Of a DNA stretch of 64,000 nt, positions 1-64,000 are shown piece after piece. The stretch is taken from positions 806,001-870,000 of the forward strand of contig NC_031674.1 in the NCBI RefSeq assembly GCF_001640025.1, written 5' to 3'. Source of the DNA: Sugiyamaella lignohabitans (taxonomy: Eukaryota > Ascomycota > Dipodascomycetes > Dipodascales > Trichomonascaceae). Numbering within the stretch: position 1 is the first letter of the stretch; each line of letters starts with the position of its first letter. The notes beneath the pieces were generated by a model. It was given only the letters and a program-made list of their open reading frames with translations, did not search any database and was not told the DNA's origin. The translations under genes were made by a program, and so were the position numbers.

Positions 1-600
1 TCGTAATATAGATCTTGCGGCAGGGGTTCAACGGCGGCGGGGTTGTCCGATATTAGGGTGTAATACCTATTTAGGCTTGGTGACCGCTGATTCGACCCCT
101 CATGGTATGGGAACGGAAGTTTCAGGGGTAGGAGGGGTAGTATTATTCACAGAGTCATGACTGATAGTACACTTAGTTTAGTGGAAAATTCTCTTGTTTT
201 CGGAGTTGAAGTTGTGTGGACGAAAGGGAACCGGGTTTAATGTAGATGGGGGGTTTGTGAATGATTGGTATACGAGCTGGAGCCAGTTGATAATTTTAAT
301 ATCCGCTTAGAAAGCGTTTAAGACTGTAAATGGCCATGCCAATTAGGTTTTAAACTGTTCATATTTTCTTATTTGAGTTACAAATTGTAAATGAACTCAC
401 AGCCATATGAAATGTAATTTCAGATCATCTGTCTGCGCAGTTACTGTCCTGCGCTTCTAGCCAGTGCTACGTTTGTCAAACAGAACCGTTATTTCTTGAA
501 AACAGACAAATAAATTACAGAACAGAAACCATTTTATGATTTTGGAATTTAAGAGACTGTTTTCGGGGGCCAGTGCCTCTGGACGCCCAGGTGTGACTCT
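1..600. other. Intergenic, no gene seen
   Basis: No open frame with coding character and no tRNA-like structure was seen. The stretch is AT-rich toward its right end and leads into a GC-rich module at 601 and then the PEX8-like gene. It may hold the 3' flank of a gene outside the window. Confidence 0.6.
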
Positions 601-736
601 GCCTCCGGCGGCTGGGGCTCCGCCCCAGACCCCATAGCTCCTGCTTCGCAGGAGTTGGCCAGGACCGTGGGGAGACCCGACTCGAGCAGAGCGAGAGGAG
701 CCGGGGGTCTGGGGCGCAGCCCCAGCCGCCGGAGGC
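601..736 (-). repeat. GC module R1, full two-arm element
   Basis: The left arm starts GCCTCCGGCGGCTGGGGC and ends in the perfect hairpin CTCCTGCTTCGCAGGAG (tail type A). The right arm is the inverted copy with tail type B (CGACTCGAGCAGAGCGAGAG) and ends GCCGCCGGAGGC. The A-core-B order is called minus here; B-core-A is called plus. The two arms have different three-base loops (TCC and GCA) inside the same CTGGGGC/GCCCCAG stem. It lies 172 bp before the PEX8-like start codon. Confidence 0.95.
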
Positions 737-908
737 ATTGGGCGTACGCCCAGTTACGGGGCCAATCGAGGATTGTAGAGCTGCTGCTGCTGCTCGGCCT
801 TCTGCATAACCGTGCATTATTGTCTTGTAGCTCTCGGCTCGGCTAATCGACTTCCCCAGATTTTATCCCCTACCACTGATCTCTATAATCAAGACACAGT
901 GCTTCATT

Positions 909-2876
909 ATGTCCTATTTAACGGATATCACTCAGGTGGTCGATAGTATTGTTAGAGAGCTTCAAAACAGTTCGATTTATTCGAGTTCAGGACCAGCTGA
1001 TTTAGCTCGACGAAAGGCCCTTATCGGGAGGGCGATCCAGTACCTACCATCATTAAGAAATGAACACAATGTTCCGCTATTAGCATTGGAACTGCTGTCT
1101 AGTCCAGTGGTAGCACTTCCTGAACCGGTTTGCAGCGACTTTTTGGTAGACGGATTCAGATCGGCTGTGGCTCGAAAGTATTCAATTAGCGATCCGACAA
1201 TTCCCCCGCAAGAGTGGACTAAGTATTTAGTACGACCTGTTATTGACAGATTGACAGCTGAAGGGGCTTTGTGGAGGATACTACCATTGTTATCAGGTTT
1301 AATCCAGGCTTCTAAATATGAGATTCTGGCAGATATTGAACGATCTGAGCGAGGTTTACGTCAGTCTAAAATCACCTATGTCCCTAGTGTGGCTGATTTA
1401 CGATACCAGCAAGATTGGTATGTTAGGGTGTTCAACCAGATAATAACTCTGCCCCTTGAGTCGGATAGTGATTATAAAAAATATCGGGATATTATAAACA
1501 TGGCATTGATTACCTTGGCTAAATGCCAATGGGCGTTGGATCCAGACGTTTATAGTCGTCTCGTGCATGCAGAGACTATCGTTCGATCTTTGCAACTGAT
1601 TTATTCGTATCCCGACACAAGTGTCATAAACTCGTTAAGATTACAATCATCACCTGTTATTGAACTTGTGAATAACCTTTTAGGAGGTTTTTCTAACATA
1701 ATTCGCCAATCAGTAGAATCCAACTATCGCAACAACCTTTCTTTTAACGATCTAGACCTAGCATTGAACCATATCCACATGTTCGCAGAAGATTTAAGTC
1801 GAACATGGGTGAGACTAAAGCATTCACCAGACTCAATTACAAAATCGGAGACTGAACAGTGGCAGATTTTAAAACAGTTTATATTTGCAATCTGCCTCCA
1901 GTTACAGGGATTCGCAGGTCTACTTTTACATGTCAATCGCCCAAAACTAGTTCCTGTTGCATACCTGAGTGCCAAGATTTTAAAAACCCTCTCTCCTGTA
2001 TATTTCATTCTCGACAAGATAGGCTCTGCTACTTTTGAACCTTTCAGTTTTACATACAATGTTTGCATCGATGTTCTTACTTTAAGTAGAGGCACATTGA
2101 GACAGGCACAAGAGTCTGTGGACTCTCTTATTAGAGCGTTGGCTGGTTCTTGCAATCTTGGAGCTGTCTTGGACAATGATATGGATCGAGGCAAAATTCT
2201 ATTCCTAATTGACCTATTCGAAAAATTAATCCACTTCAGCTCGTTTCAAGTCATAAATCAAATCATTCTGCCATTTATAGGAGAGTTTTTAGTCCCTAAT
2301 CGAGATCCTACAAATCGCAAGCTGTTGACGCCTTTACTAGAGTCATCTCACTCAGTTATGTTGCAATATCTTCGACTCAGTCCAGAGGTGGCTGTTATCA
2401 ATGATAATGTTGTAATGAATTATCTGGATACTCTGCTTGCTCTATTCCCTCACGATCTATCGAGTCCACAGCTATTGCTAGCACTAAAGACAATTGCTCA
2501 ATCTGTAGCAGCCCCTACTCGTCCTACAAAACAGTTGCTTCACCAATTCCTAGAACGACTGTATTTCAAATGTAAAATTACGCTACCTGCTATTCCATTG
2601 ACTACCAAAGCAGAAGAAAATGGCCCACCAACAGTAAGATCTGTTTTTGTTAGTAGCTTGATCCATTCACTCCCACTCTTAGAACCTGGAGATTTCCAAT
2701 TCTGGCTAGAGAGAACAGACAAACTCTTTCTTCGCCGTGGTCCTTATTACTCACCCCTGTTCCAGGCAGAAAATGAGTATCTAACAGAAGACATGGAAAA
2801 AATGATATCCGGAGAGCTGGATTTATCATTGGCTGACATTGGTATCCGGTGGTGGCACCACAGTTCAAAATTGTAG
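909..2876 (+). CDS. Peroxin Pex8-like intraperoxisomal import factor
   Basis: The 655-residue protein is almost entirely helical and leucine-rich, with no membrane segment or catalytic motif. It ends in Ser-Lys-Leu, a canonical PTS1 peroxisome-targeting signal. That combination of about 650 residues, a helical repeat-like fold and a C-terminal SKL/AKL is typical of fungal Pex8, which sits on the inner face of the peroxisomal membrane and links the docking and RING complexes of the matrix-protein importer. The start is the ATG at 909, with no upstream in-frame coding. The gene converges on MMM1 with only 65 bp between stop codons, the only convergent pair here without a GC module. Family assignment rests on length, C-terminus and general resemblance, so another helical peroxisomal protein is possible. 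Confidence 0.65.
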   Translation: MSYLTDITQVVDSIVRELQNSSIYSSSGPADLARRKALIGRAIQYLPSLRNEHNVPLLALELLSSPVVALPEPVCSDFLVDGFRSAVARKYSISDPTIPPQEWTKYLVRPVIDRLTAEGALWRILPLLSGLIQASKYEILADIERSERGLRQSKITYVPSVADLRYQQDWYVRVFNQIITLPLESDSDYKKYRDIINMALITLAKCQWALDPDVYSRLVHAETIVRSLQLIYSYPDTSVINSLRLQSSPVIELVNNLLGGFSNIIRQSVESNYRNNLSFNDLDLALNHIHMFAEDLSRTWVRLKHSPDSITKSETEQWQILKQFIFAICLQLQGFAGLLLHVNRPKLVPVAYLSAKILKTLSPVYFILDKIGSATFEPFSFTYNVCIDVLTLSRGTLRQAQESVDSLIRALAGSCNLGAVLDNDMDRGKILFLIDLFEKLIHFSSFQVINQIILPFIGEFLVPNRDPTNRKLLTPLLESSHSVMLQYLRLSPEVAVINDNVVMNYLDTLLALFPHDLSSPQLLLALKTIAQSVAAPTRPTKQLLHQFLERLYFKCKITLPAIPLTTKAEENGPPTVRSVFVSSLIHSLPLLEPGDFQFWLERTDKLFLRRGPYYSPLFQAENEYLTEDMEKMISGELDLSLADIGIRWWHHSSKL

Positions 2877-2941
2877 TATCTCATTCGTGAAATAGCAATA
2901 AATAAATACATATATGAGTAGAATACACTGTTACTATCAGT

Positions 2942-4183
2942 CTAGCGGACTTCGAGATGACTTTGTCGTCTTCTTCGCAGGGACTCGGCCACATCGACAG
3001 GAAGCACCAGAGGGCTTGACGGTGGTAAGCCATTAACACCAGACGGGTTAACATTATTGGTACCATTGGTGTTAGCATTGGTCGCAGGAGGCACCACCGC
3101 AGTCGTTTTACTACGAGGCCAAAAACTAGGTAGAGGAATCTGCTGACATCTAGGAGAAACACAACGGTCAGTGAACCACTTTCTTAGTCTCGACTCGATA
3201 AACTGTCCAATCTTAGGAATGTCTTGGAGACGAGACCTTGCACCAACCAAACTCTTGATGTCGAATTCCAATCTATAATTTGGATCAAATGAGAAAGACA
3301 GGTATGTTGTGCCATCATTTGCATCATCTGAATTAGACGTTGATGTAGCATTTGCACTACGGTTGGAGGAGGCTGGTACGGTATTAGGTGCTTTTGGTAC
3401 TGCTGGTGATTTCCTTAATGAAACAGACAATGTACCAGAAAAACGAACAATTGAAACAGATAGCGATACTGGCAACACTGCAAATAGAGCCTTTGGAAAA
3501 TTAAGCAACAGTCTTGTTTCAATGCCCAGAGTAACTGTATCAGTAAGGTCTACATCGATCTGGGCTTCTAAGCCATCTTGGCCTTGACTTTGCCCTAATT
3601 CGTTTCGGTTATACAAAATCTTGCAATTGCTGAAAATCGGATAATCATCACCGATATTTAGTTCAGTGACACGGATTTTATCAATGAAATCAGGAATAAT
3701 ATCACCATTCAACAAATCATTGAGACTCCTTAGCATGCTATCATCAGCTCGAGCATCTTCGCGAAATTGGCTGACTACTTGAGCAATTAGTACTGTAAAC
3801 CAATCGACCGACTCGGCATTATGTGTTTCTACGTTGTAATAGGTTTTCTCGAGAATTGTGTTTATAACATTCTCACTAGGGACATTGTTTGCGCCCATGA
3901 GCTTTGCCGCGTTTCTTTGATCTCTCCTTGACAATGCTGTGACGTAATCTTTTCTTTCAGAAGAAGTATCTGTAAATATAAAGAATCTAATAAATGCTAC
4001 AACCACAATCAATACACTGACTTGACCCACCAATAATCCATAGGCAAAAGATACTGCTGCCGACGTTCCTTGAGGAGGTGTGGGCGGTGGCAGAAAATCG
4101 TCATTCGCTACTACAATGGCTGGATAAGTCGGAGTGGGGATGACTCTTGAAGTAGAAATGTCATAGGAATGATGTGTACTCAT
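2942..4183 (-). CDS. Mmm1, ER subunit of the ERMES tether
   Basis: The protein has 413 residues. A short lumenal N-terminus rich in Pro/Thr is followed by one membrane helix near residues 46-68 (GLLVGQVSVLIVVVAFIRFF), the hallmark of Mmm1. An SMP (TULIP-like) lipid-transfer domain follows, about residues 120-350, with the Asp/Ser-rich insert typical of yeast Mmm1. It anchors the ERMES complex (Mmm1, Mdm10, Mdm12, Mdm34) in the ER and moves phospholipids to mitochondria. Another mitochondrial-architecture gene, MIC60, lies 5 kb away, but nothing shows co-regulation. It is divergent from KRI1 across a 768-bp spacer. Confidence 0.93.
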   Translation of the reverse strand: MSTHHSYDISTSRVIPTPTYPAIVVANDDFLPPPTPPQGTSAAVSFAYGLLVGQVSVLIVVVAFIRFFIFTDTSSERKDYVTALSRRDQRNAAKLMGANNVPSENVINTILEKTYYNVETHNAESVDWFTVLIAQVVSQFREDARADDSMLRSLNDLLNGDIIPDFIDKIRVTELNIGDDYPIFSNCKILYNRNELGQSQGQDGLEAQIDVDLTDTVTLGIETRLLLNFPKALFAVLPVSLSVSIVRFSGTLSVSLRKSPAVPKAPNTVPASSNRSANATSTSNSDDANDGTTYLSFSFDPNYRLEFDIKSLVGARSRLQDIPKIGQFIESRLRKWFTDRCVSPRCQQIPLPSFWPRSKTTAVVPPATNANTNGTNNVNPSGVNGLPPSSPLVLPVDVAESLRRRRQSHLEVR

Positions 4184-4951
4184 CCCGTCTCTTTATCATA
4201 GACCAGGTTAACTGTTTTGACAGAAATTATACTAATCAGATTTATCTAGAGATTGGCATCGGGATAGACATTATCGGGTGGTGGAGATCGCAAATGGGTT
4301 AGGTAATTTTTTGAAATTGGTGGATTTGACAAGAGACTTGATTTCAGCTAAGAAAAGAAAACAGATGTGTTATGGATTAGCCAGGAGAGTGAATAAAGGT
4401 ATTTTGGTTATTTATATTCTTTGAAAGAGATGAAATCGTCTCGTCTCTAAGAAGTTACTTGTCTTTACGGGCAGATAGTGGATATTTGCCAGGCCATACG
4501 AAAACCAGATTTGCTATAACAAACTTTAATCAAAGACTGAAATCTGAAAGTGATTAATTAGCTCGGGTAGTCTATAAAGCTTTCTGTGGAGGGATTTTTT
4601 CACGTTTAGAGTTACATTAACAAGTCGAACATTAAGACCCTGCATATAGCATGCAGAGACGTGGAAATCGAGTAATTAAGCTGTAGAAACAGAAATGGCA
4701 AACTACAAATGAAATTGCAATAGTAAAATGAATATCGTGATCAGATCAACAGTCAATAGTCAATATAACCAAATAACTTAAGAGACTTGACCAAAAGATT
4801 CCATATAGATTTTTCCTAATATGCAGGATTAATCCGATAAGGGCAAGGAAACCGAAGGATTTTTGCAAGGCTGAATTTTATTTATTTACCCTTAGATCCA
4901 GTTTTCCAAAAAACATTAAATCTACAAAAAGTAATACGAAGTCAATACAAA
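4184..4951. promoter_or_regulatory. Divergent promoter region MMM1/KRI1
   Basis: This AT-rich spacer separates two divergent start codons and must hold both promoters. It has no GC module, no coding frame and no motif I would name with confidence. Confidence 0.6.
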
Positions 4952-6676
4952 ATGGCTAGAAAGAAGTCAGCAAGAAGAAAGGCTCTCGAAGCCCAGGCGA
5001 AAGAGCAGGGAGAGTCACCTGCTAAGGTTGAAAACAAGGACAAACTTGGGTTAGAGGAAGAATCTGATGAAGATATCAACACTCTCAGTATAAATCAAGA
5101 ATATGCCAAACGATTCGAGCACAACAAATCCAGAGAGGAAAAGCATAGACAAGAGGAGAAAGATAAGGCCAAGCTTCTTGAAGACTCGGAAGAAGATGCT
5201 GAGGACTCTTCAGACGATGAGGATGAAGATGATTTCGGTGAGCTATTGACTGAAGATGTCGATGACGGTATTCAAAAAGTTTTGGAAACCATTCGTACAA
5301 ATCCCAAGGCCCTATTGGATCCATCGGTTAAATTTTTTGATAATTCCGAGAATGCTGCCAGTGCCAATGGTAATGGTACTTCTAAAGCCATGTACTTGAA
5401 GGATTATCACAGACAGAACCTTCTTTCCGGTGGTGTGCACGACGATGATGAAGAAAACGACAACGAAGAAAAGCCATACGCTATCCAAAACCGTGAAGAT
5501 AGAGCTAAACTTTTGGCAGAGATCAACAAAGACGATGAGGATGAAGAAGATGATGGTGATTTCCTCACGAAAAGAAAAGAGCAAAGAACAATTGAAGCGA
5601 TTGAGTTGCCTGATCCCGAGCAAGATCAAAAGGGATTTTTGGAAGCTTACACATCAAGCAAAGCATGGATTCCTTCCGGTATTGATAAGAAGACAGGTAA
5701 AGAAATTGTGCCTGCGTACGGTGATATTGTTGGCGACGAAGACGACGAAGAATTCGATGACATTGCCGATGATTTCGAGACTGCATATAATTTCAGATAC
5801 GAGGATCCAAATGCTGCTGAAATTGTGAGTTATGCTCGTAATGAAAGCACTCTCCGTCGTAAAGGAGATAACTCCAGAAAGAGAGCCAGAGAGCAAAAGA
5901 CCGAGTTGAAGAAACAAGAAGAACAAAGCAAAAAGGCTGAAGTTAATAAGATAAAGAAGAAGAAGGTCAACGAGGTACTTTCCAAGTTCGAAAAGCTTAA
6001 AGAAGTCATTGATGACGATGAAACTGCGGCACAATTTGAAAACATGGATTTACTAGAAGGTGATTTTGACGCTTCTGAGTGGGATAAACGCATGGAACAA
6101 GTCTTCAATGAAACATTTTACTCAAAGAAAGACAAGAATTTCGCTGGTGACGACAAAGCTGATGAAGAAGACAAAGATGACGAGACAAAGGAGGAACCAG
6201 ATGAGCCCAAGGAAAATATCAAGGAGGCTGAGGATGAAGAGCCCGAGAGACGATCTCGTAAAGACAAGCATGAGGCCAAGAAAGAGAAGCAAAAAATGCG
6301 ACAAATTGCTGAACAGTTTGTGGAAGCCAATCTTGACCTCGCACTAGAACAAGAGAAAATCGACCTTGTATCCTCTGGAACCAAATTTAGATATCGGGAA
6401 GTTTCTCCAGACTCGTACGGACTCACAGCACGCGACATTCTGCTTGCTGACGACAAAGATCTCAACGAGTTTGTCGGAATCAAGAAGCTGGCACCATTCA
6501 GAGACGAAGAAAAGAAGAAGCACGATCGCAGAAAATACGCCAAAAAGCGACGACTCCGCGAATGGAGAAAAGCCGTCTTCTCGACCGAAGACGAGCCCAC
6601 CGACGAGCTCTTCGAGAAACTGGTCGCCAGCCAAGACGCTGGCCAACCAAAGAAGAAAAAGCAACGCAAGCGTTAA
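4952..6676 (+). CDS. Kri1, nucleolar 40S ribosome-biogenesis factor
   Basis: The 574-residue protein is extremely charged, with long Asp/Glu tracts and Lys-rich blocks. Family signatures are visible: INQEYAKRFEHNKSREE near residue 47, the FYSKKDKNF segment near residue 389, the conserved C-terminal block FRYREVSPDSYGLTARDILL, and the KLAPFRDEEKKKHDRRKYAKK basic segment. Kri1 acts with Krr1 in early 18S rRNA processing. The ORF is unspliced and starts at the ATG at 4952. It converges on ARP4 with a full GC module between the two stop codons. Confidence 0.93.
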   Translation: MARKKSARRKALEAQAKEQGESPAKVENKDKLGLEEESDEDINTLSINQEYAKRFEHNKSREEKHRQEEKDKAKLLEDSEEDAEDSSDDEDEDDFGELLTEDVDDGIQKVLETIRTNPKALLDPSVKFFDNSENAASANGNGTSKAMYLKDYHRQNLLSGGVHDDDEENDNEEKPYAIQNREDRAKLLAEINKDDEDEEDDGDFLTKRKEQRTIEAIELPDPEQDQKGFLEAYTSSKAWIPSGIDKKTGKEIVPAYGDIVGDEDDEEFDDIADDFETAYNFRYEDPNAAEIVSYARNESTLRRKGDNSRKRAREQKTELKKQEEQSKKAEVNKIKKKKVNEVLSKFEKLKEVIDDDETAAQFENMDLLEGDFDASEWDKRMEQVFNETFYSKKDKNFAGDDKADEEDKDDETKEEPDEPKENIKEAEDEEPERRSRKDKHEAKKEKQKMRQIAEQFVEANLDLALEQEKIDLVSSGTKFRYREVSPDSYGLTARDILLADDKDLNEFVGIKKLAPFRDEEKKKHDRRKYAKKRRLREWRKAVFSTEDEPTDELFEKLVASQDAGQPKKKKQRKR

Positions 6677-6733
6677 ACACCTATGTATTTATATAATCTA
6701 TCTTCGTGACCTGATATATCGGGGGAGGGTGCT

Positions 6734-6869
6734 GCCTCCGGCGACTGGGGCTTCGCCCCAGTCCCCGTGGCTCCTCTCGCTCCGCTCGAGTCGTTACGTC
6801 GACGGTGCCAGCAAACTCCTGCGAAGCAGGAGCCACGGGGTCTGGGGCGGAGCCCCAGCCGCCGGAGGC
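6734..6869 (+). repeat. GC module R2, full element between KRI1 and ARP4
   Basis: The order is tail B, core, tail A. Two changes in the left arm (GCGACTGGGG and CCCCAGTCCC) lengthen the first hairpin stem from seven to nine pairs. It begins 57 bp after the KRI1 stop and ends 45 bp from the ARP4 stop. Confidence 0.95.
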
Positions 6870-6914
6870 ATACGGGGAACAGTAATAAAAAGTACACAAT
6901 AAATTAAGGGAGCA

Positions 6915-8792
6915 TTAGCGGAAGCGTTTTTCGAGAAGTTTGGACACGCCGACTTCTTCGTACTCTTTTTTGGAGATCCACAGCTGGTGGAACGTGCCCA
7001 GACTGGCGAGGATGCTGCCACCGATCCAAGCAGAGAATTTACGCTCGATAAGGTTACCAGGAGCGTGGATTCGAATTTTGTAGCCCGGAAGTGCGTGAAC
7101 GAGGTCTTCGTTGACCCGGTCTGTGAAGCCTTGGATGAGTGAAGTGCCTCCTGTGATGATAACGTTGTTGGCGAGATTGGCTCGGATGTCCACGTCGCAC
7201 GAGTTGATAGCGTCAATGATCATGTCAGATATACCTGTGGTTGTAAAAGGACCTTGGGTACGGTCAGTGTAGACAAGTGCTTTGAGCTCTTTAGCAGCAG
7301 TAGCAGCAGACTTTTCAGTAGGCTTTTCCTTGTCTTTATCTTTATCACCGTCTTGTCCTTTGTCCTTACTGCCTTTGCTAGCCTTTCCTTTTTCTTTGTC
7401 TTTGCTGTCGGCATCTTTACCGTTTTCTTTACTGTCGTCCTTATTATCGTCGTCATCACCATCTTCTTCTTTTACTTCTGGTGCTTCCAGCAGCTCCTCG
7501 CCTTCTAATAGGAAATCGCGAGGTTTGAACAGTGGCTCGGCAACCTTGAATCTCTCCGAACCATACTCAACACTTGAACCATCGGGGAATTCAAACACCC
7601 GATTGCTATAAACATCAGTACCAGCCTGTGAAGCGGCTTCGTCAGTATATGGAGTGTCCTGCACCTGCGCCATTGACTCTTTGAATTCCTCTATCAGCCT
7701 CGATACTTGGAAATCATGGAAGCTAGCAGTCACTGGTGCTAGCAGTGAGCGCTTTTTATATTCAGTGGCCTTCTCGCCTGGTTCAAGACCCGTTTGGCGA
7801 GCTGCTACCAGATATCTAGGAGTAAGATCAAAATCTGATGCTTTAAGTAAAGCCTCAATATGCTTGTTGATATAAGTGCCAGCATGTCGAGACCGTTTAC
7901 TTGTTTTAAACAAAGTCAATCCATCTAGAACTGGCGTTACAGACGCAATATCAGCGCCAATGTCTACTACTAAACCACTACCTTTACCAGAAGCAAATAA
8001 TGTACAAACTGGTCTCTTGGCGATATAGAAAGCCGGTGTATCAAGCGATTCAAATGCGACTTCCATAGCCTTTTTGCGGTTTTCGTCAGTATTCCAAATC
8101 TGTTCTGTTATAAGTAGAGGCTGTTCAGTAACTTGAGCACCTAATATATCTTCTAAACCATATCTCCACAGTTTTTCAGTGGCATCCCAATCCGATACAA
8201 TACCATCAGTCATTGGCGATGCAATCTCCATCCCATCTCTTGGCGTATATAAGTTATTATCACCAAAATAGAAGAATTCCTTCTGATTAGAGGGAAGCTT
8301 CTGTTTTTTCACACGTGAATCGCGTAGTTCTTCATCGTCTCCATTCACAGCAGCCTCAGCAGACTCAGAATCTGCTTCACCATCCGGCTGTTTGCTCTTA
8401 GATTTGCCATTAATTACGCTGGATTCATCCTTAGCATCAGGAAGCAGTTCGGGATCATAGTCAGGATTGGGTCGTCTGCCAAAATATGTGGGAACCACGC
8501 CCTTTGGCGAGTCTTCACCAGCAAATCCAAACCGAGTCCACGCTGAGCCCTGGTCAATTACCAAAGCATTGACCTCATCTGATCCTGTTAGTATTCCCTT
8601 CAGAAATCCGAGCTCCAACAAAAGGAATCCTGTCCCATATCACCAAACATATCACCCGAGACTGTCGAAAGAACGACTCGACCGAAGCGAGAGGAGCCAC
8701 GGGGTCTGGGGCATAGCCTCAGCCACCGGAGGCAATCCTCCTCCCAGCATAAAAAACTTACCACCGCCATAAACAGCCGCTGAAGAAGCCAT
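6915..8792 (-). CDS. Arp4, actin-related subunit of NuA4, INO80 and SWR1
   Basis: Exons are 8762-8792 and 6915-8578, giving 564 residues that start MASSAAVYGGDEVNALVID, closely like the Arp4 N-terminus. The actin fold is clear: VIDQGSAWTRFGFAG near residue 16, the GLVVDIGADIASVTPVLDG phosphate-binding segment, NNVIITGGTSLIQGF, and the C-terminus SILASLGTFHQLWISKKEY. Arp4 binds nuclear actin and nucleosomes as a shared module of the NuA4 acetyltransferase and the INO80/SWR1 remodellers. A Lys/Asp-rich, low-complexity insert at about residues 375-435 sits where other Arp4 proteins also have a variable loop. The intron carries one GC module. It is divergent from MIC60 over 297 bp. Confidence 0.93.
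8579..8761 (-). other. ARP4 intron 1, 183 nt, carries a GC module
   Basis: The donor is GTAAGT after the 31-nt first exon. The branch/acceptor segment is TACTAACAGGATCAG, with splicing at the second AG. Using the first AG would insert Gly-Ser; the second restores the conserved Tyr-Gly-Gly-Asp-Glu-Val of Arp4. About one third of the intron is module R3. Confidence 0.88.
8674..8733 (-). repeat. GC module R3, solo 60-bp unit inside ARP4 intron
   Basis: This is a single B-type unit with several substitutions (CGACTCGACCGAAGCGAG; GGGGCATAGCCTCAGCC), which disrupt the first hairpin stem. It is one of the more decayed copies. In the gene's sense direction it reads GCCTCC first. Confidence 0.9.
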
Positions 8793-8945
8793 TGTTGTTG
8801 TAATTTCGTTGCAGCGGGATTATCGAGACAGACAGCGATAGGTTTTTTGGAGAAAGAGAGGTTGGACGGAGGTTCACGAACATCAGGTTCACCAGTCAGC
8901 CGCGTCTCGATTATATGAAGGTTCTCATATTCGAGAGAGAGAATA

Positions 8946-8961
8946 AGCCGCTAGCGCGGCT
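8946..8961. repeat. 16-bp GC-rich palindrome in the ARP4/MIC60 promoter
   Basis: AGCCGCTAGCGCGGCT is a six-pair inverted repeat around TAGC in the short divergent spacer. It is unrelated in sequence to the GC modules. It might be a site for a dimeric factor, but nothing more supports this. Confidence 0.4.
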
Positions 8962-9089
8962 CCTGGAAATTTCAGTACCCTCTGATTGGCTGGGTAGGGA
9001 TTCTCGACGCCAAAAGTGGTGAAGTACTCACAGTAGCAGCGAAAACAGTAGCAGCTAAGATATCTTAACCACGCCCGATCCAAACAAAT

Positions 9090-11166
9090 ATGCTCTCTGT
9101 GGCAACTAGGACACAAGGTGTAGCGGCCCGCCGACTGGCAGCGCGCACATTTTCTTCAAAGGTAAATTCACACGTTGCAATTCGGGTCTCTGGTGCGCCC
9201 GAATGAAGCTTAAGTCTGGCAGACCCGATCTGTGCGCTTGATAACTTGAGTTTTCAAGAGCAAAATAGTACAGGTTTTGTGGGACTGTTTAGAATTGGTT
9301 GTGTGGAGACAGAAATCAGGATTCGCTAGAATCGCAATGTTTCGATTTGAAACTCGGAAGAAGCATGACTGGTGACACTGGACATGCCAAAGGTAAATAT
9401 AATATCAGGAGACCAAGAAACTAACAAAAAATCAGGCCCAACTCTCGAACGTTAAGAAAGTCGATGTAGTGACTCCTCCCGTAAAAGTCACACCACCCGT
9501 TATTGAGCCGGTTGTCAAGGAAGCTCCTAAGCAGAAGAAGAGCCATGGATTCCGTAACTTTGTGCTAAGCACTGTATTCCTCTCATCCGCTTTGTATGGA
9601 GCTGGTGTATGGTATTCTCTTAAAGACGACACTTTCCATGACTATTTCACAGAGTATGTCCCATTTTCTGAGTCGATTATTGTCGCCATTGAGGAGCGGG
9701 AGTTCCGTAGCAAGTTCCGAGACGTCAACATCAACCAAGGAGGAGCCACTGCTTCGACTGCTGTTGCAAATGGCTCAGGACCCTTGTTGCAATCTATTCC
9801 AGGCAAATTAAACGATTTAAAGGTCAAGATTAGACCTGGTTCTTCTGCCGAACCTAAAGAGATCTCTAGTGATCAAGCCACTAAGAGCTCTAGTTCAAGT
9901 GCTGTCACTGCTGCTTCTAGTTCAAGTAAATCTGCTGATAAGAATGCTAGTATTGCCAGACCTAGTTCCAGTGATTCATCGGCAAAGAATATCGTCACCG
10001 AGAAGAAGGAGGGAATCATTCCTAGCGGAATTGGAGCACCAACTGCCGGTGGCTCTTCGTCTCATTTACTTCCACTGATCCGAGTTCCTGGTGATATCAA
10101 CCCATTGGTAGCCTCGTCGGTTGAAACTCTTAACCAGTTCATCCAATCGGTAAACACTTCGACCTACGGAGAAGACATTGTACATAAGATTTCGCAAGAA
10201 GTTTCCAAACTCAGTCACTCGATCAATGCTCTTAACAAGGAGAACCAAGAGACCCTTTCAAAGAGCTTGGAATCGCAAGCTGCTAAATTTGCAGCTCTGG
10301 GCGAAGCAAGAGCTAACGAAGTAAAGGAAGCATTGGCCTCACAAGAAGACAAATGGAGACAACAATTCCAAGAGGAGCAAGCCCGTATCCTAAAACTGTA
10401 CAATGACCGTCTATTGACAGAAGTCGAGGCTACCAAGAACCTCGTTATTTCTCATGCCAACAACAGACTTTTGGCAATTCATGCTGAGAGAGAGAAGCAG
10501 TTTGCACAAGAGATCCAAGACCGTGTTGAGAAGGAGCGTGATGGAAGACTTTCCAAGATCAAAGAACTGGCTGAAAAGGTCGAAGCTTTAAGCCACCTGA
10601 CTGAGAAGACCAGCTCGATCATCAGCGAATCTGACTCGGTCTCACAATACCACATCGCTGTCGGTAAACTGAACTCGGTGCTGAAGTTCTCTAACGAGCC
10701 CGTGCCATTGGGTCCTTATATTGAAGAAGTCAGAAAGGCACTTTCCGACGACCCTCTGGTCCAATCGATTCTCGACAACATCCCCGAAGACGCATACAAG
10801 GAGGGTGTTCTCACCAACGCACAACTGGCTGCTAGATTCAAGCTGCTAGTTCCCGAGCTCCGCAGCGCATCTTTACTTCCTCCTAATGCCGGTGTCGCTG
10901 GCCACATTGGATCCATCATCTTCTCACAACTCCTTGCTGGAAAGAGCGGTAACCCTGTTGGCAACGACAACGAAAGCATTTTCGCCCGTGCCGAGACAGC
11001 TCTCGGTGAAGGTCGAGTCGTCGATGCTGTTGCCGAAGTCAACTCGCTCACCGGGTGGCCCAAAAAGCTCGCTGCCGACTGGCTCTCCGAGGGTCGCAAA
11101 CGCAGCGAAGTCGACTTCCTCGCTCAAGCCCTTGCTGACGAGGGTAAACTCTGGGCTTTAAAATAG
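9090..11166 (+). CDS. Mic60 (mitofilin), MICOS core subunit
   Basis: Exons are 9090-9161 and 9436-11166, giving 600 residues. Exon 1 encodes an Arg-rich, acid-free presequence (MLSVATRTQGVAARRLAART). A Pro/Val-rich linker, one membrane helix near residues 62-83 and the conserved GVWYSLKDDTFHDYFTEYVPF follow. After that come a Ser/Ala-rich stretch, a coiled coil around residues 290-405 and the C-terminal mitofilin domain (VAEVNSLTGWPKKLAADWL). Mic60 shapes crista junctions in the inner membrane. The 274-nt intron has donor GTAAAT and acceptor CTAACAAAAAATCAG and no GC module. A second ATG-led segment before another GTAAAT inside the intron (near 9365-9391) could be a cryptic exon. Confidence 0.93.
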
Positions 11167-11212
11167 AAAAAAATACATTAGATACAAGCATGAAACTCTT
11201 GGCTGGGGTCCT

Positions 11213-11349
11213 GCCTCCGGCGGCTGGGGCTTCGCCCCAGACCCCGCAGCTCCTCTCGCTTCGCTCGAGTCGTTAACATCTACGGTCCCAGCAATCTCCT
11301 GCTTCGCAGGAGCTACGGGGTCTGGGGCGGAGCCCCAGCCGCCGGAGGC
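11213..11349 (+). repeat. GC module R4, full element between MIC60 and TRF4
   Basis: The order is tail B, core, tail A, with arm loops TTC and GGA. It lies 46 bp after the MIC60 stop and 37 bp from the TRF4 stop. Confidence 0.95.
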
Positions 11350-11386
11350 CGGTCTGTTCGAGTCGGTAGTTGGGTCATGCATGCTA

Positions 11387-13852
11387 TTATGTTATGGTAG
11401 GAGCGCCTTTGCTGAGCCAGTAGTCTCGTTTCTGTGCTTTATCGATGACAGAAGACGACCGGCTGTCTTCGGCAGAGCTGGCATCGTCGTCCGAGAGAAT
11501 CGTGATCGGAGACTTCGACGAAGCGCCTCGTTGGGTAGGGGAAGTGTGTCTGGTTCCGTCGTTGGGTCGTTCGGCGTTCGAATCAGAGTCGGAATCCGAG
11601 ATGTTATAGTATTCTACTGCCGCTGGTCTGGTCGCTCGTTTGTCTCCATCGTGTTCGGCTGTTGACGGTGATTTCCTTTCGGGCTTGGATTTTGGTGAGT
11701 TTGGTTTGGGTCGTGACGGTGGACTAGCTAACTTCTGATTGGGTCGTGAGTTACTTTGTTTTTTGTAGATGTCTCCGATAACATCTTGCTGCTCGCCGTC
11801 GTTTCCGTCGACATCAGCATCGCTTTCGTCCTCCTCAAAGTCACTAGGGACAATGATATCATCGTTGGTGTCGTTTTCGGTACCGTTGAAACTCGTGTAG
11901 TTTTCAATACTCAGCTCGTACTCGCTCTGCACCTCAGATCTCGAGTCTAAGAAATCTCTCTCAGGCCCACGGAATTTGATCACGTTGCCCAGAATCGACT
12001 TGCCCAAACGATCGCTGAATGACAGGTACTCCAACTCATAACATCGAGCCACCAGCAAGTCAAATGCGCCCGAAAATGCCTTCTTAATACCACGAATATT
12101 GAACGTGCCCCGGCTGAGATTGTTTGTCTCATCACTAGGATCTTGAATAGCCAACATGAATTTCCTGGGGTTATCAAGATCGGGGTTTTGGTCCTTTCTT
12201 AGGTATGGCATGTCTCCTCTAACCGAGAGTGCTATCGAGTCGTAGTTGAAGTTTCTGCCATAAAGCTCGAAAAATTCTATAAGAAGAACACCCAAATTGT
12301 GCATGGGATCAATTGCTCCACTAGACACTTTTGGGTGGTTCTTGAGAAATGACACAATCAGACAAATGACACTGAATCCTCCTAAACCACCGCTGTGAAC
12401 TTCATTCATCTTACGGCGAGCCAGAAAATGCTTGATAATGATGGCAAAAAATCTAATACATGGATATTCTGCAGTCCATTTACGAATTATTTGAACAGCC
12501 TCAACACCATTGCGTCGTTCAAACGAGATATCAATATGGATATTGCTGGTCTTTTCCACGAACTTGATAATCGGAACGCGAGCCTTGGCAACGACCACTA
12601 GGCTATTAGCAATGCCAGTAGCCTTCAATTTAGATGACAACTTGTATAGATGTGCTCTGGTATCATAGGAGCCTGATTTCGATAATACCACCATATCGAT
12701 ATCGGATCCAGGAAGGTATAAGTCGGTAGCAAAAGAACCGAATACATGTATGTCAGCATCTGACCACAGATCCTTGACTATACCACGGATTCTTTTGACA
12801 GCATTATTTCTGGCAATAATCTCTGCCGCTGATGGTGACATGTATGATACAAAATCTTTGATTTCCAAAGTCAGCCAATCGGAAATCTCTTGCTCTTGAG
12901 AATGATCATGATTAACTACCCAAGGGAATTCGGATAAGACATTGATTCTCTTTGATGCTTTCTCATCCTCGTCTTCGGGGTTGAATTTACGTTTCCGAGA
13001 TGTTCTTGAAGTTGATGTTGTCATAATACTGACATTAACAGCGTTATCCTCTTGATCGTCGTCTTCATCTTCACTTAGAAACATAGACATTTCGTCTTCA
13101 AACGCTTTGAAGGTGTTTGTATGAATAGATTCCGCAACATCCGAGAGATCAGAGTCAAAAGCGATGAATCCAGAATCTTCGTTATCATCGTTGGTATTAA
13201 TATCAGCATCCATAACAGCGTCATCATGATCAACACCACTGGCCGCTACATTGCTGATATAGTCATTTGCTATAGCATCCATTGATGCACGTCTCTTTTT
13301 CCCACCTCTTGAACCTCGTTGACGCTTTTTGAACTTTTCTATAACGTTACCCATGCCATCAACAATCTTGTCGATACCAGACTTTTTCGACATCTCAGAT
13401 TCAGTCCCTATTGATTTAGAGGGCTTTAGTTGATGTGAATAATTGTCGTGATTCTTTTCAGATGCATGAATTTGACCATTGACTCCACTTGTAGTCTGAT
13501 TCCTCAACTGATTCTCGCTCATTTTCTTAGACAGATTCGGTTGGCTCTTGGCTTGGTTCTTTGGCTTTTTCTCGGGTGGTTGATTTTTGGGCTGGTTCTT
13601 CTTGGGTTTATTCTTGGCCTTGCTTTTAGGTTGGTTGCCAGCTTGATCCTTCGAATCGCCTTTTGGGCCTTTGGGAAGCTTATTCAAAAGTTTTTTGAGA
13701 CCCTTTTGAGGTTGATTGTTGGATCCAACATCGGCTGTCCCTTTTTCAACCGCCGCCACATACGCCGAGGGGCCTACTGGAAGACCATTGAGAGATCCAC
13801 TAGAAGCCTGCGATGCTAGCTGTGGTGATGACTTCTTGGCTTTAGAACCCAT
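11387..13852 (-). CDS. Trf4/Pap2-type non-canonical poly(A) polymerase
   Basis: The 821-residue protein starts at the ATG at 13852; the frame extends 18 codons upstream but without an ATG. Residues 1-320 are disordered, with a Lys/Pro/Asn/Gln-rich tract and acidic stretches. The nucleotidyltransferase core begins FPWVVNHDHSQEQEISDWL. It has GSFATDLYLPGSDIDMVV, which carries two catalytic Asp, and NIHIDISFERRNG, which carries the third. The PAP-associated domain follows (NLGVLLIEFFELYGRNFNY). The C-terminal 250 residues are Ser/Asp-rich. In TRAMP, Trf4/5 adds short A tails to nuclear RNAs for exosome decay. The N-terminal extension is longer than in Saccharomyces Trf4 (584 residues). Confidence 0.92.
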   Translation of the reverse strand: MGSKAKKSSPQLASQASSGSLNGLPVGPSAYVAAVEKGTADVGSNNQPQKGLKKLLNKLPKGPKGDSKDQAGNQPKSKAKNKPKKNQPKNQPPEKKPKNQAKSQPNLSKKMSENQLRNQTTSGVNGQIHASEKNHDNYSHQLKPSKSIGTESEMSKKSGIDKIVDGMGNVIEKFKKRQRGSRGGKKRRASMDAIANDYISNVAASGVDHDDAVMDADINTNDDNEDSGFIAFDSDLSDVAESIHTNTFKAFEDEMSMFLSEDEDDDQEDNAVNVSIMTTSTSRTSRKRKFNPEDEDEKASKRINVLSEFPWVVNHDHSQEQEISDWLTLEIKDFVSYMSPSAAEIIARNNAVKRIRGIVKDLWSDADIHVFGSFATDLYLPGSDIDMVVLSKSGSYDTRAHLYKLSSKLKATGIANSLVVVAKARVPIIKFVEKTSNIHIDISFERRNGVEAVQIIRKWTAEYPCIRFFAIIIKHFLARRKMNEVHSGGLGGFSVICLIVSFLKNHPKVSSGAIDPMHNLGVLLIEFFELYGRNFNYDSIALSVRGDMPYLRKDQNPDLDNPRKFMLAIQDPSDETNNLSRGTFNIRGIKKAFSGAFDLLVARCYELEYLSFSDRLGKSILGNVIKFRGPERDFLDSRSEVQSEYELSIENYTSFNGTENDTNDDIIVPSDFEEDESDADVDGNDGEQQDVIGDIYKKQSNSRPNQKLASPPSRPKPNSPKSKPERKSPSTAEHDGDKRATRPAAVEYYNISDSDSDSNAERPNDGTRHTSPTQRGASSKSPITILSDDDASSAEDSRSSSVIDKAQKRDYWLSKGAPTIT

Positions 13853-14975
13853 GTGTTGTGTTATAATGAGATGTGCGAGTGGCAGATGATGTACAAAATA
13901 GACCAATTAGTGTGTGTATAAGTACCAAGAAAAAAGACGATGCAAATTAAGTGTGAATAATAGAAATGCTTCACAACAAGTCCAGTTGTAAAGATTAATT
14001 ACCGTGTATGTTAGCAGGGATTGAAATAAATAAAATAATCAAGGTACCACGGGATGCCTCAAGTGGATCTGACGAATAAAAAAAAGTTATGCGAAAGACA
14101 GATAAATATGGGACCAATAAACAAAAGAAGTCCTCAGAAACCAGTTCACTGAAAGAAATATAAATACAACACTGGTCGGACTTTATCCAGGTTTTCAACA
14201 GTGAACCAATATAATTTAATGATACAGTCCCAGTAATTATTTCACGTCATGAATCAAATACGGCTGAAAAAAATCCAAAATGCAACTGCACGGCTTAGAT
14301 CGGAGAATTACAGTGACTCAAAGTCTCCGTCTCCAAATCTCCACACCCTCCACTTGACTTTTCCGCCTTTTTCATGATTTTATCATTCAATTTCAGTAGC
14401 GAGTATAAACCAGAGACCAAGAAAAGGAACTGGTTTTATAACCCAAGTAAACTGGACACCCCACGCCCGACTCGAGCGCAGCGAGAGGAGCAACGGGGTC
14501 TGGGGCGGAGCCCCAGCCGCCGGAGGCAAAAAACAGCCAAAACAATTGACCCCAAAAAAGTGGATCAATAGGAAGAATAATAATATAGAAATAACTGATT
14601 ATGTAAGGGATCATAAGCAGAGCATCGGGCCCTGCAGCAGCAACAGATAAATAAATAAAGCCATGCAGGACAATAGTGGGGTGGATTTAAGATCAGCGTT
14701 CGGTTGGACAGGTTACCAGATTCGCCAATAAATAATATTTTGTATCAAGTGGATTCAGGTGAGCAATTGAAAGCACCCACTTGGACTGACATCCGTCGCA
14801 TGGCTCTACGAAATAAACACAAAAGAATCAGATCAAAGAGGAAGAAGTAAACAAAATCAGAAGCATAAAACTATCAGAGACTCAAATCAGGACACAAAAT
14901 CACGTCCGGTATTTAGGTACGACAGTTGTCGGAACACATCCATTCCAGTTCATTGTTTGCTCGACCTAGCTCGCC
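13853..14975. promoter_or_regulatory. Divergent region TRF4/IKS1
   Basis: This 1.1-kb AT-rich spacer separates two divergent starts. Apart from solo module R5 at 14468-14527 I see no coding frame, tRNA or named regulatory motif. Confidence 0.6.
14468..14527 (-). repeat. GC module R5, solo 60-bp unit
   Basis: A B-type unit in right-arm orientation with a GCGCAGC variant of the tail loop. It lies far from both flanking starts (about 450 bp before IKS1). Confidence 0.95.
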
Positions 14976-17359
14976 ATGTCTTTGGTTCCATTCAATAATG
15001 GCAATAATCAGTGGGATGTGGTTCTTCAAGACAATTCGAGACGAGCAGTGGTTTTGTACGACCGGAGTTCGCATCGTATGACTGTCGTGAACAATGCAAG
15101 AGTGCTCAGTACAATAGAAAGAGTGGACAGTACGAACCATGGCGAACGATGTCTAAGTTGTGGTCAAATGATTCCGCCACAAAATAGACGTTCCGGCATT
15201 GGACCAGAACCTAGTCATACACATTATAACCCGGATCCCGACGAGTCTGGCATGAACGCCACGCCATTCCGGCAATTCACTCGGGATGCAAACTACTTCC
15301 AACTGCTAGAATATCGTAACGAGAACGAACCAGACACTCCACGACCGTCGTCTCCAGTGGTGTTTCCACTCGACACGCCGCCGCGGCGAACCCAGTCGCC
15401 GTCAGTGACCCCGGTGCCCGAACGGCGGCCGTCGTCTGGCATCTCGGACAGTGCGTTCAGTCCGGGCTATTTTGACAAGTAAGTGGGAATTTGAGAGATA
15501 TGAGCCTGCTGGGGCTCTGCCCCAGACCCCGTGGCTCCTCTCGCTTCGCTCGAGTCGGGCGTCGACGGTCTCAGCAACTCCTGCCAAGCAGGAGCAACGG
15601 GGTCTGGGGCAGCGCCCCAGCCGCCGGAAGCAGTACTAACGGTAGCGATAGGTTCTTTATTTCAAGTGCTTTGCTAGGAAGAGGTAGTAGAGGAGCCGTT
15701 TATTTAGTGGAGCACGTTTTAGACGGGTTTTCTTTGGGGTTTTTTGCTTTGAAGAAGGTGGCAGTAGGCGACGACCATGCGTGGTTGGAAAAGGTGCTGT
15801 CCGAGGTGAATCTTTTGAGGATGCTGTCACATCCGAATCTGGTGAGGTATAATCATGTGTGGCTCGAGGTGAGCTCGCTGTCGAGTTTTGGGCCGCTGGT
15901 GCCGTGTGCTTATATTCTACAGGAGTACTGTAATGGCGGGACTCTCGAGGAGTATATGATGAAAGGACGGTATAAACCAGGCACTGATGGAGAAAGCGAT
16001 ATTATTCCGCAGTTTCAGCGAGATCCGAATGACAGAACGTGGACCAAGAATGATATTAAGGCCAAACGTGATAGAATCAGACGGCGTATGTCACAGCAGG
16101 GCGCGGATGGTCAGGGTTATACTGATTTTAGCGGTAGAAATGGAGGGTCTATGAGTGCTGTAGTAGACGATAATGACGACGAATATGTTGCTGAATTGAC
16201 TATTGAAGAGATTATATCGTTCATGACAGATATTGTAATGGGCGTGAAGTATTTACATCAGAACCAGATCATCCATCGGGATCTGAAACCGAGCAATTGT
16301 CTGTTGTGTCGAATTCCCGGCCAGAGCTTGCCGACTGTTCTTGTCAGTGATTTTGGTGAAGGACAGATTGAAGGGTTAAATCGAATGGGCAGTGGAAGTA
16401 CTGGTACTTTGGAGTACACAGCACCTGAGCTTGTTCAGACAGTTAGTGGACGGTTTGTTGCCCAGTTTTCTAAGAAAACCGACGTGTTTTCACTAGGAAT
16501 GATTCTACATTATCTGTGTTTCTCAAGATTGCCATATTCAAATGTGTGGCAAGAACGAGGTGATCTTGAAGCGCTTACTGGAGAAGTCCGGCAGTTTGGG
16601 GGGTTCGATATCAACATCAGTAATAGTAAACTTCACCGTACAGACCTGGATCCTCAACTTCTTGCTCTTGTGGACGCCATGGTCTCGATAGATCCCGACA
16701 GAAGACCTACTGCTGACCAAGTGCTGTTCATACTGGGACAAGTAAATGAACGATATCGACAGCAGCAATTCCACCAAGCACAAACCACTGCCATGTCCAC
16801 TGCCTCACAAACATCACCACCACCCGCATCATCAACATCAGGAACATCAACAGCAGCAGCAACAACAACAGCAGTTCCAGAAATAACTACCAACACAACT
16901 GCTACATCCACATCTACAGCTCTACCTATAAACAGCACAACAGCCACACTGAGAATATCTGATACGTCGAGTTCACTTATGTCTCCTACACTGTCTCCAT
17001 CAATTAACACACCAGCGACGTCATCATTCGACATGAGCAGTTCACTCAGCTCGTCGCTCGTCCCCACTGTAATATATTCACCCGACCACCAGCGACCCAA
17101 CATGCTCCTTCGCTACCTACCAACCTGGATCCAACGACTCGCGATCAGAAACCGTCGTTCACCCCGCCAACTAACATCCAGCCTTCTCCTCACCAAAGGA
17201 ACACTCCTGCTCATAAAACTGGCCACGATCTACAAACTGGCACCCTCGCCATACACACAAGCAATTTACATGCTCCTCGGAGTCGAGCTGGCCACACTCT
17301 CCATCCCCGTCTCCATCGGACTCTTTCTCGCCCATCTCGTCCTGTACTCACTAGCATGA
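14976..17359 (+). CDS. Iks1-type serine/threonine protein kinase
   Basis: Exons are 14976-15478 and 15646-17359, giving 738 residues. The start MSLVPFNNG and the CLSCGQMIPP zinc-ribbon-like motif match the Iks1 N-terminus. The joint across the intron reads GYFDNDRFFISSALLGRGSRG, restoring the kinase glycine loop. Other motifs are FALKKVAVGDD (ATP-binding Lys), IIHRDLKPSN (catalytic loop), VSDFGEGQI (metal-binding Asp) and GTLEYTAPE. Residues about 590-650 are Ser/Thr-rich, and the C-terminus has hydrophobic helices that may anchor it to a membrane. The physiological substrate of Iks1 is unknown. Splicing rests on the kinase motif and on GTAAGT/TACTAAC signals, so it is secure. Confidence 0.92.
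15479..15645 (+). other. IKS1 intron, 167 nt, mostly a GC module
   Basis: Donor GTAAGT; branch and acceptor TACTAACGGTAG. The full element R6 occupies 15504-15631, leaving 25 bases before it and 14 after it, which contain little beyond the splice signals. Translating through the intron in frame would insert the module's Pro/Ala/Gly-rich peptide into the kinase. Confidence 0.92.
15504..15631 (+). repeat. GC module R6, full element inside IKS1 intron
   Basis: The order is tail B, core (CGTCGACGGTCTCAGCAA), tail A. The left terminus has lost seven bases (GCCTGCTGGGGC) and the A-tail loop is altered (CTGCCAAGCAG). The right terminus reads CCGGAAGC. Confidence 0.95.
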
Positions 17360-17379
17360 ACCTCCGGGGTGGCCCACCA

Positions 17380-17513
17380 GCCTCCGGCGGCTGGGGCTCT
17401 GCCCCAGACCCTGTAGCTCCTGCTTCGCAGGAGTTGCTGGCACCGTCGACGCCCGACTCGAGCGAAGCGAGAGGAGCAGCGGGGTCTGGGGCGGAGCCCC
17501 AGCCGCCGGAGGC
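17380..17513 (-). repeat. GC module R7, full element between IKS1 and VPS21
   Basis: The order is tail A, core, tail B. It starts only 20 bp after the IKS1 stop. The inverted repeat continues beyond the usual ends: CCTCCGGGGTGG on the left answers CCACCCGGAGG on the right. Confidence 0.95.
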
Positions 17514-17598
17514 ACACCACCCACCCGGAGGTGATATATTCAAATACTATTAGCGAACACAAAAGATATATAAATTAAGAATGCAGGAGACGACTGGT

Positions 17599-18246
17599 CT
17601 AACAGTTGCAGGCGCCAGCACCGTTGGCACCGGACGGTTGGCGAGCCGAGCGTGAGAGGTCGACGCCCTTGGGGCCCGAGGGTCGGGTGGATCTGTTGAG
17701 AACCGATTCGATGGGCAGTTTCTTGGCAATAGCCGTGAACAGCTCCGTGACGTTCTCGCCGGTCTTGGCCGAGGTCTCGAAAAACAGCAGACCTGCTTCT
17801 TTGGCATATGCTTCAGCCACTGAAGTGTCGACGTCTCGAGATTCTTGTAAATCGAATTTGTTTCCTGCAAGGGCAATGATGATATTTTCATTGGCCTGGT
17901 GTTGCAACTCCTTGACCCAAGCCTTCGCTCGGGTCAGCGACGCCGATTGTGTAATATCGTAGACGACTACCGCACAGTTGGCATTGCGGTAGTACATTGG
18001 AGCCAGTGATTTATAACGCTCTTGGCCAGCAGTGTCCCAGATCTCGAACTTGACAATGGTGTTGGGGTCCACTTGAACAGTCTGGGTCAAGAAAGCAGCT
18101 CCAATGGTCGACTCTCGGAAATCGTCAAACTGATCTTTGGCAAATCGGTTCACTAAAGAACTCTTTCCTACAGCTGATTCGCCCAACAAAACCAGTTTGA
18201 ACTGCGCAAACCGCGGAGATGATGTCGATGTTCTAGGGGTAGACAT
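17599..18246 (-). CDS. Vps21/Ypt5-type Rab5 GTPase
   Basis: The protein has 215 residues from the ATG at 18246; the frame runs further upstream but without an ATG. All GTPase motifs are present: GESAVGKSS (P-loop), the STIGAAF effector region typical of Rab5, WDTAGQE, GNKFD and ETSAKT. The C-terminus Ala-Cys-Asn-Cys is a CXC double-geranylgeranylation signal. Rab5 proteins control fusion of endocytic and vacuole-bound vesicles at early endosomes. Vps21, Ypt52 and Ypt53 are paralogues in Saccharomyces; which one this corresponds to cannot be decided from sequence by eye. Confidence 0.93.
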
Positions 18247-19053
18247 GTCTATGGCTGTGGCTGTGGCTGTCGATGTTGATGTTGATAATTCTGTGAGCAA
18301 TCTGAACTCACTTAATAACTAGTGAATGTGAAAATAAACCGGATGATGTATAGTAACAGTTTGGCAATCGACTGAGGAAGTTCCTGGCCTGCTGTTCAAA
18401 CTTCGGATAAAGAAAATATTCCCTCAGAACAAAAGAGGCAAAAATAGAGAAAACGACAGTGGATCTGGCTATAAAACTAGACAGATGATTCTAGTTTCTG
18501 TTTCAGTTCTAGAGTCTAATATCGATTGTCGAGATAAGAAAGCTACTGACTAGTCGGTTTGTTGATGTTGATTGCTGGGAACAAGGTGTGAGGATCGCTA
18601 GGGGTCTGCACTGGTGTGATCTCTCTCTCCTATCAAGTCAATCGTCGTCTGTAAACGCTATCGTCGTCAAAAAGAACAATCTTCTTGAATGAAAATATTC
18701 GGTTGGCACTTCTCCTCTACCGAACAAAGTAGATCGTTGAGATAAATTATCAGTCGAGTCGGATTCTCGCTGCTGATGCTTGCTTGTTATCAGAAATGGC
18801 TGGTTCCTGATATACGCAATCTGTTGAGACCGTCACCCACTTCTAATTTAGGGTTCAGGGTACACGCATGCGCGGCGCTACCGTCCAGTTATCAGCAGCC
18901 CTCTCCTCCCCTGGCCCCTCCCTCACCAACGGCAACGGGTCCCTATCCCAAACCAGACCTCAACCAGCTCCACTGCTCCACTGGGGGTCTGTTCTCCTTC
19001 TATCGGACCATTGGGCCACGTTCTGGGGTGACATTTCGCAGGGACGGGGGACT

Positions 19054-19193
19054 GCCTCCGGCGGCTGGGGCTCCGCCCCAGACCCTGGTTGCTCCTGCTT
19101 CGCAGGAGAGATGGCTGGGACCGCAGCGGACAACGACTCGAGCGCAGCGAGAGGAGCAACGGGGTCTGGGGCGGAGCCCCAGCCGCCGGAGGC
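19054..19193 (-). repeat. GC module R8, full element
   Basis: The order is tail A, core, tail B. The left arm carries CCTGGTTGCTCC in place of the commoner CCCCGTGGCTCC. It is 807 bp upstream of the VPS21 start and not close to a stop codon. Confidence 0.95.
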
Positions 19194-20002
19194 ACAGCCC
19201 ACACCCTAGCCCTTATCGAGATCTTATCAGGGTTTGAAGCAGGGGATCGGCAAGATGGCCGTTGGAAACCGTTGTTGACAGGACAGTTGTGACAAGAGCG
19301 GAGATTAGACTTGCTTAATGTGGTTAGTTTGTTGAAAGGGGGGTCTTGATCGGATTGTTTAGCAGTTGTCTTTCCTAGGCTAATTAGCTACACTTGTGAG
19401 ATCAGTCATATATGTTCTTTATCTTAACTGCATACGTTGTATTTCCAGCTACAAAACCCGTTCAAAAAGCTCGTCTATTGATATTTCTCACACAATCTAG
19501 AAGAAATGGTCAGTTCTAGTCAATTGAGCGTATTTACCTGCTCCTACTGTTAGATTTACACACTCACAGGAGTGATTTCATCACGGCTGGCACTTTGTAC
19601 CCCATCATCGAGGACTCGGATTTATCCGTGGTTAAGGGTTTAGAACTACTATAAGATAAATTTTTCAGATGATCCGGTTTGACTTCTTTTTCTCTTCTGT
19701 AACCAACAGTCAACCGGTAAGTCCAAGAAATCCATGACATCGCTTCAGAGACAGGTGGGACGTTTAATGATGATTGTTTTCTTCGCATAGTTCAACTGAG
19801 TGTCTCACTGACGAAATACAAACCATCTAAGTCTTTCGCTCCTATCTGAATTACGTCCCCCTGTTTCCCATTCTAGCGACTCTCAACACCCCGTCTGCTA
19901 CTGAATGCTAACAAAAACAGATCTTCTCCAGCATATCTCTGGCTCTGTAGTCTACGTAGTATAATACACTGGAGTGTCGAATCTCATGGGTGGGTGATCT
20001 GT

Positions 20003-20194
20003 CTCTGGCTGACGGGGCTCCGCCCCAGACCGCGCTGCTACTCTTGCTGCGCTCGAGTCGGGCGTCGGGGTTCACTCAGCTTTCAATCTTGGGGGAACAG
20101 CTTCAGCTGGACACCCTAATTCAAACGTGGCACGCCAGGTCGCTCGCGAAGCGAGCACAACGGGGTCTGGGGCAGCGCCCCAGCCGCCGGAGGC
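20003..20194 (+). repeat. GC module R9, diverged full element near TAE1 3' end
   Basis: The left terminus is degraded (GGCTGACGGGGC), while the CGGGGC-TCC-GCCCCAG hairpin survives. The spacer is longer than usual and unrelated in sequence. The right arm has the C-type tail CGCTCGCGAAGCGAGC. It ends 47 bp from the TAE1 stop codon. Confidence 0.85.
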
Positions 20195-20241
20195 ACTCTG
20201 ACACCCTCAAAAAATGACATATAAATAATGGTACACAGGTA

Positions 20242-21015
<774 letters not shown>

Positions 21016-21094
21016 TCATCTCCATCCCCTCTGTCTCGCGCAGATACTTCTCACATACAGCCGTGTAGGGAAAATCCAGGGGGTGGGGGGACGT

Positions 21095-21154
21095 GCCTCC
21101 AGCGGCTGGGGCTCCGCCCCAGACCCCGCTGCTCCTCTCGCTACGCTCGAGTCG
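21095..21154 (+). repeat. GC module R10, solo 60-bp unit
   Basis: B-type unit with GCCTCCAGCGGCTGGGGC at its outer end and CTCTCGCTACGCTCGAG in the tail (loop base changed). It lies 127 bp upstream of the TAE1 start. Confidence 0.95.
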
Positions 21155-21835
21155 TTGCATCTGCAGAGCTGACAACTCGGGGTAGAGGGATTTTGGATGG
21201 GAATTAAGCGGTTTTTTGGACGAGAGAAGGGGTGGGTGGTGATTTTAACGGTGTTCAGGGTTCGCAAGGCAAGACCACACCCACTGGGTATGCTCCTAAC
21301 GGGGGTTGACTGGTTTTGATGCTTTCTCACAATCACTGAGCTAGCTCAATTTTAAATGAGACAACTGATTTTCAAGAATGAAGTCTTAAAGTTTGAAATG
21401 AGCCTGGTTTCAAGGCTTCAGATCATCGGGAAGGCAATTTTCACCGGGGTAAATGAAAAGATCTGCATTGTTATAACCGGGATCGATCCATCGACGCTGT
21501 GAATAACTGTGATAATCGAGCGAGATGTGATGTGTGTGATATTTGACGATGAACCTGACTGGGTAATTAGTGGGGTGATAAACAGATCTGAGCTAAGCTG
21601 ATGGTACTAGCAACTAGCAAGGAAACAAGTCAATTGGAACGATCGTTGCTAATTAGCGATCAAAAGTAAACCGCACTACTGCTCGCAAACGAACAAACGA
21701 GAAGGAAAAAGTATGACCTCTCACTAGAAAAGGGGAAAAAACACATACCCCCACCAAGCCCCCGCCGAGTCCCCTGAAAAAACCCCAAAACCCAAAATTC
21801 CCCTGAAACCCAAAATCGCCGTCCCCCCGACGCCC

Positions 21836-21895
21836 CGACTCATGCGAAGCGAGAGGAGCCACGGGGTCTGGGGCGGAGCCCCAGCCGCCGGAGGC
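21836..21895 (-). repeat. GC module R11, solo 60-bp unit
   Basis: B-type unit in right-arm orientation with one substitution in the tail (CGACTCATGCGAAGCGAG). Confidence 0.95.
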
Positions 21896-22313
21896 ACGAC
21901 CCTCAGCAGCAGTAACAGCTCCCAATAGGACAGAATCCTGCAGAGATAGGAGATAGGCCAAGTTGACTTTTCAGGCTGCAGAGATGTCCCACTCAGGCTG
22001 CAGTTGGGCAGGTGCAGGGCCAAAAAGGCATGGCTGGTCAAGCAGAAATCCAGCAGAAAAAAGTGCTGGGGTATGGGGGCACGGCGCTGGGAGAGGCAGA
22101 CGGGCGGAAAAACCAACGGCCAGGTGGGTTAACAGTTCCAGCCAGCAGCGGCAGAAGCAGCCCTGTGGGTTTTCTGCAACGTTCGCTAAGTCACATTCTG
22201 ATCCAGGAGGACTAGTGCCATTTGAATTTTCTTGTTACTTCTCCACACAGTACATATCTCACTGCAACGCACCGTCGAACCGTTCGTTTTGTGCGCTCTA
22301 GATATTCAAAAAG

Positions 22314-24581
22314 ATGAGTGGTCGATGTAAGTGATTATGAAATGACTGAGTCAGATATATCAGGAATTGGTTGTTGTAAAAGATATAGACCAGTTGGTAC
22401 TGGATTCAACGAGTTTAGGACTGTCGACGACTGTAAAAGGAAGTCAGGGTGTTTCGAGGATAGTCGAGGATAAACTTTGTCAATCGAGACAATCGACGAC
22501 AATCGATGGCTTTTGAACCTTATACAACTGTTTTATGAGTTTTGATGTGGATGACGAAGTGTAGAAGCTGTTTTTAATGGAGGATTAAAATGAAATAGGG
22601 TCTAACAGGGCTGTATAGTACGTTTGCTGGACCTTGCCAAGCCATTCCTGCCAGTCTTGCCTGAAATCGAGGCACCTCTACAAAAGGTAAGTACATAATA
22701 TTCACAACAGGAGCATGTTATTTTATTGTGGTTGTTGTCTTGTCATTACTGTTGGTATTTTGTTGTCAAGTCTTAGTCGACTCGCTCTGTTATTGACTGT
22801 TCGCTCTCACTGGCTGCATCGTCAATCTGCAGATTTTCACATCAGATTCCATGGACGAAGTTTCATGATCATATCATCGTCTTGTTTTTGGTGGTTTTAT
22901 GTGGATTCTGTCAGCATTTTATTAGATTTCGAGAATATTTCATCGACTTTTCACTGGCTTCACTGTCGAGGAACCAGTAACAATACACTCAGCACAGTGA
23001 ATTATGAACTCTTACATGGACTTTCGCATGGACTCGAGACGAAAAGCGGTGTCTAAGATTGATGACAGCAACAGACAACAACAGAGAAGAACCCCAGAAT
23101 GCAGACACCCCCGAAGAAACGACTCGAGCGCAGCTCGAGGAGCCACGGGGTCTGGGGCAGAGCCCCAGCCGCCGGAGGCAGACCCCCACCCCCTGAATAA
23201 CCCGAAACAGAAGCTAACAAGAATCTAGGTTGGCTACGATGAAAAGCTCATTTGGACCGTCAGTGCAGGTGTGCTGTGGTTTTTCTTCAACGAGTTTCCT
23301 CTTTACGGGGTCAAGCAAGCCGTCACTGAGACTGCCGACCCCATTTACTGGTTGAGACCCATTTTCGCCAGCACCAGAGGTACTTTGGGAGAGATCGGAG
23401 TTATTCCCATTATTACTGCTGGTTTCGTTTTCCAGTGGTTAGGCGGTTTACAGGTGATTGATGTCAACCTCGAATTGAGAAGCGACCGTGAACTGTACCA
23501 AACTGCCCAGAAGCTTTTTGCTTTGTTGCTGATTGTTGGCCAAGCCGTTGGTATTGTTTTCAGCGGCGTGTATGGTTCAGCTGGCGAGTTGGGCGCTGGT
23601 GGTCTTGTTTTGATTATCTCGCAACTTGTTATGGGTGGAGCTATGCTTCTTCTCATTGACGAGACCTTGCAAAAGGGATACGGATTCAGCACCGGATTCT
23701 CTCTTTTCGCTGTTTTGTCTGTCAGCACCAAGTTTGTGTGGAACGCACTTTCTTTGTCGACTCAAGATATCGGCAGAGGTAAGGAGTTTATTGGTGCTAT
23801 TGTATCTCTTGTCCACGGTCTGTTCACTCGTAACTTCAAGAACGCCTTGATTGAGAGTTTCTACAGAACCCACTTGCCCAATGTGTTTGAGGTTTACGGC
23901 AACATTCTTGCTTTTGGCGCCGTTGTGTTCCTTCTTAACTTCAGATACGATATCAATGTCAAGTCGACCAAGGTGCGAACTCCCAGTTCTAACTACCCCA
24001 TCCGTCTGCTGTACACTGGCAATGTGCCAATTTACATGTTCTACGCCATTGTGAGCAACCTGTTCATTTTCAGCAACATTCTGTTCAGACTGTTCCCATC
24101 CAATGTAGTTGTTCGTCTCATTGGTACCTGGGAACAACACGGTGACAACCCTCAATTGTTTGCTGTGTCTGGTTTGTGTTACTACTTGCAACCACCCTTT
24201 GGACTTGTTGAGGCCCTGTGGGACCCTATTAAGACCGTTATCTACGCCTCAACCCTGATTTTGGCTGCTATCTACTTCGCCAAGACCTGGACCGAAATCT
24301 CGGGCTCGTCACCCCGTGACATTGCCAAGCAATTTAAGGACAACGACATTGTTATCGTCGGTCACCGTGATGTGGCTATTTTGCGTGAACTCAAGAAGAT
24401 CATCACCCCCGCTGCTGCTATTGGAGGAGCTCTTTCTGCCGCCGTCATTGTGCTGCCCGACCTGCTCGGCTTCACTGGCTCTGGTCTCCTCATGTTCATC
24501 GGTGCCAGCACCATCTACACCTACTTCGAGATCATCGCCCAAGAGAGCGGCCAACCAGGCTTCAGCGTCGGCAACTGGTAA
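22314..24581 (+). CDS. Sec61/Ssh1-type translocon alpha subunit
   Basis: Three exons (22314-22326, 22619-22686, 23229-24581) give 477 residues. The joined N-terminus reads MSGRLRLLDLAKPFLPVLPE, close to the Ssh1/Sec61 start. Family landmarks include the plug region (PLYGV..ADPIYWLRPIFASTRGTL), LRSDRELYQTAQKL, DETLQKGYGFSTGFSLF, the STKVR segment, SGLCYYLQPP and TWTEISGSSPRDIAKQFKDN. About ten membrane helices are evident. The protein forms the ER protein-conducting channel. Divergence from canonical Sec61 in helices 5-8 and the Gly/Gln-rich C-terminus suggest Ssh1, the second co-translational channel, but Sec61 proper is possible. Both introns fit the local consensus; intron 2 carries a GC module. 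Confidence 0.88.
22327..22618 (+). other. SSH1 intron 1, 292 nt
   Basis: The donor is GTAAGT after a 13-nt exon. The end reads CTAACAGGGCTGTATAG. The AG touching the branch motif would put the frame into a stop; the next usable AG (after CTGTAT) restores the conserved N-terminus. This repeats the skipping of a too-close AG seen in ARP4. Confidence 0.82.
22687..23228 (+). other. SSH1 intron 2, 542 nt, carries a GC module
   Basis: Donor GTAAGT; acceptor GCTAACAAGAATCTAG. It is phase 0 and joins Gln-Lys to Val-Gly-Tyr-Asp-Glu-Lys. At 542 nt it is the longest secure intron in the window. Module R12 lies 49 bp before the acceptor. Confidence 0.85.
23120..23179 (-). repeat. GC module R12, solo 60-bp unit inside SSH1 intron 2
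   Basis: B-type unit in right-arm orientation relative to the gene, opposite to R3 in ARP4. The tail reads CGACTCGAGCGCAGCTCGAG, which extends the tail hairpin by removing the usual G-A mismatches. Confidence 0.93.
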
Positions 24582-24673
24582 ATTCTCGCCGCCCACACTC
24601 ATTGATCGCAAAATTAACACCCTCTGTACATTTGTATATTTAGATCGAGACTTAATACTTGGCTTGTGTGCCT

Positions 24674-24733
24674 GCCTCCGGCGGCTGGGGCTTCGCCCCA
24701 GACCCCGCTGCTCCTCTCGCTTCGCTCGAGTCG
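24674..24733 (+). repeat. GC module R13, 60-bp unit after SSH1
   Basis: B-type unit, 92 bp after the SSH1 stop. Its tail is tandemly duplicated (see 24708-24795). Confidence 0.95.
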
Positions 24734-24795
24734 GGCGTGGCGGTCCCTGATCTGCTCCTCTCGCTTCGCTCGAGTCGGGCGTGGCGGTCCCTGAT
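24708..24795 (+). repeat. 44-bp tandem duplication of a GC-module tail
   Basis: Positions 24708-24751 and 24752-24795 are identical, starting CTGCTCCTCTCGCTTCGCTC and ending GGCGGTCCCTGAT. The unit covers the tail hairpin plus 23 bp of flank, so the duplication happened after insertion. Confidence 0.93.
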
Positions 24796-25089
24796 CTGCT
24801 TTTTCTTTGGGTTGAAGGGTGTGATTTTCGCCATCGGTTGTCACGGAGAAGGGTGCCTGTCAAATCAGACCTCGTTCTATTTAATGGGTTTATATACTAA
24901 TCATAGAAGTTATATCTAACTAACATATTAATAATAGGTTTATATTAAATACAAAGTCTTATTATTTATAGCTATTGAAATAATCTTCTTAGGAGGGTTC
25001 AGAACTTACAGGAAGAGCGTTTTTTCAAGCAATCGGTGTCTAGCAACGCCATTCGACCCCAAGTTGAAATAGTACCAGCTCCCGACGCT

Positions 25090-25149
25090 CGACTCGAGCG
25101 AAGTGAGAGGAGCAGCGGGGTCTGGGGCGGAGCCCCAGCCGCCGGAGGC
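25090..25149 (-). repeat. GC module R14, solo 60-bp unit before MAK5
   Basis: B-type, right-arm orientation, one change in the tail loop region (GCGAAGTGAG). It is 168 bp upstream of the MAK5 start and forms a long inverted pair with R13. Confidence 0.95.
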
Positions 25150-25317
25150 ACACCCCCGTCCCCTGAAGGGCCCAAAAAGGGAACGTCAGGGGTATGTGGC
25201 TGGGAAGTTGATAGCGGTTAGGGTAGATAGAGCACTGAAATATTTTTTGGTGCAGGAGGTTGGTGAGGGTGTAGGGAGTGATCTGGAGAGTGTTTTATTT
25301 ATTTATTAAGTTCTGAA

Positions 25318-27534
25318 ATGGCGGGAAAGGCGTTGAAACGTAAGCTCAGTTCGAAGAGTAATGGGCCACAGAAGAGTGGTCTGAAAAAAGCCAAGAAAAC
25401 CGTCGCTTTGGATAATCTGGCCTGGAAGTCGGTGGATGTGGCTGACGGTGGGTTGGACGATTTCGAGGGTTTTTACGGCCTGGAGGAGGTCGATGGTGTC
25501 AGTGTCGAGGTCGAGAACGGGACATTGAAATTCAAGGCTGCTGAGAGTAAAGAGGATACTGAGAATGAGGAGAAAGAGAAGGCTCCTACCAATGGATCCG
25601 CCAAGAACAAAGCATCTGAGAAGGTAGCTCCGTACGTCTCGCCATTTGCCGAGGAGGAGGAAGATGACTATGAGGATTCAGACTCTGAAGAAAATCAAGG
25701 AGAAGAGGAAGAGGAAGAAGGCGAAAGTGAGATAGATGAATCAAAAGAGTCAAAAAATAAAACGGCAAAAGGAGCTGAGAACAAGAAGAAGTCGTCAGGT
25801 CTAGTATCTCTAAAGACTCCAGGAAATCCATTTGATTTACTGGAAGAGACAGAATCAGAAGTTTCAGCTGAGTTGGACTGGTCACTGCCAGACACGACGC
25901 TGTCGTCGTCTATTCTAACTGCCCTGTCAGCACTCAAATTTTATAAGCCCACAGATATCCAGGCACAGGTCATTCCCGAGATTCTCACTGATTCAGATGT
26001 TATTGGAAAGGCTGCCACTGGTTCAGGTAAGACCCTGGCTTATGGAATCCCTATTATAGAAAAGCATATTCGACTCAGTGAAAGCATTAAACCCGCCAAA
26101 AAATGGCCCACGGCACTTATTTTTGGCCCTACTAGAGAATTAGTGCATCAAATCACAAAGCATCTTGAACAGGTGTGGAAGTACGGAAACTTCACTGGTT
26201 CTGGAGTTGTGGCTATTACCGGTGGTCTGGCTATCCAAAAACAACGCAGATTGATTGACAATAATCCTGCTATTATTGTGGCTACGCCGGGTCGTTTTCT
26301 GGAAATCCTCACTGAGGCCACTAGTGAGTTCAGAGACCAGTTTAAGAAATGCGAGACTCTTGTTCTTGATGAAGCAGATCGTTTAATTCAAGAAGGCCAT
26401 TTCCAAGAACTAGAGAAGATTCTCGACTTGATTGGCCGTGGTAGAAGAACCAGGCGTCAGACTTTAGTGTTCTCAGCTACTTTCCAAAGAGATCTAATGA
26501 AGAAACTTGATAGCAAACGAACCTCGTCAAACGCCGGTCGTCAAGCTTCTAATGCTGGAGCATTGAAAATTCTGAATGAAAAGCTCGAGTTCAAGGATAA
26601 GAATCCTGTTTTTATCGACTCTAACCCCGCCGAGTCAGTTGCCCGCAGCGTTGTCGAGTCTATTATGGAATGTGGTGCTATGGAGAAAGATCTTTATTTG
26701 TACTACTTTCTCCTCACATATCCAGCTAGAAGCATTGTTTTTGTCAACAGTATCGACACAGTCAAGCGTCTTGTGCCATTCCTCAAAGAACTTGGTCTAC
26801 CAAGTCTCGGACTCCACTCAGATATGATCCAGAAGCAACGTCTAAGATCTTTGGAAAGATTCAAAGCTAACGATAAGAGTATTCTGGTGGCCACAGATGT
26901 TGCCGCTAGAGGTCTTGATATCCCACTTATTGACCACGTTGTACACTACCACTTGCCTCGTACCGCTGATATGTATATTCATCGATCAGGAAGAACTGCC
27001 CGTGCTGGCAATGAGGGTGTCTCCTTACTTCTCTGCTCACCAGATGAAGCTTCTGGACCATTAATCAAGCTCAAGCGTGCTTTATACAAAGATAACGCCA
27101 CGAACAAGACTGCCATGAAAACATTTGAAGTCGAATACGATTTCCTCAACCGACTCAAACCACGAATTACTCTCGCCAAACAAATCTCCGACACAGTCAA
27201 CCAGTCAACCCACAAAGGTAAAACCGATGCCTGGCTCAAGAAAGCTGTTGAAGATCTCGGAGTCGACCTTTCCGACGACGAAATTGAGAACATCACTGGC
27301 GACAGACGCAAGAAGAATAAACCTGAACAGCCCAAAGGTGATCTGAGGTCGCTACGTGCTCAGTTACAATCAGAACTTCAACGTCCTGTTGGACACGCTG
27401 GTAAATACCTCACTCGTGGCACAGTCAACCTCGCCCAAATGGTCACCTCTGGCAAGTCTCACCAGGCTTTCCTCGGCAAAGAGCAAACTAGCGCTCTCGA
27501 GAGTCTCAACACGAAGCCTAAATCCAAGAAATAA
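25318..27534 (+). CDS. Mak5, DEAD-box helicase for 60S biogenesis
   Basis: The 738-residue protein has an acidic N-terminus containing the Mak5 signature GLEEVDGVSVEVENGTLKF near residue 54. The helicase core follows: Q-motif region (FYKPTDIQAQVIP), ATGSGKTLAYGIP (Walker A), PTRELVHQI, VATPGRFLEIL, VLDEADRLI (DEAD), VFSATF (SAT), IVFVNSID, ATDVAARGLDIP and HRSGRTARAG. The C-terminus is Lys-rich. Mak5 acts in the nucleolus in 27S pre-rRNA processing. KRI1, another ribosome-assembly gene, is 18 kb away. Length matches Saccharomyces Mak5 (773). Confidence 0.94.
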   Translation: MAGKALKRKLSSKSNGPQKSGLKKAKKTVALDNLAWKSVDVADGGLDDFEGFYGLEEVDGVSVEVENGTLKFKAAESKEDTENEEKEKAPTNGSAKNKASEKVAPYVSPFAEEEEDDYEDSDSEENQGEEEEEEGESEIDESKESKNKTAKGAENKKKSSGLVSLKTPGNPFDLLEETESEVSAELDWSLPDTTLSSSILTALSALKFYKPTDIQAQVIPEILTDSDVIGKAATGSGKTLAYGIPIIEKHIRLSESIKPAKKWPTALIFGPTRELVHQITKHLEQVWKYGNFTGSGVVAITGGLAIQKQRRLIDNNPAIIVATPGRFLEILTEATSEFRDQFKKCETLVLDEADRLIQEGHFQELEKILDLIGRGRRTRRQTLVFSATFQRDLMKKLDSKRTSSNAGRQASNAGALKILNEKLEFKDKNPVFIDSNPAESVARSVVESIMECGAMEKDLYLYYFLLTYPARSIVFVNSIDTVKRLVPFLKELGLPSLGLHSDMIQKQRLRSLERFKANDKSILVATDVAARGLDIPLIDHVVHYHLPRTADMYIHRSGRTARAGNEGVSLLLCSPDEASGPLIKLKRALYKDNATNKTAMKTFEVEYDFLNRLKPRITLAKQISDTVNQSTHKGKTDAWLKKAVEDLGVDLSDDEIENITGDRRKKNKPEQPKGDLRSLRAQLQSELQRPVGHAGKYLTRGTVNLAQMVTSGKSHQAFLGKEQTSALESLNTKPKSKK

Positions 27535-27569
27535 ACTGTCATTTTACATTATACGTTAGTGGCCGTCCT

Positions 27570-27622
27570 GCCTCCGGCGGCTGGGGCTCTGCCCCAGACC
27601 CCGTGGTGCTCGCTTCGCGAGC
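27570..27622 (+). repeat. GC module R15, solo 53-bp C-type unit between MAK5 and SUP45
   Basis: The tail is the perfect hairpin GCTCGCTTCGCGAGC, the C-type form. It begins 35 bp after the MAK5 stop and ends 84 bp from the SUP45 stop. Confidence 0.95.
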
Positions 27623-27706
27623 TTTTCGGCGGGTCTCAGAAGTACTAAACAGGGTACAGGCAAAATCAGAAATGTATAAAGAGCAGAGCTTTTAGTCTAA
27701 AATTAT

Positions 27707-29023
27707 TTAAATGTAGTCATCATCGTCGTCGAAATATTCGTCGTCACTCTCGTCCACAAGCTGTTCAAAGTTGACCTTGTAACGGAGGATGGCTCCGATA
27801 CCACCGAAACCACGCACGAATTGGGCACCTTCACTACTTCTGTCAGTGACGAATTCTAGGGTGGCACCGAAGCTTTGATAGTTCTCAGCAAGCCATTCCA
27901 GGAGTGGCTTCTCCTCGACGACTTCTAACTCGTTGCCAGCCTTGTCCAGTAAGTGGTCCTTGTTGGGAGCGTCCTTTGCAGCGTGTACCACCACAGTCGA
28001 CTCGCCATCGGCGCTCTTAAGAGTCAGTCTCATGATGTTGAGGTTCTCAAATACAATGACAGTTTCACAGGCACCCATATCGAGAGCCTTTAAGGTATCG
28101 TCGACACCATAACAGAACTTGCCAGAATCCTGCGAGATCTCGTCGAAGTATGCGTTGATGAGTTTCTTTTCTTGGATGAATTTAACATTAGACAGGGTCT
28201 CAGCAGACAACTCAATGGCCTGGTTGAATCCGTTTTCTCCACCATATGATACATCGACAATCTTGATGACCTTGGCCTGCAGACGGTTATCGAAAAGGTC
28301 GGATTGTGATAATTCGGTCTTGAAATCAGCAGAACCTGCTAACACTAAACCGGTAACATTAACCTTGTCAGCGGTGATGAAGTTTTGCACCGCCACTTCA
28401 GCTACTTTACGCACATAATTATGACGCTTTTCATCACGGAGACGGGCGAAACGCAACGCGGATTGACCACCACGACCGTGCTTTTTGGGTAAATCGACTG
28501 TGAATTTATGGAGAATCTCACGAGTGTTACCAGATAAAGTACCGAAAAGAGCTCCGTTACCATCCATAACAATGAATCCGAACTTAGAGTCACTCTCTAG
28601 CAGCTCTGAAAGGGCCTCAGTGTGAAACTTGTTATCACACAAGTATAATGAAGTATTGATGGGCTTAAAAGGCTCGAAATCAATGTTGACCTTTCTCTCT
28701 TTGCCTTCTTCAGTGATAATTTCACCACAGTAGATGACTAAACCATTAGGTGGCACCTTGTTATAAAGCTTGAGTCTTTGTTGAGTTGAAGTGATGGCTG
28801 ACAGCACCGACAGTCTGTTGACACGGGATTTAATATTAGAAGCGGTTCCGTACTCATCAGCAAGCATCCTCGCCGTTAAGGGGATCTGGCCCTTTGGAGG
28901 GATAATTAGCGAAATCATCGAAGTACCATTACCACGAGCTTGCTCGAGGTTCTTGATCAATTTCTTGACCTTCCAGATCTGGATGTTCTTCTCAGCATCT
29001 GTTTCTTCTTGAGCTGGTGCCAT
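27707..29023 (-). CDS. eRF1, translation release factor
   Basis: The 438-residue protein matches eukaryotic eRF1 over its full length. The N domain has the stop-codon-reading TASNIKS motif near residue 62 and YxCxxx-type YLCDNKF near 126. The M domain has [14 protein letters not shown], whose GGQ triggers peptidyl-tRNA hydrolysis. The C domain binds eRF3 and ends in the acidic [15 protein letters not shown] tail. The codons in this strongly expressed gene follow the standard code. A CACGTG box lies 103 bp upstream of the start. Confidence 0.97.
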
Positions 29024-29125
29024 TTTGTGCTGTATAAATTAATTTGGTCTGGTGAGGAAATAGAAATTAAATGTGCAAAAAATTTTTAAATATGATAAGA
29101 TAACCAGAAAAATCAGTCTTGGCTC

Positions 29126-29131
29126 CACGTG
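29126..29131. promoter_or_regulatory. CACGTG box upstream of SUP45
   Basis: Perfect E-box core, 103 bp before the SUP45 ATG, a plausible Cbf1/bHLH site. A six-base match can be chance. Confidence 0.35.
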
Positions 29132-29374
29132 AACGAAATGTGTCGGCTACCAAATCAAATACCTGATTACCAATAAACGTGCCACAGCTAATTTTCTACC
29201 AAGAAAGCTACCAAATTTCTGCTAATGATATGACGATGACTTTTTTTTCACTATTTCTCAACGATATTCATAGCCCAAAACGGCACTGCGCCGCACAAAA
29301 CCCTTACCTCCCAGCAATACACCCAGATCAAGCATCTCTTATAGGAACCATCACTCACCAAATCCAGGAGGTGA

Positions 29375-29509
29375 GCCTCCGGCGGCTGGGGCTCCGCCCC
29401 AGACCCCGCTGCTCCTCTCGCTTCGCTCGAGTCGGGGCGTCGACGGTCCGAACAACTCCTGCGAAGCAGGAGCCACGGGGTCTGGGACGGAGCCCCAGCC
29501 GCCGGAGGC
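29375..29509 (+). repeat. GC module R16, full element upstream of SUP45
   Basis: The order is tail B, core (CGTCGACGGTCCGAACAA), tail A. The right-arm stem has a G-to-A change (CTGGGAC), breaking one pair. It lies 395 bp from the STE24 stop, one of the few genes without a close 3' module. Confidence 0.95.
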
Positions 29510-29904
29510 TGTGAGGCTGACTCACGCAATAAGCTATCAAGCGGGCACTCACATACGATTCGGGCTTTAGTTTTATCTGGCTCTTTGGTGTTTCACTACT
29601 TTCAGTAAGGCCTTAATATGCAAGTGAGAAAACAATCAGTAAGAAAGATATATTGATAATAGTTGTGATGAGAAAAATATTCCCTAATATAAAACAGTCC
29701 AGTAGGGAGAAAGGGTCGTATTTATAATTCAATGGTGAACTCTAAATCACGCCATCTTTCGGTCTTCTGGTACTAGAGAATAAAATAATTGGACCCAGAA
29801 ATAATCTGGGTTAGGGACTTTTCAACCAGGGGTAGCTAGCGGAGCTTACAGAGGCACATGTGCCCCAGGAAATTAGGTTAAATAGATTTTATTGAGCAAA
29901 TCTT

Positions 29905-31350
29905 TTAGTGCTTTTTCTTTTGGATGGCCTCGGTAGCAAGACGCAGGGCCTTAAGACGTTCAGGTAGAATGGGGTGAGAGTGGTGGTAGGACGAGTAGAG
30001 CCAGTCGGCATCGACGTTGGACAGGTTTTCGGTGTGGATTCCAATGAGCGATTTCGACAGTTCGGGTCCGTAGTTGAGATTGACAGCGTAGTCGTCTGCT
30101 TGGAACTCAAAGGATCGGCTCATGAGGTTCATGGCAAAACTGAGAAGACTCTCCAAGGGTTGGAGAATGTCACCAAACAGGATAAATCCAACCAAAATAG
30201 GATACTGAGATGAGGAGCTGAAGAATCCAAATGAATTGTACAGTGATTGGTTGCGAATAAATGCCGAGAACAGAGCGAAAATGGCAAACAGATGGGCTTG
30301 TGCGACAAGAAGCATCTTGGTAGTGTGCGATAGAGCCCAGTGACCAATCTCATGCGCCAATACAGCAGTGACTTCGTCAACAGTAGACTTCTCAATCAGA
30401 GTATCAAAAATAACAATCTGCTTGCTCCATGGTAAACCGTAGAAATAGGCATTAGAGTGTGAAGAACGTTTGGATCCGTCAATAACGTACAACTTGTTGA
30501 GTGGGAATTGAACGCGCTTGGCAAGATTTTCAACACTGGTCTTCAACTCACCATCCTCAAGTGGACTCAGTTTGTTGAACAAAGGTTGAATCAATGTCGG
30601 GAACACGGCAATGGCAACTACTTGGAAACCAACCATAAACAACCACAAATAGAAAAAGAATTGATCACCGAAGTAATCGATAATCTTCAAAATAGCAGCA
30701 ATCAATGGGGCACCAATAACAATCTTCAGGATCTCAGATTTGACCAGGTCAGTGAAGAAAAGGCCAATGGTCTGTTTATTGAATCCAAAACGCTCTTCAA
30801 TCACAAAATCAGAATACAACGACAATGGTAAAGAGATGATAGTCTCGACAAATTGGAATCCAAGCAAGAAAACAATCGACTGAGCAGTCAGACCAGAGAA
30901 CCACTTAGAATGGCCATAGGCAGCCAAAAATTTGCCGGCCAAGCCAAACATCTTTGGCAATAAGTCGTACTTTAGAATAGCCACGTTCTGAACAAACGAA
31001 AAAAATGATGTGAAAAACCCAAACTTGGCTTTGGCCCGACCATATTCCTGTGTCTTTTTAAACGTCTCTTGAGTGATGACATTATCCAACTCCTTGGGAG
31101 GAGAAGGTTTCTTCAGCACTTGATACTGTCTATAACTTAAGTATGTCGTAAATAGATATTGTCCGGCAGTGAAGCCCATAACCAGACCCTTCCAATTGAA
31201 GCCGGGACGGTCGGCTGTGGCAGCAAGTTTCTAGTTTCTGGTTAGTTCATCCCACAGAACAGGCGAGTTAAAAGCTTGATCTTAGACTTCATTTTCGAGT
31301 CCACCTCATGCAAAAGCTTGTATTTCAAAACTTACTGCCAAGAATTCCAT
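29905..31350 (-). CDS. Ste24 CAAX prenyl protease
   Basis: Exons are 31336-31350 and 29905-31230, giving 446 residues that begin MEFLAKLAATADRPGFNWKGL. The zinc-metalloprotease signature AVLAHEIGHWALSH carries the HEXXH site; the third zinc ligand is expected in the FEFQADDYAV segment. Seven or more membrane helices are evident. Ste24 lies in the ER and inner nuclear membranes, where it cleaves the CAAX tripeptide and matures a-factor, and it clears clogged translocons. The 105-nt intron has donor GTAAGT and ends CTAACCAGAAACTAG, again with a nearer AG skipped. A partial PACE core (GTGGCAAA) lies about 40 bp upstream of the ATG. Confidence 0.94.
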
Positions 31351-32465
31351 TTTTACTTGAAATTCACAGTACAAATGAAAAGTTTCGTCTAGTGGCAAAC
31401 AAGTAGGGATTAAGCTCTGTATTTATGCTCGACAAGTGGCAGATACATTTCTGTCACGATTTTGGCTTCTCGATAGCTTATCCGTTATCTCGCGCCGCAT
31501 GTCAGCCGCCTCACTCCATATTCAGCATCTCATGTCGACTTCGCCAACTTCTCTCTCTATAACTCCTCCTTGATTAGGTTCATATTGAACCTAATGTCGT
31601 CTGCTTCACATTCTTCGTTTTCCAGTTTGTCTTAGCTCGATTCACATTCGCTTCTCCATGGTCATTTGGCCCAGGTTTTGTTTCATCTAATAATTTCGCC
31701 TCATTTTTTTTTCTTCAATTTCTTTCTTCATTTTCTTCTCAAAGATTGTTTTCTATTTTTTCCTCTTGTTCTCAATTATTATATAAAGGGTACTTTTTTA
31801 CTCTTTCAATTAGTTTAATTCTTTAGATATTAAAACATATGTTATCCTTATAAAAACTTCCTTCAATTGCGATTACTCCCAGTACTTAACCAACTTTCAT
31901 ACAACTTTATCTAGGGGTAAGAGTACAAGAATCTTAAAGGTTAACCTGGTAATTCTCCTAATTCTTATCTCTAGATTACGGTTTCGCAAACCACATAAAG
32001 TATTCCGAATATCTCGGAAGAACATGAAATTGCCGTGCATCTTCGGAAAACACACGTGACAATATTCCTCATTACGCGTTCTGGAGGGGAGCATCCAATA
32101 AGCGAAATCAACCCGCATATGATTTACACCTATAAATCATAGCACACGACCTCACAGCAACAACTGGAACATCGATGAATGCAGACTGACATCACATTAC
32201 ACCACAGACAATGTGTGATTCTGCTCCAAAGATTGAGAGACTCAATTTTGGCTTTGGCTGGGGTACAATGACTAGCCAAGATCTGGGGTAAAAACCTTGG
32301 TAACTAAAGGTCGGTGCAGAAAAACATCCCCTAACAATCGCTGAGTTAAAGTGGAGGAATCGAGGAAATATTATGGCATATCTATTATTGAGAGAAATAA
32401 TAAAATAAGAATAAATACAGTTTGCTACATCATAACGTTCGTGACACTGAGGAATAATTTTTAGT
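31351..32465. promoter_or_regulatory. STE24 promoter region and MUP1-type 3' flank
   Basis: AT-rich and pyrimidine-rich in 31660-31860. No GC module, coding frame or RNA gene was recognised. Confidence 0.55.
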
Positions 32466-34064
32466 TTAGTCGGATTTGTAAATTTTAACGACCTTCTTTT
32501 TGGCCCAGCCATCATCATCAACATACTCCTCAAAGTCGAGGGTATATCCCCTGATGCGAGGAATGATTCGTGCCCAAACAAGCCAATAAATACCACCCAC
32601 TGCGAAAATACCCCAAGCGACAACACAATGCAGATAGTATGGGAGCGACTTGTAGACACTGTCAGCAGCAGAACGAGGAGGAACGTAAGGAGCAGCAATA
32701 AGATAGACAGATGAGAGGAAGAAGAAGACGGTGACGGGAAGAGATGCCTTGATAGGAGGATTCCATTCAGGATATCTCTTCTTGTTAATGTAGATGACAA
32801 TCAATGCAAGAGCAACAAAAGCATTAACAATGGAGTAAGGATATGAGATCAAATTGACCAAGAAGTTGTAAGCATCACCAGGAGGAACAGCCAAGATGAT
32901 GATGACACAGATAAGCCAGTGCTCAAACAGACCAGCTAGAGGTGAGTTGAGTGGTCTACTGGAAGCAAAAAATCTTGAAAATGGCAAGGAACCTTCACGA
33001 CCAAGCTCCTGGACAATTCTCCCTTGAGAGAAAATGACAGCCATGACATTACCAAGAGCAGAAAGTGCAACAAAAACACTCATAGCAGTCTCACCTCTCT
33101 TACCCCAGACAATTCCAAAAAAGTTACCAGCCAAAATAGTACCGGAGTTGAGAATTTGATCACGGGGAACAACTGCAAAGTATGCCAAGTTGACAAACAT
33201 GTACAATATGGTAACAATAGTAATGGCCAGAGGAGCGGCAATCTTGAGAATACGATGAGGGTTTTTAGTCTCGGCCAAAGCATAATTGGCATTGGAATAA
33301 CCAATAAACGACCACATGACATTGTAAAGGGCATTTACAATTCCATAAGCATCAGCATTGGTGTTCTCAAAGGCATTGTGAAAAGCATGGGTACGTTCAA
33401 TGTTTAAACGACCAGACATGGCAACCCAACCAATAACAACAATAATGACAATAACAATAAGCTTAAAAATACCGAGAACATTTTGAATACGAAGACCCCA
33501 TTTAAGAGCCAGTCCGTGTACCAAAAAGGCAAAAGTGATACAACCGAGACCAACACCACGTTGATTCCATCTATCGGGTTCAACGCCACCAGCCAATAGC
33601 AAGTATTGACCACAGACAATAGAGTTACTAGCAGCCCATGCCATGAAAAACATGTAACTGCCGTATAAAGAGGTCATCAGCAAACGAGGTTTACGATAAA
33701 AGTATTCCAAGTAAGCCTTTTCAGCACCATTCTTGGGAATCATAGATCCCCATTCGAGGTACACCATCAAACCAGCAGCTGAAATTAAAGCACCAACGAC
33801 CCAGATGAACAATGTTAAACCAACCGATCCACATTGTCCAAAGATTGTACCAGGAGTAGCAAAAATACCAGTACCAATCATACGATTGAAAATCAAAAAA
33901 GTAGCAGAAACAACACCGATACTACGGGAAGTTTCAGGAGCAATTACCTGAATGCCACCCTCTTGAACGACAATTTCACTATCAGGAGAAGAAGACTTTT
34001 GAGATTCATAGTCACTCTTGGCTACTTGCGTAGAGGAATTTTTATCCGACTCCCAAAACGCCAT
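32466..34064 (-). CDS. Mup1-type high-affinity methionine permease
   Basis: The protein has 532 residues from the ATG at 34064. It shows about twelve hydrophobic helices of the APC/LAT type. The first contains the IGVVSATFLIFNRMIGTGIF motif of Mup1-like permeases, followed by LEWGSMIPKNGAEKAYLEYFYRKP. The Asp/Glu/Ser-rich N-terminal tail fits a cytosolic regulatory region. Mup1 takes up methionine and cysteine at the plasma membrane. A CACGTG box 587 bp upstream could bind Cbf1, which regulates sulfur-amino-acid genes in Saccharomyces; that link is inference. Other LAT-type transporters are possible. Confidence 0.85.
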   Translation of the reverse strand: MAFWESDKNSSTQVAKSDYESQKSSSPDSEIVVQEGGIQVIAPETSRSIGVVSATFLIFNRMIGTGIFATPGTIFGQCGSVGLTLFIWVVGALISAAGLMVYLEWGSMIPKNGAEKAYLEYFYRKPRLLMTSLYGSYMFFMAWAASNSIVCGQYLLLAGGVEPDRWNQRGVGLGCITFAFLVHGLALKWGLRIQNVLGIFKLIVIVIIVVIGWVAMSGRLNIERTHAFHNAFENTNADAYGIVNALYNVMWSFIGYSNANYALAETKNPHRILKIAAPLAITIVTILYMFVNLAYFAVVPRDQILNSGTILAGNFFGIVWGKRGETAMSVFVALSALGNVMAVIFSQGRIVQELGREGSLPFSRFFASSRPLNSPLAGLFEHWLICVIIILAVPPGDAYNFLVNLISYPYSIVNAFVALALIVIYINKKRYPEWNPPIKASLPVTVFFFLSSVYLIAAPYVPPRSAADSVYKSLPYYLHCVVAWGIFAVGGIYWLVWARIIPRIRGYTLDFEEYVDDDGWAKKKVVKIYKSD

Positions 34065-34650
34065 TATTGGTGATTTTCTAAACAAAAACCAATCGAAACT
34101 TTTTTTTATAGACTCGCTTGAGTATATCTAAGTGGATCTAAGAAAAAACCGATCTGAATTATGGTAATCTCACATCACTTATATATGGAGTTGAGGCATA
34201 AAATGGGGTTTCGGGTTAAAACAGTGACAATGAAAAAATATATATCTGGCGCGATGATCATCACTTTTGGAGACATATTTGTGCAGCATTGAGATGGCCG
34301 ACGTTTCTTTTTCAACTCCTTTTTAAGGGCCCAACGGTTTTTGCTAATAAGCTCACTGCAAGCCAAGAGTAGAACTGCAATAATGTCGTCAAACAAACAT
34401 GAGTTGATACCATAATGCCCAGTAATGAAAGAGTGGGGAAGTAGAATTGGTTAGACTGAAAAAAGTTTTTCTGACGATGGCGTTTCTTTTAGTCAGATCA
34501 TTGTGGATGAAAATGTTGAAATATCGCTAATAGCACGGTCAAAGCCGTACAAACTATATGTCTAGCTACGGTTCTACAAAATGTCTTTGAAAAATACTTT
34601 AGCAGAGATGACCACCTAACTCTGACAGCCCGGCTTTTATATCATAATTT

Positions 34651-34656
34651 CACGTG
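34651..34656. promoter_or_regulatory. CACGTG box in the MUP1-type/phosphatase spacer
   Basis: The context TTTCACGTGAGC gives a TCACGTGA palindrome, the preferred Cbf1 form. It is far from both starts (587 bp and 1.6 kb). Confidence 0.35.
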
Positions 34657-36177
34657 AGCTGGCGTACCTGTAATTTTCGATTATCATGCCTAAAATGGAT
34701 ATTATGCCGAGATGTACAGGAAGATATCTGCAAGGATCAGAGCTCCCGATGCAAGGTTAAATGCATGGATAAAAACCGTGTCACTTTCTACACCAATAAT
34801 CTTCAGTATCTGGATGCAAAAACTTGAATACGAACCTACGATTTTGGTTTAGTACAAAAAAAGGTTGTGTTATGGACAAATGTACTCATAGCTGAGCCCC
34901 TTCTGCAGGATTTTCTGGGCCGTTGGTCCTGATTAGCTGCCTGGGGATGAACCTGAACTAATGCGTTGGTCTTTTTTTGTCGAGCTAGGCACCACAGCCA
35001 GTTATGGCTATAGACTTTTTACAGGCAGGAAAAAGTACAGGGTAGCAATGCATTAATAGAGTAACGGACATCTCATCCCCATCGCGTCGGAAAATCTTTT
35101 TTTAACGTGAAATTTCTGCGCCGCTTGCGACATTTCCCTGCATTTGTCTAAGAGCAGGCGGTTTACTCGGGTCCGATATGTTTATTGAACAGGAATGGGC
35201 TTTACCGGGGCCGAAATGAATGTCGAATCTGGCTGTGCATAGCGTTGCAATACAGGTAGGTACTTTGTACTAGACAGTGACTAGGAAGTTTGGCCGTAAA
35301 TGGGGACGGTGTATCATTGGCCGTGAATCACTACGGGGAATTACTAGAGTGATCACTACTAAGCTTGGAAATATTCAGTTCTTTTTAATGTATTTTGAAT
35401 AACGTCTAAAACTCTATGGCGTTTACAAAAGTGTATGTGCACAATCATCAAAAGGACCTATCAAATCAAAAGTGTTAATGAAAACTCAATAGGCCCTTCT
35501 GCAGATTGACCTAATCTATAGCTAAATAGAAATCCGATATATGGGAGTCGTTTACCTTCACTGTCTATAAAAAATGGCACAGCGACGGAGATAAATTCCC
35601 AACATTGAAAAAAATCAAATCAAAATAAGAAATCGAAAAAAAAAAGTTGAATTTAACCTACACATGGTTATAAAAATTGCGGGTACTGCGCACATTTTGA
35701 GAGTAAGTATGGATCGTGAGAAAATTTTATAGTTTTTCAGATCTGATGTTAGGGTTATTCTCTAAAACTCACTCCAACTGGTATGGTAGGAAACCGTGCT
35801 ATTTCACAAGACACGAGGCGAGGAATGTGTAAAACTGTCAGAATTGTTCTTCAACGTATATAAGACTAAGTACTGGCAATAAATATACAACTTGGTTTGA
35901 AGTATAGATTCAGTCTAGGAAAATTCCACAGCAAAGCTTCAAGCCAGGCCACATTTCATCTCTAGAAAGCAATGACATTACCTTGAGCCTAAATACTCAG
36001 ATACACCTCATAACAAAGTCTCAGCTTTTCCTCCGTGCGATTTCTTTCCTATTCTGTTCCACCTGCTCTTCTTGCCGCTATGGGCTTTCTCATCTCAATC
36101 TGACAGCGACGATCCTCGCAGATTTGGCAGCTGTCAAAAGATAACCTTAAATTTAATCAATATGCGACGCTAAAAGA

Positions 36178-36184
36178 TATAAAA
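36178..36184 (+). promoter_or_regulatory. TATA box of the acid phosphatase gene
   Basis: TATAAAA 84 bp before the ATG, at a spacing usual for yeast TATA promoters. Confidence 0.5.
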
Positions 36185-36267
36185 CGATGACCGCTGGTAC
36201 GGCATGGAGCACAGACATAGATTACTTCAGGAGCAATCTGAGAGTGCCGATGTAGCAGTCAGCAACT

Positions 36268-37428
36268 ATGTACAGTATTTTAATGCTGAAACTAATTAGT
36301 TTGCTAATTGGTTTTATTGCAGCGGTTAGTGGGACGCCATTGTTTGGTATTTTGGCCAACCCTTTTGCACCAAAATTTAGCACCATCCAACCTTCAAACC
36401 CAGAAATCACAACTGCTGCCGCCTGTGCACCAACATCCAATTACAAAGATATCGAATATGTTTGCGGAAATGTTTTTGATAGAATTTATATAATATTTCT
36501 GGAAAATGCAGATTATATGAAGGCAGTAGAGGACTGTCACCTGAAAAAGCTCCAGAAAAAGGGAATCACCCTCTGCAACTATTGGGCTCTAACTCATACA
36601 TCAGAGCCCAATTATATTGCGGCAGTAGGAGGTGACTATTACGGACTCGACACTGATGATTTTGTCAGGCTGCCTGAGAGAGTATTTTCTATTGTCGACC
36701 TGCTGGAATACCGCAACATCAGCTGGGCAGAGTACCAGGAACACATGCCATTCACCGGATATCAAGGATTTGAATATAAAAACCAGTGTAACGGAGCGAA
36801 TGATTATGTCCGAAAACACAATCCTCTGATAATGTATGATTCAGTGACTAACAACGCCCGACGATTGTCGAACATCAAGAACTTCACCGAGCTCTACAGC
36901 GATGTCGCCAACAGGGCGCTTCCACAGTGGGCATTTATTACATGCAATATGAGTAACGGCGGACACGACACCACTGTCGCCAAAGCAGGAGAATGGGCCT
37001 ACAATTTCCTAGACCAATTATTAGTTGACGAATACTGCTTTCACAAAACACTTCTGGTGCTCACCTTCGACGAAGTAGACAGAAACCCCAAAAACCGCGT
37101 CCTAGCTCTTTTACTCGGCGACATTCCGTGCGATCTCCAAAACACAGTCGACGAAACCTACTACGATCATTACTCTCTGTTATCATCGGTTGAGGCCAAC
37201 TGGGACCTTCCGAACCTCGGACGAGGCGACTGCGGTGCAAATACCTTCGAAGTAATAGCACGAACCACCGGCTATAAAAACAAACAGGTCGACACACGAT
37301 TCAAATTCAACGCCCTGTCCCCTCCCGGCTGGCTAGCCGAATCCTTCATTTCCATCCCCCCACCCGACCTCAACGGCCAGGGCGCCGGTGGCCCAATCCT
37401 GCCAGAAATCGCCCGAGTGTGGCAGTAG
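36268..37428 (+). CDS. Secreted acid phosphatase, PhoA/phosphoesterase family
   Basis: The 386-residue protein starts with a signal peptide (Met-Tyr-Ser, a hydrophobic core at residues 5-20, Ala/Gly before the likely cleavage). Phosphoesterase-family blocks follow: IYIIFLENADYMKAV, LCNYWALTHTSEPNYIAAVGGDYYG, WAFITCNMSNGGHDTTV, LLVLTFDEVD and DHYSLLSSVEANWDL. Asn-Ile-Ser, Asn-Phe-Thr and Asn-Met-Ser sites suggest glycosylation. Fungal PhoA-type enzymes release phosphate from organic esters outside the cell and are usually induced by phosphate starvation; no clear phosphate-response cluster was found here. The length matches the family (400-450). Confidence 0.87.
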   Translation: MYSILMLKLISLLIGFIAAVSGTPLFGILANPFAPKFSTIQPSNPEITTAAACAPTSNYKDIEYVCGNVFDRIYIIFLENADYMKAVEDCHLKKLQKKGITLCNYWALTHTSEPNYIAAVGGDYYGLDTDDFVRLPERVFSIVDLLEYRNISWAEYQEHMPFTGYQGFEYKNQCNGANDYVRKHNPLIMYDSVTNNARRLSNIKNFTELYSDVANRALPQWAFITCNMSNGGHDTTVAKAGEWAYNFLDQLLVDEYCFHKTLLVLTFDEVDRNPKNRVLALLLGDIPCDLQNTVDETYYDHYSLLSSVEANWDLPNLGRGDCGANTFEVIARTTGYKNKQVDTRFKFNALSPPGWLAESFISIPPPDLNGQGAGGPILPEIARVWQ

Positions 37429-37441
37429 ACGGTGGGGGTGT

Positions 37442-37579
37442 GCCTCCGGCGGCTGGGGCGCTGCCCCAGACCCCGTAGCTCCTCTCGCTGCGCTCGAGTC
37501 GACACCGTGGGGACCCCGACACCTTCTCCGCTTCGCGGAGAACCACGGGGTCTGGGGCGCAGCCCCAGCCGCCGGAGGC
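37442..37579 (+). repeat. GC module R17, full element at a convergent 3' junction
   Basis: It begins 13 bp after the phosphatase stop, the closest of all. The order is tail B (GCTGCGCTCGAG variant), core, and a modified A tail whose stem reads TCTCCGCTTCGCGGAGA. That tail keeps perfect pairing with different bases, which is a compensatory change. Confidence 0.95.
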
Positions 37580-37665
37580 ATGCTCGCACCAAAAAAGACC
37601 TGGAAAAGAATAGATATAACACGTAACACATAATAAAAATAAAAGGTAAGGTCTAGAATATTTTG

Positions 37666-38235
37666 TCATGCCGTGGGTTTCTCGGTGCCGAAGCGCATGT
37701 TAATCGTTGGGACTCGAGAGAGAGATGCGACATGGGGCTGTTGTTGGAACAGGTCTTGGGAGGAGTTGGAGTAGGGGCTTGATCGCGGTGGCAAGTCGCT
37801 GGAGGAGGTGACTGTGGTAGGTGAGGTCTTGGAGGGAGGTGACGTCGTTGACGTGGATACGATTCTGCGGCCGAATATTTTGAATTTGTTTACTTTGGAG
37901 TCGGAAATGCTATTTGTTGACACCTTTCGAGTAGTGGGGAGTTTGATGCCGTTTGTGTTTGTGTAATGGTCCAGAGAGTCCGCTGAACCGGTTGTAGATG
38001 TTGAGATTGTGGAGTTGGGTGTTGCTGTGTTGAAACCCGCTGTTGACGTGGTGAAATGTGTGTTTAGATCTGGCGTTGTAGGTGTCGCAGGACTGCCTGG
38101 TGTACCTGGAACAGCATTGGCTGGCATCGCTAGTGGCAGGTTAGATGTTGTAGAAACCTCTCCAAAAGCATCTAACGCAGCCAGATCCTGCTCTACAAAC
38201 GATTGAACAATATCTTCGACTGAGGGTTCGGCCAT
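37666..38235 (-). CDS. Hypothetical Ser/Thr-rich protein
   Basis: I do not recognise this 189-residue protein. It starts MAEPSVEDIVQSFVEQDLAAL, a short predicted helix. It is then low-complexity Thr/Ser/Pro/Ala with no membrane segment, and ends in a conserved-looking HVASLSRVPTINMRFG block. The middle has a basic patch (KVNKFKIFGRRI). The composition suggests a disordered regulatory or scaffold protein. The ORF is supported by its start context, its position converging on the phosphatase with a module between, and codon usage like its neighbours. No function is claimed. Confidence 0.6.
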   Translation of the reverse strand: MAEPSVEDIVQSFVEQDLAALDAFGEVSTTSNLPLAMPANAVPGTPGSPATPTTPDLNTHFTTSTAGFNTATPNSTISTSTTGSADSLDHYTNTNGIKLPTTRKVSTNSISDSKVNKFKIFGRRIVSTSTTSPPSKTSPTTVTSSSDLPPRSSPYSNSSQDLFQQQPHVASLSRVPTINMRFGTEKPTA

Positions 38236-40097
38236 GTTGGATAGTGTGATAAGACTTGCGCAACAGCTGTAGTTTGATTGTGTAATGTGTGTTGAGAATA
38301 ATATTCAATGTAGAGGAATGTTGTGTTAGAATCTGACGTCCAGTTAAAGGTTTTAAAGCAGTAGTACGAAAAGAAAGGGCTAGTCGGCTCGCGAGTTAGA
38401 GTGAAATAATAGATCAATTTGAGATTCTGAAAACAAAGTATAAATTAGAGTGATGAAAAGGTTAGATCTCAAGCTAGATGGCCTGTAAGGGTGATGTCAG
38501 AGAACGTTATGAGGCAGGTGTAAAAAATGTAAAGAATAAAAACCCGGCTCGGTAAAAAGGACACCAGAATCTAACGATATAAGGAGAAAGCAGAAGTCGC
38601 AACAGCACAGAAAGATGCAAATGTATAATCCAGTATTCTGACAATGGCTGACGTTACAAAACGTTGCAATGCGCCTGGTTACTATAGTTTCCTTTGGTGA
38701 GGCAGGAAGTCCAACAGATAATAATGAAAATTAACTACTGACTTGCTGCTGGCTTGCTGCTAGCTGACTGGGTGTATTTTAGCCTTTAAGGTTTAAAGTT
38801 GAGTTTAAAAACGATCAGAAAGTCAAGGTCTTAGACGGGATAATATTGACCGGGAGAAAGGGGACAAACCAAGTCGATGAGGCGGTGTGTAGTTGTGCTA
38901 CTGTAACAATGACTAATGACAACTTAAGACAGTCGACCGGAATTGAGGAAACCGTTGCAATGGTGATTGATGAAATGGCCAGTCCAATCTAAGAAGTTCT
39001 AAGTACTGGCAAATAAGTCTAACGAGAACAAATTCTGTCAGTAGTCTATGGCCAATTTTATCTGTACAAACCTCGAAGCCAGACGTAGTATGAGCAAAGT
39101 CCAAAAAAAGGAGTACCAATACTAATTCCACAGCGGAGATGCGCGAGTCCAATATACACACTTCCAGATCAAACCACAAATGTTCAAGGTATATCTTCAG
39201 CAATGCTAGTCTGGTTCTGGTCAATTTAGCGTTTTCAATGCTCGGTGATCTAGACAGAGACGAATGTGGCACCAACTCAGGAGTAGAAGTAAAGTGTCAC
39301 CCCACTGTGTTGAACAAACTACAATTAGTTAGCAGATGCCAGAGTAGGAACCAGGAAGCTGGTACCAGCAAAACACCAGGCAATAAACAGAAGACAGTAA
39401 GCAGTAGAAAACAAGCATGCAGTGAACAGTAGGCAGGGGCCAGTAACTACTAACTCACAATTACTATCTACAACCAGAGATCAATATATTCTAAAAGCCA
39501 AATATCCCAATCACTAAATAAGCTCTTGAAACTTACAGTTGACCAATTCTAAACAGATTCTGATTGCGATAACAAAATCGACACCACACTAATAACCAGA
39601 CAGTCGATGCAACAGGAATTTGTAATAAACAGGAATACCAGAGTGAATCAATAAAATATATCTCCAGGAGAAATCACAGTGAGAAATATCAGATGCAAAA
39701 CTTATCGGCGATGTCGTCGTCCCTAGTAAAAACAACGGACCAACAGAACACTCAGTGACTATCAAACCAGCCGCCCGACTTTCGACAGTAAATCGGCACA
39801 CCCAATCGTGAATTTAGCTTTGAAATAATATAAATATAATAAAATTAAGATACCAACCGTCGTGCAACGGCGGAACGTCTGAATTACCGCAGAAACAAGA
39901 AAAAACGCTACTTTTTGCAGCGCATGCTGACCAGCTTTAAACTCTGCTGTCCCCCTCTGCCCCTTAAACCTGCCTGTTCCCAATTAACCACTGCATCTTC
40001 GGAAATGTTTCATATCGGCTTGCATGTTCATGCAGTATGGCTTCAGAATCGGCATGCGGTCGCACGGGGCAACGGGGACTGGGGGGTGGGGGGTGGT

Positions 40098-40149
40098 GCC
40101 TCCGGCGGCCGGGCGCTGCCCGGACCCGTTTGTTCGAGCTTCACTCGAA
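40098..40149 (+). repeat. GC module R18, short-stem variant
   Basis: The stem is one pair shorter (CCGGGC-GCT-GCCCGG) and the tail is TTCGAGCTTCACTCGAA. It resembles R26 in the shortened stem and ACCCGT joint, so the two may be a subfamily. Confidence 0.85.
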
Positions 40150-40498
40150 TGGCGGGGTGTGGTGGGAGAGTGGAGGAGGGAGTTAGAGGCGGGATGGGGA
40201 ATCCGAGGGCAAAGAAGTTTGGTTTGGAGTTGTCGGGTGAACAAATAGCCTGCTAGCCGCGTGGGCCCTAAAGAAGATAGCGTTGCGATCTGGCAGAAAA
40301 ATGCACCTGCATGTTTACAATTTCCCGTACCAGGATGAGGTTACCCCTGAATTGCGACAACCTCGCCAAACCCCTTATACAAGGATCCGTACCTCTCAAA
40401 AAAATCACCCGGGCCATCACCAATAACACGAAACAGCTCCAACCCAACCCATAACGTAAGCATCCCTTTACCCTCGACTCCAGACGCCCCTGACGCAA

Positions 40499-40558
40499 CG
40501 ACTCGAGCGAAGCGAGAGGAGCAGCGGGGTCTGGGGCGGAGCCCCAGCCGCCGGAGGC
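40499..40558 (-). repeat. GC module R19, solo 60-bp unit
   Basis: B-type, right-arm orientation. With R20 it makes an outward pair (outer ends facing each other 56 bp apart), the reverse of the usual arrangement. Confidence 0.95.
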
Positions 40559-40614
40559 AAGCACCTCCAGACTGGTGTCGTTTCATCGCTGCAGCAGGTG
40601 GCACTTCCCTGTGT

Positions 40615-40674
40615 GCCTCCGGCAGCTGGGGCTCCGCCCCAGACCCCGCTGCTCCTCTCGCTTCGCTCGAGTCG
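40615..40674 (+). repeat. GC module R20, solo 60-bp unit
   Basis: B-type with GCCTCCGGCAGCTGGGGC. Flanking bases after the tail (TTACGTCGG) resemble the core of full elements, so this may be a truncated full copy. Confidence 0.95.
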
Positions 40675-41063
40675 TTACGTCGGGGACGGCCTCAAAAATA
40701 AACATTTCAACATAAGACCACCACTATTTTTAAAATACCCTAAAATAATAAGAGAAATGCCCAGCAGACGAGTGACTCACCAGCTTCTGTTCACTACCAG
40801 CTGCTCATAGCAATCGCGGCCAAAATATTCTCTTCTAAAAACAGGCAGTGAAGCAATTAAAGATACGCCACCAGTGATGGAGGACTCGTGGTCTATACCA
40901 ATTTACGACAAATTTGACCTTCAGCCGACTGAAGAGAGCCCTTAGAGGGGAATATGACACAATTCCAGCAGCTATGACACCTTTTATTTCCCAATCTTTC
41001 GCGAGTAATCAAATGAGCGGTTACTCCAGTTAGCCGAGTCGGGAGCGAAAACGGTCCCAGCAC

Positions 41064-41123
41064 CGACTCGAGCGAAGCGAGAGGAGCAGCGGGGTCTGGG
41101 GCGGAGCCCCAGCCGCCGGAGGC
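41064..41123 (-). repeat. GC module R21, solo 60-bp unit
   Basis: B-type, right-arm orientation, 522 bp upstream of the SDS3-like start. The bases before it (ACGGTCCCAGCAC) match part of the full-element core, again suggesting truncation. Confidence 0.95.
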
Positions 41124-41645
41124 AGACCCTGACTACCCACTAGTCACGTGAATGGGCCGGTCTGACGCGAAGTGTTACCCTGTGGGATGGGATAGGTCGG
41201 GCGAGCCCGTACCCTGATATATATCTTGTGGAGAGCACGAAGCAGGTGGTGGATGTTCATGTCTGGAGTCGACCAAGAGTGACGAGACTTGGTGAACGAG
41301 ATTGAGTGTGAGTCGGGAATAAGAAAAGTGAAAAGTGGACCATTCAAGCAGATAAGGAGACGATATCGAGTTGTTTTATTGGATCGATCCTTTGTTATTA
41401 GAAAAGGAAACAGGGCCTGAGGTGGGTTTAGACCGAGGACCAGGTGAGACTCGGAATACACACAGGACGGAGTAGGATTATTTAGGTGGTGTGAAAAGTC
41501 AGATTTTAAACAGGAGTTGGGGTTGACGGTCTGATATTGTCAACTGACAGCCGACGAAGGAAAACAAATATTTTTGAGGTAACTGACAGGAACACAAACA
41601 GTCGTTTATAAAAGTCTTGCAGTCAGACACTGGGTCACGGTAGCA

Positions 41646-43001
41646 ATGGATGGCACCGGAAGAATGGCCTATGCTGGCGATATTCATGACCAGACGGGGT
41701 ATGGAGGAGGTGTAGTTCATGGACAGTACACACATGGCCAGATATCGGGGTATGGACCCGGGTCAGCAGCTGCTGCTTCAGTGATGGCTGGTGGTATAGG
41801 AGGAGTTGGTGTAGGTGTCAGTGGTGGTATTGGAGCTGGGGGAGTTGGAACTGGAACTGGAGCAGGAGCAGGTGGTGGTGGAGCTCAACCAGCATCGAAA
41901 AGAGATAAAAGACGACAGACACTGGCGGCCAAACTGGACCAAATCACCGATATGTTTGAAAATGAGCGGGACTTTCACTACAGCGAAATGCTGAGAACAT
42001 TACAATCGACACTATATTCATTGCATGTGGGAGACAACCCAGAGTTTCTGGAAGAACTGACTGATTTGGAAGAAGTTCGCGACGAGCAGCTGGTAATGCT
42101 GTATTTATGGGAAAAATATCAGATAGAAAGGGCCGACCACGAGTATAATCAGGATGTGGAGCTGGCTAATGAAGAGCATCGACAAATGACTGATATGGTT
42201 AAAGAAAAGCTTATGGCGAAACTCGAATCTCAGCGTCGGAAACTGAGTGAAGATAAAACGTTGTTGGATATAGCCAATGACCACTCATTCTTCCTGTCCA
42301 GTTCCGGGTTATATCATTCGGAACGAAACAGTGCTAAAGACGTCAATAGTGACTATGGAGGTGGCTCGTCAACAGCAGGTGCATTTTTATATCCTCCAGG
42401 ATCACCGTCTGGTCGTGATTTCAGAGACGGTGGAGGCATGAGTACACGAGCAGCTGCCGGTAGCGGTTCAGCAGCGGCAGCAGCGATAGGAGCCGGTGGT
42501 GGAGGTAGTGGAGGAACTGGATATGGAATAGGAGGATACGGCGGAACCGGATTGAATGGGCATGTGAACGGACTGGGTGCTGGCGGCGAGGGCTTTTCTT
42601 CTCAAAGTGGGATGGAGCGTCGAGCACTTCGAAGGAGAGGAGGTGCTGCTTATGATGATAGTGGACTGTCTGGTGGAGAAGGTAGTGGAGGTGCTGGCGG
42701 AACTGGAACTGGTGGAGCCACCTCGACCCGACGACGAGGAGCTTATCACGGCACACTTAACGGAAGCGGTGCTGCTAATACAAATGGATACCGGACCAAT
42801 AACGGAGGCAGTGATATGGAAACGGCAGCAGCTTTCAGCGACCGAGACCTGGAAGGAATGCTCTTCTCCAAAGACCGAGAAGCCCCTACAACCAGACACT
42901 CGTCAAAAGCATACCACGGAGTGCGTGTTCTCAAACCAGAAGAAGCCCAAGAAGACATCGACCTCCTACGAGCCAGTATCCGACGAGCCAAACGGCCATA
43001 A
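41646..43001 (+). CDS. Sds3-like subunit of the Rpd3L histone deacetylase complex
   Basis: The protein has 451 residues. A Gly/Ala-rich N-terminus is followed by the Sds3 domain, residues 87-210: KRDKRRQTLAAKLDQITDMF, then NERDFHYSEMLRTLQSTLYSLH and FLEELTDLEEVRDEQL, with the coiled coil that follows. A long Gly-rich middle (residues 240-370) is low complexity. The C-terminus is basic (LLRASIRRAKRP). Sds3 bridges Sin3 and Rpd3 and is needed for the deacetylase activity of the large complex. The middle is longer than in Saccharomyces Sds3 (327). Three modules follow the gene. Confidence 0.82.
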   Translation: MDGTGRMAYAGDIHDQTGYGGGVVHGQYTHGQISGYGPGSAAAASVMAGGIGGVGVGVSGGIGAGGVGTGTGAGAGGGGAQPASKRDKRRQTLAAKLDQITDMFENERDFHYSEMLRTLQSTLYSLHVGDNPEFLEELTDLEEVRDEQLVMLYLWEKYQIERADHEYNQDVELANEEHRQMTDMVKEKLMAKLESQRRKLSEDKTLLDIANDHSFFLSSSGLYHSERNSAKDVNSDYGGGSSTAGAFLYPPGSPSGRDFRDGGGMSTRAAAGSGSAAAAAIGAGGGGSGGTGYGIGGYGGTGLNGHVNGLGAGGEGFSSQSGMERRALRRRGGAAYDDSGLSGGEGSGGAGGTGTGGATSTRRRGAYHGTLNGSGAANTNGYRTNNGGSDMETAAAFSDRDLEGMLFSKDREAPTTRHSSKAYHGVRVLKPEEAQEDIDLLRASIRRAKRP

Positions 43002-43092
43002 CCCCCATTTCCCTCGAGCTGCTGACGATGCTAGACTTCGCTTTATATATAAATATTTATTCAACCTCTACCACTTCTACGGGCTCGGTTGT

Positions 43093-43152
43093 GCCTCCGG
43101 CGGCTGGGGCTCTGCCCCAGACCCCGTGGCTCCTCTCGCTTCGCTCGAGTCG
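43093..43152 (+). repeat. GC module R22, 60-bp unit after SDS3-like gene
   Basis: B-type with TCT loop, 91 bp after the stop codon. It is first of a three-unit cluster (left, left, right). Confidence 0.95.
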
Positions 43153-43173
43153 GGTTTCTACGGACCGGGGTCT

Positions 43174-43233
43174 GCCTCCGGCGGCTGGGGCGTTGCCCCA
43201 GACCCCGTAGCTCCTCTCGCTTCGCTCGAGTCG
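43174..43233 (+). repeat. GC module R23, 60-bp unit
   Basis: B-type in direct orientation to R22, 21 bp later. The loop is GTT, found nowhere else in the window. Confidence 0.95.
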
Positions 43234-43296
43234 GGCGTGGGGAGTGGGCACAAACCTTTTCCTGCTGTCCAGCGAATTCTTTCCACCCCCCAAGCC

Positions 43297-43356
43297 CGAC
43301 TCGAGCGAAGCGAGAGGAGCCACGGGGTCTGGGGCAGAGCCCCAGCCGCCGGAGGC
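43297..43356 (-). repeat. GC module R24, 60-bp unit
   Basis: B-type, right-arm orientation; with R23 it makes a B-B inverted pair without an A tail, as in R28. Confidence 0.95.
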
Positions 43357-43606
43357 ACGCCCGGCCCGACCAGTTTCAGGGGTAACCCCCCCCTGTCGCC
43401 GTGCCGTTGGGAGTTCGTGCCGGCAGGTGCGACCCTAACGTAAAACCCACTGATAAGCGAGTACCGCAACAGCAGCAACGGCGCTGGCCGTAGTAGGGCG
43501 GCGGACCGCAAGAGGACGGGGCCGTCAAGCAAGCAGCCCGACTGAGCGTGGGAATGGGAGGTGCTGCTGCTGCTGCTTCTGCCAGGGGAGGCAGGGATTT
43601 ACTGAC

Positions 43607-44170
43607 ATGCAAAAATGGTTTTTGAGAGCAGCTTCAGCACCTGTGCCGGTGAGTACATTCCGTTACACTTTTTCTAGATTCAAGTGGTCCGGCTTGAAAG
43701 TGCGGGTACACAGCGTATGTTTAGTGTGGGTTTGTATTTTTGGGACTGGGACTTTTTAGTTTGTGTTTGTTAGCTGCTATAGCTCCGCCTGACATTTGTT
43801 GTGGCTGCCAAAAGTCAAAATTGCACGGTAGCTAGCGACAGGACTATTTAATCTCTGGTTAGAGTTGCCGGTGGCCAGTCGGGTCTGGTGTTTAATGAAA
43901 ATTTATCACGACTCGTTTGTGGGTTGTTGGGGCTAATCAGGAATTTATTGATGTCCAAAGAAAATTCTTATTTTTCACGTTTACTGGAAAATCGCGCCGT
44001 TTCTGATAGGGATGGTGTGGTTTGCTGGTGGTGGTTGGGTGATGGTGTAGAGTTGATTCGGTGCTGGCTAGCTGGCTCACCTGATCTCGCGATCCTGTGT
44101 TACTAACTCATGATTTCAGACCCGTAATTTACGTCTTAAGAGAGAGACGATATATTTGGACTGGTTATAG
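43607..44170 (+). CDS. Possible spliced 30-residue gene
   Basis: Exon 1 (43607-43648) encodes MQKWFLRAASAPVP and is followed directly by GTGAGT. Exon 2 (44120-44170) follows TACTAACTCATGATTTCAG, the best branch/acceptor match in any spacer here, and continues in phase 0 to a stop after TRNLRLKRETIYLDWL. The N-terminus is hydrophobic and basic, as in small mitochondrial proteins. The 471-nt intron is long for this window. I do not recognise the product. The same signals could instead be a non-coding leader intron of the KTR gene. Confidence 0.35.
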
Positions 44171-44607
44171 CATTAGAGTTGCTCAGTTGGCGTGCGTCTG
44201 TTCTGTATATTTTTCACAGTGAGGCAGCTCGAGTCTGGAGAGGTTGCTAGCAGAATTTAGTGAAGTTTGTGAGATTGGCTGGTAGTCGAGATTACAAGTG
44301 TATCAAGTCTGGCTAGTTTGCGACTTTTTTGTGGAGTTGTCTTTTATTTTTCAGTTAATTTGTTGGGCCATTTACTTGGTTTGTCATATTAGTCTAGAGT
44401 AGTAGACAGTGCTGTCTGTTTGCTGTGTGACTTTCATCTGTCATTTGGTTGTTTATTTGTCTGGTGACTGTCTTTTCATTCTAGTACACTGGTAGTTACG
44501 TTCTTTTCTTCTTCAATTCTTATCCATTCTTTAAACAAAAATCAGCGTCAGTGAAATCTGACATTACCAACTACCAGAGTCTACAGTAACCCAACAGCCT
44601 AGCAATT

Positions 44608-46578
44608 ATGGTAAACTTACTAAAGTCTCTTCAATCGAGATTGATATACCCTGCTCCTTCCAACACAAACCATTTTGACGAGGATGATGACGGCGAAGAG
44701 CTGTTTCCTACTATCACCTCTTCGGCTGCTATGACTCCAGTCAACCATTCTCAGACTGGTGAGTACTTCCCTAATTATCCCAGAAAGAGCGATAGCAGTA
44801 CTGGAAGCAGCAATAATGACAGTGGTCATGGACTAGGAATCAATTCTGAAAAGGCCCGGTTAAGTTCTCTGTCTGACAACCTGTCAGCATCAGCATCGTC
44901 TTCGGCTGGTAGTAGTCCTACCATGACCTCATCACCCACCCACTCGTCATCATCTACAAACCTCAAACTACTACTAGAAAAACATCGTAGCCGAAAACAA
45001 AACCAACCCCGATCACACACAATTCGTTTTATCTACAAACTATCGCACAAGATCCGGTACTTGTCAGCCATTCGCATTCGCATAAAGCATAACGTATCTG
45101 TGCCCTTGGTGGTGTTTCTATTACCGATCCTTTCGGTGCTAATATTTTTCTTGATTTTTTTCCTGACACGCATTTTGCATGATAATAATTCCAACAACAA
45201 TAATAATAATGGCGGTTTCTTCTCCAAGTCGCCTCCAAAACTGAGAGAAATCAGTGATCAGTACGATAAGCCATTTGTAGTGGGTTGTCTTGAACCACAA
45301 GTAGACCAACCAAGAGCGAATGCCGTTTTGGTTGTACTAGCAAGAAACTCGGAGATTGAGGGTGTTAGTCAGAGTATGATATCGCTCGAGCGACATTTCA
45401 ACAGATGGTTCAACTATCCATATGTATTTTTAAATGACGAGCCATTCAACTCGACTTTTAGAGAAGCGGTTCGCAATATTACCAAATCCAAAGTCCAATT
45501 CGGTACCATTGATCCTGTGGACTGGAATTTCCCAGAATGGGCCGAACCTGAAGATATCAAAGAAGGTATTGCCAAACAGGGCGATGCTGCTATTATGTAT
45601 GGTGGCATGGAGTCGTATCATCACATGTGTAGATTTTACAGTGGAAAGTTCTATAACCACCCACTGCTAGCATCTTACGAATGGTACTGGCGTGTCGAGC
45701 CCGAAGTCAAGTACTTCTGTGACATCACATATGACCCATTTCTTCACATGGCGAAAAACAATAAAGTATACGGGTTCACTATTATTATCAAGGAACTCGT
45801 CGAGACAGTGCCCAACCTATTCCGACACACTTATGGATTCAAACAGAACTACGGACTTAATACCACTGGATTGTGGGATTTGTTTTTGACGAAACCTGAA
45901 GATTCCGATCCCGATTTCAAAGACGCTAATAAAGACTCTGGATCAGTACGAAAACGTAAGAAGCAACAAAAGAAGGACAAAGCCAAAGCTAAAGCAGAAG
46001 AAAATGCTGCTCTTAGCGATATTCTGCCCGAAGAAGCCATGCTTCTGGAACAAGGCAAAGAAAAGGGAATCCAACAGACATTGCAAGAAGAAGAGAAACT
46101 CGACCCCTACTCCATGAACGGAGAAAAGTATAACATGTGTCATTTCTGGTCCAATTTCGAGATTGCTCGTCTGGACTTCTTCCGATCAAAACAGTACAAC
46201 GACTACTTTGAGACTCTCGACCGGTCTGGCGGGTTCTGGAACGAACGTTGGGGAGATGCTCCTGTTCACTCACTGGCTGCTGGTTTATTCCTGGAGCCCG
46301 AACAAATCCACTACTTCCGTGACATTGGCTATCGACACACCACCATCCAACACTGTCCAGCCAACGCTCCACAACGCCAGCGACCACACATCCCATATAT
46401 ACCGGATCCCACCAACAAAGAGCAAATAGAGGAGGACCGGTACTGGGCCAATCCAGACCCAGAGGTCCTCAACGGCGTTGGCTGTCGCTGCCGCTGTGAC
46501 ACCGACATCGTCGACGTCGAGGGCAAAGACGGCTCCTGTCTCGCTGACTGGGTCGACCTCACCGGCGGCTGGGTCTAA
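44608..46578 (+). CDS. KTR/Kre2-family alpha-1,2-mannosyltransferase (GT15)
   Basis: The 656-residue type II Golgi protein has a Ser-rich cytosolic tail and a membrane helix near residues 164-190. Its lumenal GT15 domain shows RANAVLVVLARNSEIEGVSQSM, RHFNRWFNYPYVFLNDEPF, AIMYGGMESYHHMCRFYSG, YEWYWRVEPEVKYFCDI (metal/nucleotide region), YNMCHFWSNFEIARLDFF and GGFWNERWGDAPVHSLA. These enzymes extend N- and O-linked mannans using GDP-mannose. Two features are unusual: a 165-residue N-terminal tail, and a charged Lys/Glu-rich insert at about residues 432-500 between catalytic blocks. Which KTR paralogue it matches is not decided. Confidence 0.9.
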   Translation: MVNLLKSLQSRLIYPAPSNTNHFDEDDDGEELFPTITSSAAMTPVNHSQTGEYFPNYPRKSDSSTGSSNNDSGHGLGINSEKARLSSLSDNLSASASSSAGSSPTMTSSPTHSSSSTNLKLLLEKHRSRKQNQPRSHTIRFIYKLSHKIRYLSAIRIRIKHNVSVPLVVFLLPILSVLIFFLIFFLTRILHDNNSNNNNNNGGFFSKSPPKLREISDQYDKPFVVGCLEPQVDQPRANAVLVVLARNSEIEGVSQSMISLERHFNRWFNYPYVFLNDEPFNSTFREAVRNITKSKVQFGTIDPVDWNFPEWAEPEDIKEGIAKQGDAAIMYGGMESYHHMCRFYSGKFYNHPLLASYEWYWRVEPEVKYFCDITYDPFLHMAKNNKVYGFTIIIKELVETVPNLFRHTYGFKQNYGLNTTGLWDLFLTKPEDSDPDFKDANKDSGSVRKRKKQQKKDKAKAKAEENAALSDILPEEAMLLEQGKEKGIQQTLQEEEKLDPYSMNGEKYNMCHFWSNFEIARLDFFRSKQYNDYFETLDRSGGFWNERWGDAPVHSLAAGLFLEPEQIHYFRDIGYRHTTIQHCPANAPQRQRPHIPYIPDPTNKEQIEEDRYWANPDPEVLNGVGCRCRCDTDIVDVEGKDGSCLADWVDLTGGWV

Positions 46579-46634
46579 TCTCTCTTTTACCCTGTAATAA
46601 TTGTAAACTAGTCATCAACTGTTGTACGGGCGCT

Positions 46635-46687
46635 GCCTCCGGCGGCTGGGGCGCTGCCCCAGACCCCGTTGTGCTCACTTCACGAGC
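46635..46687 (+). repeat. GC module R25, C-type unit after KTR
   Basis: 53-bp C-type unit with GCT loop and an imperfect tail (GCTCACTTCACGAGC), 56 bp after the stop codon. Confidence 0.93.
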
Positions 46688-46705
46688 TGTCGCTGGGGGT
46701 CGGAT

Positions 46706-46755
46706 GGCTCCGGCGGCTGGGCTCTGCCCAGACCCGTTGTAATCGCTTCGCGAGC
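46706..46755 (+). repeat. GC module R26, short-stem unit
   Basis: A direct, shortened relative of R25: stem CTGGGC-TCT-GCCCAG and tail ATCGCTTCGCGAGC. It starts GGCTCC rather than GCCTCC. Confidence 0.85.
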
Positions 46756-46917
46756 TGCTTCCACAGTGACAGCAACTGTGAAGTTGCCAGTAAACGCTAT
46801 TTATCTTAAAGAGTGTCGTAACAGAAGAAGGACCTTTCCCGCCCGAGAAACACGAATCCAGCAGCTGCGAAGGCCCCTCAGCTGTCGTGTCATGACAGAA
46901 CAGACCCACCCAGAAAA

Positions 46918-46967
46918 CTCGCGAAGCGAGCAACGGGGTCTGGGGCAGCGCCCCAGCCGCCGGAGGC
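46918..46967 (-). repeat. GC module R27, C-type right arm
   Basis: The tail CTCGCGAAGCGAG faces R25/R26, and it ends in GCCGCCGGAGGC. A GAA repeat follows 12 bp later. Confidence 0.93.
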
Positions 46968-46978
46968 AGCAGTGCCAC

Positions 46979-46991
46979 GAAGAAGAAGAAG

Positions 46992-47021
<30 letters not shown>
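46979..47021 (+). repeat. (GAA)n microsatellite
   Basis: About 14 uninterrupted GAA/AAG units. It lies 91 bp from the RPN4 stop and is likely within its 3' flank, where it would be transcribed as a pyrimidine (UUC) run if read through. Confidence 0.95.
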
Positions 47022-47023
<2 letters not shown>

Positions 47024-47111
47024 TTAATTAATGCATTGAGGGGGGTAATAATGATATATAATAAAAAATAATTAGTTAATAAATGGCGATGCCGCTGCCA
47101 GGCCGCGAGAT

Positions 47112-48551
47112 CTATGCATGTTTGACGCGCATGTGTCTGGTGAGGGCGTCCATTCTGCTGAAGGTTCGTGACGCTTCACCGCACTGGTCGCACTTGAATG
47201 TCTTTCGCACGCTGGCGTGAATGGTATCCTTGTGTCGGATCAGGTCGTACGATCGCGAGAACACCTTGCCGCACTCCTTGCCAGACTCCGATGACACTAA
47301 GTTACATCGGAATGGCGGCGTCAAGTCGTTGTTCTTCTTGGCCGAGTGTCGCCTCGTCTTTGTCATTTCGTGTCTGGATACATTGTTCAGCTCAGAGGGG
47401 CTCACACTGGATGTCATGATGTGTTGTGGTTGTCCGTGAGGTTGCTCGCGCTCAACAGGTTGAACATGGCTGTTGAAACTACGACCGTCGTCTTGGTGGT
47501 GATGATTATGGCTGTGGTCAAGGTTGTGGTTGTGATTCTCATGACTAATAATAGACTCCACTCTAAGAGGTTCGGGAATGATCTTGTCCAAACGTCTGGG
47601 CTCGTAAATGCTATCGTAGTCTTCATCCGATGACGAGAATGACGATTGTAAAGATGCTAATGAAGATGGAGACGATGCAGACGACGAACCGAGAAACTCG
47701 TCATAACTATCTATCGTGGGATTTGTCAGATCACCCTCAGACGATTGTGCTGGCATTTTGGTCAAATCGGCTGGGTTCACAGTGAGAACGCCGACTTGCT
47801 CTTGAACTGGTTCCGAAATAGGTTGGAATCGCATGGCCAAAGGCATTGAAGGACCCACGGGGTTCGAAATAAGTAGATTCGTGGCATCATAAGGACTATG
47901 GTCGAGTCCGGGGGCGGCTGATTCCCCATAATAATTGTCGTTGTATAAATCCTCGTCATCGTCTTCAACATAAAACATGTTTTCTTCATCGTCATCGTCG
48001 TCCTCTTCTTCATCATCTTCATCCATAGCCTCAGGAGTGTCCAGCAAATCCATAGCATCAGAAACACCACCCTCCATTGTGGGTCGTTCATTAGGGTTGA
48101 TATATACACCACCAGAAAAGTACTCGTCAAAACCTTCAGTCTTTTGTCCGTACAAAGAAGGCATCGAACGTTCGTATCTAAACTCATCAGCAGACTTCAT
48201 CATAGACTGAGGAGCTATCGAACTTAGTGGTGGAACGTAGTTTGAATTTAGTTGTGAAAGGGCGTGAAAGCGCAGTTGCTCGTCGGAACTACCAAGATCG
48301 TTGACAAATTCATGAGAATCAGGCAGAACCAGCTGCTGACGTTGACTTTCTAACTCGGCTTGATAGTATGGGGACGACATCTTGAAAGGAGTGGTCGGAT
48401 ATCCGGAAGAAGGACCGGCTGCAAATACAGGACCGGCAGTCTGGTTACGGCCAAAGCTCGTCATAGAAGGAAACATCTGAACGTCGGGAGTCTTACTATT
48501 TTCAGAATCAGACAATACGATTGTTGAATTAGTGTTTCTGAAAATAAGCAT
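47112..48551 (-). CDS. Rpn4-like proteasome-gene transcription factor
   Basis: The 479-residue protein ends in two C2H2 zinc fingers. Finger 1 is FRCNLVSSESGKECGKVFSR followed by SYDLIRHKDTIH; finger 2 is FKCDQCGE...FSRMDALTRHMRVKH. The SYDLIRH...TIHA and FSR.DALTRH phrases are specific to Rpn4. An acidic region around residues 170-215 (Asp/Glu runs) fits the activation domain and degron that make Rpn4 short-lived. Rpn4 activates proteasome genes through PACE boxes (GGTGGCAAA). Two perfect PACE boxes lie 249-268 bp upstream of its own start, suggesting autoregulation. Confidence 0.9.
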   Translation of the reverse strand: MLIFRNTNSTIVLSDSENSKTPDVQMFPSMTSFGRNQTAGPVFAAGPSSGYPTTPFKMSSPYYQAELESQRQQLVLPDSHEFVNDLGSSDEQLRFHALSQLNSNYVPPLSSIAPQSMMKSADEFRYERSMPSLYGQKTEGFDEYFSGGVYINPNERPTMEGGVSDAMDLLDTPEAMDEDDEEEDDDDDEENMFYVEDDDEDLYNDNYYGESAAPGLDHSPYDATNLLISNPVGPSMPLAMRFQPISEPVQEQVGVLTVNPADLTKMPAQSSEGDLTNPTIDSYDEFLGSSSASSPSSLASLQSSFSSSDEDYDSIYEPRRLDKIIPEPLRVESIISHENHNHNLDHSHNHHHQDDGRSFNSHVQPVEREQPHGQPQHIMTSSVSPSELNNVSRHEMTKTRRHSAKKNNDLTPPFRCNLVSSESGKECGKVFSRSYDLIRHKDTIHASVRKTFKCDQCGEASRTFSRMDALTRHMRVKHA

Positions 48552-48799
48552 TTGACTTCACAACGATAAGACACAATTAGTTGTACGTAATCAAAGATGT
48601 ACTAGCAATGAAGTTATGGCTGTACAACAATTAACACTATAACACTAACACAGAACGATAAACGTCAAACCGTTGAATATAATTGGTCAACGAAGATTAT
48701 GCGACGTTAGTATTAGTGTTGAATGAATTCGGTCGGGTGTTTGCCTGTAGTAATAACCAAAAACAGTCAAAAGTTCTTATTGAGTGATGCTGTAAGTCG

Positions 48800-48808
48800 G
48801 GTGGCAAA
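48800..48808 (+). promoter_or_regulatory. PACE box 1 (Rpn4 site) upstream of RPN4
   Basis: Perfect GGTGGCAAA, the known Rpn4-binding element, 249 bp from the RPN4 ATG. Confidence 0.75.
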
Positions 48809-48810
48809 TG

Positions 48811-48819
48811 GGTGGCAAA
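48811..48819 (+). promoter_or_regulatory. PACE box 2 (Rpn4 site) upstream of RPN4
   Basis: A second perfect GGTGGCAAA starting 11 bp after the start of the first, so both would face the same side of the helix. Confidence 0.75.
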
Positions 48820-49566
48820 TCCAACTACAGAGAAAGACAATCACTGTCAAATACAAAGAACAAAGTCGATAATAGTATCAGCAAAAGATATTAATCCTTA
48901 ACCAAATGCTGTAGAAGATATTGATTTAGAAAATTTCTTATGAAAAAAATTACTAAATCTAACAGATAAAATAGTGAAGCAAAAAAAATCCTGGAGGTAC
49001 ATTACAAATGCAGGATTGCCTCCTAATTTATATTAAGATCATGTAATCAATCACAAATGCTAGCGCCGTGTGCTGCTTGCTTTTGCTAAGCCCATGCTTA
49101 ACTGCGCAATCCCGCACCGCATCGGCCCAACAAGGCTAGGGTCGACAAAAATGAGAGAATAACCGCAAAATCGCACTGCGTCACCCGTCCACTGCGAATA
49201 TTTTAGGTTGGTTAGTCACTCATTCGGAGTTCCCACTTCGGACATAACCTAACTCGTACCCCACCGTACACCGCGATCGCGCTGGCTCCTCGGATTTAAC
49301 TGTCGCCCTGCTATCGGTCTCCGCTGACTGGCTTGTGGCTCCTCTGAATCCCAATTTTCTGGCTCTGTCAATCTCTCCACGGTCAGAACCGGACAGACTC
49401 GGACAGACTCGACCCCTGACAGATCCTGGTAGTGCCGGGATTCTCTTCATCGCGGACATAAGCGCTGCCTTCTGCTGCTGCCCGATGCCGTTGTTGTGCG
49501 TCGCAGCTGCGTGGAACTGAGTTTGCTGGGTGTCCTCGGCCGGCACGGGCTGGTGGTGGAGGGTCT

Positions 49567-49737
49567 GCCTCCGGCGGCTGGGGCTCTGCCCCAGACCCCG
49601 TGGCTCCTCTCGCTTCGCTCGAGTCGGTATGCCATGGTCCCCAGCAGCACCCAATCCCCCCTTAAAACGACTCGAGCGAAGCGAGAGGAGCCACGGGGTC
49701 TGGGGCAGAGCCCCAGCCGCCGGAGGCAGACCCTCCT
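49567..49737. repeat. GC module R28, B-B inverted pair
   Basis: Both arms are B-type, with the unusual spacer GTATGCCATGGTCCCCAGCA and an A-rich segment between them. The inverted repeat continues outside: GGAGGGTCT on the left matches AGACCCTCC on the right. Confidence 0.95.
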
Positions 49738-50505
49738 CCTCCTGCTGGCTTAACCCCGAACCCCCCTGCAGAGGTGAGGTGTTCTGGAACCATCTTCACA
49801 TGCAGCTGCAGATTTCAACGTTCGATACACCGGCGGCTGCAGTGGGCCATGCATGTGCCAAGTTGCTGTGTGACGAGGACCGTTCTCACTTGGGCTTAGC
49901 CCGCTCGTATCGCTGAGGTGGTGGATCTGGTGTATCTGGCAGACGCTGATCCGTATTTTGTTTATCTGACAGTGGTGCCTGTCGCTTCGAAACGGTTTTA
50001 CAGATCTCGCCGTTGGTTACGAGTCAACTGTTATTTCGCTATTTCGTATATCAGTCTACTCGACTCTTCTGGTTGATTTGCCAATTTCGGGAGTATTTTT
50101 GGCACGAACACCGGGTCTGGATGTTGACAGTCGCACTCGATATCCGAGCCCGAACTCTGATCCAGGGGTACCTCCGATCCCGATCGAGTCCAACGCAACA
50201 TGAGTCAGTGTTGTGCTATGGCACCAGGCGCTAGCAAAAATAGCAGCAAGGCTGAGTCCACAGCCCACCCCGTCCGTCCCAACAGCACTAATCACCGCCA
50301 GTTGCTTCTCAGTCTCTCACTTCCTGGTCCTCCTTCGGCCTCCAGCCAGCCATTCCCTTCAACCTCCGAACCCGACTGTCGGCCCCTTAATTCGAACACC
50401 CACTTTCGGCCGGGTTTTTTTCACCAACCACACTCCTTCCGGAGCGTTTTCAGCAGTCTTCCGTTCCGGCTGCTGCTGCCTTTAGCTCTCCCTGCATGTC
50501 AACAA

Positions 50506-50514
50506 TTTGCCACC
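50506..50514 (-). promoter_or_regulatory. PACE box upstream of RAD3
   Basis: TTTGCCACC is a perfect PACE on the minus strand, 488 bp before the RAD3 start. One such 9-mer in 64 kb is near chance expectation. Confidence 0.3.
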
Positions 50515-50589
50515 CATGCAATGCACACCGCTCTTCTGCACTGTGCCTATCTTACGCAAGATCCATCACACCGGAGTTAATACTCTACT

Positions 50590-50595
50590 CACGTG
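50590..50595. promoter_or_regulatory. CACGTG box upstream of RAD3
   Basis: TCACGTGA palindrome 407 bp before the RAD3 ATG and 28 bp before module R29. Confidence 0.3.
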
Positions 50596-50622
50596 ACTGG
50601 ATCCGGGGAGAGGAGGTTGTGT

Positions 50623-50758
50623 GCCTCCGGCGGCTGGGGCTCCGCCCCAGACCCCGTGGCTCCTGCTTCGCAGGAGACTGCTGGGACCGTCGGCGCAACG
50701 ACTCGAGCGCAGCGAGAGGAGCCGCGGGGTCTGGGGCGCAGCCCCAGCCGCCGGAGGC
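50623..50758 (-). repeat. GC module R29, full element upstream of RAD3
   Basis: The order is tail A, core (CTGGGACCGTCGGCGCAA), tail B. The right arm has loop GCA and GAGCCGCGGGG. It ends 243 bp before RAD3. Confidence 0.95.
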
Positions 50759-51001
50759 AGCAGGGCACCCCAGATGGTTCCGTCATAGCCCGAGGGTGAT
50801 AGTAGAAGTCCGTTAAAGGATCAATTGGGCCTGTGTTGGGTGCTGGTAGTGGTTGAAGTCGTGGTTTTGGAGGGTAGAAGAGGGTGGTGGAGGTAGAGAA
50901 GTCAGCCGCATGAAAATCTGGGTGTAAATGCAGAGTTCAGGTGAAGTGAGAGATGGAGTGTGATCTCGCGGTGAGCTGGTGTGAGGGTGGACTGATTCAG
51001 G

Positions 51002-53443
51002 ATGAAGTGAGTAGTGGAGAGCTGGGGTGTGAGAGGGCAGGTGGAGGGGGATTGCTAACGTTAGGATAGGTTCTATATCGACGATTTGCCGGTGCTGTTC
51101 CCGTACCCCAAGATCTATCCGGAACAATACACTTATATGTGCGACACCAAGAAGACGCTGGATGTCGGGGGCAATTGTATTTTGGAAATGCCTTCTGGTA
51201 CCGGTAAGACTATTAGTCTGTTGTCGCTGACTGTGGCTTACCAGATGCATTACCCAGAACATAGAAAGATTGTGTATTGCTCTCGTACCATGACCGAGAT
51301 CGAAAAGGCTCTTGAGGAGTTGAAGAATCTCATGGCGTTTCGTGCTAAGGAATTGGGATATGTAGAAGATTTTCGTGGCCTGGGATTGTCGAGTCGTAAG
51401 AATTTGTGTCTTCATCCAAGTGTCAAACGGGAACGAAAAGGTGCTATTGTCGACGAAAGATGTAGAAGCATGACCAATGGTATCTCCAAAAGCAAGATTG
51501 AGGCCGGTGATACCAGAGCTCAGTTATGCGAGTATCATGAGAACTTGTATGAGTTAGAGCCTCATAACTTGATTCCTCCTGGTGTTTATACATTTGAGGA
51601 TCTTCTGAAATATTGTCAGGAACGACGTACATGCCCTTATTTCACGGTGCGAAGAATGATGTCTTTTTGCAATATTGTCATTTATTCATATCATTATTTA
51701 TTAGACCCCAAAATTGCCGAAAGAGTTTCTAAAGAACTGTCTAAAGATTGCATTATCATTTTTGACGAGGCACACAACATTGATAACGTCTGTATTGAAG
51801 CGTTGAGTGTGGATATAACGGAGGATTCTTTGCGGCGGGCTGCCCATGGTGCCGCTTCGTTGGGTAGAGCAGTTGACAACGTTAAAGTCAATGATGCAGA
51901 AAAACTGCAAAATGAGTATCAAAAACTAGTAGAGGGACTTCGAGAGGCTGAAGTGGCTAGAGAAGAGGATCTGTTCATGTCTAATCCTGTATTACCCGAC
52001 GACTTGCTTTCTGAGGCAGTTCCTGGTAACATCCGTCGTGCTGAGCATTTCGTAGCGTTTTTGAAACGGTTTATTGAATATTTGAAAACTCGTATGAAGG
52101 TGTTACATGTTATATCGGAAACGCCCAACTCGTTTCTTAAGCATTTGAAGGAGTTGACTTATATCGACAAGAAGCCGCTGCGATTCTGTTCTGAAAGATT
52201 AAACTCACTAGTTCGTACTTTAGAACTGACAGAAATCGAGGACTTTACAGCTCTTAAAGAAATTGTCACTTTTGCAACTCTTGTGTCCACTTATGAAAAG
52301 GGATTTATTCTGATATTGGAACCGTTTGAAACTGAACAAGCCACTGTTCCCAATCCAATTCTCAGATTTGCATGTTTAGACGCCTCAATTGCCATGAAAC
52401 CGGTGTTTGACCGGTTCAGCTCGGTTATTATCACCAGTGGTACCATTTCTCCTTTGGATATGTATCCACGAATGCTCAACTTTGATACTGTGATCCAAGA
52501 ATCATATACAATCACATTGGCAAGACGATCTTTCCTACCCATAATTGTCACCAAGGGGTCTGACCAAGTTGCTATCTCGACACGATTCCAAATTCGAAAT
52601 GACCCCAGTGTCGTTCGTAACTACGGTAATCTTCTTATTGAATTCTCGAAGCTGACTCCCGACGGTTTGGTGGTGTTCTTTCCTAGTTATCTGTATATGG
52701 AGAGTATTATTAGCATGTGGCAAACAATGGGTATCTTGGATGAGGTGTGGAAGTACAAGCTTATTCTCGTTGAGACCCCTGATGGTCAAGAGACTGCTTT
52801 AGCTTTAGAAACGTATCGTACTGCATGTTCAAACGGTCGTGGAGCGGTTATGTTCTGCGTAGCCCGTGGTAAAGTTAGTGAGGGAATCGATTTTGATAAC
52901 CAGTACGGCCGAACCGTATTGATGATTGGTGTGCCTTTCCAATATACAGAGTCGCGTATTCTTAAAGCTCGTCTAGAGTTTCTCCGAGAGAATTTCCGAA
53001 TCAAAGAAAATGATTTCTTATCTTTCGACGCTATGCGACACGCTGCACAATGTTTAGGACGTGTTATTCGAGGAAAGGAAGACTACGGAATCATGGTGTT
53101 GGCAGACCGACGATTTGCTAAGAAACGTACTCAGCTTCCGAAATGGATCAATGAGGCCATTTTGGATGCTGATGTGAATATGTCGACAGACATGGCTGTG
53201 GCAGCCGCTAAGAAGTTTCTCCGTACTATGGCCCAACCGCTTGATCCCGCAGATCAAAAAGGAGTTAGTGTTTGGGATATCAATGATCTCCAGGCTCATC
53301 AACAGGAACTAACCGGAGTCAAAGGCAAGCGGATAGAAGAGGTAACTAACAAGCCGGAACATGACGATCAGATGGATGTTGATTTTGATGATGAAGGAAT
53401 TGATGATGAAGGAATTGATGATTCTGAACTTCTAAATTTATAG
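51002..53443 (+). CDS. Rad3/XPD, TFIIH 5'-3' DNA helicase
   Basis: Exon 1 is 51002-51006 (ATGAA) and exon 2 is 51070-53443, giving 792 residues that begin MKFYIDDLPVLFPYPKIYPEQ, nearly identical to Rad3. The Walker A is EMPSGTGKT. The DEAH box is IIFDEAHNIDN. Iron-sulfur cluster cysteines lie in the SSRKNLCLHPSV, DERCRSM, AQLCEYHENLY and RRTCPYF segments. The later motifs ARGKVSEGIDF and RHAAQCLGRVIRGK are intact. The enzyme opens DNA in nucleotide excision repair and stabilises TFIIH for transcription. The 63-nt intron has donor GTGAGT and ends TGCTAACGTTAGGATAG; only the second AG keeps the frame. Confidence 0.96.
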
Positions 53444-53583
53444 TAACAGGGATATCCCATTGACCCTTTGTCCTTTGTCTTATTTATTAAATAAAAGATT
53501 TCTAGAATGTCGCTCACGGATATAGCTATCTGGATGTGAGGGGTATCTAAAGGTGGAGTGTCTGGACTGGACCTGTTCATCAC

Positions 53584-53630
53584 CACGTGGTCAGTAGAAC
53601 CGTCGGATATTAGCACGTGGGACTATAAAA
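53584..53630 (+). promoter_or_regulatory. Promoter-like cluster: two CACGTG boxes and TATA
   Basis: CCACGTGG at 53583-53590 and GCACGTGG near 53613-53620 lie 30 bp apart and are followed by TATAAAA at 53624. The next ATGs are at 53691 (15 codons) and 53715 (46 codons). Confidence 0.45.
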
Positions 53631-53714
53631 TCCAGAAGCTGGGTATTATCTGACGGTCCTGCTGCTCTCTTCCTCATTTTATTCATATTAAATGACTTGG
53701 TCACTCGCATTTCA

Positions 53715-53855
53715 ATGGATAAACATCTCAACCTGACGCTGGTTGAAGTTTTCTATCAATCAAGTTCAACAAGCAAATCAGAGTACTGTCTTGAAATGTC
53801 TAGGAAATGCTTAGACAAAGCACAGCAGAAAACTGGGTCCAATCCGCCTCCCTGA
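53715..53855 (+). CDS. Possible 46-residue ORF
   Basis: It starts MDKHLNLTLVEVFYQSSSTS, is hydrophilic with three Cys, and ends in Asn-Pro-Pro-Pro. It sits 85 bp after a TATA box preceded by paired E-boxes. An earlier short ATG at 53691 in another frame weakens it. No family was recognised. Confidence 0.2.
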   Translation: MDKHLNLTLVEVFYQSSSTSKSEYCLEMSRKCLDKAQQKTGSNPPP

Positions 53856-54202
53856 AACAGACCCTCCTCTTCGTCTCCCCCTCTGGATACGCTCGCTGCG
53901 CAACTATGAAGCACATGAGTGGCGCTGTGACTTGTAATTAGAGTATTGTGCAAAGCCAAACGTTAACCTTATTTGAGATAGACTTGAAGATCTGGCAGAG
54001 GCAGGAATGGTATGATATACCAGCTTACTTAATATCACAATTTGTTTGATGATACAAGGTTCCGTCTACGTTAGCGGAAAAACAGGTGATTGATGCATGA
54101 TCATCCAACCACCTAATCTTACACAATTAAAGCTACCTTATCAAATGACCAATATAACATGTCAACTCAGTTAAAAATAAACTTCTGTCTGCTGTCAAAC
54201 TC

Positions 54203-54256
54203 AACACTAAATACGACTGACAGCAATTGAACACTAAATACGACAGACAGCAATTG
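54203..54256 (+). repeat. 27-bp tandem duplication
   Basis: Two adjacent copies beginning AACACTAAATACGAC and ending CAGCAATTG differ at one base. The CTGTCTGCTGTC just upstream is partly inverted to the GACAGACAGC inside, so a small hairpin may form. Confidence 0.9.
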
Positions 54257-54934
54257 GCCCACTTACATATCAACAGACTAGCACCCTGATAATTAGGTCC
54301 AATACCTATTACGGTGCAGCTCATATTACTCGACCTGCTGAAGATAAACTGCCCGTTTAAGTAACAAGTAATTGTAAAATATCTATGTACTGGATGACTG
54401 CAAAGTCGTATTTTTGGTAACCAGTTTAAATGATCTGTATGATAACAATAAATAACCTAACGGTTTTCAAACATTTTGACAGACCCCCACACCAGCGCGT
54501 TTATTTATTGTTCAAGCTAGTCTGTACATGCATGCTCATCAGGCCCTTATCAAGGAATTAGGTCTGCATACTCTTATGTGTCGATAAGGTAGGACGTACA
54601 TTATTTCCTAATTGGGTAACGTATCAAAAAGAGCTAAACGGTTCGGCTTGGACTGTCAATAATATGGTGTCTGATAAGTTGCTGATCGGTACTTCTTACA
54701 AAAGTCCGAATGGTTTGTATTTCTGTTCATGGCAGAGAGTTTAAATTTTATTGCATTCTTCGCTACGTATATCATTCGGACTTGGTTCCCAGATATCTTT
54801 TCTTTTCTCTTTATAATCTGTGCGTTTCCTAGTGTTAGACCTTATATTTCTGCAACCGCCAATCTTGGAACGAGGTTAAACTTACTGGCATTCTTTTGTT
54901 GTTGAATTGGACTTAATAGATACTTGGTTTCAAT

Positions 54935-56557
54935 ATGACTGTGTCTGAGATTTCTCTTGAAAAACTTATTGATGAAGCTCGCAAGCGACGCGAGTCTCAG
55001 CTGCCGGACAAATATAGATTGAAGAAGGATCAACTTCCTCATCATTCCGTCAAAGACATTACTGGGTTTTTCCAGCAATCTGGTCTGTTTACTAAACATG
55101 AGCTGACTATTACCGAATCCCCGGTTGAAATCATTCTTAAAGCTATTAAAGATCAGGATTGGACTTCGGTCGAAGTCGCCGAGGCCTTTTGTAAGCGGGC
55201 TGCTTATACTCATCAGATCACTAACTGTCTGACTGAGATGTTTTTTGACCGAGCTGTTGAAAGAGCAAAATATTTGGATGACTATTATGCCCAACACGGC
55301 AAACTGTTTGGTCCTCTCCATGGCCTTCCTGTATCTATTAAAGATCATCACCAAATTAAGGGTACCACAGTTACTATTGGATTCACTGCATGGTCTACCA
55401 CAGTGTCATCCGAGGACTCTGCTATTATTACTATGTTGTACGAATTAGGAGCTGTTCTGTACTGCAAGACCACTGTTCCAGTAGCAATGATGATGCCTGA
55501 TACCGAATCACACTTATTCGGAAGAACTTTGAACCCTAACAATCTTGACCATTCTCCTGGTGGCAGTAGTGGTGGTGAAGGTGCGCTTCTTGCATGCTGT
55601 GGTGCCCCCATTGGTCTCGGTAGTGATATTGGAGGAAGTATCCGACTTCCAGCACACTCCAATGGCATTTATGGATTGAAGCCTACTGCATCAAGATTCC
55701 CAATTGCAGGAACCAGATCCGGACTTCGTGGTCAGCATACCATTAAATCCGTGGTGGGTCCCTTGAGTCGCTCTCTGGAGTCTCTAGAATATTTTACCAA
55801 GCTTATTTTCAACTCTAACCCTGAGAACTACGATCCTACAGCTAATCCCATTCCCTGGAGAGAACCCATCATCCCCGAGAAACTTGTGTTTGGAGTAATC
55901 CGCACTGATAACTATGTTGAGCCTACACCAGCGGTTAAAAGGGCCGTGGAGAGAACTGTTGCTGCTTTGGAGAGCCAAGGCCACGAGGTCATAGAATGGG
56001 AGCCTTATATGCATGCGAGGATGGACGATATTCTAGACAAGACATTTGTGGCCGATGGAGGCAAGTTCGTCAAGTCGAGCCGCCAAGGTGAGCCTCTGTT
56101 TCCGTATATGGAGCCTTATGGCAAGGTCCAGGAGTCGGGCTGCAGTCTACTGTGGGAACTCAATTACGAAAGGAGTGAGATCGAGATGGAGTACTTCAAG
56201 AGATGGCAAGATTCCGGTAAACTGTCCAAGTCCGGAAGACGTATGGACGGTATTATCGTGCCTGCCAGTCCCGTCTCATCACATCCTCCTCATCACTTCA
56301 GCTACGTTGGATACACCAGCGTCTTCAACGCTATAGACTATCCAGCTGTAGTATACCCCGTTCTCAAGTCCGACTCTTCCATTGATGGAAAGCCCGCTCA
56401 TGAGCCCCTGTCCGAAAAAGACAGGAAAGTATGGGAGGCATATAACCCCGAAGAGTACGACAACGGCTGTGTCGGGCTCCAAATCGTCTGTCGCCGCCAC
56501 GAAGACGAGAAGGCTCTGGCGCTCGCCAAAGTCATCAGAGACGCACTCCAACAGTAA
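54935..56557 (+). CDS. Acetamidase-type amidase (AmdS/Amd2 family)
   Basis: The 540-residue protein carries the amidase-signature core. Lys136 (VSIKDHHQIKG), Ser211 in HSPGGSSGGEGALLAC and Ser235 in LGSDIGGSIRLPA form the Lys-Ser-Ser triad. The N-terminal 60 residues and the FPYMEPYGKVQESGCSLLWELN block match fungal acetamidases. It hydrolyses short-chain amides to carboxylic acid and ammonia for nitrogen nutrition; exact substrates are not predictable. The length fits AmdS (about 545). It converges on the HOL1-type transporter with a full GC module between. No GATA cluster convincing enough to report was found upstream. Confidence 0.92.
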   Translation: MTVSEISLEKLIDEARKRRESQLPDKYRLKKDQLPHHSVKDITGFFQQSGLFTKHELTITESPVEIILKAIKDQDWTSVEVAEAFCKRAAYTHQITNCLTEMFFDRAVERAKYLDDYYAQHGKLFGPLHGLPVSIKDHHQIKGTTVTIGFTAWSTTVSSEDSAIITMLYELGAVLYCKTTVPVAMMMPDTESHLFGRTLNPNNLDHSPGGSSGGEGALLACCGAPIGLGSDIGGSIRLPAHSNGIYGLKPTASRFPIAGTRSGLRGQHTIKSVVGPLSRSLESLEYFTKLIFNSNPENYDPTANPIPWREPIIPEKLVFGVIRTDNYVEPTPAVKRAVERTVAALESQGHEVIEWEPYMHARMDDILDKTFVADGGKFVKSSRQGEPLFPYMEPYGKVQESGCSLLWELNYERSEIEMEYFKRWQDSGKLSKSGRRMDGIIVPASPVSSHPPHHFSYVGYTSVFNAIDYPAVVYPVLKSDSSIDGKPAHEPLSEKDRKVWEAYNPEEYDNGCVGLQIVCRRHEDEKALALAKVIRDALQQ

Positions 56558-56612
56558 ATTAGCGATGTACCAAATACAATATAATAGTATCATGAATGTT
56601 TATCCCGAGTCT

Positions 56613-56745
56613 GCCTCCGGCGGCTGGGGCTGCGCCCCAGACCTCGCTGCTCCTCTCGCTCTGCTCGAGTCGTTACGTCTACGATCCCAGTCTCCTGCGA
56701 AGCAGGAGCAACGGGGTCTGGGGCGCAGCCCCAGCCGCCGGAGGC
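56613..56745 (+). repeat. GC module R30, full element between amidase and transporter
   Basis: The order is tail B (CTCGCTCTGCTCGAG variant), core, tail A. The two arms have matching loops TGC and GCA. It is 55 bp after the amidase stop and 40 bp from the transporter stop. Confidence 0.95.
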
Positions 56746-56785
56746 AGCACCACAGGAGAAGTAAAACAACTGAATTAACACTAAA

Positions 56786-58387
56786 TTAATGGGCTACATG
56801 TATAATTTGGGTCTCGGCAGCCTTGATGTAGGCACTGGCTCCCTTCTTACGGAGAGCTTTGCCGCCGAATATCATGATCAAAAAGGTGAGCCCGGTAACC
56901 AGGCCGAGGACGGCAGCCACGATGAAGGTGTTTTGCAGACCGGAGTGGTTGATCCAGGGGGTGATGGCGTAGTTGATGCCGAAAGATAGGGTGTTACGGC
57001 AGAGAATGACCGATACCAGAGCTTCACCTGAGATGTCCTTGTAACAATCGATCAGGTAAGAGAGCGAGAAAGAGCCGGCAAGGACGTTGCAGATGGATAC
57101 AAAGGCGGCACCAAAGAGAAGACCGATCCAGTGCACCTCGTGAGCAGCTCCAACACCCCATAGGATAAGACCCGAGGGCAGCAGGATATTGTAGAGAACA
57201 AGACCCCACAGTCTCTGTTCGGGCTCTCTAATACCATTGTTTTTCCTGGCAAGCGAAATGGCATAGTAGTTGACGATGGACCAACAGTACAGACCACCAA
57301 TGATTGCACCGATCAGAGGTGCAAGATATGACAACCCAACACCGTCACTCGAGAAGTTGTATGGCGGAGCGGACAAAATAGCAGATGAGGTGGCATTAAA
57401 GACATTGTACCACACCAAACCGAAACCGTAAAAGACACCAGCCCATGCGACAATGGGGAAGCGGAAGAAGAAATAAACGGGTCTCCACACCATGTCAAAG
57501 AAACCTCTCTTGGTGACTAATGGGTTCACCCTCCAGAGCTTCATCTTCTGTAGGTAGTTCATTTTATGACTGTAGTCGAGGTTTCTGGGACTGTTGACAG
57601 TGATCATATGGCCATATTTGTCCTCGTCGCTACCCTCAACATGCTCAGCTTCCTTTGTAGTTCTGTTGAACATTGTATCTTCATAGAAAAAGAATGCCAA
57701 AATAAAGTTGAGAGCCAACAACAGAGCACACCAGTGCTGCACCCATTGCCATCCAATTGACTCGTTCATGTATCCGGCAATCAAGGGAGCAAGGTAGTTG
57801 GAACTGGCAAGAACAAGCATATAAATACCCATCCAAGCTGATCGTTCATGACTGAAAAACAACTCGGCAATACACTGTTCAGGAAGTACCTCAACAGGAG
57901 CCACAAAAGCACCTAGTAAACATCTACAGGCGGCCCAGGCACCGTATGATGAGATGTGAGCAGCCCATTCCGACATGGCTACACAGCCAAGAATACTGAA
58001 TAGAAATACAGGACGACGACCAAAAGTCAGAGCCATTGGTTGCCAGATTAAATTAGTCCAGCCAGCAAGCAAGAACAGATAACCAGTACCATTATTCAAC
58101 TGAGCAATTGTGATACCAGTGGCTTCAGAGATGGGCACTAGAATGGAATAGGTACTCGTTCCAGCAATACCAGTGGTAAATGTATAGAACAAGACCAAGG
58201 ACAAGTTGACGATCTTTCTAATTTTCGTCCAGTTTAATGGGTCATCTGGATCATTAGAAGGCTGGGGATATAAAATCAGGTCGCCATTTGACGACTTGTT
58301 TTCCCAGTTGAGAGTTCCGGGAACTGCATCCCAGGAAGACTGGACTTCCAGAGAATTTTCAGTGGCAATATTATCCGATTTGGACAT
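56786..58387 (-). CDS. Hol1-type MFS transporter
   Basis: The protein has 533 residues from the ATG at 58387. An Asn/Asp-rich cytosolic tail has the NDPDDPLNWTKIRK motif that precedes helix 1 in the DHA1/HOL1 group. Twelve membrane helices follow, with LAGWTNLIWQPMALTFGRRPVFL (the A-motif region) after helix 2 and a central loop of about 70 residues. Hol1 in Saccharomyces imports polyamines and other cations; many fungal paralogues have unknown substrates. Convergence with an amidase does not establish a shared pathway. Confidence 0.82.
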   Translation of the reverse strand: MSKSDNIATENSLEVQSSWDAVPGTLNWENKSSNGDLILYPQPSNDPDDPLNWTKIRKIVNLSLVLFYTFTTGIAGTSTYSILVPISEATGITIAQLNNGTGYLFLLAGWTNLIWQPMALTFGRRPVFLFSILGCVAMSEWAAHISSYGAWAACRCLLGAFVAPVEVLPEQCIAELFFSHERSAWMGIYMLVLASSNYLAPLIAGYMNESIGWQWVQHWCALLLALNFILAFFFYEDTMFNRTTKEAEHVEGSDEDKYGHMITVNSPRNLDYSHKMNYLQKMKLWRVNPLVTKRGFFDMVWRPVYFFFRFPIVAWAGVFYGFGLVWYNVFNATSSAILSAPPYNFSSDGVGLSYLAPLIGAIIGGLYCWSIVNYYAISLARKNNGIREPEQRLWGLVLYNILLPSGLILWGVGAAHEVHWIGLLFGAAFVSICNVLAGSFSLSYLIDCYKDISGEALVSVILCRNTLSFGINYAITPWINHSGLQNTFIVAAVLGLVTGLTFLIMIFGGKALRKKGASAYIKAAETQIIHVAH

Positions 58388-61186
58388 GATCTCGCCTGTG
58401 TAATTGGTGATTTTGAAGTTTTTCACTTGCCTATTAATAATATTAATGAAGCAACAAGTGTTTTCAGATCAGAAATGTTCTACTGTCTGAACGTCCTATT
58501 GTCCTAAGGTCCTAACGGAAGACACAAATTAGAACTTATAAGAAAGAACAGCAAGTATACAATAGTACCACTCGCAACGAACCAACAGAACAGAACCACA
58601 AGTCAAGTAAGTAATGTAGTAATGTTACTAGTGATAGAAGTGTTTGGAGTATTTCACGAAGTTCACTAAGTAGCAACGACACTAGTAATATATACCAGGA
58701 TCAATAATTAGTAAAGTCAAGAAAAACTGAACAAAAAAAAAGAATACTAATCGACTAATAAAACAAGCAGAGCACGGTAACAGAATAGGCTCATGACAGA
58801 TATATTTATACAAATGACAGAAATAGGGAGCTGAACAGGTCGGTCACTTCAACTGCTCAGTTAATGTACAAGGTCCTTATCGGTTATTTTAAATTCTCTC
58901 TATCGATAGCCGCATTTAAGCTGGTAAATGCACGCTTGGACTGTACTTGCTTTTTGACTTGCATGATACTTTTTCACTAGTATGGAAAAAAATGAAAACT
59001 GATTTAACTGGATTCACCATCTAGTAAAGATACCAACGTTTTCCTATCAACGTTGTCAGCTAATAATTGCTTCACCGCTGACATAGTGGCTGAGTTGATA
59101 TCTATCCCAATTCGATATTCGGCTATCTGTCAGATGATAATGATAACGACACCGAACTGATAGATAAACCATGGTCAATTTAGGAATGCAATCATGAAGG
59201 CAAATGGAAAAAAAATAAATTAAAAATACGCTAAAATTCAATCGTTCCAGTGATTTTGGTATGATTTTGTCCTGTGAACAGAATGACTAGTTCACGTTAT
59301 TGTGTGAATGTGGATTCTGTTTTTGGCGAAATATGCAATATCCCCCTGTATGCAATCTCCAACCTGGCGGTCCCTGTGATGTCTGAGGCGACTTAATCCC
59401 ATGTGAGTGGGGTAATCTGGGCCCTGGTCTTGGGTTCATGTAGCGTTAGCATATACGATACATGGGTAAGACCATCGCGCCCTAATGCCGGCCGAGAAAG
59501 CATGGGACCGAAAACGATATTTTATTACAGTCAATTGCTATCTTATCTTGAACCCCATAGTTTAGTAGCGGGGAAAAAACTGCTTCAACCCCTTAATGTT
59601 TTTTTTTCTGAAAACGGAAACCGATCAAAAGAGATTTCATACAAATATTCCACATCTCAGCTTGGGCGTTGAACGGAGTTTCTTTTCCGGTTGGGTGGGT
59701 ATCGTGCATTTGACGCTCATTTCCGCGCTTAAGCGAGACATGTCTTGAATATTACCCCACAGATGCACTAGATGCACCCGTACCTTGTTTGGCGTACATT
59801 AGCGAGCGCTTGACTTCCCTGCATATAATATTTGTTAACTTTCCTTTTCTGGAAGTGGAGTCGTTATCTGTAAAGATGATCGTGCATCGCAAAGGGGGAT
59901 GAAAATCCCGCTGTCTGACGTACATGAGGATATCTTCGCACTAAAGATAAAAAAGAGACAGCAGCTGTACATGTCAAACACAGATTAGCTACCTATCTTA
60001 GAATTCGCTCGTTCTTCGCTCTTATCTTAGCACACTTATCAGCCCGTCCTTATCTTTGATATGTGAAAATGTAGAAATCCGCTGGTTCGAAAGCTTACCA
60101 ATTATTCACACTTGAACAGTTGGAACGACGCACGCGGACAGACTTGAATAGCAATCAAGTTTGTTGTAAAGTATACGACATCCCGGTATTAGGTTTATTC
60201 AGACATAAGACTTTTTTTGTTCCGGTATCGGCTGAATCTTAAAATACACCACCTGAGCTCTTCTGACCAGAATCGACCCCACGCTTCTCGGATCACCACG
60301 ACAATCAGCCCCATATAAGGGCCTGCTACGCTACGAGCCGCTGGTTAAACTATTGCCAGACCCTTACCGCTATCTTATCGGGCTCCAACGGCCTTGCTTT
60401 AACCACATCCAGAAGCGCAGGGTCCGGTACCCGCCTTTGTCGCCCTCTTGTAATGCCCGAATGGCTACACTTTTTGTTCTTATAACCAGTCCACTCCCTG
60501 CTGACTCGGCATACAACCCACAGACCCTCGCAATGTCACATACCCGGAACTCCGACCCTGTCCACGAACCTTCCCTCTCTCCTTACCTCACAAACCGGTT
60601 TCTACGGCTTTTCAATGGGTTCTTTCTCTCTACAGCGGTCGCTGGAGACAATGACTGGGGGTGGGCTGCCTCCGGCGGCTGGGGCTCCGCCCCAGACCCT
60701 GGTTGCTCCTGCTTCGCAGGAGGTTCCTGGGCACCTCGACGCAACGACTCGAGCGTAGCGAGAGGAGCAACCAGGGTCTGGGGCGGAGCCCCAGCCGCCG
60801 GAGGCAGCCCACCCCCCGTGAACAGCCCTAGCCGCTATCGTGCGTTATCTCGGGTCCCTGGCCGATCTCATGGACCCTGGATTTCGAGGTGCGGCTGAAA
60901 GAGGACAGTTACCCTACGGCGCGCGATGCACCAATGAAAAGTTCAACATTTGTTTGAATCTTTCGAGAGAGTGCTTGGTGCTGTAGGCTGGTATTGACAT
61001 TCAGTAAACAGGACAGTGGATAAAGATCAATCGAATCGGATCCGACCTCGTATTTGAACTGCCCATACTCATTTGATAGTGCTTCGAGTTATTAAAAAAA
61101 TTGTGTTTCAGGTGGTTGTAGCTTGAACATACAGGGACACATTCGCGTCACATCTCCCTTGCATTACCACTTCACAACTATACAAA
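58388..61186. other. Long spacer HOL1-type to NDUFA8
   Basis: This 2.8-kb divergent spacer is AT-rich in the left part. It holds full module R31 at 60668-60805. The ORFs at 59403-59672 and 60353-60898 lack recognisable features, and the second runs through the module. No RNA gene was seen. Confidence 0.5.
60668..60805 (-). repeat. GC module R31, full element with extended palindrome
   Basis: The order is tail A, core, tail B. GGGGGTGGGCT before it and AGCCCACCCCC after it are perfect complements, extending the inverted repeat by 11 bp on each side. It is not close to any stop codon. Confidence 0.95.
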
Positions 61187-61699
61187 ATGTCTACTACTAG
61201 AGAGCCCAATTCTGACTACGCGGCCTATGTCGACCAAACCCCTATGCCATCGCATATTCCAGATGTGCCTGAGATCGGTGCCACCTCTGCTCCTCTGAAA
61301 TCGGCCTCGTTCTTCATCGGCGCCAGATGTTTGCCCTATAACGACGACTATATCATGTGTAAACAAGAAAGTAAAGGAAATGGCGAACTCGACTGTCTTA
61401 AGGAAGGTCGACGAGTGACGAGATGTGCTATTTCTGTTCTCGAGGATATCAACAAACACTGTCTCGAGGAGTTCAGACTGCACTGGCAATGCTTAGAACA
61501 GAATAACCAACAATTCTGGGGATGTCGTCCTGCCGAGCGTCTGTTAAACAAGTGTGTATTTGAAAAGCTGCAATTGGAGAAGAAGATTCCTCAAGTCTCT
61601 AGCGACAACCAAATTCACTTGAAGAAGAACCCCCTTCTGAAGCCCAACACTGAGGACTATGCATCGGTCGCTGCCGCCAAGCGCGGAGGTGTTTTGTAG
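61187..61699 (+). CDS. NDUFA8 (NUPM/PGIV-type) subunit of mitochondrial complex I
   Basis: The 170-residue protein has the twin CX9C pattern of the family: CLPYNDDYIMC, then CLKEGRRVTRC and CLEEFRLHWQC, then CRPAERLLNKC. These cysteines form disulfides through the Mia40 pathway in the intermembrane space. The SAPLKSASFFIGARC lead-in is typical of NDUFA8. The subunit lies on the intermembrane-space face of NADH:ubiquinone oxidoreductase. Its presence shows that this yeast has a proton-pumping complex I. Confidence 0.94.
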   Translation: MSTTREPNSDYAAYVDQTPMPSHIPDVPEIGATSAPLKSASFFIGARCLPYNDDYIMCKQESKGNGELDCLKEGRRVTRCAISVLEDINKHCLEEFRLHWQCLEQNNQQFWGCRPAERLLNKCVFEKLQLEKKIPQVSSDNQIHLKKNPLLKPNTEDYASVAAAKRGGVL

Positions 61700-61794
61700 A
61701 TAACAAACTGCTTGGTAGCCTAATCATTTATTTAAAAGCATAATTCTAGATCTCACTTTCTGTCTGGCCCTTTTCTGGAGCGTATATTTTGACT

Positions 61795-61846
61795 CCTGAG
61801 GCTGGGGCGCTGCCCCAGACTCCGTTGTGCTCCGCTTGGTGGAGCT
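61795..61846 (+). repeat. GC module R32, degraded unit between NDUFA8 and CTF4
   Basis: The outer end is worn (CCTGAGGCTGGGGC), the CTGGGGC-GCT-GCCCCAG stem is intact, and the tail keeps a GCTCCGCTTGGTGGAGC hairpin with different bases. It lies 95 bp after the NDUFA8 stop and 74 bp from the CTF4 stop. Confidence 0.85.
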
Positions 61847-61920
61847 TTTGAATGTCGGTGATTTGATTCTGGTCATTTATTTATTTCCCGAATGGCATAT
61901 TATTACTATTATTATTGCTA

Positions 61921-64000
61921 TTACTGCTGTTGTTGCCTTAAACGGGCATTGAGGAGTTCGTTGATTTTCTCTGCAACGGCCGACTGGTCAAACCGCAGCG
62001 CGATTTTGCTGGCCGCTTCAAGAGCCTGATCTTTGTTGATCAGGTAGGCTAAAGCAAGAGCCTTAGAAGGTTTGGAGTCGATACAGCATGCCTGGATCAG
62101 TCGCAAAACAACTTTGTCGACTTCCAACTCTTGAGATGAAACTGTGCTGACAAGCTCGATGTTATCATCAGACTCGGCTTGAGCTCGCGACAATTGTAGA
62201 AGGACTTGTTTAGTAAGGTATTCCTTTTCGTAGTCTGTGGTTGTAGGGTCGACTGTCACTGATAATTCAAGTTCTGTAGTTGCTGGTAGAGGGATGTTGG
62301 GATGCTGGTCGCCTTTTCTTAGGACTGTGCATACAAACTTGTTATCAATGACCCCAATTGGCCAGTATGACTCTTTGCGTCCTTGAGCTGATTCAATGTT
62401 AGAATCAACGATAGGAACCCATCGTGTCTGGAGGGGTTCTCTCCAGTTTTGTAGTACCAGAAGTATTCCCTTTGAATCGAAAATGCATGGGTCACCTTGA
62501 CTGGTAAAGAAGACAGCTTTTAGCTTGTTGCCAACACCAATATCGATTTCATCATTCTTTTGATAAATCACGTTGGTTCGAACGTTTTCAATAGAGTACG
62601 ACAACGATCCAGTCGGTGACGTTCGGACAATATAATTGTAGTTTCTCCAGGAAGCACAGGTAATTACCGGATCTCTTGATTGTCTATAAACAGACAAAGG
62701 AGAGCCATATATATTGAAAGTTCTCACGTACCCTTGTGCGGTGCAGAACGTGACTATGTTTTTAGAAAGCGAAATGCATCTGAATAAATCATTATCTGAT
62801 AATGTGTACTCCCAGTTGTTCGTAAAACCGTCATGGAATCTGAGCAAAGCTTTACGAGTCTTGGTGTTGGCGAACAGAGCGGCTTCTTCTGTAAGGCATG
62901 CCAGATCATATTGCACGTAGTCGGTGAAATGATATTCCCTGTGAAGCCCTCTGTCAAAAAATGTTACTGTAACCGTATTATGATCTTCTTGAAATACAGA
63001 CCAGATGTACCCAATTGTATTCATGCAAAGGTATCTTCGCCCATTTTTCCACGGAGTACTGCCGGTAATGAAGGGTTCGTGAACTGGTTCCGTAGAAACA
63101 AATTTAGCACGTTTATAACCATTACCATTTTCCAATGCTGTTGACTCTCTAGAACGCTTGCCATTCTCTTCACCAACATACCCAGCTCCGTCGTCGTCTT
63201 CAATCCAGTCGAGTTCATTTCCCTCACCATTGGCTTGCTCAACATCATCTGCCGTTGCATCTCCAGTGAATTCTAACTCCAAATCGTAATCATCATAATC
63301 TCGAATTCTATCCACACTATTGACGGATTTCTTAGTGCTACTATCAGTACCATTGGTACTAGTGGTGGTATTGAACGGAGTAATGTCTCCGAATGGACTT
63401 GCCTGATCTAATAATACATCGTACGTGATAAGCTGACCTCTGTCAGTGGCCACAGTCAGTTCATTTGTAGTAGGATGCCAAGCAACAGATATTGGTGATT
63501 CGACATTCTGTGACTCAACTGGTGTAAATGTAGTCGCATCCCAGATTATCACCTTATTATCGAGCGAGATAGTAGCTATATATTTTCCATTGGGGGACCA
63601 TTTGATGCCAGTTAGTTCTTTTTTGTGACCATTGGTATGGCGTAGACGAGCTACTTCAGAAACGTTGCTCAGATTGTATACACCAACTTCAAAGGTCTTA
63701 GTTGCAATTGCGAAATGTGTGCCATCAGGATGAAACTCGACAGCTGTAGTTCGAACATCGTCTACATCACGAACATCTGGAACAATACCTTCCAAACTGT
63801 GTACTAATGTGGGATTAAAAGGCGGTATTATCGTATTTTGACGGAATGAATTTTCCATATCACCGTCAGGCTCGTCACTACCATCTTTATTTTCAGACTT
63901 TTCCAGTCTATAAAAACGTAGATTTCCGTCAATAGAAGACAAGGCGATTAGATTTCCCGAAATACTGTAAGAAATATGCTTAACTGGTACTGGAAGAGAC
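61921..64000 (-). CDS. Ctf4/AND-1 replisome hub, partial at window edge
   Basis: The reading frame stays open to the window end, so the N-terminus is missing; 692 codons are visible. An N-terminal WD40 propeller is recognisable (VEFHPDGTHFAIATKTFEV; LTGIKWSPNGKYIATISLDNKVIIWD). An acidic linker, the SepB/Ctf4 C-terminal beta-propeller (GSTPWKNGRRYLCMNTIGYI; DWREPLQ-type WREPLQTRWVPI) and a C-terminal helical bundle ending in Gln-rich sequence follow. Ctf4 trimers join the CMG helicase to polymerase alpha. The upstream ATG-like codon at 63942 is TTG and is not the start. Confidence 0.92.
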   Translation of the reverse strand, partial: SLPVPVKHISYSISGNLIALSSIDGNLRFYRLEKSENKDGSDEPDGDMENSFRQNTIIPPFNPTLVHSLEGIVPDVRDVDDVRTTAVEFHPDGTHFAIATKTFEVGVYNLSNVSEVARLRHTNGHKKELTGIKWSPNGKYIATISLDNKVIIWDATTFTPVESQNVESPISVAWHPTTNELTVATDRGQLITYDVLLDQASPFGDITPFNTTTSTNGTDSSTKKSVNSVDRIRDYDDYDLELEFTGDATADDVEQANGEGNELDWIEDDDGAGYVGEENGKRSRESTALENGNGYKRAKFVSTEPVHEPFITGSTPWKNGRRYLCMNTIGYIWSVFQEDHNTVTVTFFDRGLHREYHFTDYVQYDLACLTEEAALFANTKTRKALLRFHDGFTNNWEYTLSDNDLFRCISLSKNIVTFCTAQGYVRTFNIYGSPLSVYRQSRDPVITCASWRNYNYIVRTSPTGSLSYSIENVRTNVIYQKNDEIDIGVGNKLKAVFFTSQGDPCIFDSKGILLVLQNWREPLQTRWVPIVDSNIESAQGRKESYWPIGVIDNKFVCTVLRKGDQHPNIPLPATTELELSVTVDPTTTDYEKEYLTKQVLLQLSRAQAESDDNIELVSTVSSQELEVDKVVLRLIQACCIDSKPSKALALAYLINKDQALEAASKIALRFDQSAVAEKINELLNARLRQQQQ

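Follow-up and report, generated by a model that had tools for sequence, protein, structure and literature searches.

The nuclear genome of the yeast Sugiyamaella lignohabitans contains a family of GC-rich, tagged two-hairpin units, most commonly arranged as inverted pairs and, in the 304 kb sampled, concentrated just 3' of genes. We give roughly even odds (about 0.5) to the reading that this is a REPIN-like, non-autonomous hairpin family, which has spread by copying in the yeast nucleus and fills the 3' ends of genes, probably as a two-way transcript boundary. The mobility of the family is inferred, as is the boundary role, which its position suggests.

In the window, that is, the whole 64-kb stretch of DNA analysed, exact matches to GCCTCCGGCGGCTGGGGC occur 15 times on the + strand and 20 times on the - strand (35 exact 18-mers), and 40 times when up to two mismatches are allowed; an iterated profile (at least 12 bits) identifies 46 units. 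The preliminary description of this DNA had recognized a real family, but its count of 32 places was too low. Ten Markov-shuffled windows contained no match to GCCTCCGGCGGCTGGGGC, and a reversed pattern gave none genome-wide, which eliminates chance or simple GC composition as the source of the units. The whole-genome search proposed in that description found 5,362 exact heads (2,670 on the + strand and 2,692 on the - strand), against 0 + 0 for the reversed control. By extrapolation, the genome would carry approximately 7,000 units, or about one per 2.3 kb. Both the window and the copies belong to contigs of Mb size that carry nuclear genes, which places the family in the nucleus and not in the mitochondrion.

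Detailed counts come from 304 kb of the 15.9-Mb genome: the window (46 units), a 200-kb stretch of contig C1 (210 units), and 20 kb each of C3 (6 units) and C4 (13 units), so that density is uneven. Of the 275 units scoring at least 12, a few of which are hairpins detected on both strands, anchoring succeeded for 261; the other 14 were dropped because they lay at the ends of stretches or had more than three mismatches. The gene models started from 102 ORFs with a minimum of 150 aa, of which 81 were left after removal of those below 200 aa and of those below 300 aa that contained a unit; this filter is biased toward placing units outside genes, though not toward one per spacer. A codon-usage filter was left unused, as it was too weak and lost genes with Pfam domains.

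Each unit consists of TGCCTCCGGCGG, the hairpin CTGGGGC-nnn-GCCCCAG, ACCCC, and then a second (tail) hairpin of type A, B, or C. The exact length of 60 bp claimed earlier for B units was confirmed in 23 of 25 cases in the window (from GCC to CGAGTCG; the remaining two measure 59 and 61 bp), in paired and solo units alike. The inner edge is sharp at CGAGTCG, which is 97-100% conserved in solo and paired units, with the first base beyond it conserved in 62% of solo and 53% of paired units; the outer edge is sharp at TGCC. The fixed boundaries previously described are therefore real as edges, yet both adjoin degenerate flanks: beyond CGAGTCG lies a patterned stretch with a G run (up to 83% in solo units), and before TGCC a G-rich leader of about 14 bp. 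At gathering thresholds, Rfam detected only two snoRNAs in the window, which sets aside the idea that the units belong to a known RNA family. The elements of the window are as follows (> and < give the orientation of units; strand is given for single units).

601..736: A> B< tight pair with outward-facing heads, about 136 bp in length; folds into a single long hairpin
6734..6869: B> A< tight pair between convergent Kri1-like and actin-related genes
8675..8733, - strand: single B unit, located upstream of the actin-related frame in a candidate intron (8579-8761)
11213..11349: B> A< tight pair whose A hairpin has the inverted loop (GAA)
14468..14527, - strand: single B unit
15507..15631: B> (head truncated) A< pair in a protein-kinase gene intron, 15479-15645 (GTAAGT ... 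TACTAAC ... TAG)
17380..17513: A> B< tight pair where a kinase gene and a Ras-family gene converge
19054..19193: A> B< tight pair
20003..20194: B> ... C< pair, 3' of a methyltransferase gene
21095..21895: B> ... B< wide pair enclosing 685 bp
23121..23179, - strand: single B unit
24674..25149: B> ... B< wide pair 3' of a SecY/Sec61-like gene; 44-bp tail duplication at 24708-24795
27570..27620, + strand: single C unit where a DEAD-box gene and an eRF1 gene converge
29375..29509: B> A< tight pair
37442..37579: B> whose partner < has a variant tail, 15 bp past a stop codon
40099..40149, + strand: degenerate unit
40501..40558, - strand: single B unit
40615..41123: B> ... B< wide pair
43093..43152, + strand: B unit 3' of an Sds3-like gene
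43174..43356: B> ... B< pair
46635..46967: variant > (degenerate >) C< group between convergent genes
49567..49727: B> B< pair
50623..50758: A> B< tight pair
56613..56745: B> A< tight pair where an amidase gene and a transporter gene converge
60668..60805: A> B< tight pair
61793..61834, + strand: degenerate unit; a Ctf4-like gene ends 86 bp away

The commonest element is composed of two inverted units, heads outward, around a short core (about 135 bp in all). Among typed units scoring at least 30, neighbors with no gene model between them are oriented +- in 99 cases, -+ in 51, ++ in 21, and -- in 16. The window contains 12 tight inverted pairs, close to the estimate of about 13 double loci made before, and 10 of them are of type A-B; the core is also the one given at that time. 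In the 304-kb sample there are 58 tight pairs (60 called, minus two hairpins called on both strands), and most units outside them are partners in wider '> ... <' pairs. When + and - units up to 800 bp apart are merged into one element, 109 pairs and 55 single units result. For many apparent solos, an inverted partner lies at a distance of 45-715 bp, and a free-standing, mobile 60-bp solo unit was consequently rejected. Neither the wide pairs nor the tie to gene 3' ends had figured in the preliminary description.

In tight A-B pairs (n = 47), identity is 92-94% in the heads and 97% in the tails, against 53% in the core (39% for shuffled cores). All three pairs tried fold, as DNA, into one long hairpin (z of -8 to -11); a lone unit folds no better than its shuffles. 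Head mismatches average 0.49 in tight-pair units (n = 120, four of them from double-called hairpins) and 0.57 in the others (n = 141, often members of wide pairs and hence not true singlets; p 0.41). A composite transposon with captured cargo was also rejected: among 50 inner sequences of at least 40 bp, only one pair, a local duplicate, is alike over its full length, and four further matches are short and terminal. In addition, in the one case within an exon, described below, the two units enclose old coding sequence, which argues against such a transposon and indicates that units can also arrive singly.

The placement of the units with respect to genes is strongly asymmetric. A unit lies within 250 bp 3' of the stop codon in 61 of 80 gene models in the 304-kb sample (null mean 17.1, maximum 31 in 1,000 trials), compared with 17 of 80 within 250 bp on the 5' side (null mean 18.4); in C3 and C4 alone, four of nine genes have a 3' unit. 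The median distance from stop to unit is 46 bp (measured in the 60 genes that have a unit in sense orientation at most 250 bp away), and all 13 convergent spacers of 100-400 bp contain exactly one element. The family had been called dispersed, and its copies are indeed spread, but not freely. These data could be read as the mark of an immobile host cis-element, in which every gene end needs a GC-rich inverted repeat (a bidirectional terminator, a roadblock, or a stabilizer of the mRNA 3' end) and selection keeps the sequence at each site. Besides placement, this unlikely reading would account for the conservation of units beside a degenerate core, for the poly(A)-signal-like motif that 20 of 60 genes have in the interval from stop to unit (15% in shuffles), and for the lower intactness of units up to 400 bp upstream of starts (mean head mismatches 1.14, 36 units). 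It also has a parallel in S. cerevisiae, where inverted repeats are reported near poly(A) sites, of AT-rich and A/T-tract types and most with low nucleosome occupancy (PMC6420913); these share their position at gene ends with the units described here, which differ in forming one homologous GC-rich family. However, intactness is the same at gene ends and elsewhere in intergenic DNA (mean head mismatches 0.44 in 78 units and 0.44 in 147 units, respectively; p 0.92), 17 of 79 gene models lack a unit within 400 bp, and the few loop and neck variants are not something that structural selection requires. Moreover, copies lie inside introns with splice signals, where a terminator would do harm, and one copy is in frame within an exon. 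Together with the equal intactness away from gene ends, these intron and exon copies favor copying over site-by-site selection. The mobile or copy-amplified nature first proposed thus fits copy number, discrete variants, and intragenic copies, although free dispersal does not hold.

MITEs are short, non-coding elements with terminal inverted repeats, and a conventional MITE, bounded by terminal inverted repeats of 60-75 bp and mobilized by a DDE transposase with a preference for open chromatin at gene ends, would explain the head-out pairs, the absence of coding capacity, and the placement. We consider this slightly less probable again than the host element. Over the 58 pairs, a search for target-site duplications (lengths 2-10, offsets 0-19, mispaired-flank controls) revealed no consistent direct flank repeat, in agreement with what had been noted from the window. 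A slight excess exists, as 5 of 58 pairs have flank repeats of at least 8 nt, against 3.2% of mispaired flanks, and the mean score is 6.34 for true and 6.01 for mispaired flanks (p 0.047), but it is consistent in neither length nor place. Searches of the genome for seven protein families detected only DDE_1 (two matches) and reverse transcriptase (13). The two DDE_1 loci could be taken in favor of a MITE, yet neither is bounded by units within the 3.5-kb stretches examined: L038 has no unit, and L037 has one pair and one single, all on the same side. MULE had no match in the genome, nor had hAT or Helitron in searches made without a positive control. A MITE would furthermore need long-lived internal drift to combine strictly conserved terminal repeats with a core of 53% identity, and the one-per-spacer placement sets these elements apart; no autonomous partner came to light among the families searched. 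No empty site was found in the S. lignohabitans sequence examined (one genome). Argonaute (PF02171; the control matches one archaeon only) was not found in the genome, and a role of the units as a source of RNAi hairpins was tentatively set aside.

Variation among the units is restricted to a few discrete forms. In 232 perfect head stems, the prevailing loops are TCC (131), TCT (41), GCT (25), and TGC (18); the tandemly duplicated loci L009 and L010 differ by one loop inversion (GAA versus TTC), and 4 of 82 tail loops are in inverted form. Nearby elements share core variants (p 0.02), and neighbors share neck variants at 0.9-3 kb on C1 (p 0.001) and at 3-8 kb in the window (p 0.0015), with sharing below chance at 8-20 kb on C1. 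Palindromes are natural break sites, and such local sharing, with units alike and cores not, is what would be expected of old dispersed repeats whose hairpins are homogenized through frequent ectopic gene conversion and now transpose little. We regard this as quite improbable, because conversion alone explains neither how approximately 7,000 sites were first reached nor why each short convergent spacer has one element; moreover, local clustering of loop variants is not significant (p 0.06 on C1 at 0.9-3 kb; none in the window). Leader pairing with ACCCC gave no clear association, extended inverted flanks were not significant (p 0.086), and a strand-specific (RNA) bias in stem mutations gave no signal (nine G>A in the 5' arm, seven C>T in the 3' arm).

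The nearest design to this family is that of the bacterial REP doublet, or REPIN, and the units look like a eukaryotic counterpart of REP/REPIN elements. Bacterial REPs, REPINs, and BIMEs are described as short, tagged palindromes of high copy number, whose inverted doublets fold into one hairpin (PMC3116915, PMC3733652), and REP elements as largely intergenic, with most of them between ORFs that are unidirectional or convergent (PMC3733652). The 58 tight pairs of S. lignohabitans are built on the same principle, and the three tried fold likewise, but in a eukaryotic nucleus and with a unit made of two hairpins with tail types. The tags differ as well: GTAG or CGTC in REPINs, GCCTCCGGCGGC and GACCCC in the yeast (end profile TGCCTCCGGCGG). 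The REPIN partner, the Y1 tyrosine transposase (RAYT; PF01797), has no match in the S. lignohabitans genome, in a search whose control gave matches in 5 of 14 genomes; and REPIN doublets are better conserved than singlets, unlike the yeast tight pairs. The preliminary description had instead likened the units to MITEs and to GC clusters of yeast mitochondrial DNA, but membership of each fails on a tested feature, target duplication for the former and mtDNA location for the latter. GC clusters, for example the 42-nt GC42, are reported as short, GC-rich, proliferating palindromes, mostly intergenic, whose loops change more than their stems and which have a putative AG target duplication (PMC4478555). 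The nuclear units resemble them in composition, shortness, and intergenic location and differ in unit length and in having no consistent duplication; the gene-end placement and head-out pairing of the nuclear units are not among the properties given in the cited account of GC clusters (PMC4478555).

The REPIN-like reading also draws support from the small number of loop forms, the loop inversion between L009 and L010, and the core and neck variants shared by neighbors, whereas the lack of significant loop clustering and the reduced neck sharing at 8-20 kb on C1 speak against it. For this reading, the following course may be proposed. Tagged two-hairpin units, joined head-out around a short core, would form the element; thousands of copies would have been made, probably when putative machinery working in trans acted on a folded intermediate, either single-stranded or cruciform. 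Copies would be kept mainly where harmless or useful, just 3' of stop codons and at about one per gene 3' end, and the resulting long inverted repeat could serve as a transcript boundary in both directions. REP and REPIN elements have so far been treated as bacterial and GC clusters as organellar; a nuclear family of REP design would offer a natural test of how selfish palindromes turn into regulatory boundaries, of gene ends standardized by a repeat, and of repeats crossing between domains.

With regard to the last, GCCTCCGGCGGC and GACCCC around a hairpin also occur in bacteria, in 11-329 copies per genome in three Desulfovibrionaceae genomes and one Acetobacteraceae genome (MAG). As in the yeast, the outer and inner tags are the same, the stem is mostly GGGG/CCCC, the inner DNA is variable, and the repeats partly form head-out inverted pairs (12 of 12 neighbors up to 300 bp apart among the G001 matches listed); in one bacterial repeat (L040), the 33-nt head is identical to the yeast consensus. 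In contrast to the yeast, inspection by eye of the copies listed showed neither the tail hairpins A, B, and C nor the yeast core, leaders differ and are often AG-rich in Solidesulfovibrio, and copies number 11-329 against the approximately 7,000 units extrapolated. Bacterial Y1 genes flanked by heads were rejected, given that Y1 matches occur in three of the four genomes with a head at none of the six loci listed. A plasmid link was discarded likewise (the 126-bp L093 element has no plasmid match); one plasmid covers the whole 33-nt head, at only 86%, and Streptomyces plasmids match 22 nt. For a phage link, also dismissed, the best coverage is 88% at 86% identity, in two records of one phage. 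It is conceivable, if doubtful, that all these repeats are one family, which crossed from bacteria into the yeast nucleus, multiplied there to approximately 7,000 units, and became the normal two-way mark of gene ends, a REP-like element turned 3'-boundary system; the shared heads would then point to a bacterial origin of the yeast units. At one bacterial locus (L039), two copies, one of them with one mismatch, have the same orientation at a distance of 93 bp, unlike the head-out pairs.

The 18-mer on which the preliminary description rested occurs 35 times exactly in the window (15 on the + strand, 20 on the −) and 40 times with at most two mismatches, and is absent from ten shuffled windows. 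That observation is sound, though undercounted: the repeat is real, the 32 places first proposed are too few, an iterated nucleotide profile finding 46 units, and the exact B-type length of 60 bp, from GCC to CGAGTCG, holds in 23 of the window's 25 B units. The host genome spans 15.93 Mb in four contigs (C1–C4; the window is C2:806001–870000), and S. lignohabitans is described as having 16.0 Mb and four chromosomes (PMC5499181). The genome-wide search proposed at the outset returned 2,670 + 2,692 matches to GCCTCCGGCGGCTGGGGCNNNGCCCCAGACCC and 0 in the control. A 304-kb sample (the window, 200 kb of C1 and 20 kb each of C3 and C4) holds 275 units; because these accompany 209 exact pattern matches, the genome total extrapolates to about 7,000 units. 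Their density is uneven (C1 stretch 210, window 46, C3 6, C4 13). Ordinary nuclear-gene domains were identified by Pfam in 19 of the 20 window gene models. Rfam recognized two snoRNAs in the window, snR60 (19755–19861), which sits between elements (pairs or single units), and snR49 (35433–35602), and matched none of the window's units.

The outermost part of a unit is a degenerate leader, G-rich and about 14 bp long; inward of it follow TGCCTCCGGCGG, the hairpin CTGGGGC-nnn-GCCCCAG, ACCCC, a neck that varies, and the tail. Among 261 units, the tail is of type B (CTCCTCTCGCTnCGCTCGAGTCG) in 151, type A (CTCCTGCnnnGCAGGAG) in 66, type C (GCTCGCttcGCGAGC type) in 22, and of another type in 22. 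Conservation from GCC to ACCC is 95–100% per position, the three-base loop excepted; at the first base past the B tail it is down to 62% in solo units and 53% in paired units, and the stretch further inward is degenerate yet patterned. In 47 A–B pairs, between-copy identity is 92–94% for heads, 97% for tails and 53% for the core, the 19–43 bp between the paired units, vs. 39% for shuffled cores; judged by eye, the usual core form contains GGGACCGTCGACG. At window 24708–24795, part of a B unit, 44 bp of tail plus core, is doubled head to tail, probably recently, since the copies are 100% identical. Open frames of 100–150 aa cross GC-rich units at window 515–817, 18776–19237 and similar places, and gene finders may report these as proteins.

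Units occur mostly in head-out pairs (+−), as indicated by the orientations of neighbors that no gene model separates: +− 99, −+ 51, ++ 21, and −− 16. Across a gene, the counts are −+ 46, +− 2, and same orientation 14. When + and − units up to 800 bp apart are merged, the 304-kb sample resolves into 109 pairs and 55 single units. A–B pairs are tight, mostly with 20–30 bp inside, and B–B pairs are spaced 45–715 bp. Among 50 inner sequences of at least 40 bp, one local duplicate pair is alike over its full length and four other matches are short; by eye, a degenerate GGGCGTGGGGGTCC motif begins or ends many inner sequences adjoining a B unit. One long hairpin is predicted in each of the three pairs folded, and a lone unit folds no better than its shuffled versions (z −1.5 for DNA, −0.7 for RNA). 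Two tandemly duplicated loci differ in a tail-hairpin loop, which reads GAA at one locus and TTC at its duplicate, and in one stem change besides; the 304-kb sample has the inverted form in 4 of 82 tail loops. Extrusion of the palindrome as a hairpin, or copying in that form, would be expected to leave such inversions, but their number is small.

Unit density is highest 50–200 bp past stop codons, at 6–10 per kb vs. about 1.2–1.5 beyond 300 bp. A unit lies within 250 bp 3′ of 61/80 gene models and within 250 bp 5′ of 17/80; when element blocks were moved at random through non-genic DNA (1,000 trials), the means were 17.1 (maximum 31) and 18.4, respectively. Units are therefore in excess at 3′ ends, without clear depletion at 5′ ends. 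The excess recurs in the window (15/20) and in each half of the C1 stretch (25/30 and 17/21), and is less clear in C3 and C4 together (4/9). All 13 convergent spacers of 100–400 bp contain exactly one element. This filling of gene ends suggests a putative role as a two-way transcript boundary. The DNA from stop codon to unit is 56% AT, with a poly(A)-like motif in 20/60 cases vs. 15% in shuffles; in one zinc-finger gene, a CTT/GAA microsatellite (window 46968–47111) occupies this interval. No unit was found within 400 bp of 17/79 gene models, two of which are retroelement frames (C1 stretch 57850–62288), one with a reverse-transcriptase match.

Units also occur away from gene ends. One pair lies inside a protein-kinase gene intron (window 15479–15645) with GTAAGT and TACTAAC, and units are held by 6 of 18 candidate introns, which were called mechanically from splice motifs and some of which may not be real. 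A DHX35-like protein, named PRP22 at NCBI (C1:1098352–1100556), carries a unit in frame within an insert of about 29 residues that nine relatives lack. This protein has GVYTE for GKTTQ and EDFHER for DEAHER, the GKT and DEAH motifs being present in the nine aligned relatives, and is probably not an active helicase.

Since other intergenic units are as intact as gene-end units (0.44 mismatches each, p 0.92), the sameness of sequence looks like the outcome of family copying or homogenization rather than of selection acting on gene ends one by one. Lower integrity, at 1.14 mismatches, marks the 36 units lying at most 400 bp upstream of a start. Loop variants are few, and core and neck variants are common to neighbors, in agreement with copying or homogenization; loop variants show no significant local clustering, and neck-variant sharing at 8–20 kb on C1 is below chance.

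With regard to mobility, direct flanks score 6.34, against 6.01 for mispaired controls (p 0.047); repeats of at least 8 nt are shared by the flanks of 5/58 pairs vs. 3.2% in the control. The excess is weak and has no consistent length or place, in line with the initial impression of no clear target-site duplication. No empty site was found in the yeast sequence examined. The genome has two DDE_1 matches, with no bounding units in the flanking DNA examined, and none to MULE, Piwi, or the Y1 tyrosine transposase, nor to hAT or Helitron in searches run without a positive control. Reverse transcriptase has 13 matches. Ten of these, some of them equal in score, are full-length and fall within long open frames (C1:1059499, C1:3056215, C3:656590, C3:703545, and others); they suggest a LINE-like element recently active in S. 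lignohabitans.

The yeast family shares its design with REPINs/BIMEs, bacterial inverted doublets of REP palindromes: tagged palindromes, inverted doublets, and gene-end placement. It departs from REPINs in transposase, tag, and doublet conservation, and is therefore taken as working like a REPIN, though not necessarily being one. Among the literature matches listed, neither those on nuclear palindromic families in yeasts or on S. lignohabitans nor those on bacterial counterparts describe the family; the genome paper (Bellasio et al., 2016) may mention it. Literature matches to the tag in either orientation appeared unrelated by title and abstract. The main text of the RepRanger paper contains neither GCCTCC nor GGAGGC (PMC12306157), and "palindrom" is absent from that of the Trichomonascus vanleenenianus and Blastobotrys adeninivorans genome papers.

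An exact search with the 28 fixed head bases in 84,980 prokaryote species returned four stretches, three from Desulfovibrionaceae and one from an Acetobacteraceae MAG; one bacterial stretch (L040) includes a head identical at all 33 nt to the yeast consensus. The pattern GCCTCCGGCGGCN{4,34}GACCCC, which fixes both tags and lets the stem vary, matches these four genomes 98+99, 4+7, 171+158, and 47+47 times (0 for the reversed control). Of the 289 genomes in the MAG's class, six contain at least one match, and the MAG alone has more than one; the single matches are at chance level, because the reversed control gives one match in each of seven genomes. Among the matches listed for a Solidesulfovibrio genome, 12/12 neighbors within 300 bp are +−, a rule broken by a one-mismatch copy in bacterial stretch L039. 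In the virus collection, the stem is at least 4 in 31/132 matches, including a few later-added loci, and five contigs carry head-out pairs of 126–128 bp, with 56–58 bp inside and four distinct inner sequences:

Head-out pairs in virus-collection contigs
4354–4479, contig L093
408–533, contig L114
11788–11915, contig L131
7169–7296, contig L137
3104–3229, contig L159

Both heads have the same loop in four of the five; the inner sequences are unrelated, and L093 and L159 are near-identical copies. For 12- and 6-nt tags around a hairpin in three groups, convergence is a hard route. No yeast tails or core were seen in the bacterial copies printed. A shared structural cause may still underlie the likeness of tags in yeast and bacteria, because Streptomyces plasmids also have GC-rich hairpins followed by GACCCC, in 22 nt. 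This 22-nt sequence, CTGGGGCTCCGCCCCAGACCCC, is common to plasmid matches H4 and H7–H17, most of which lie beneath a helix-turn-helix gene.
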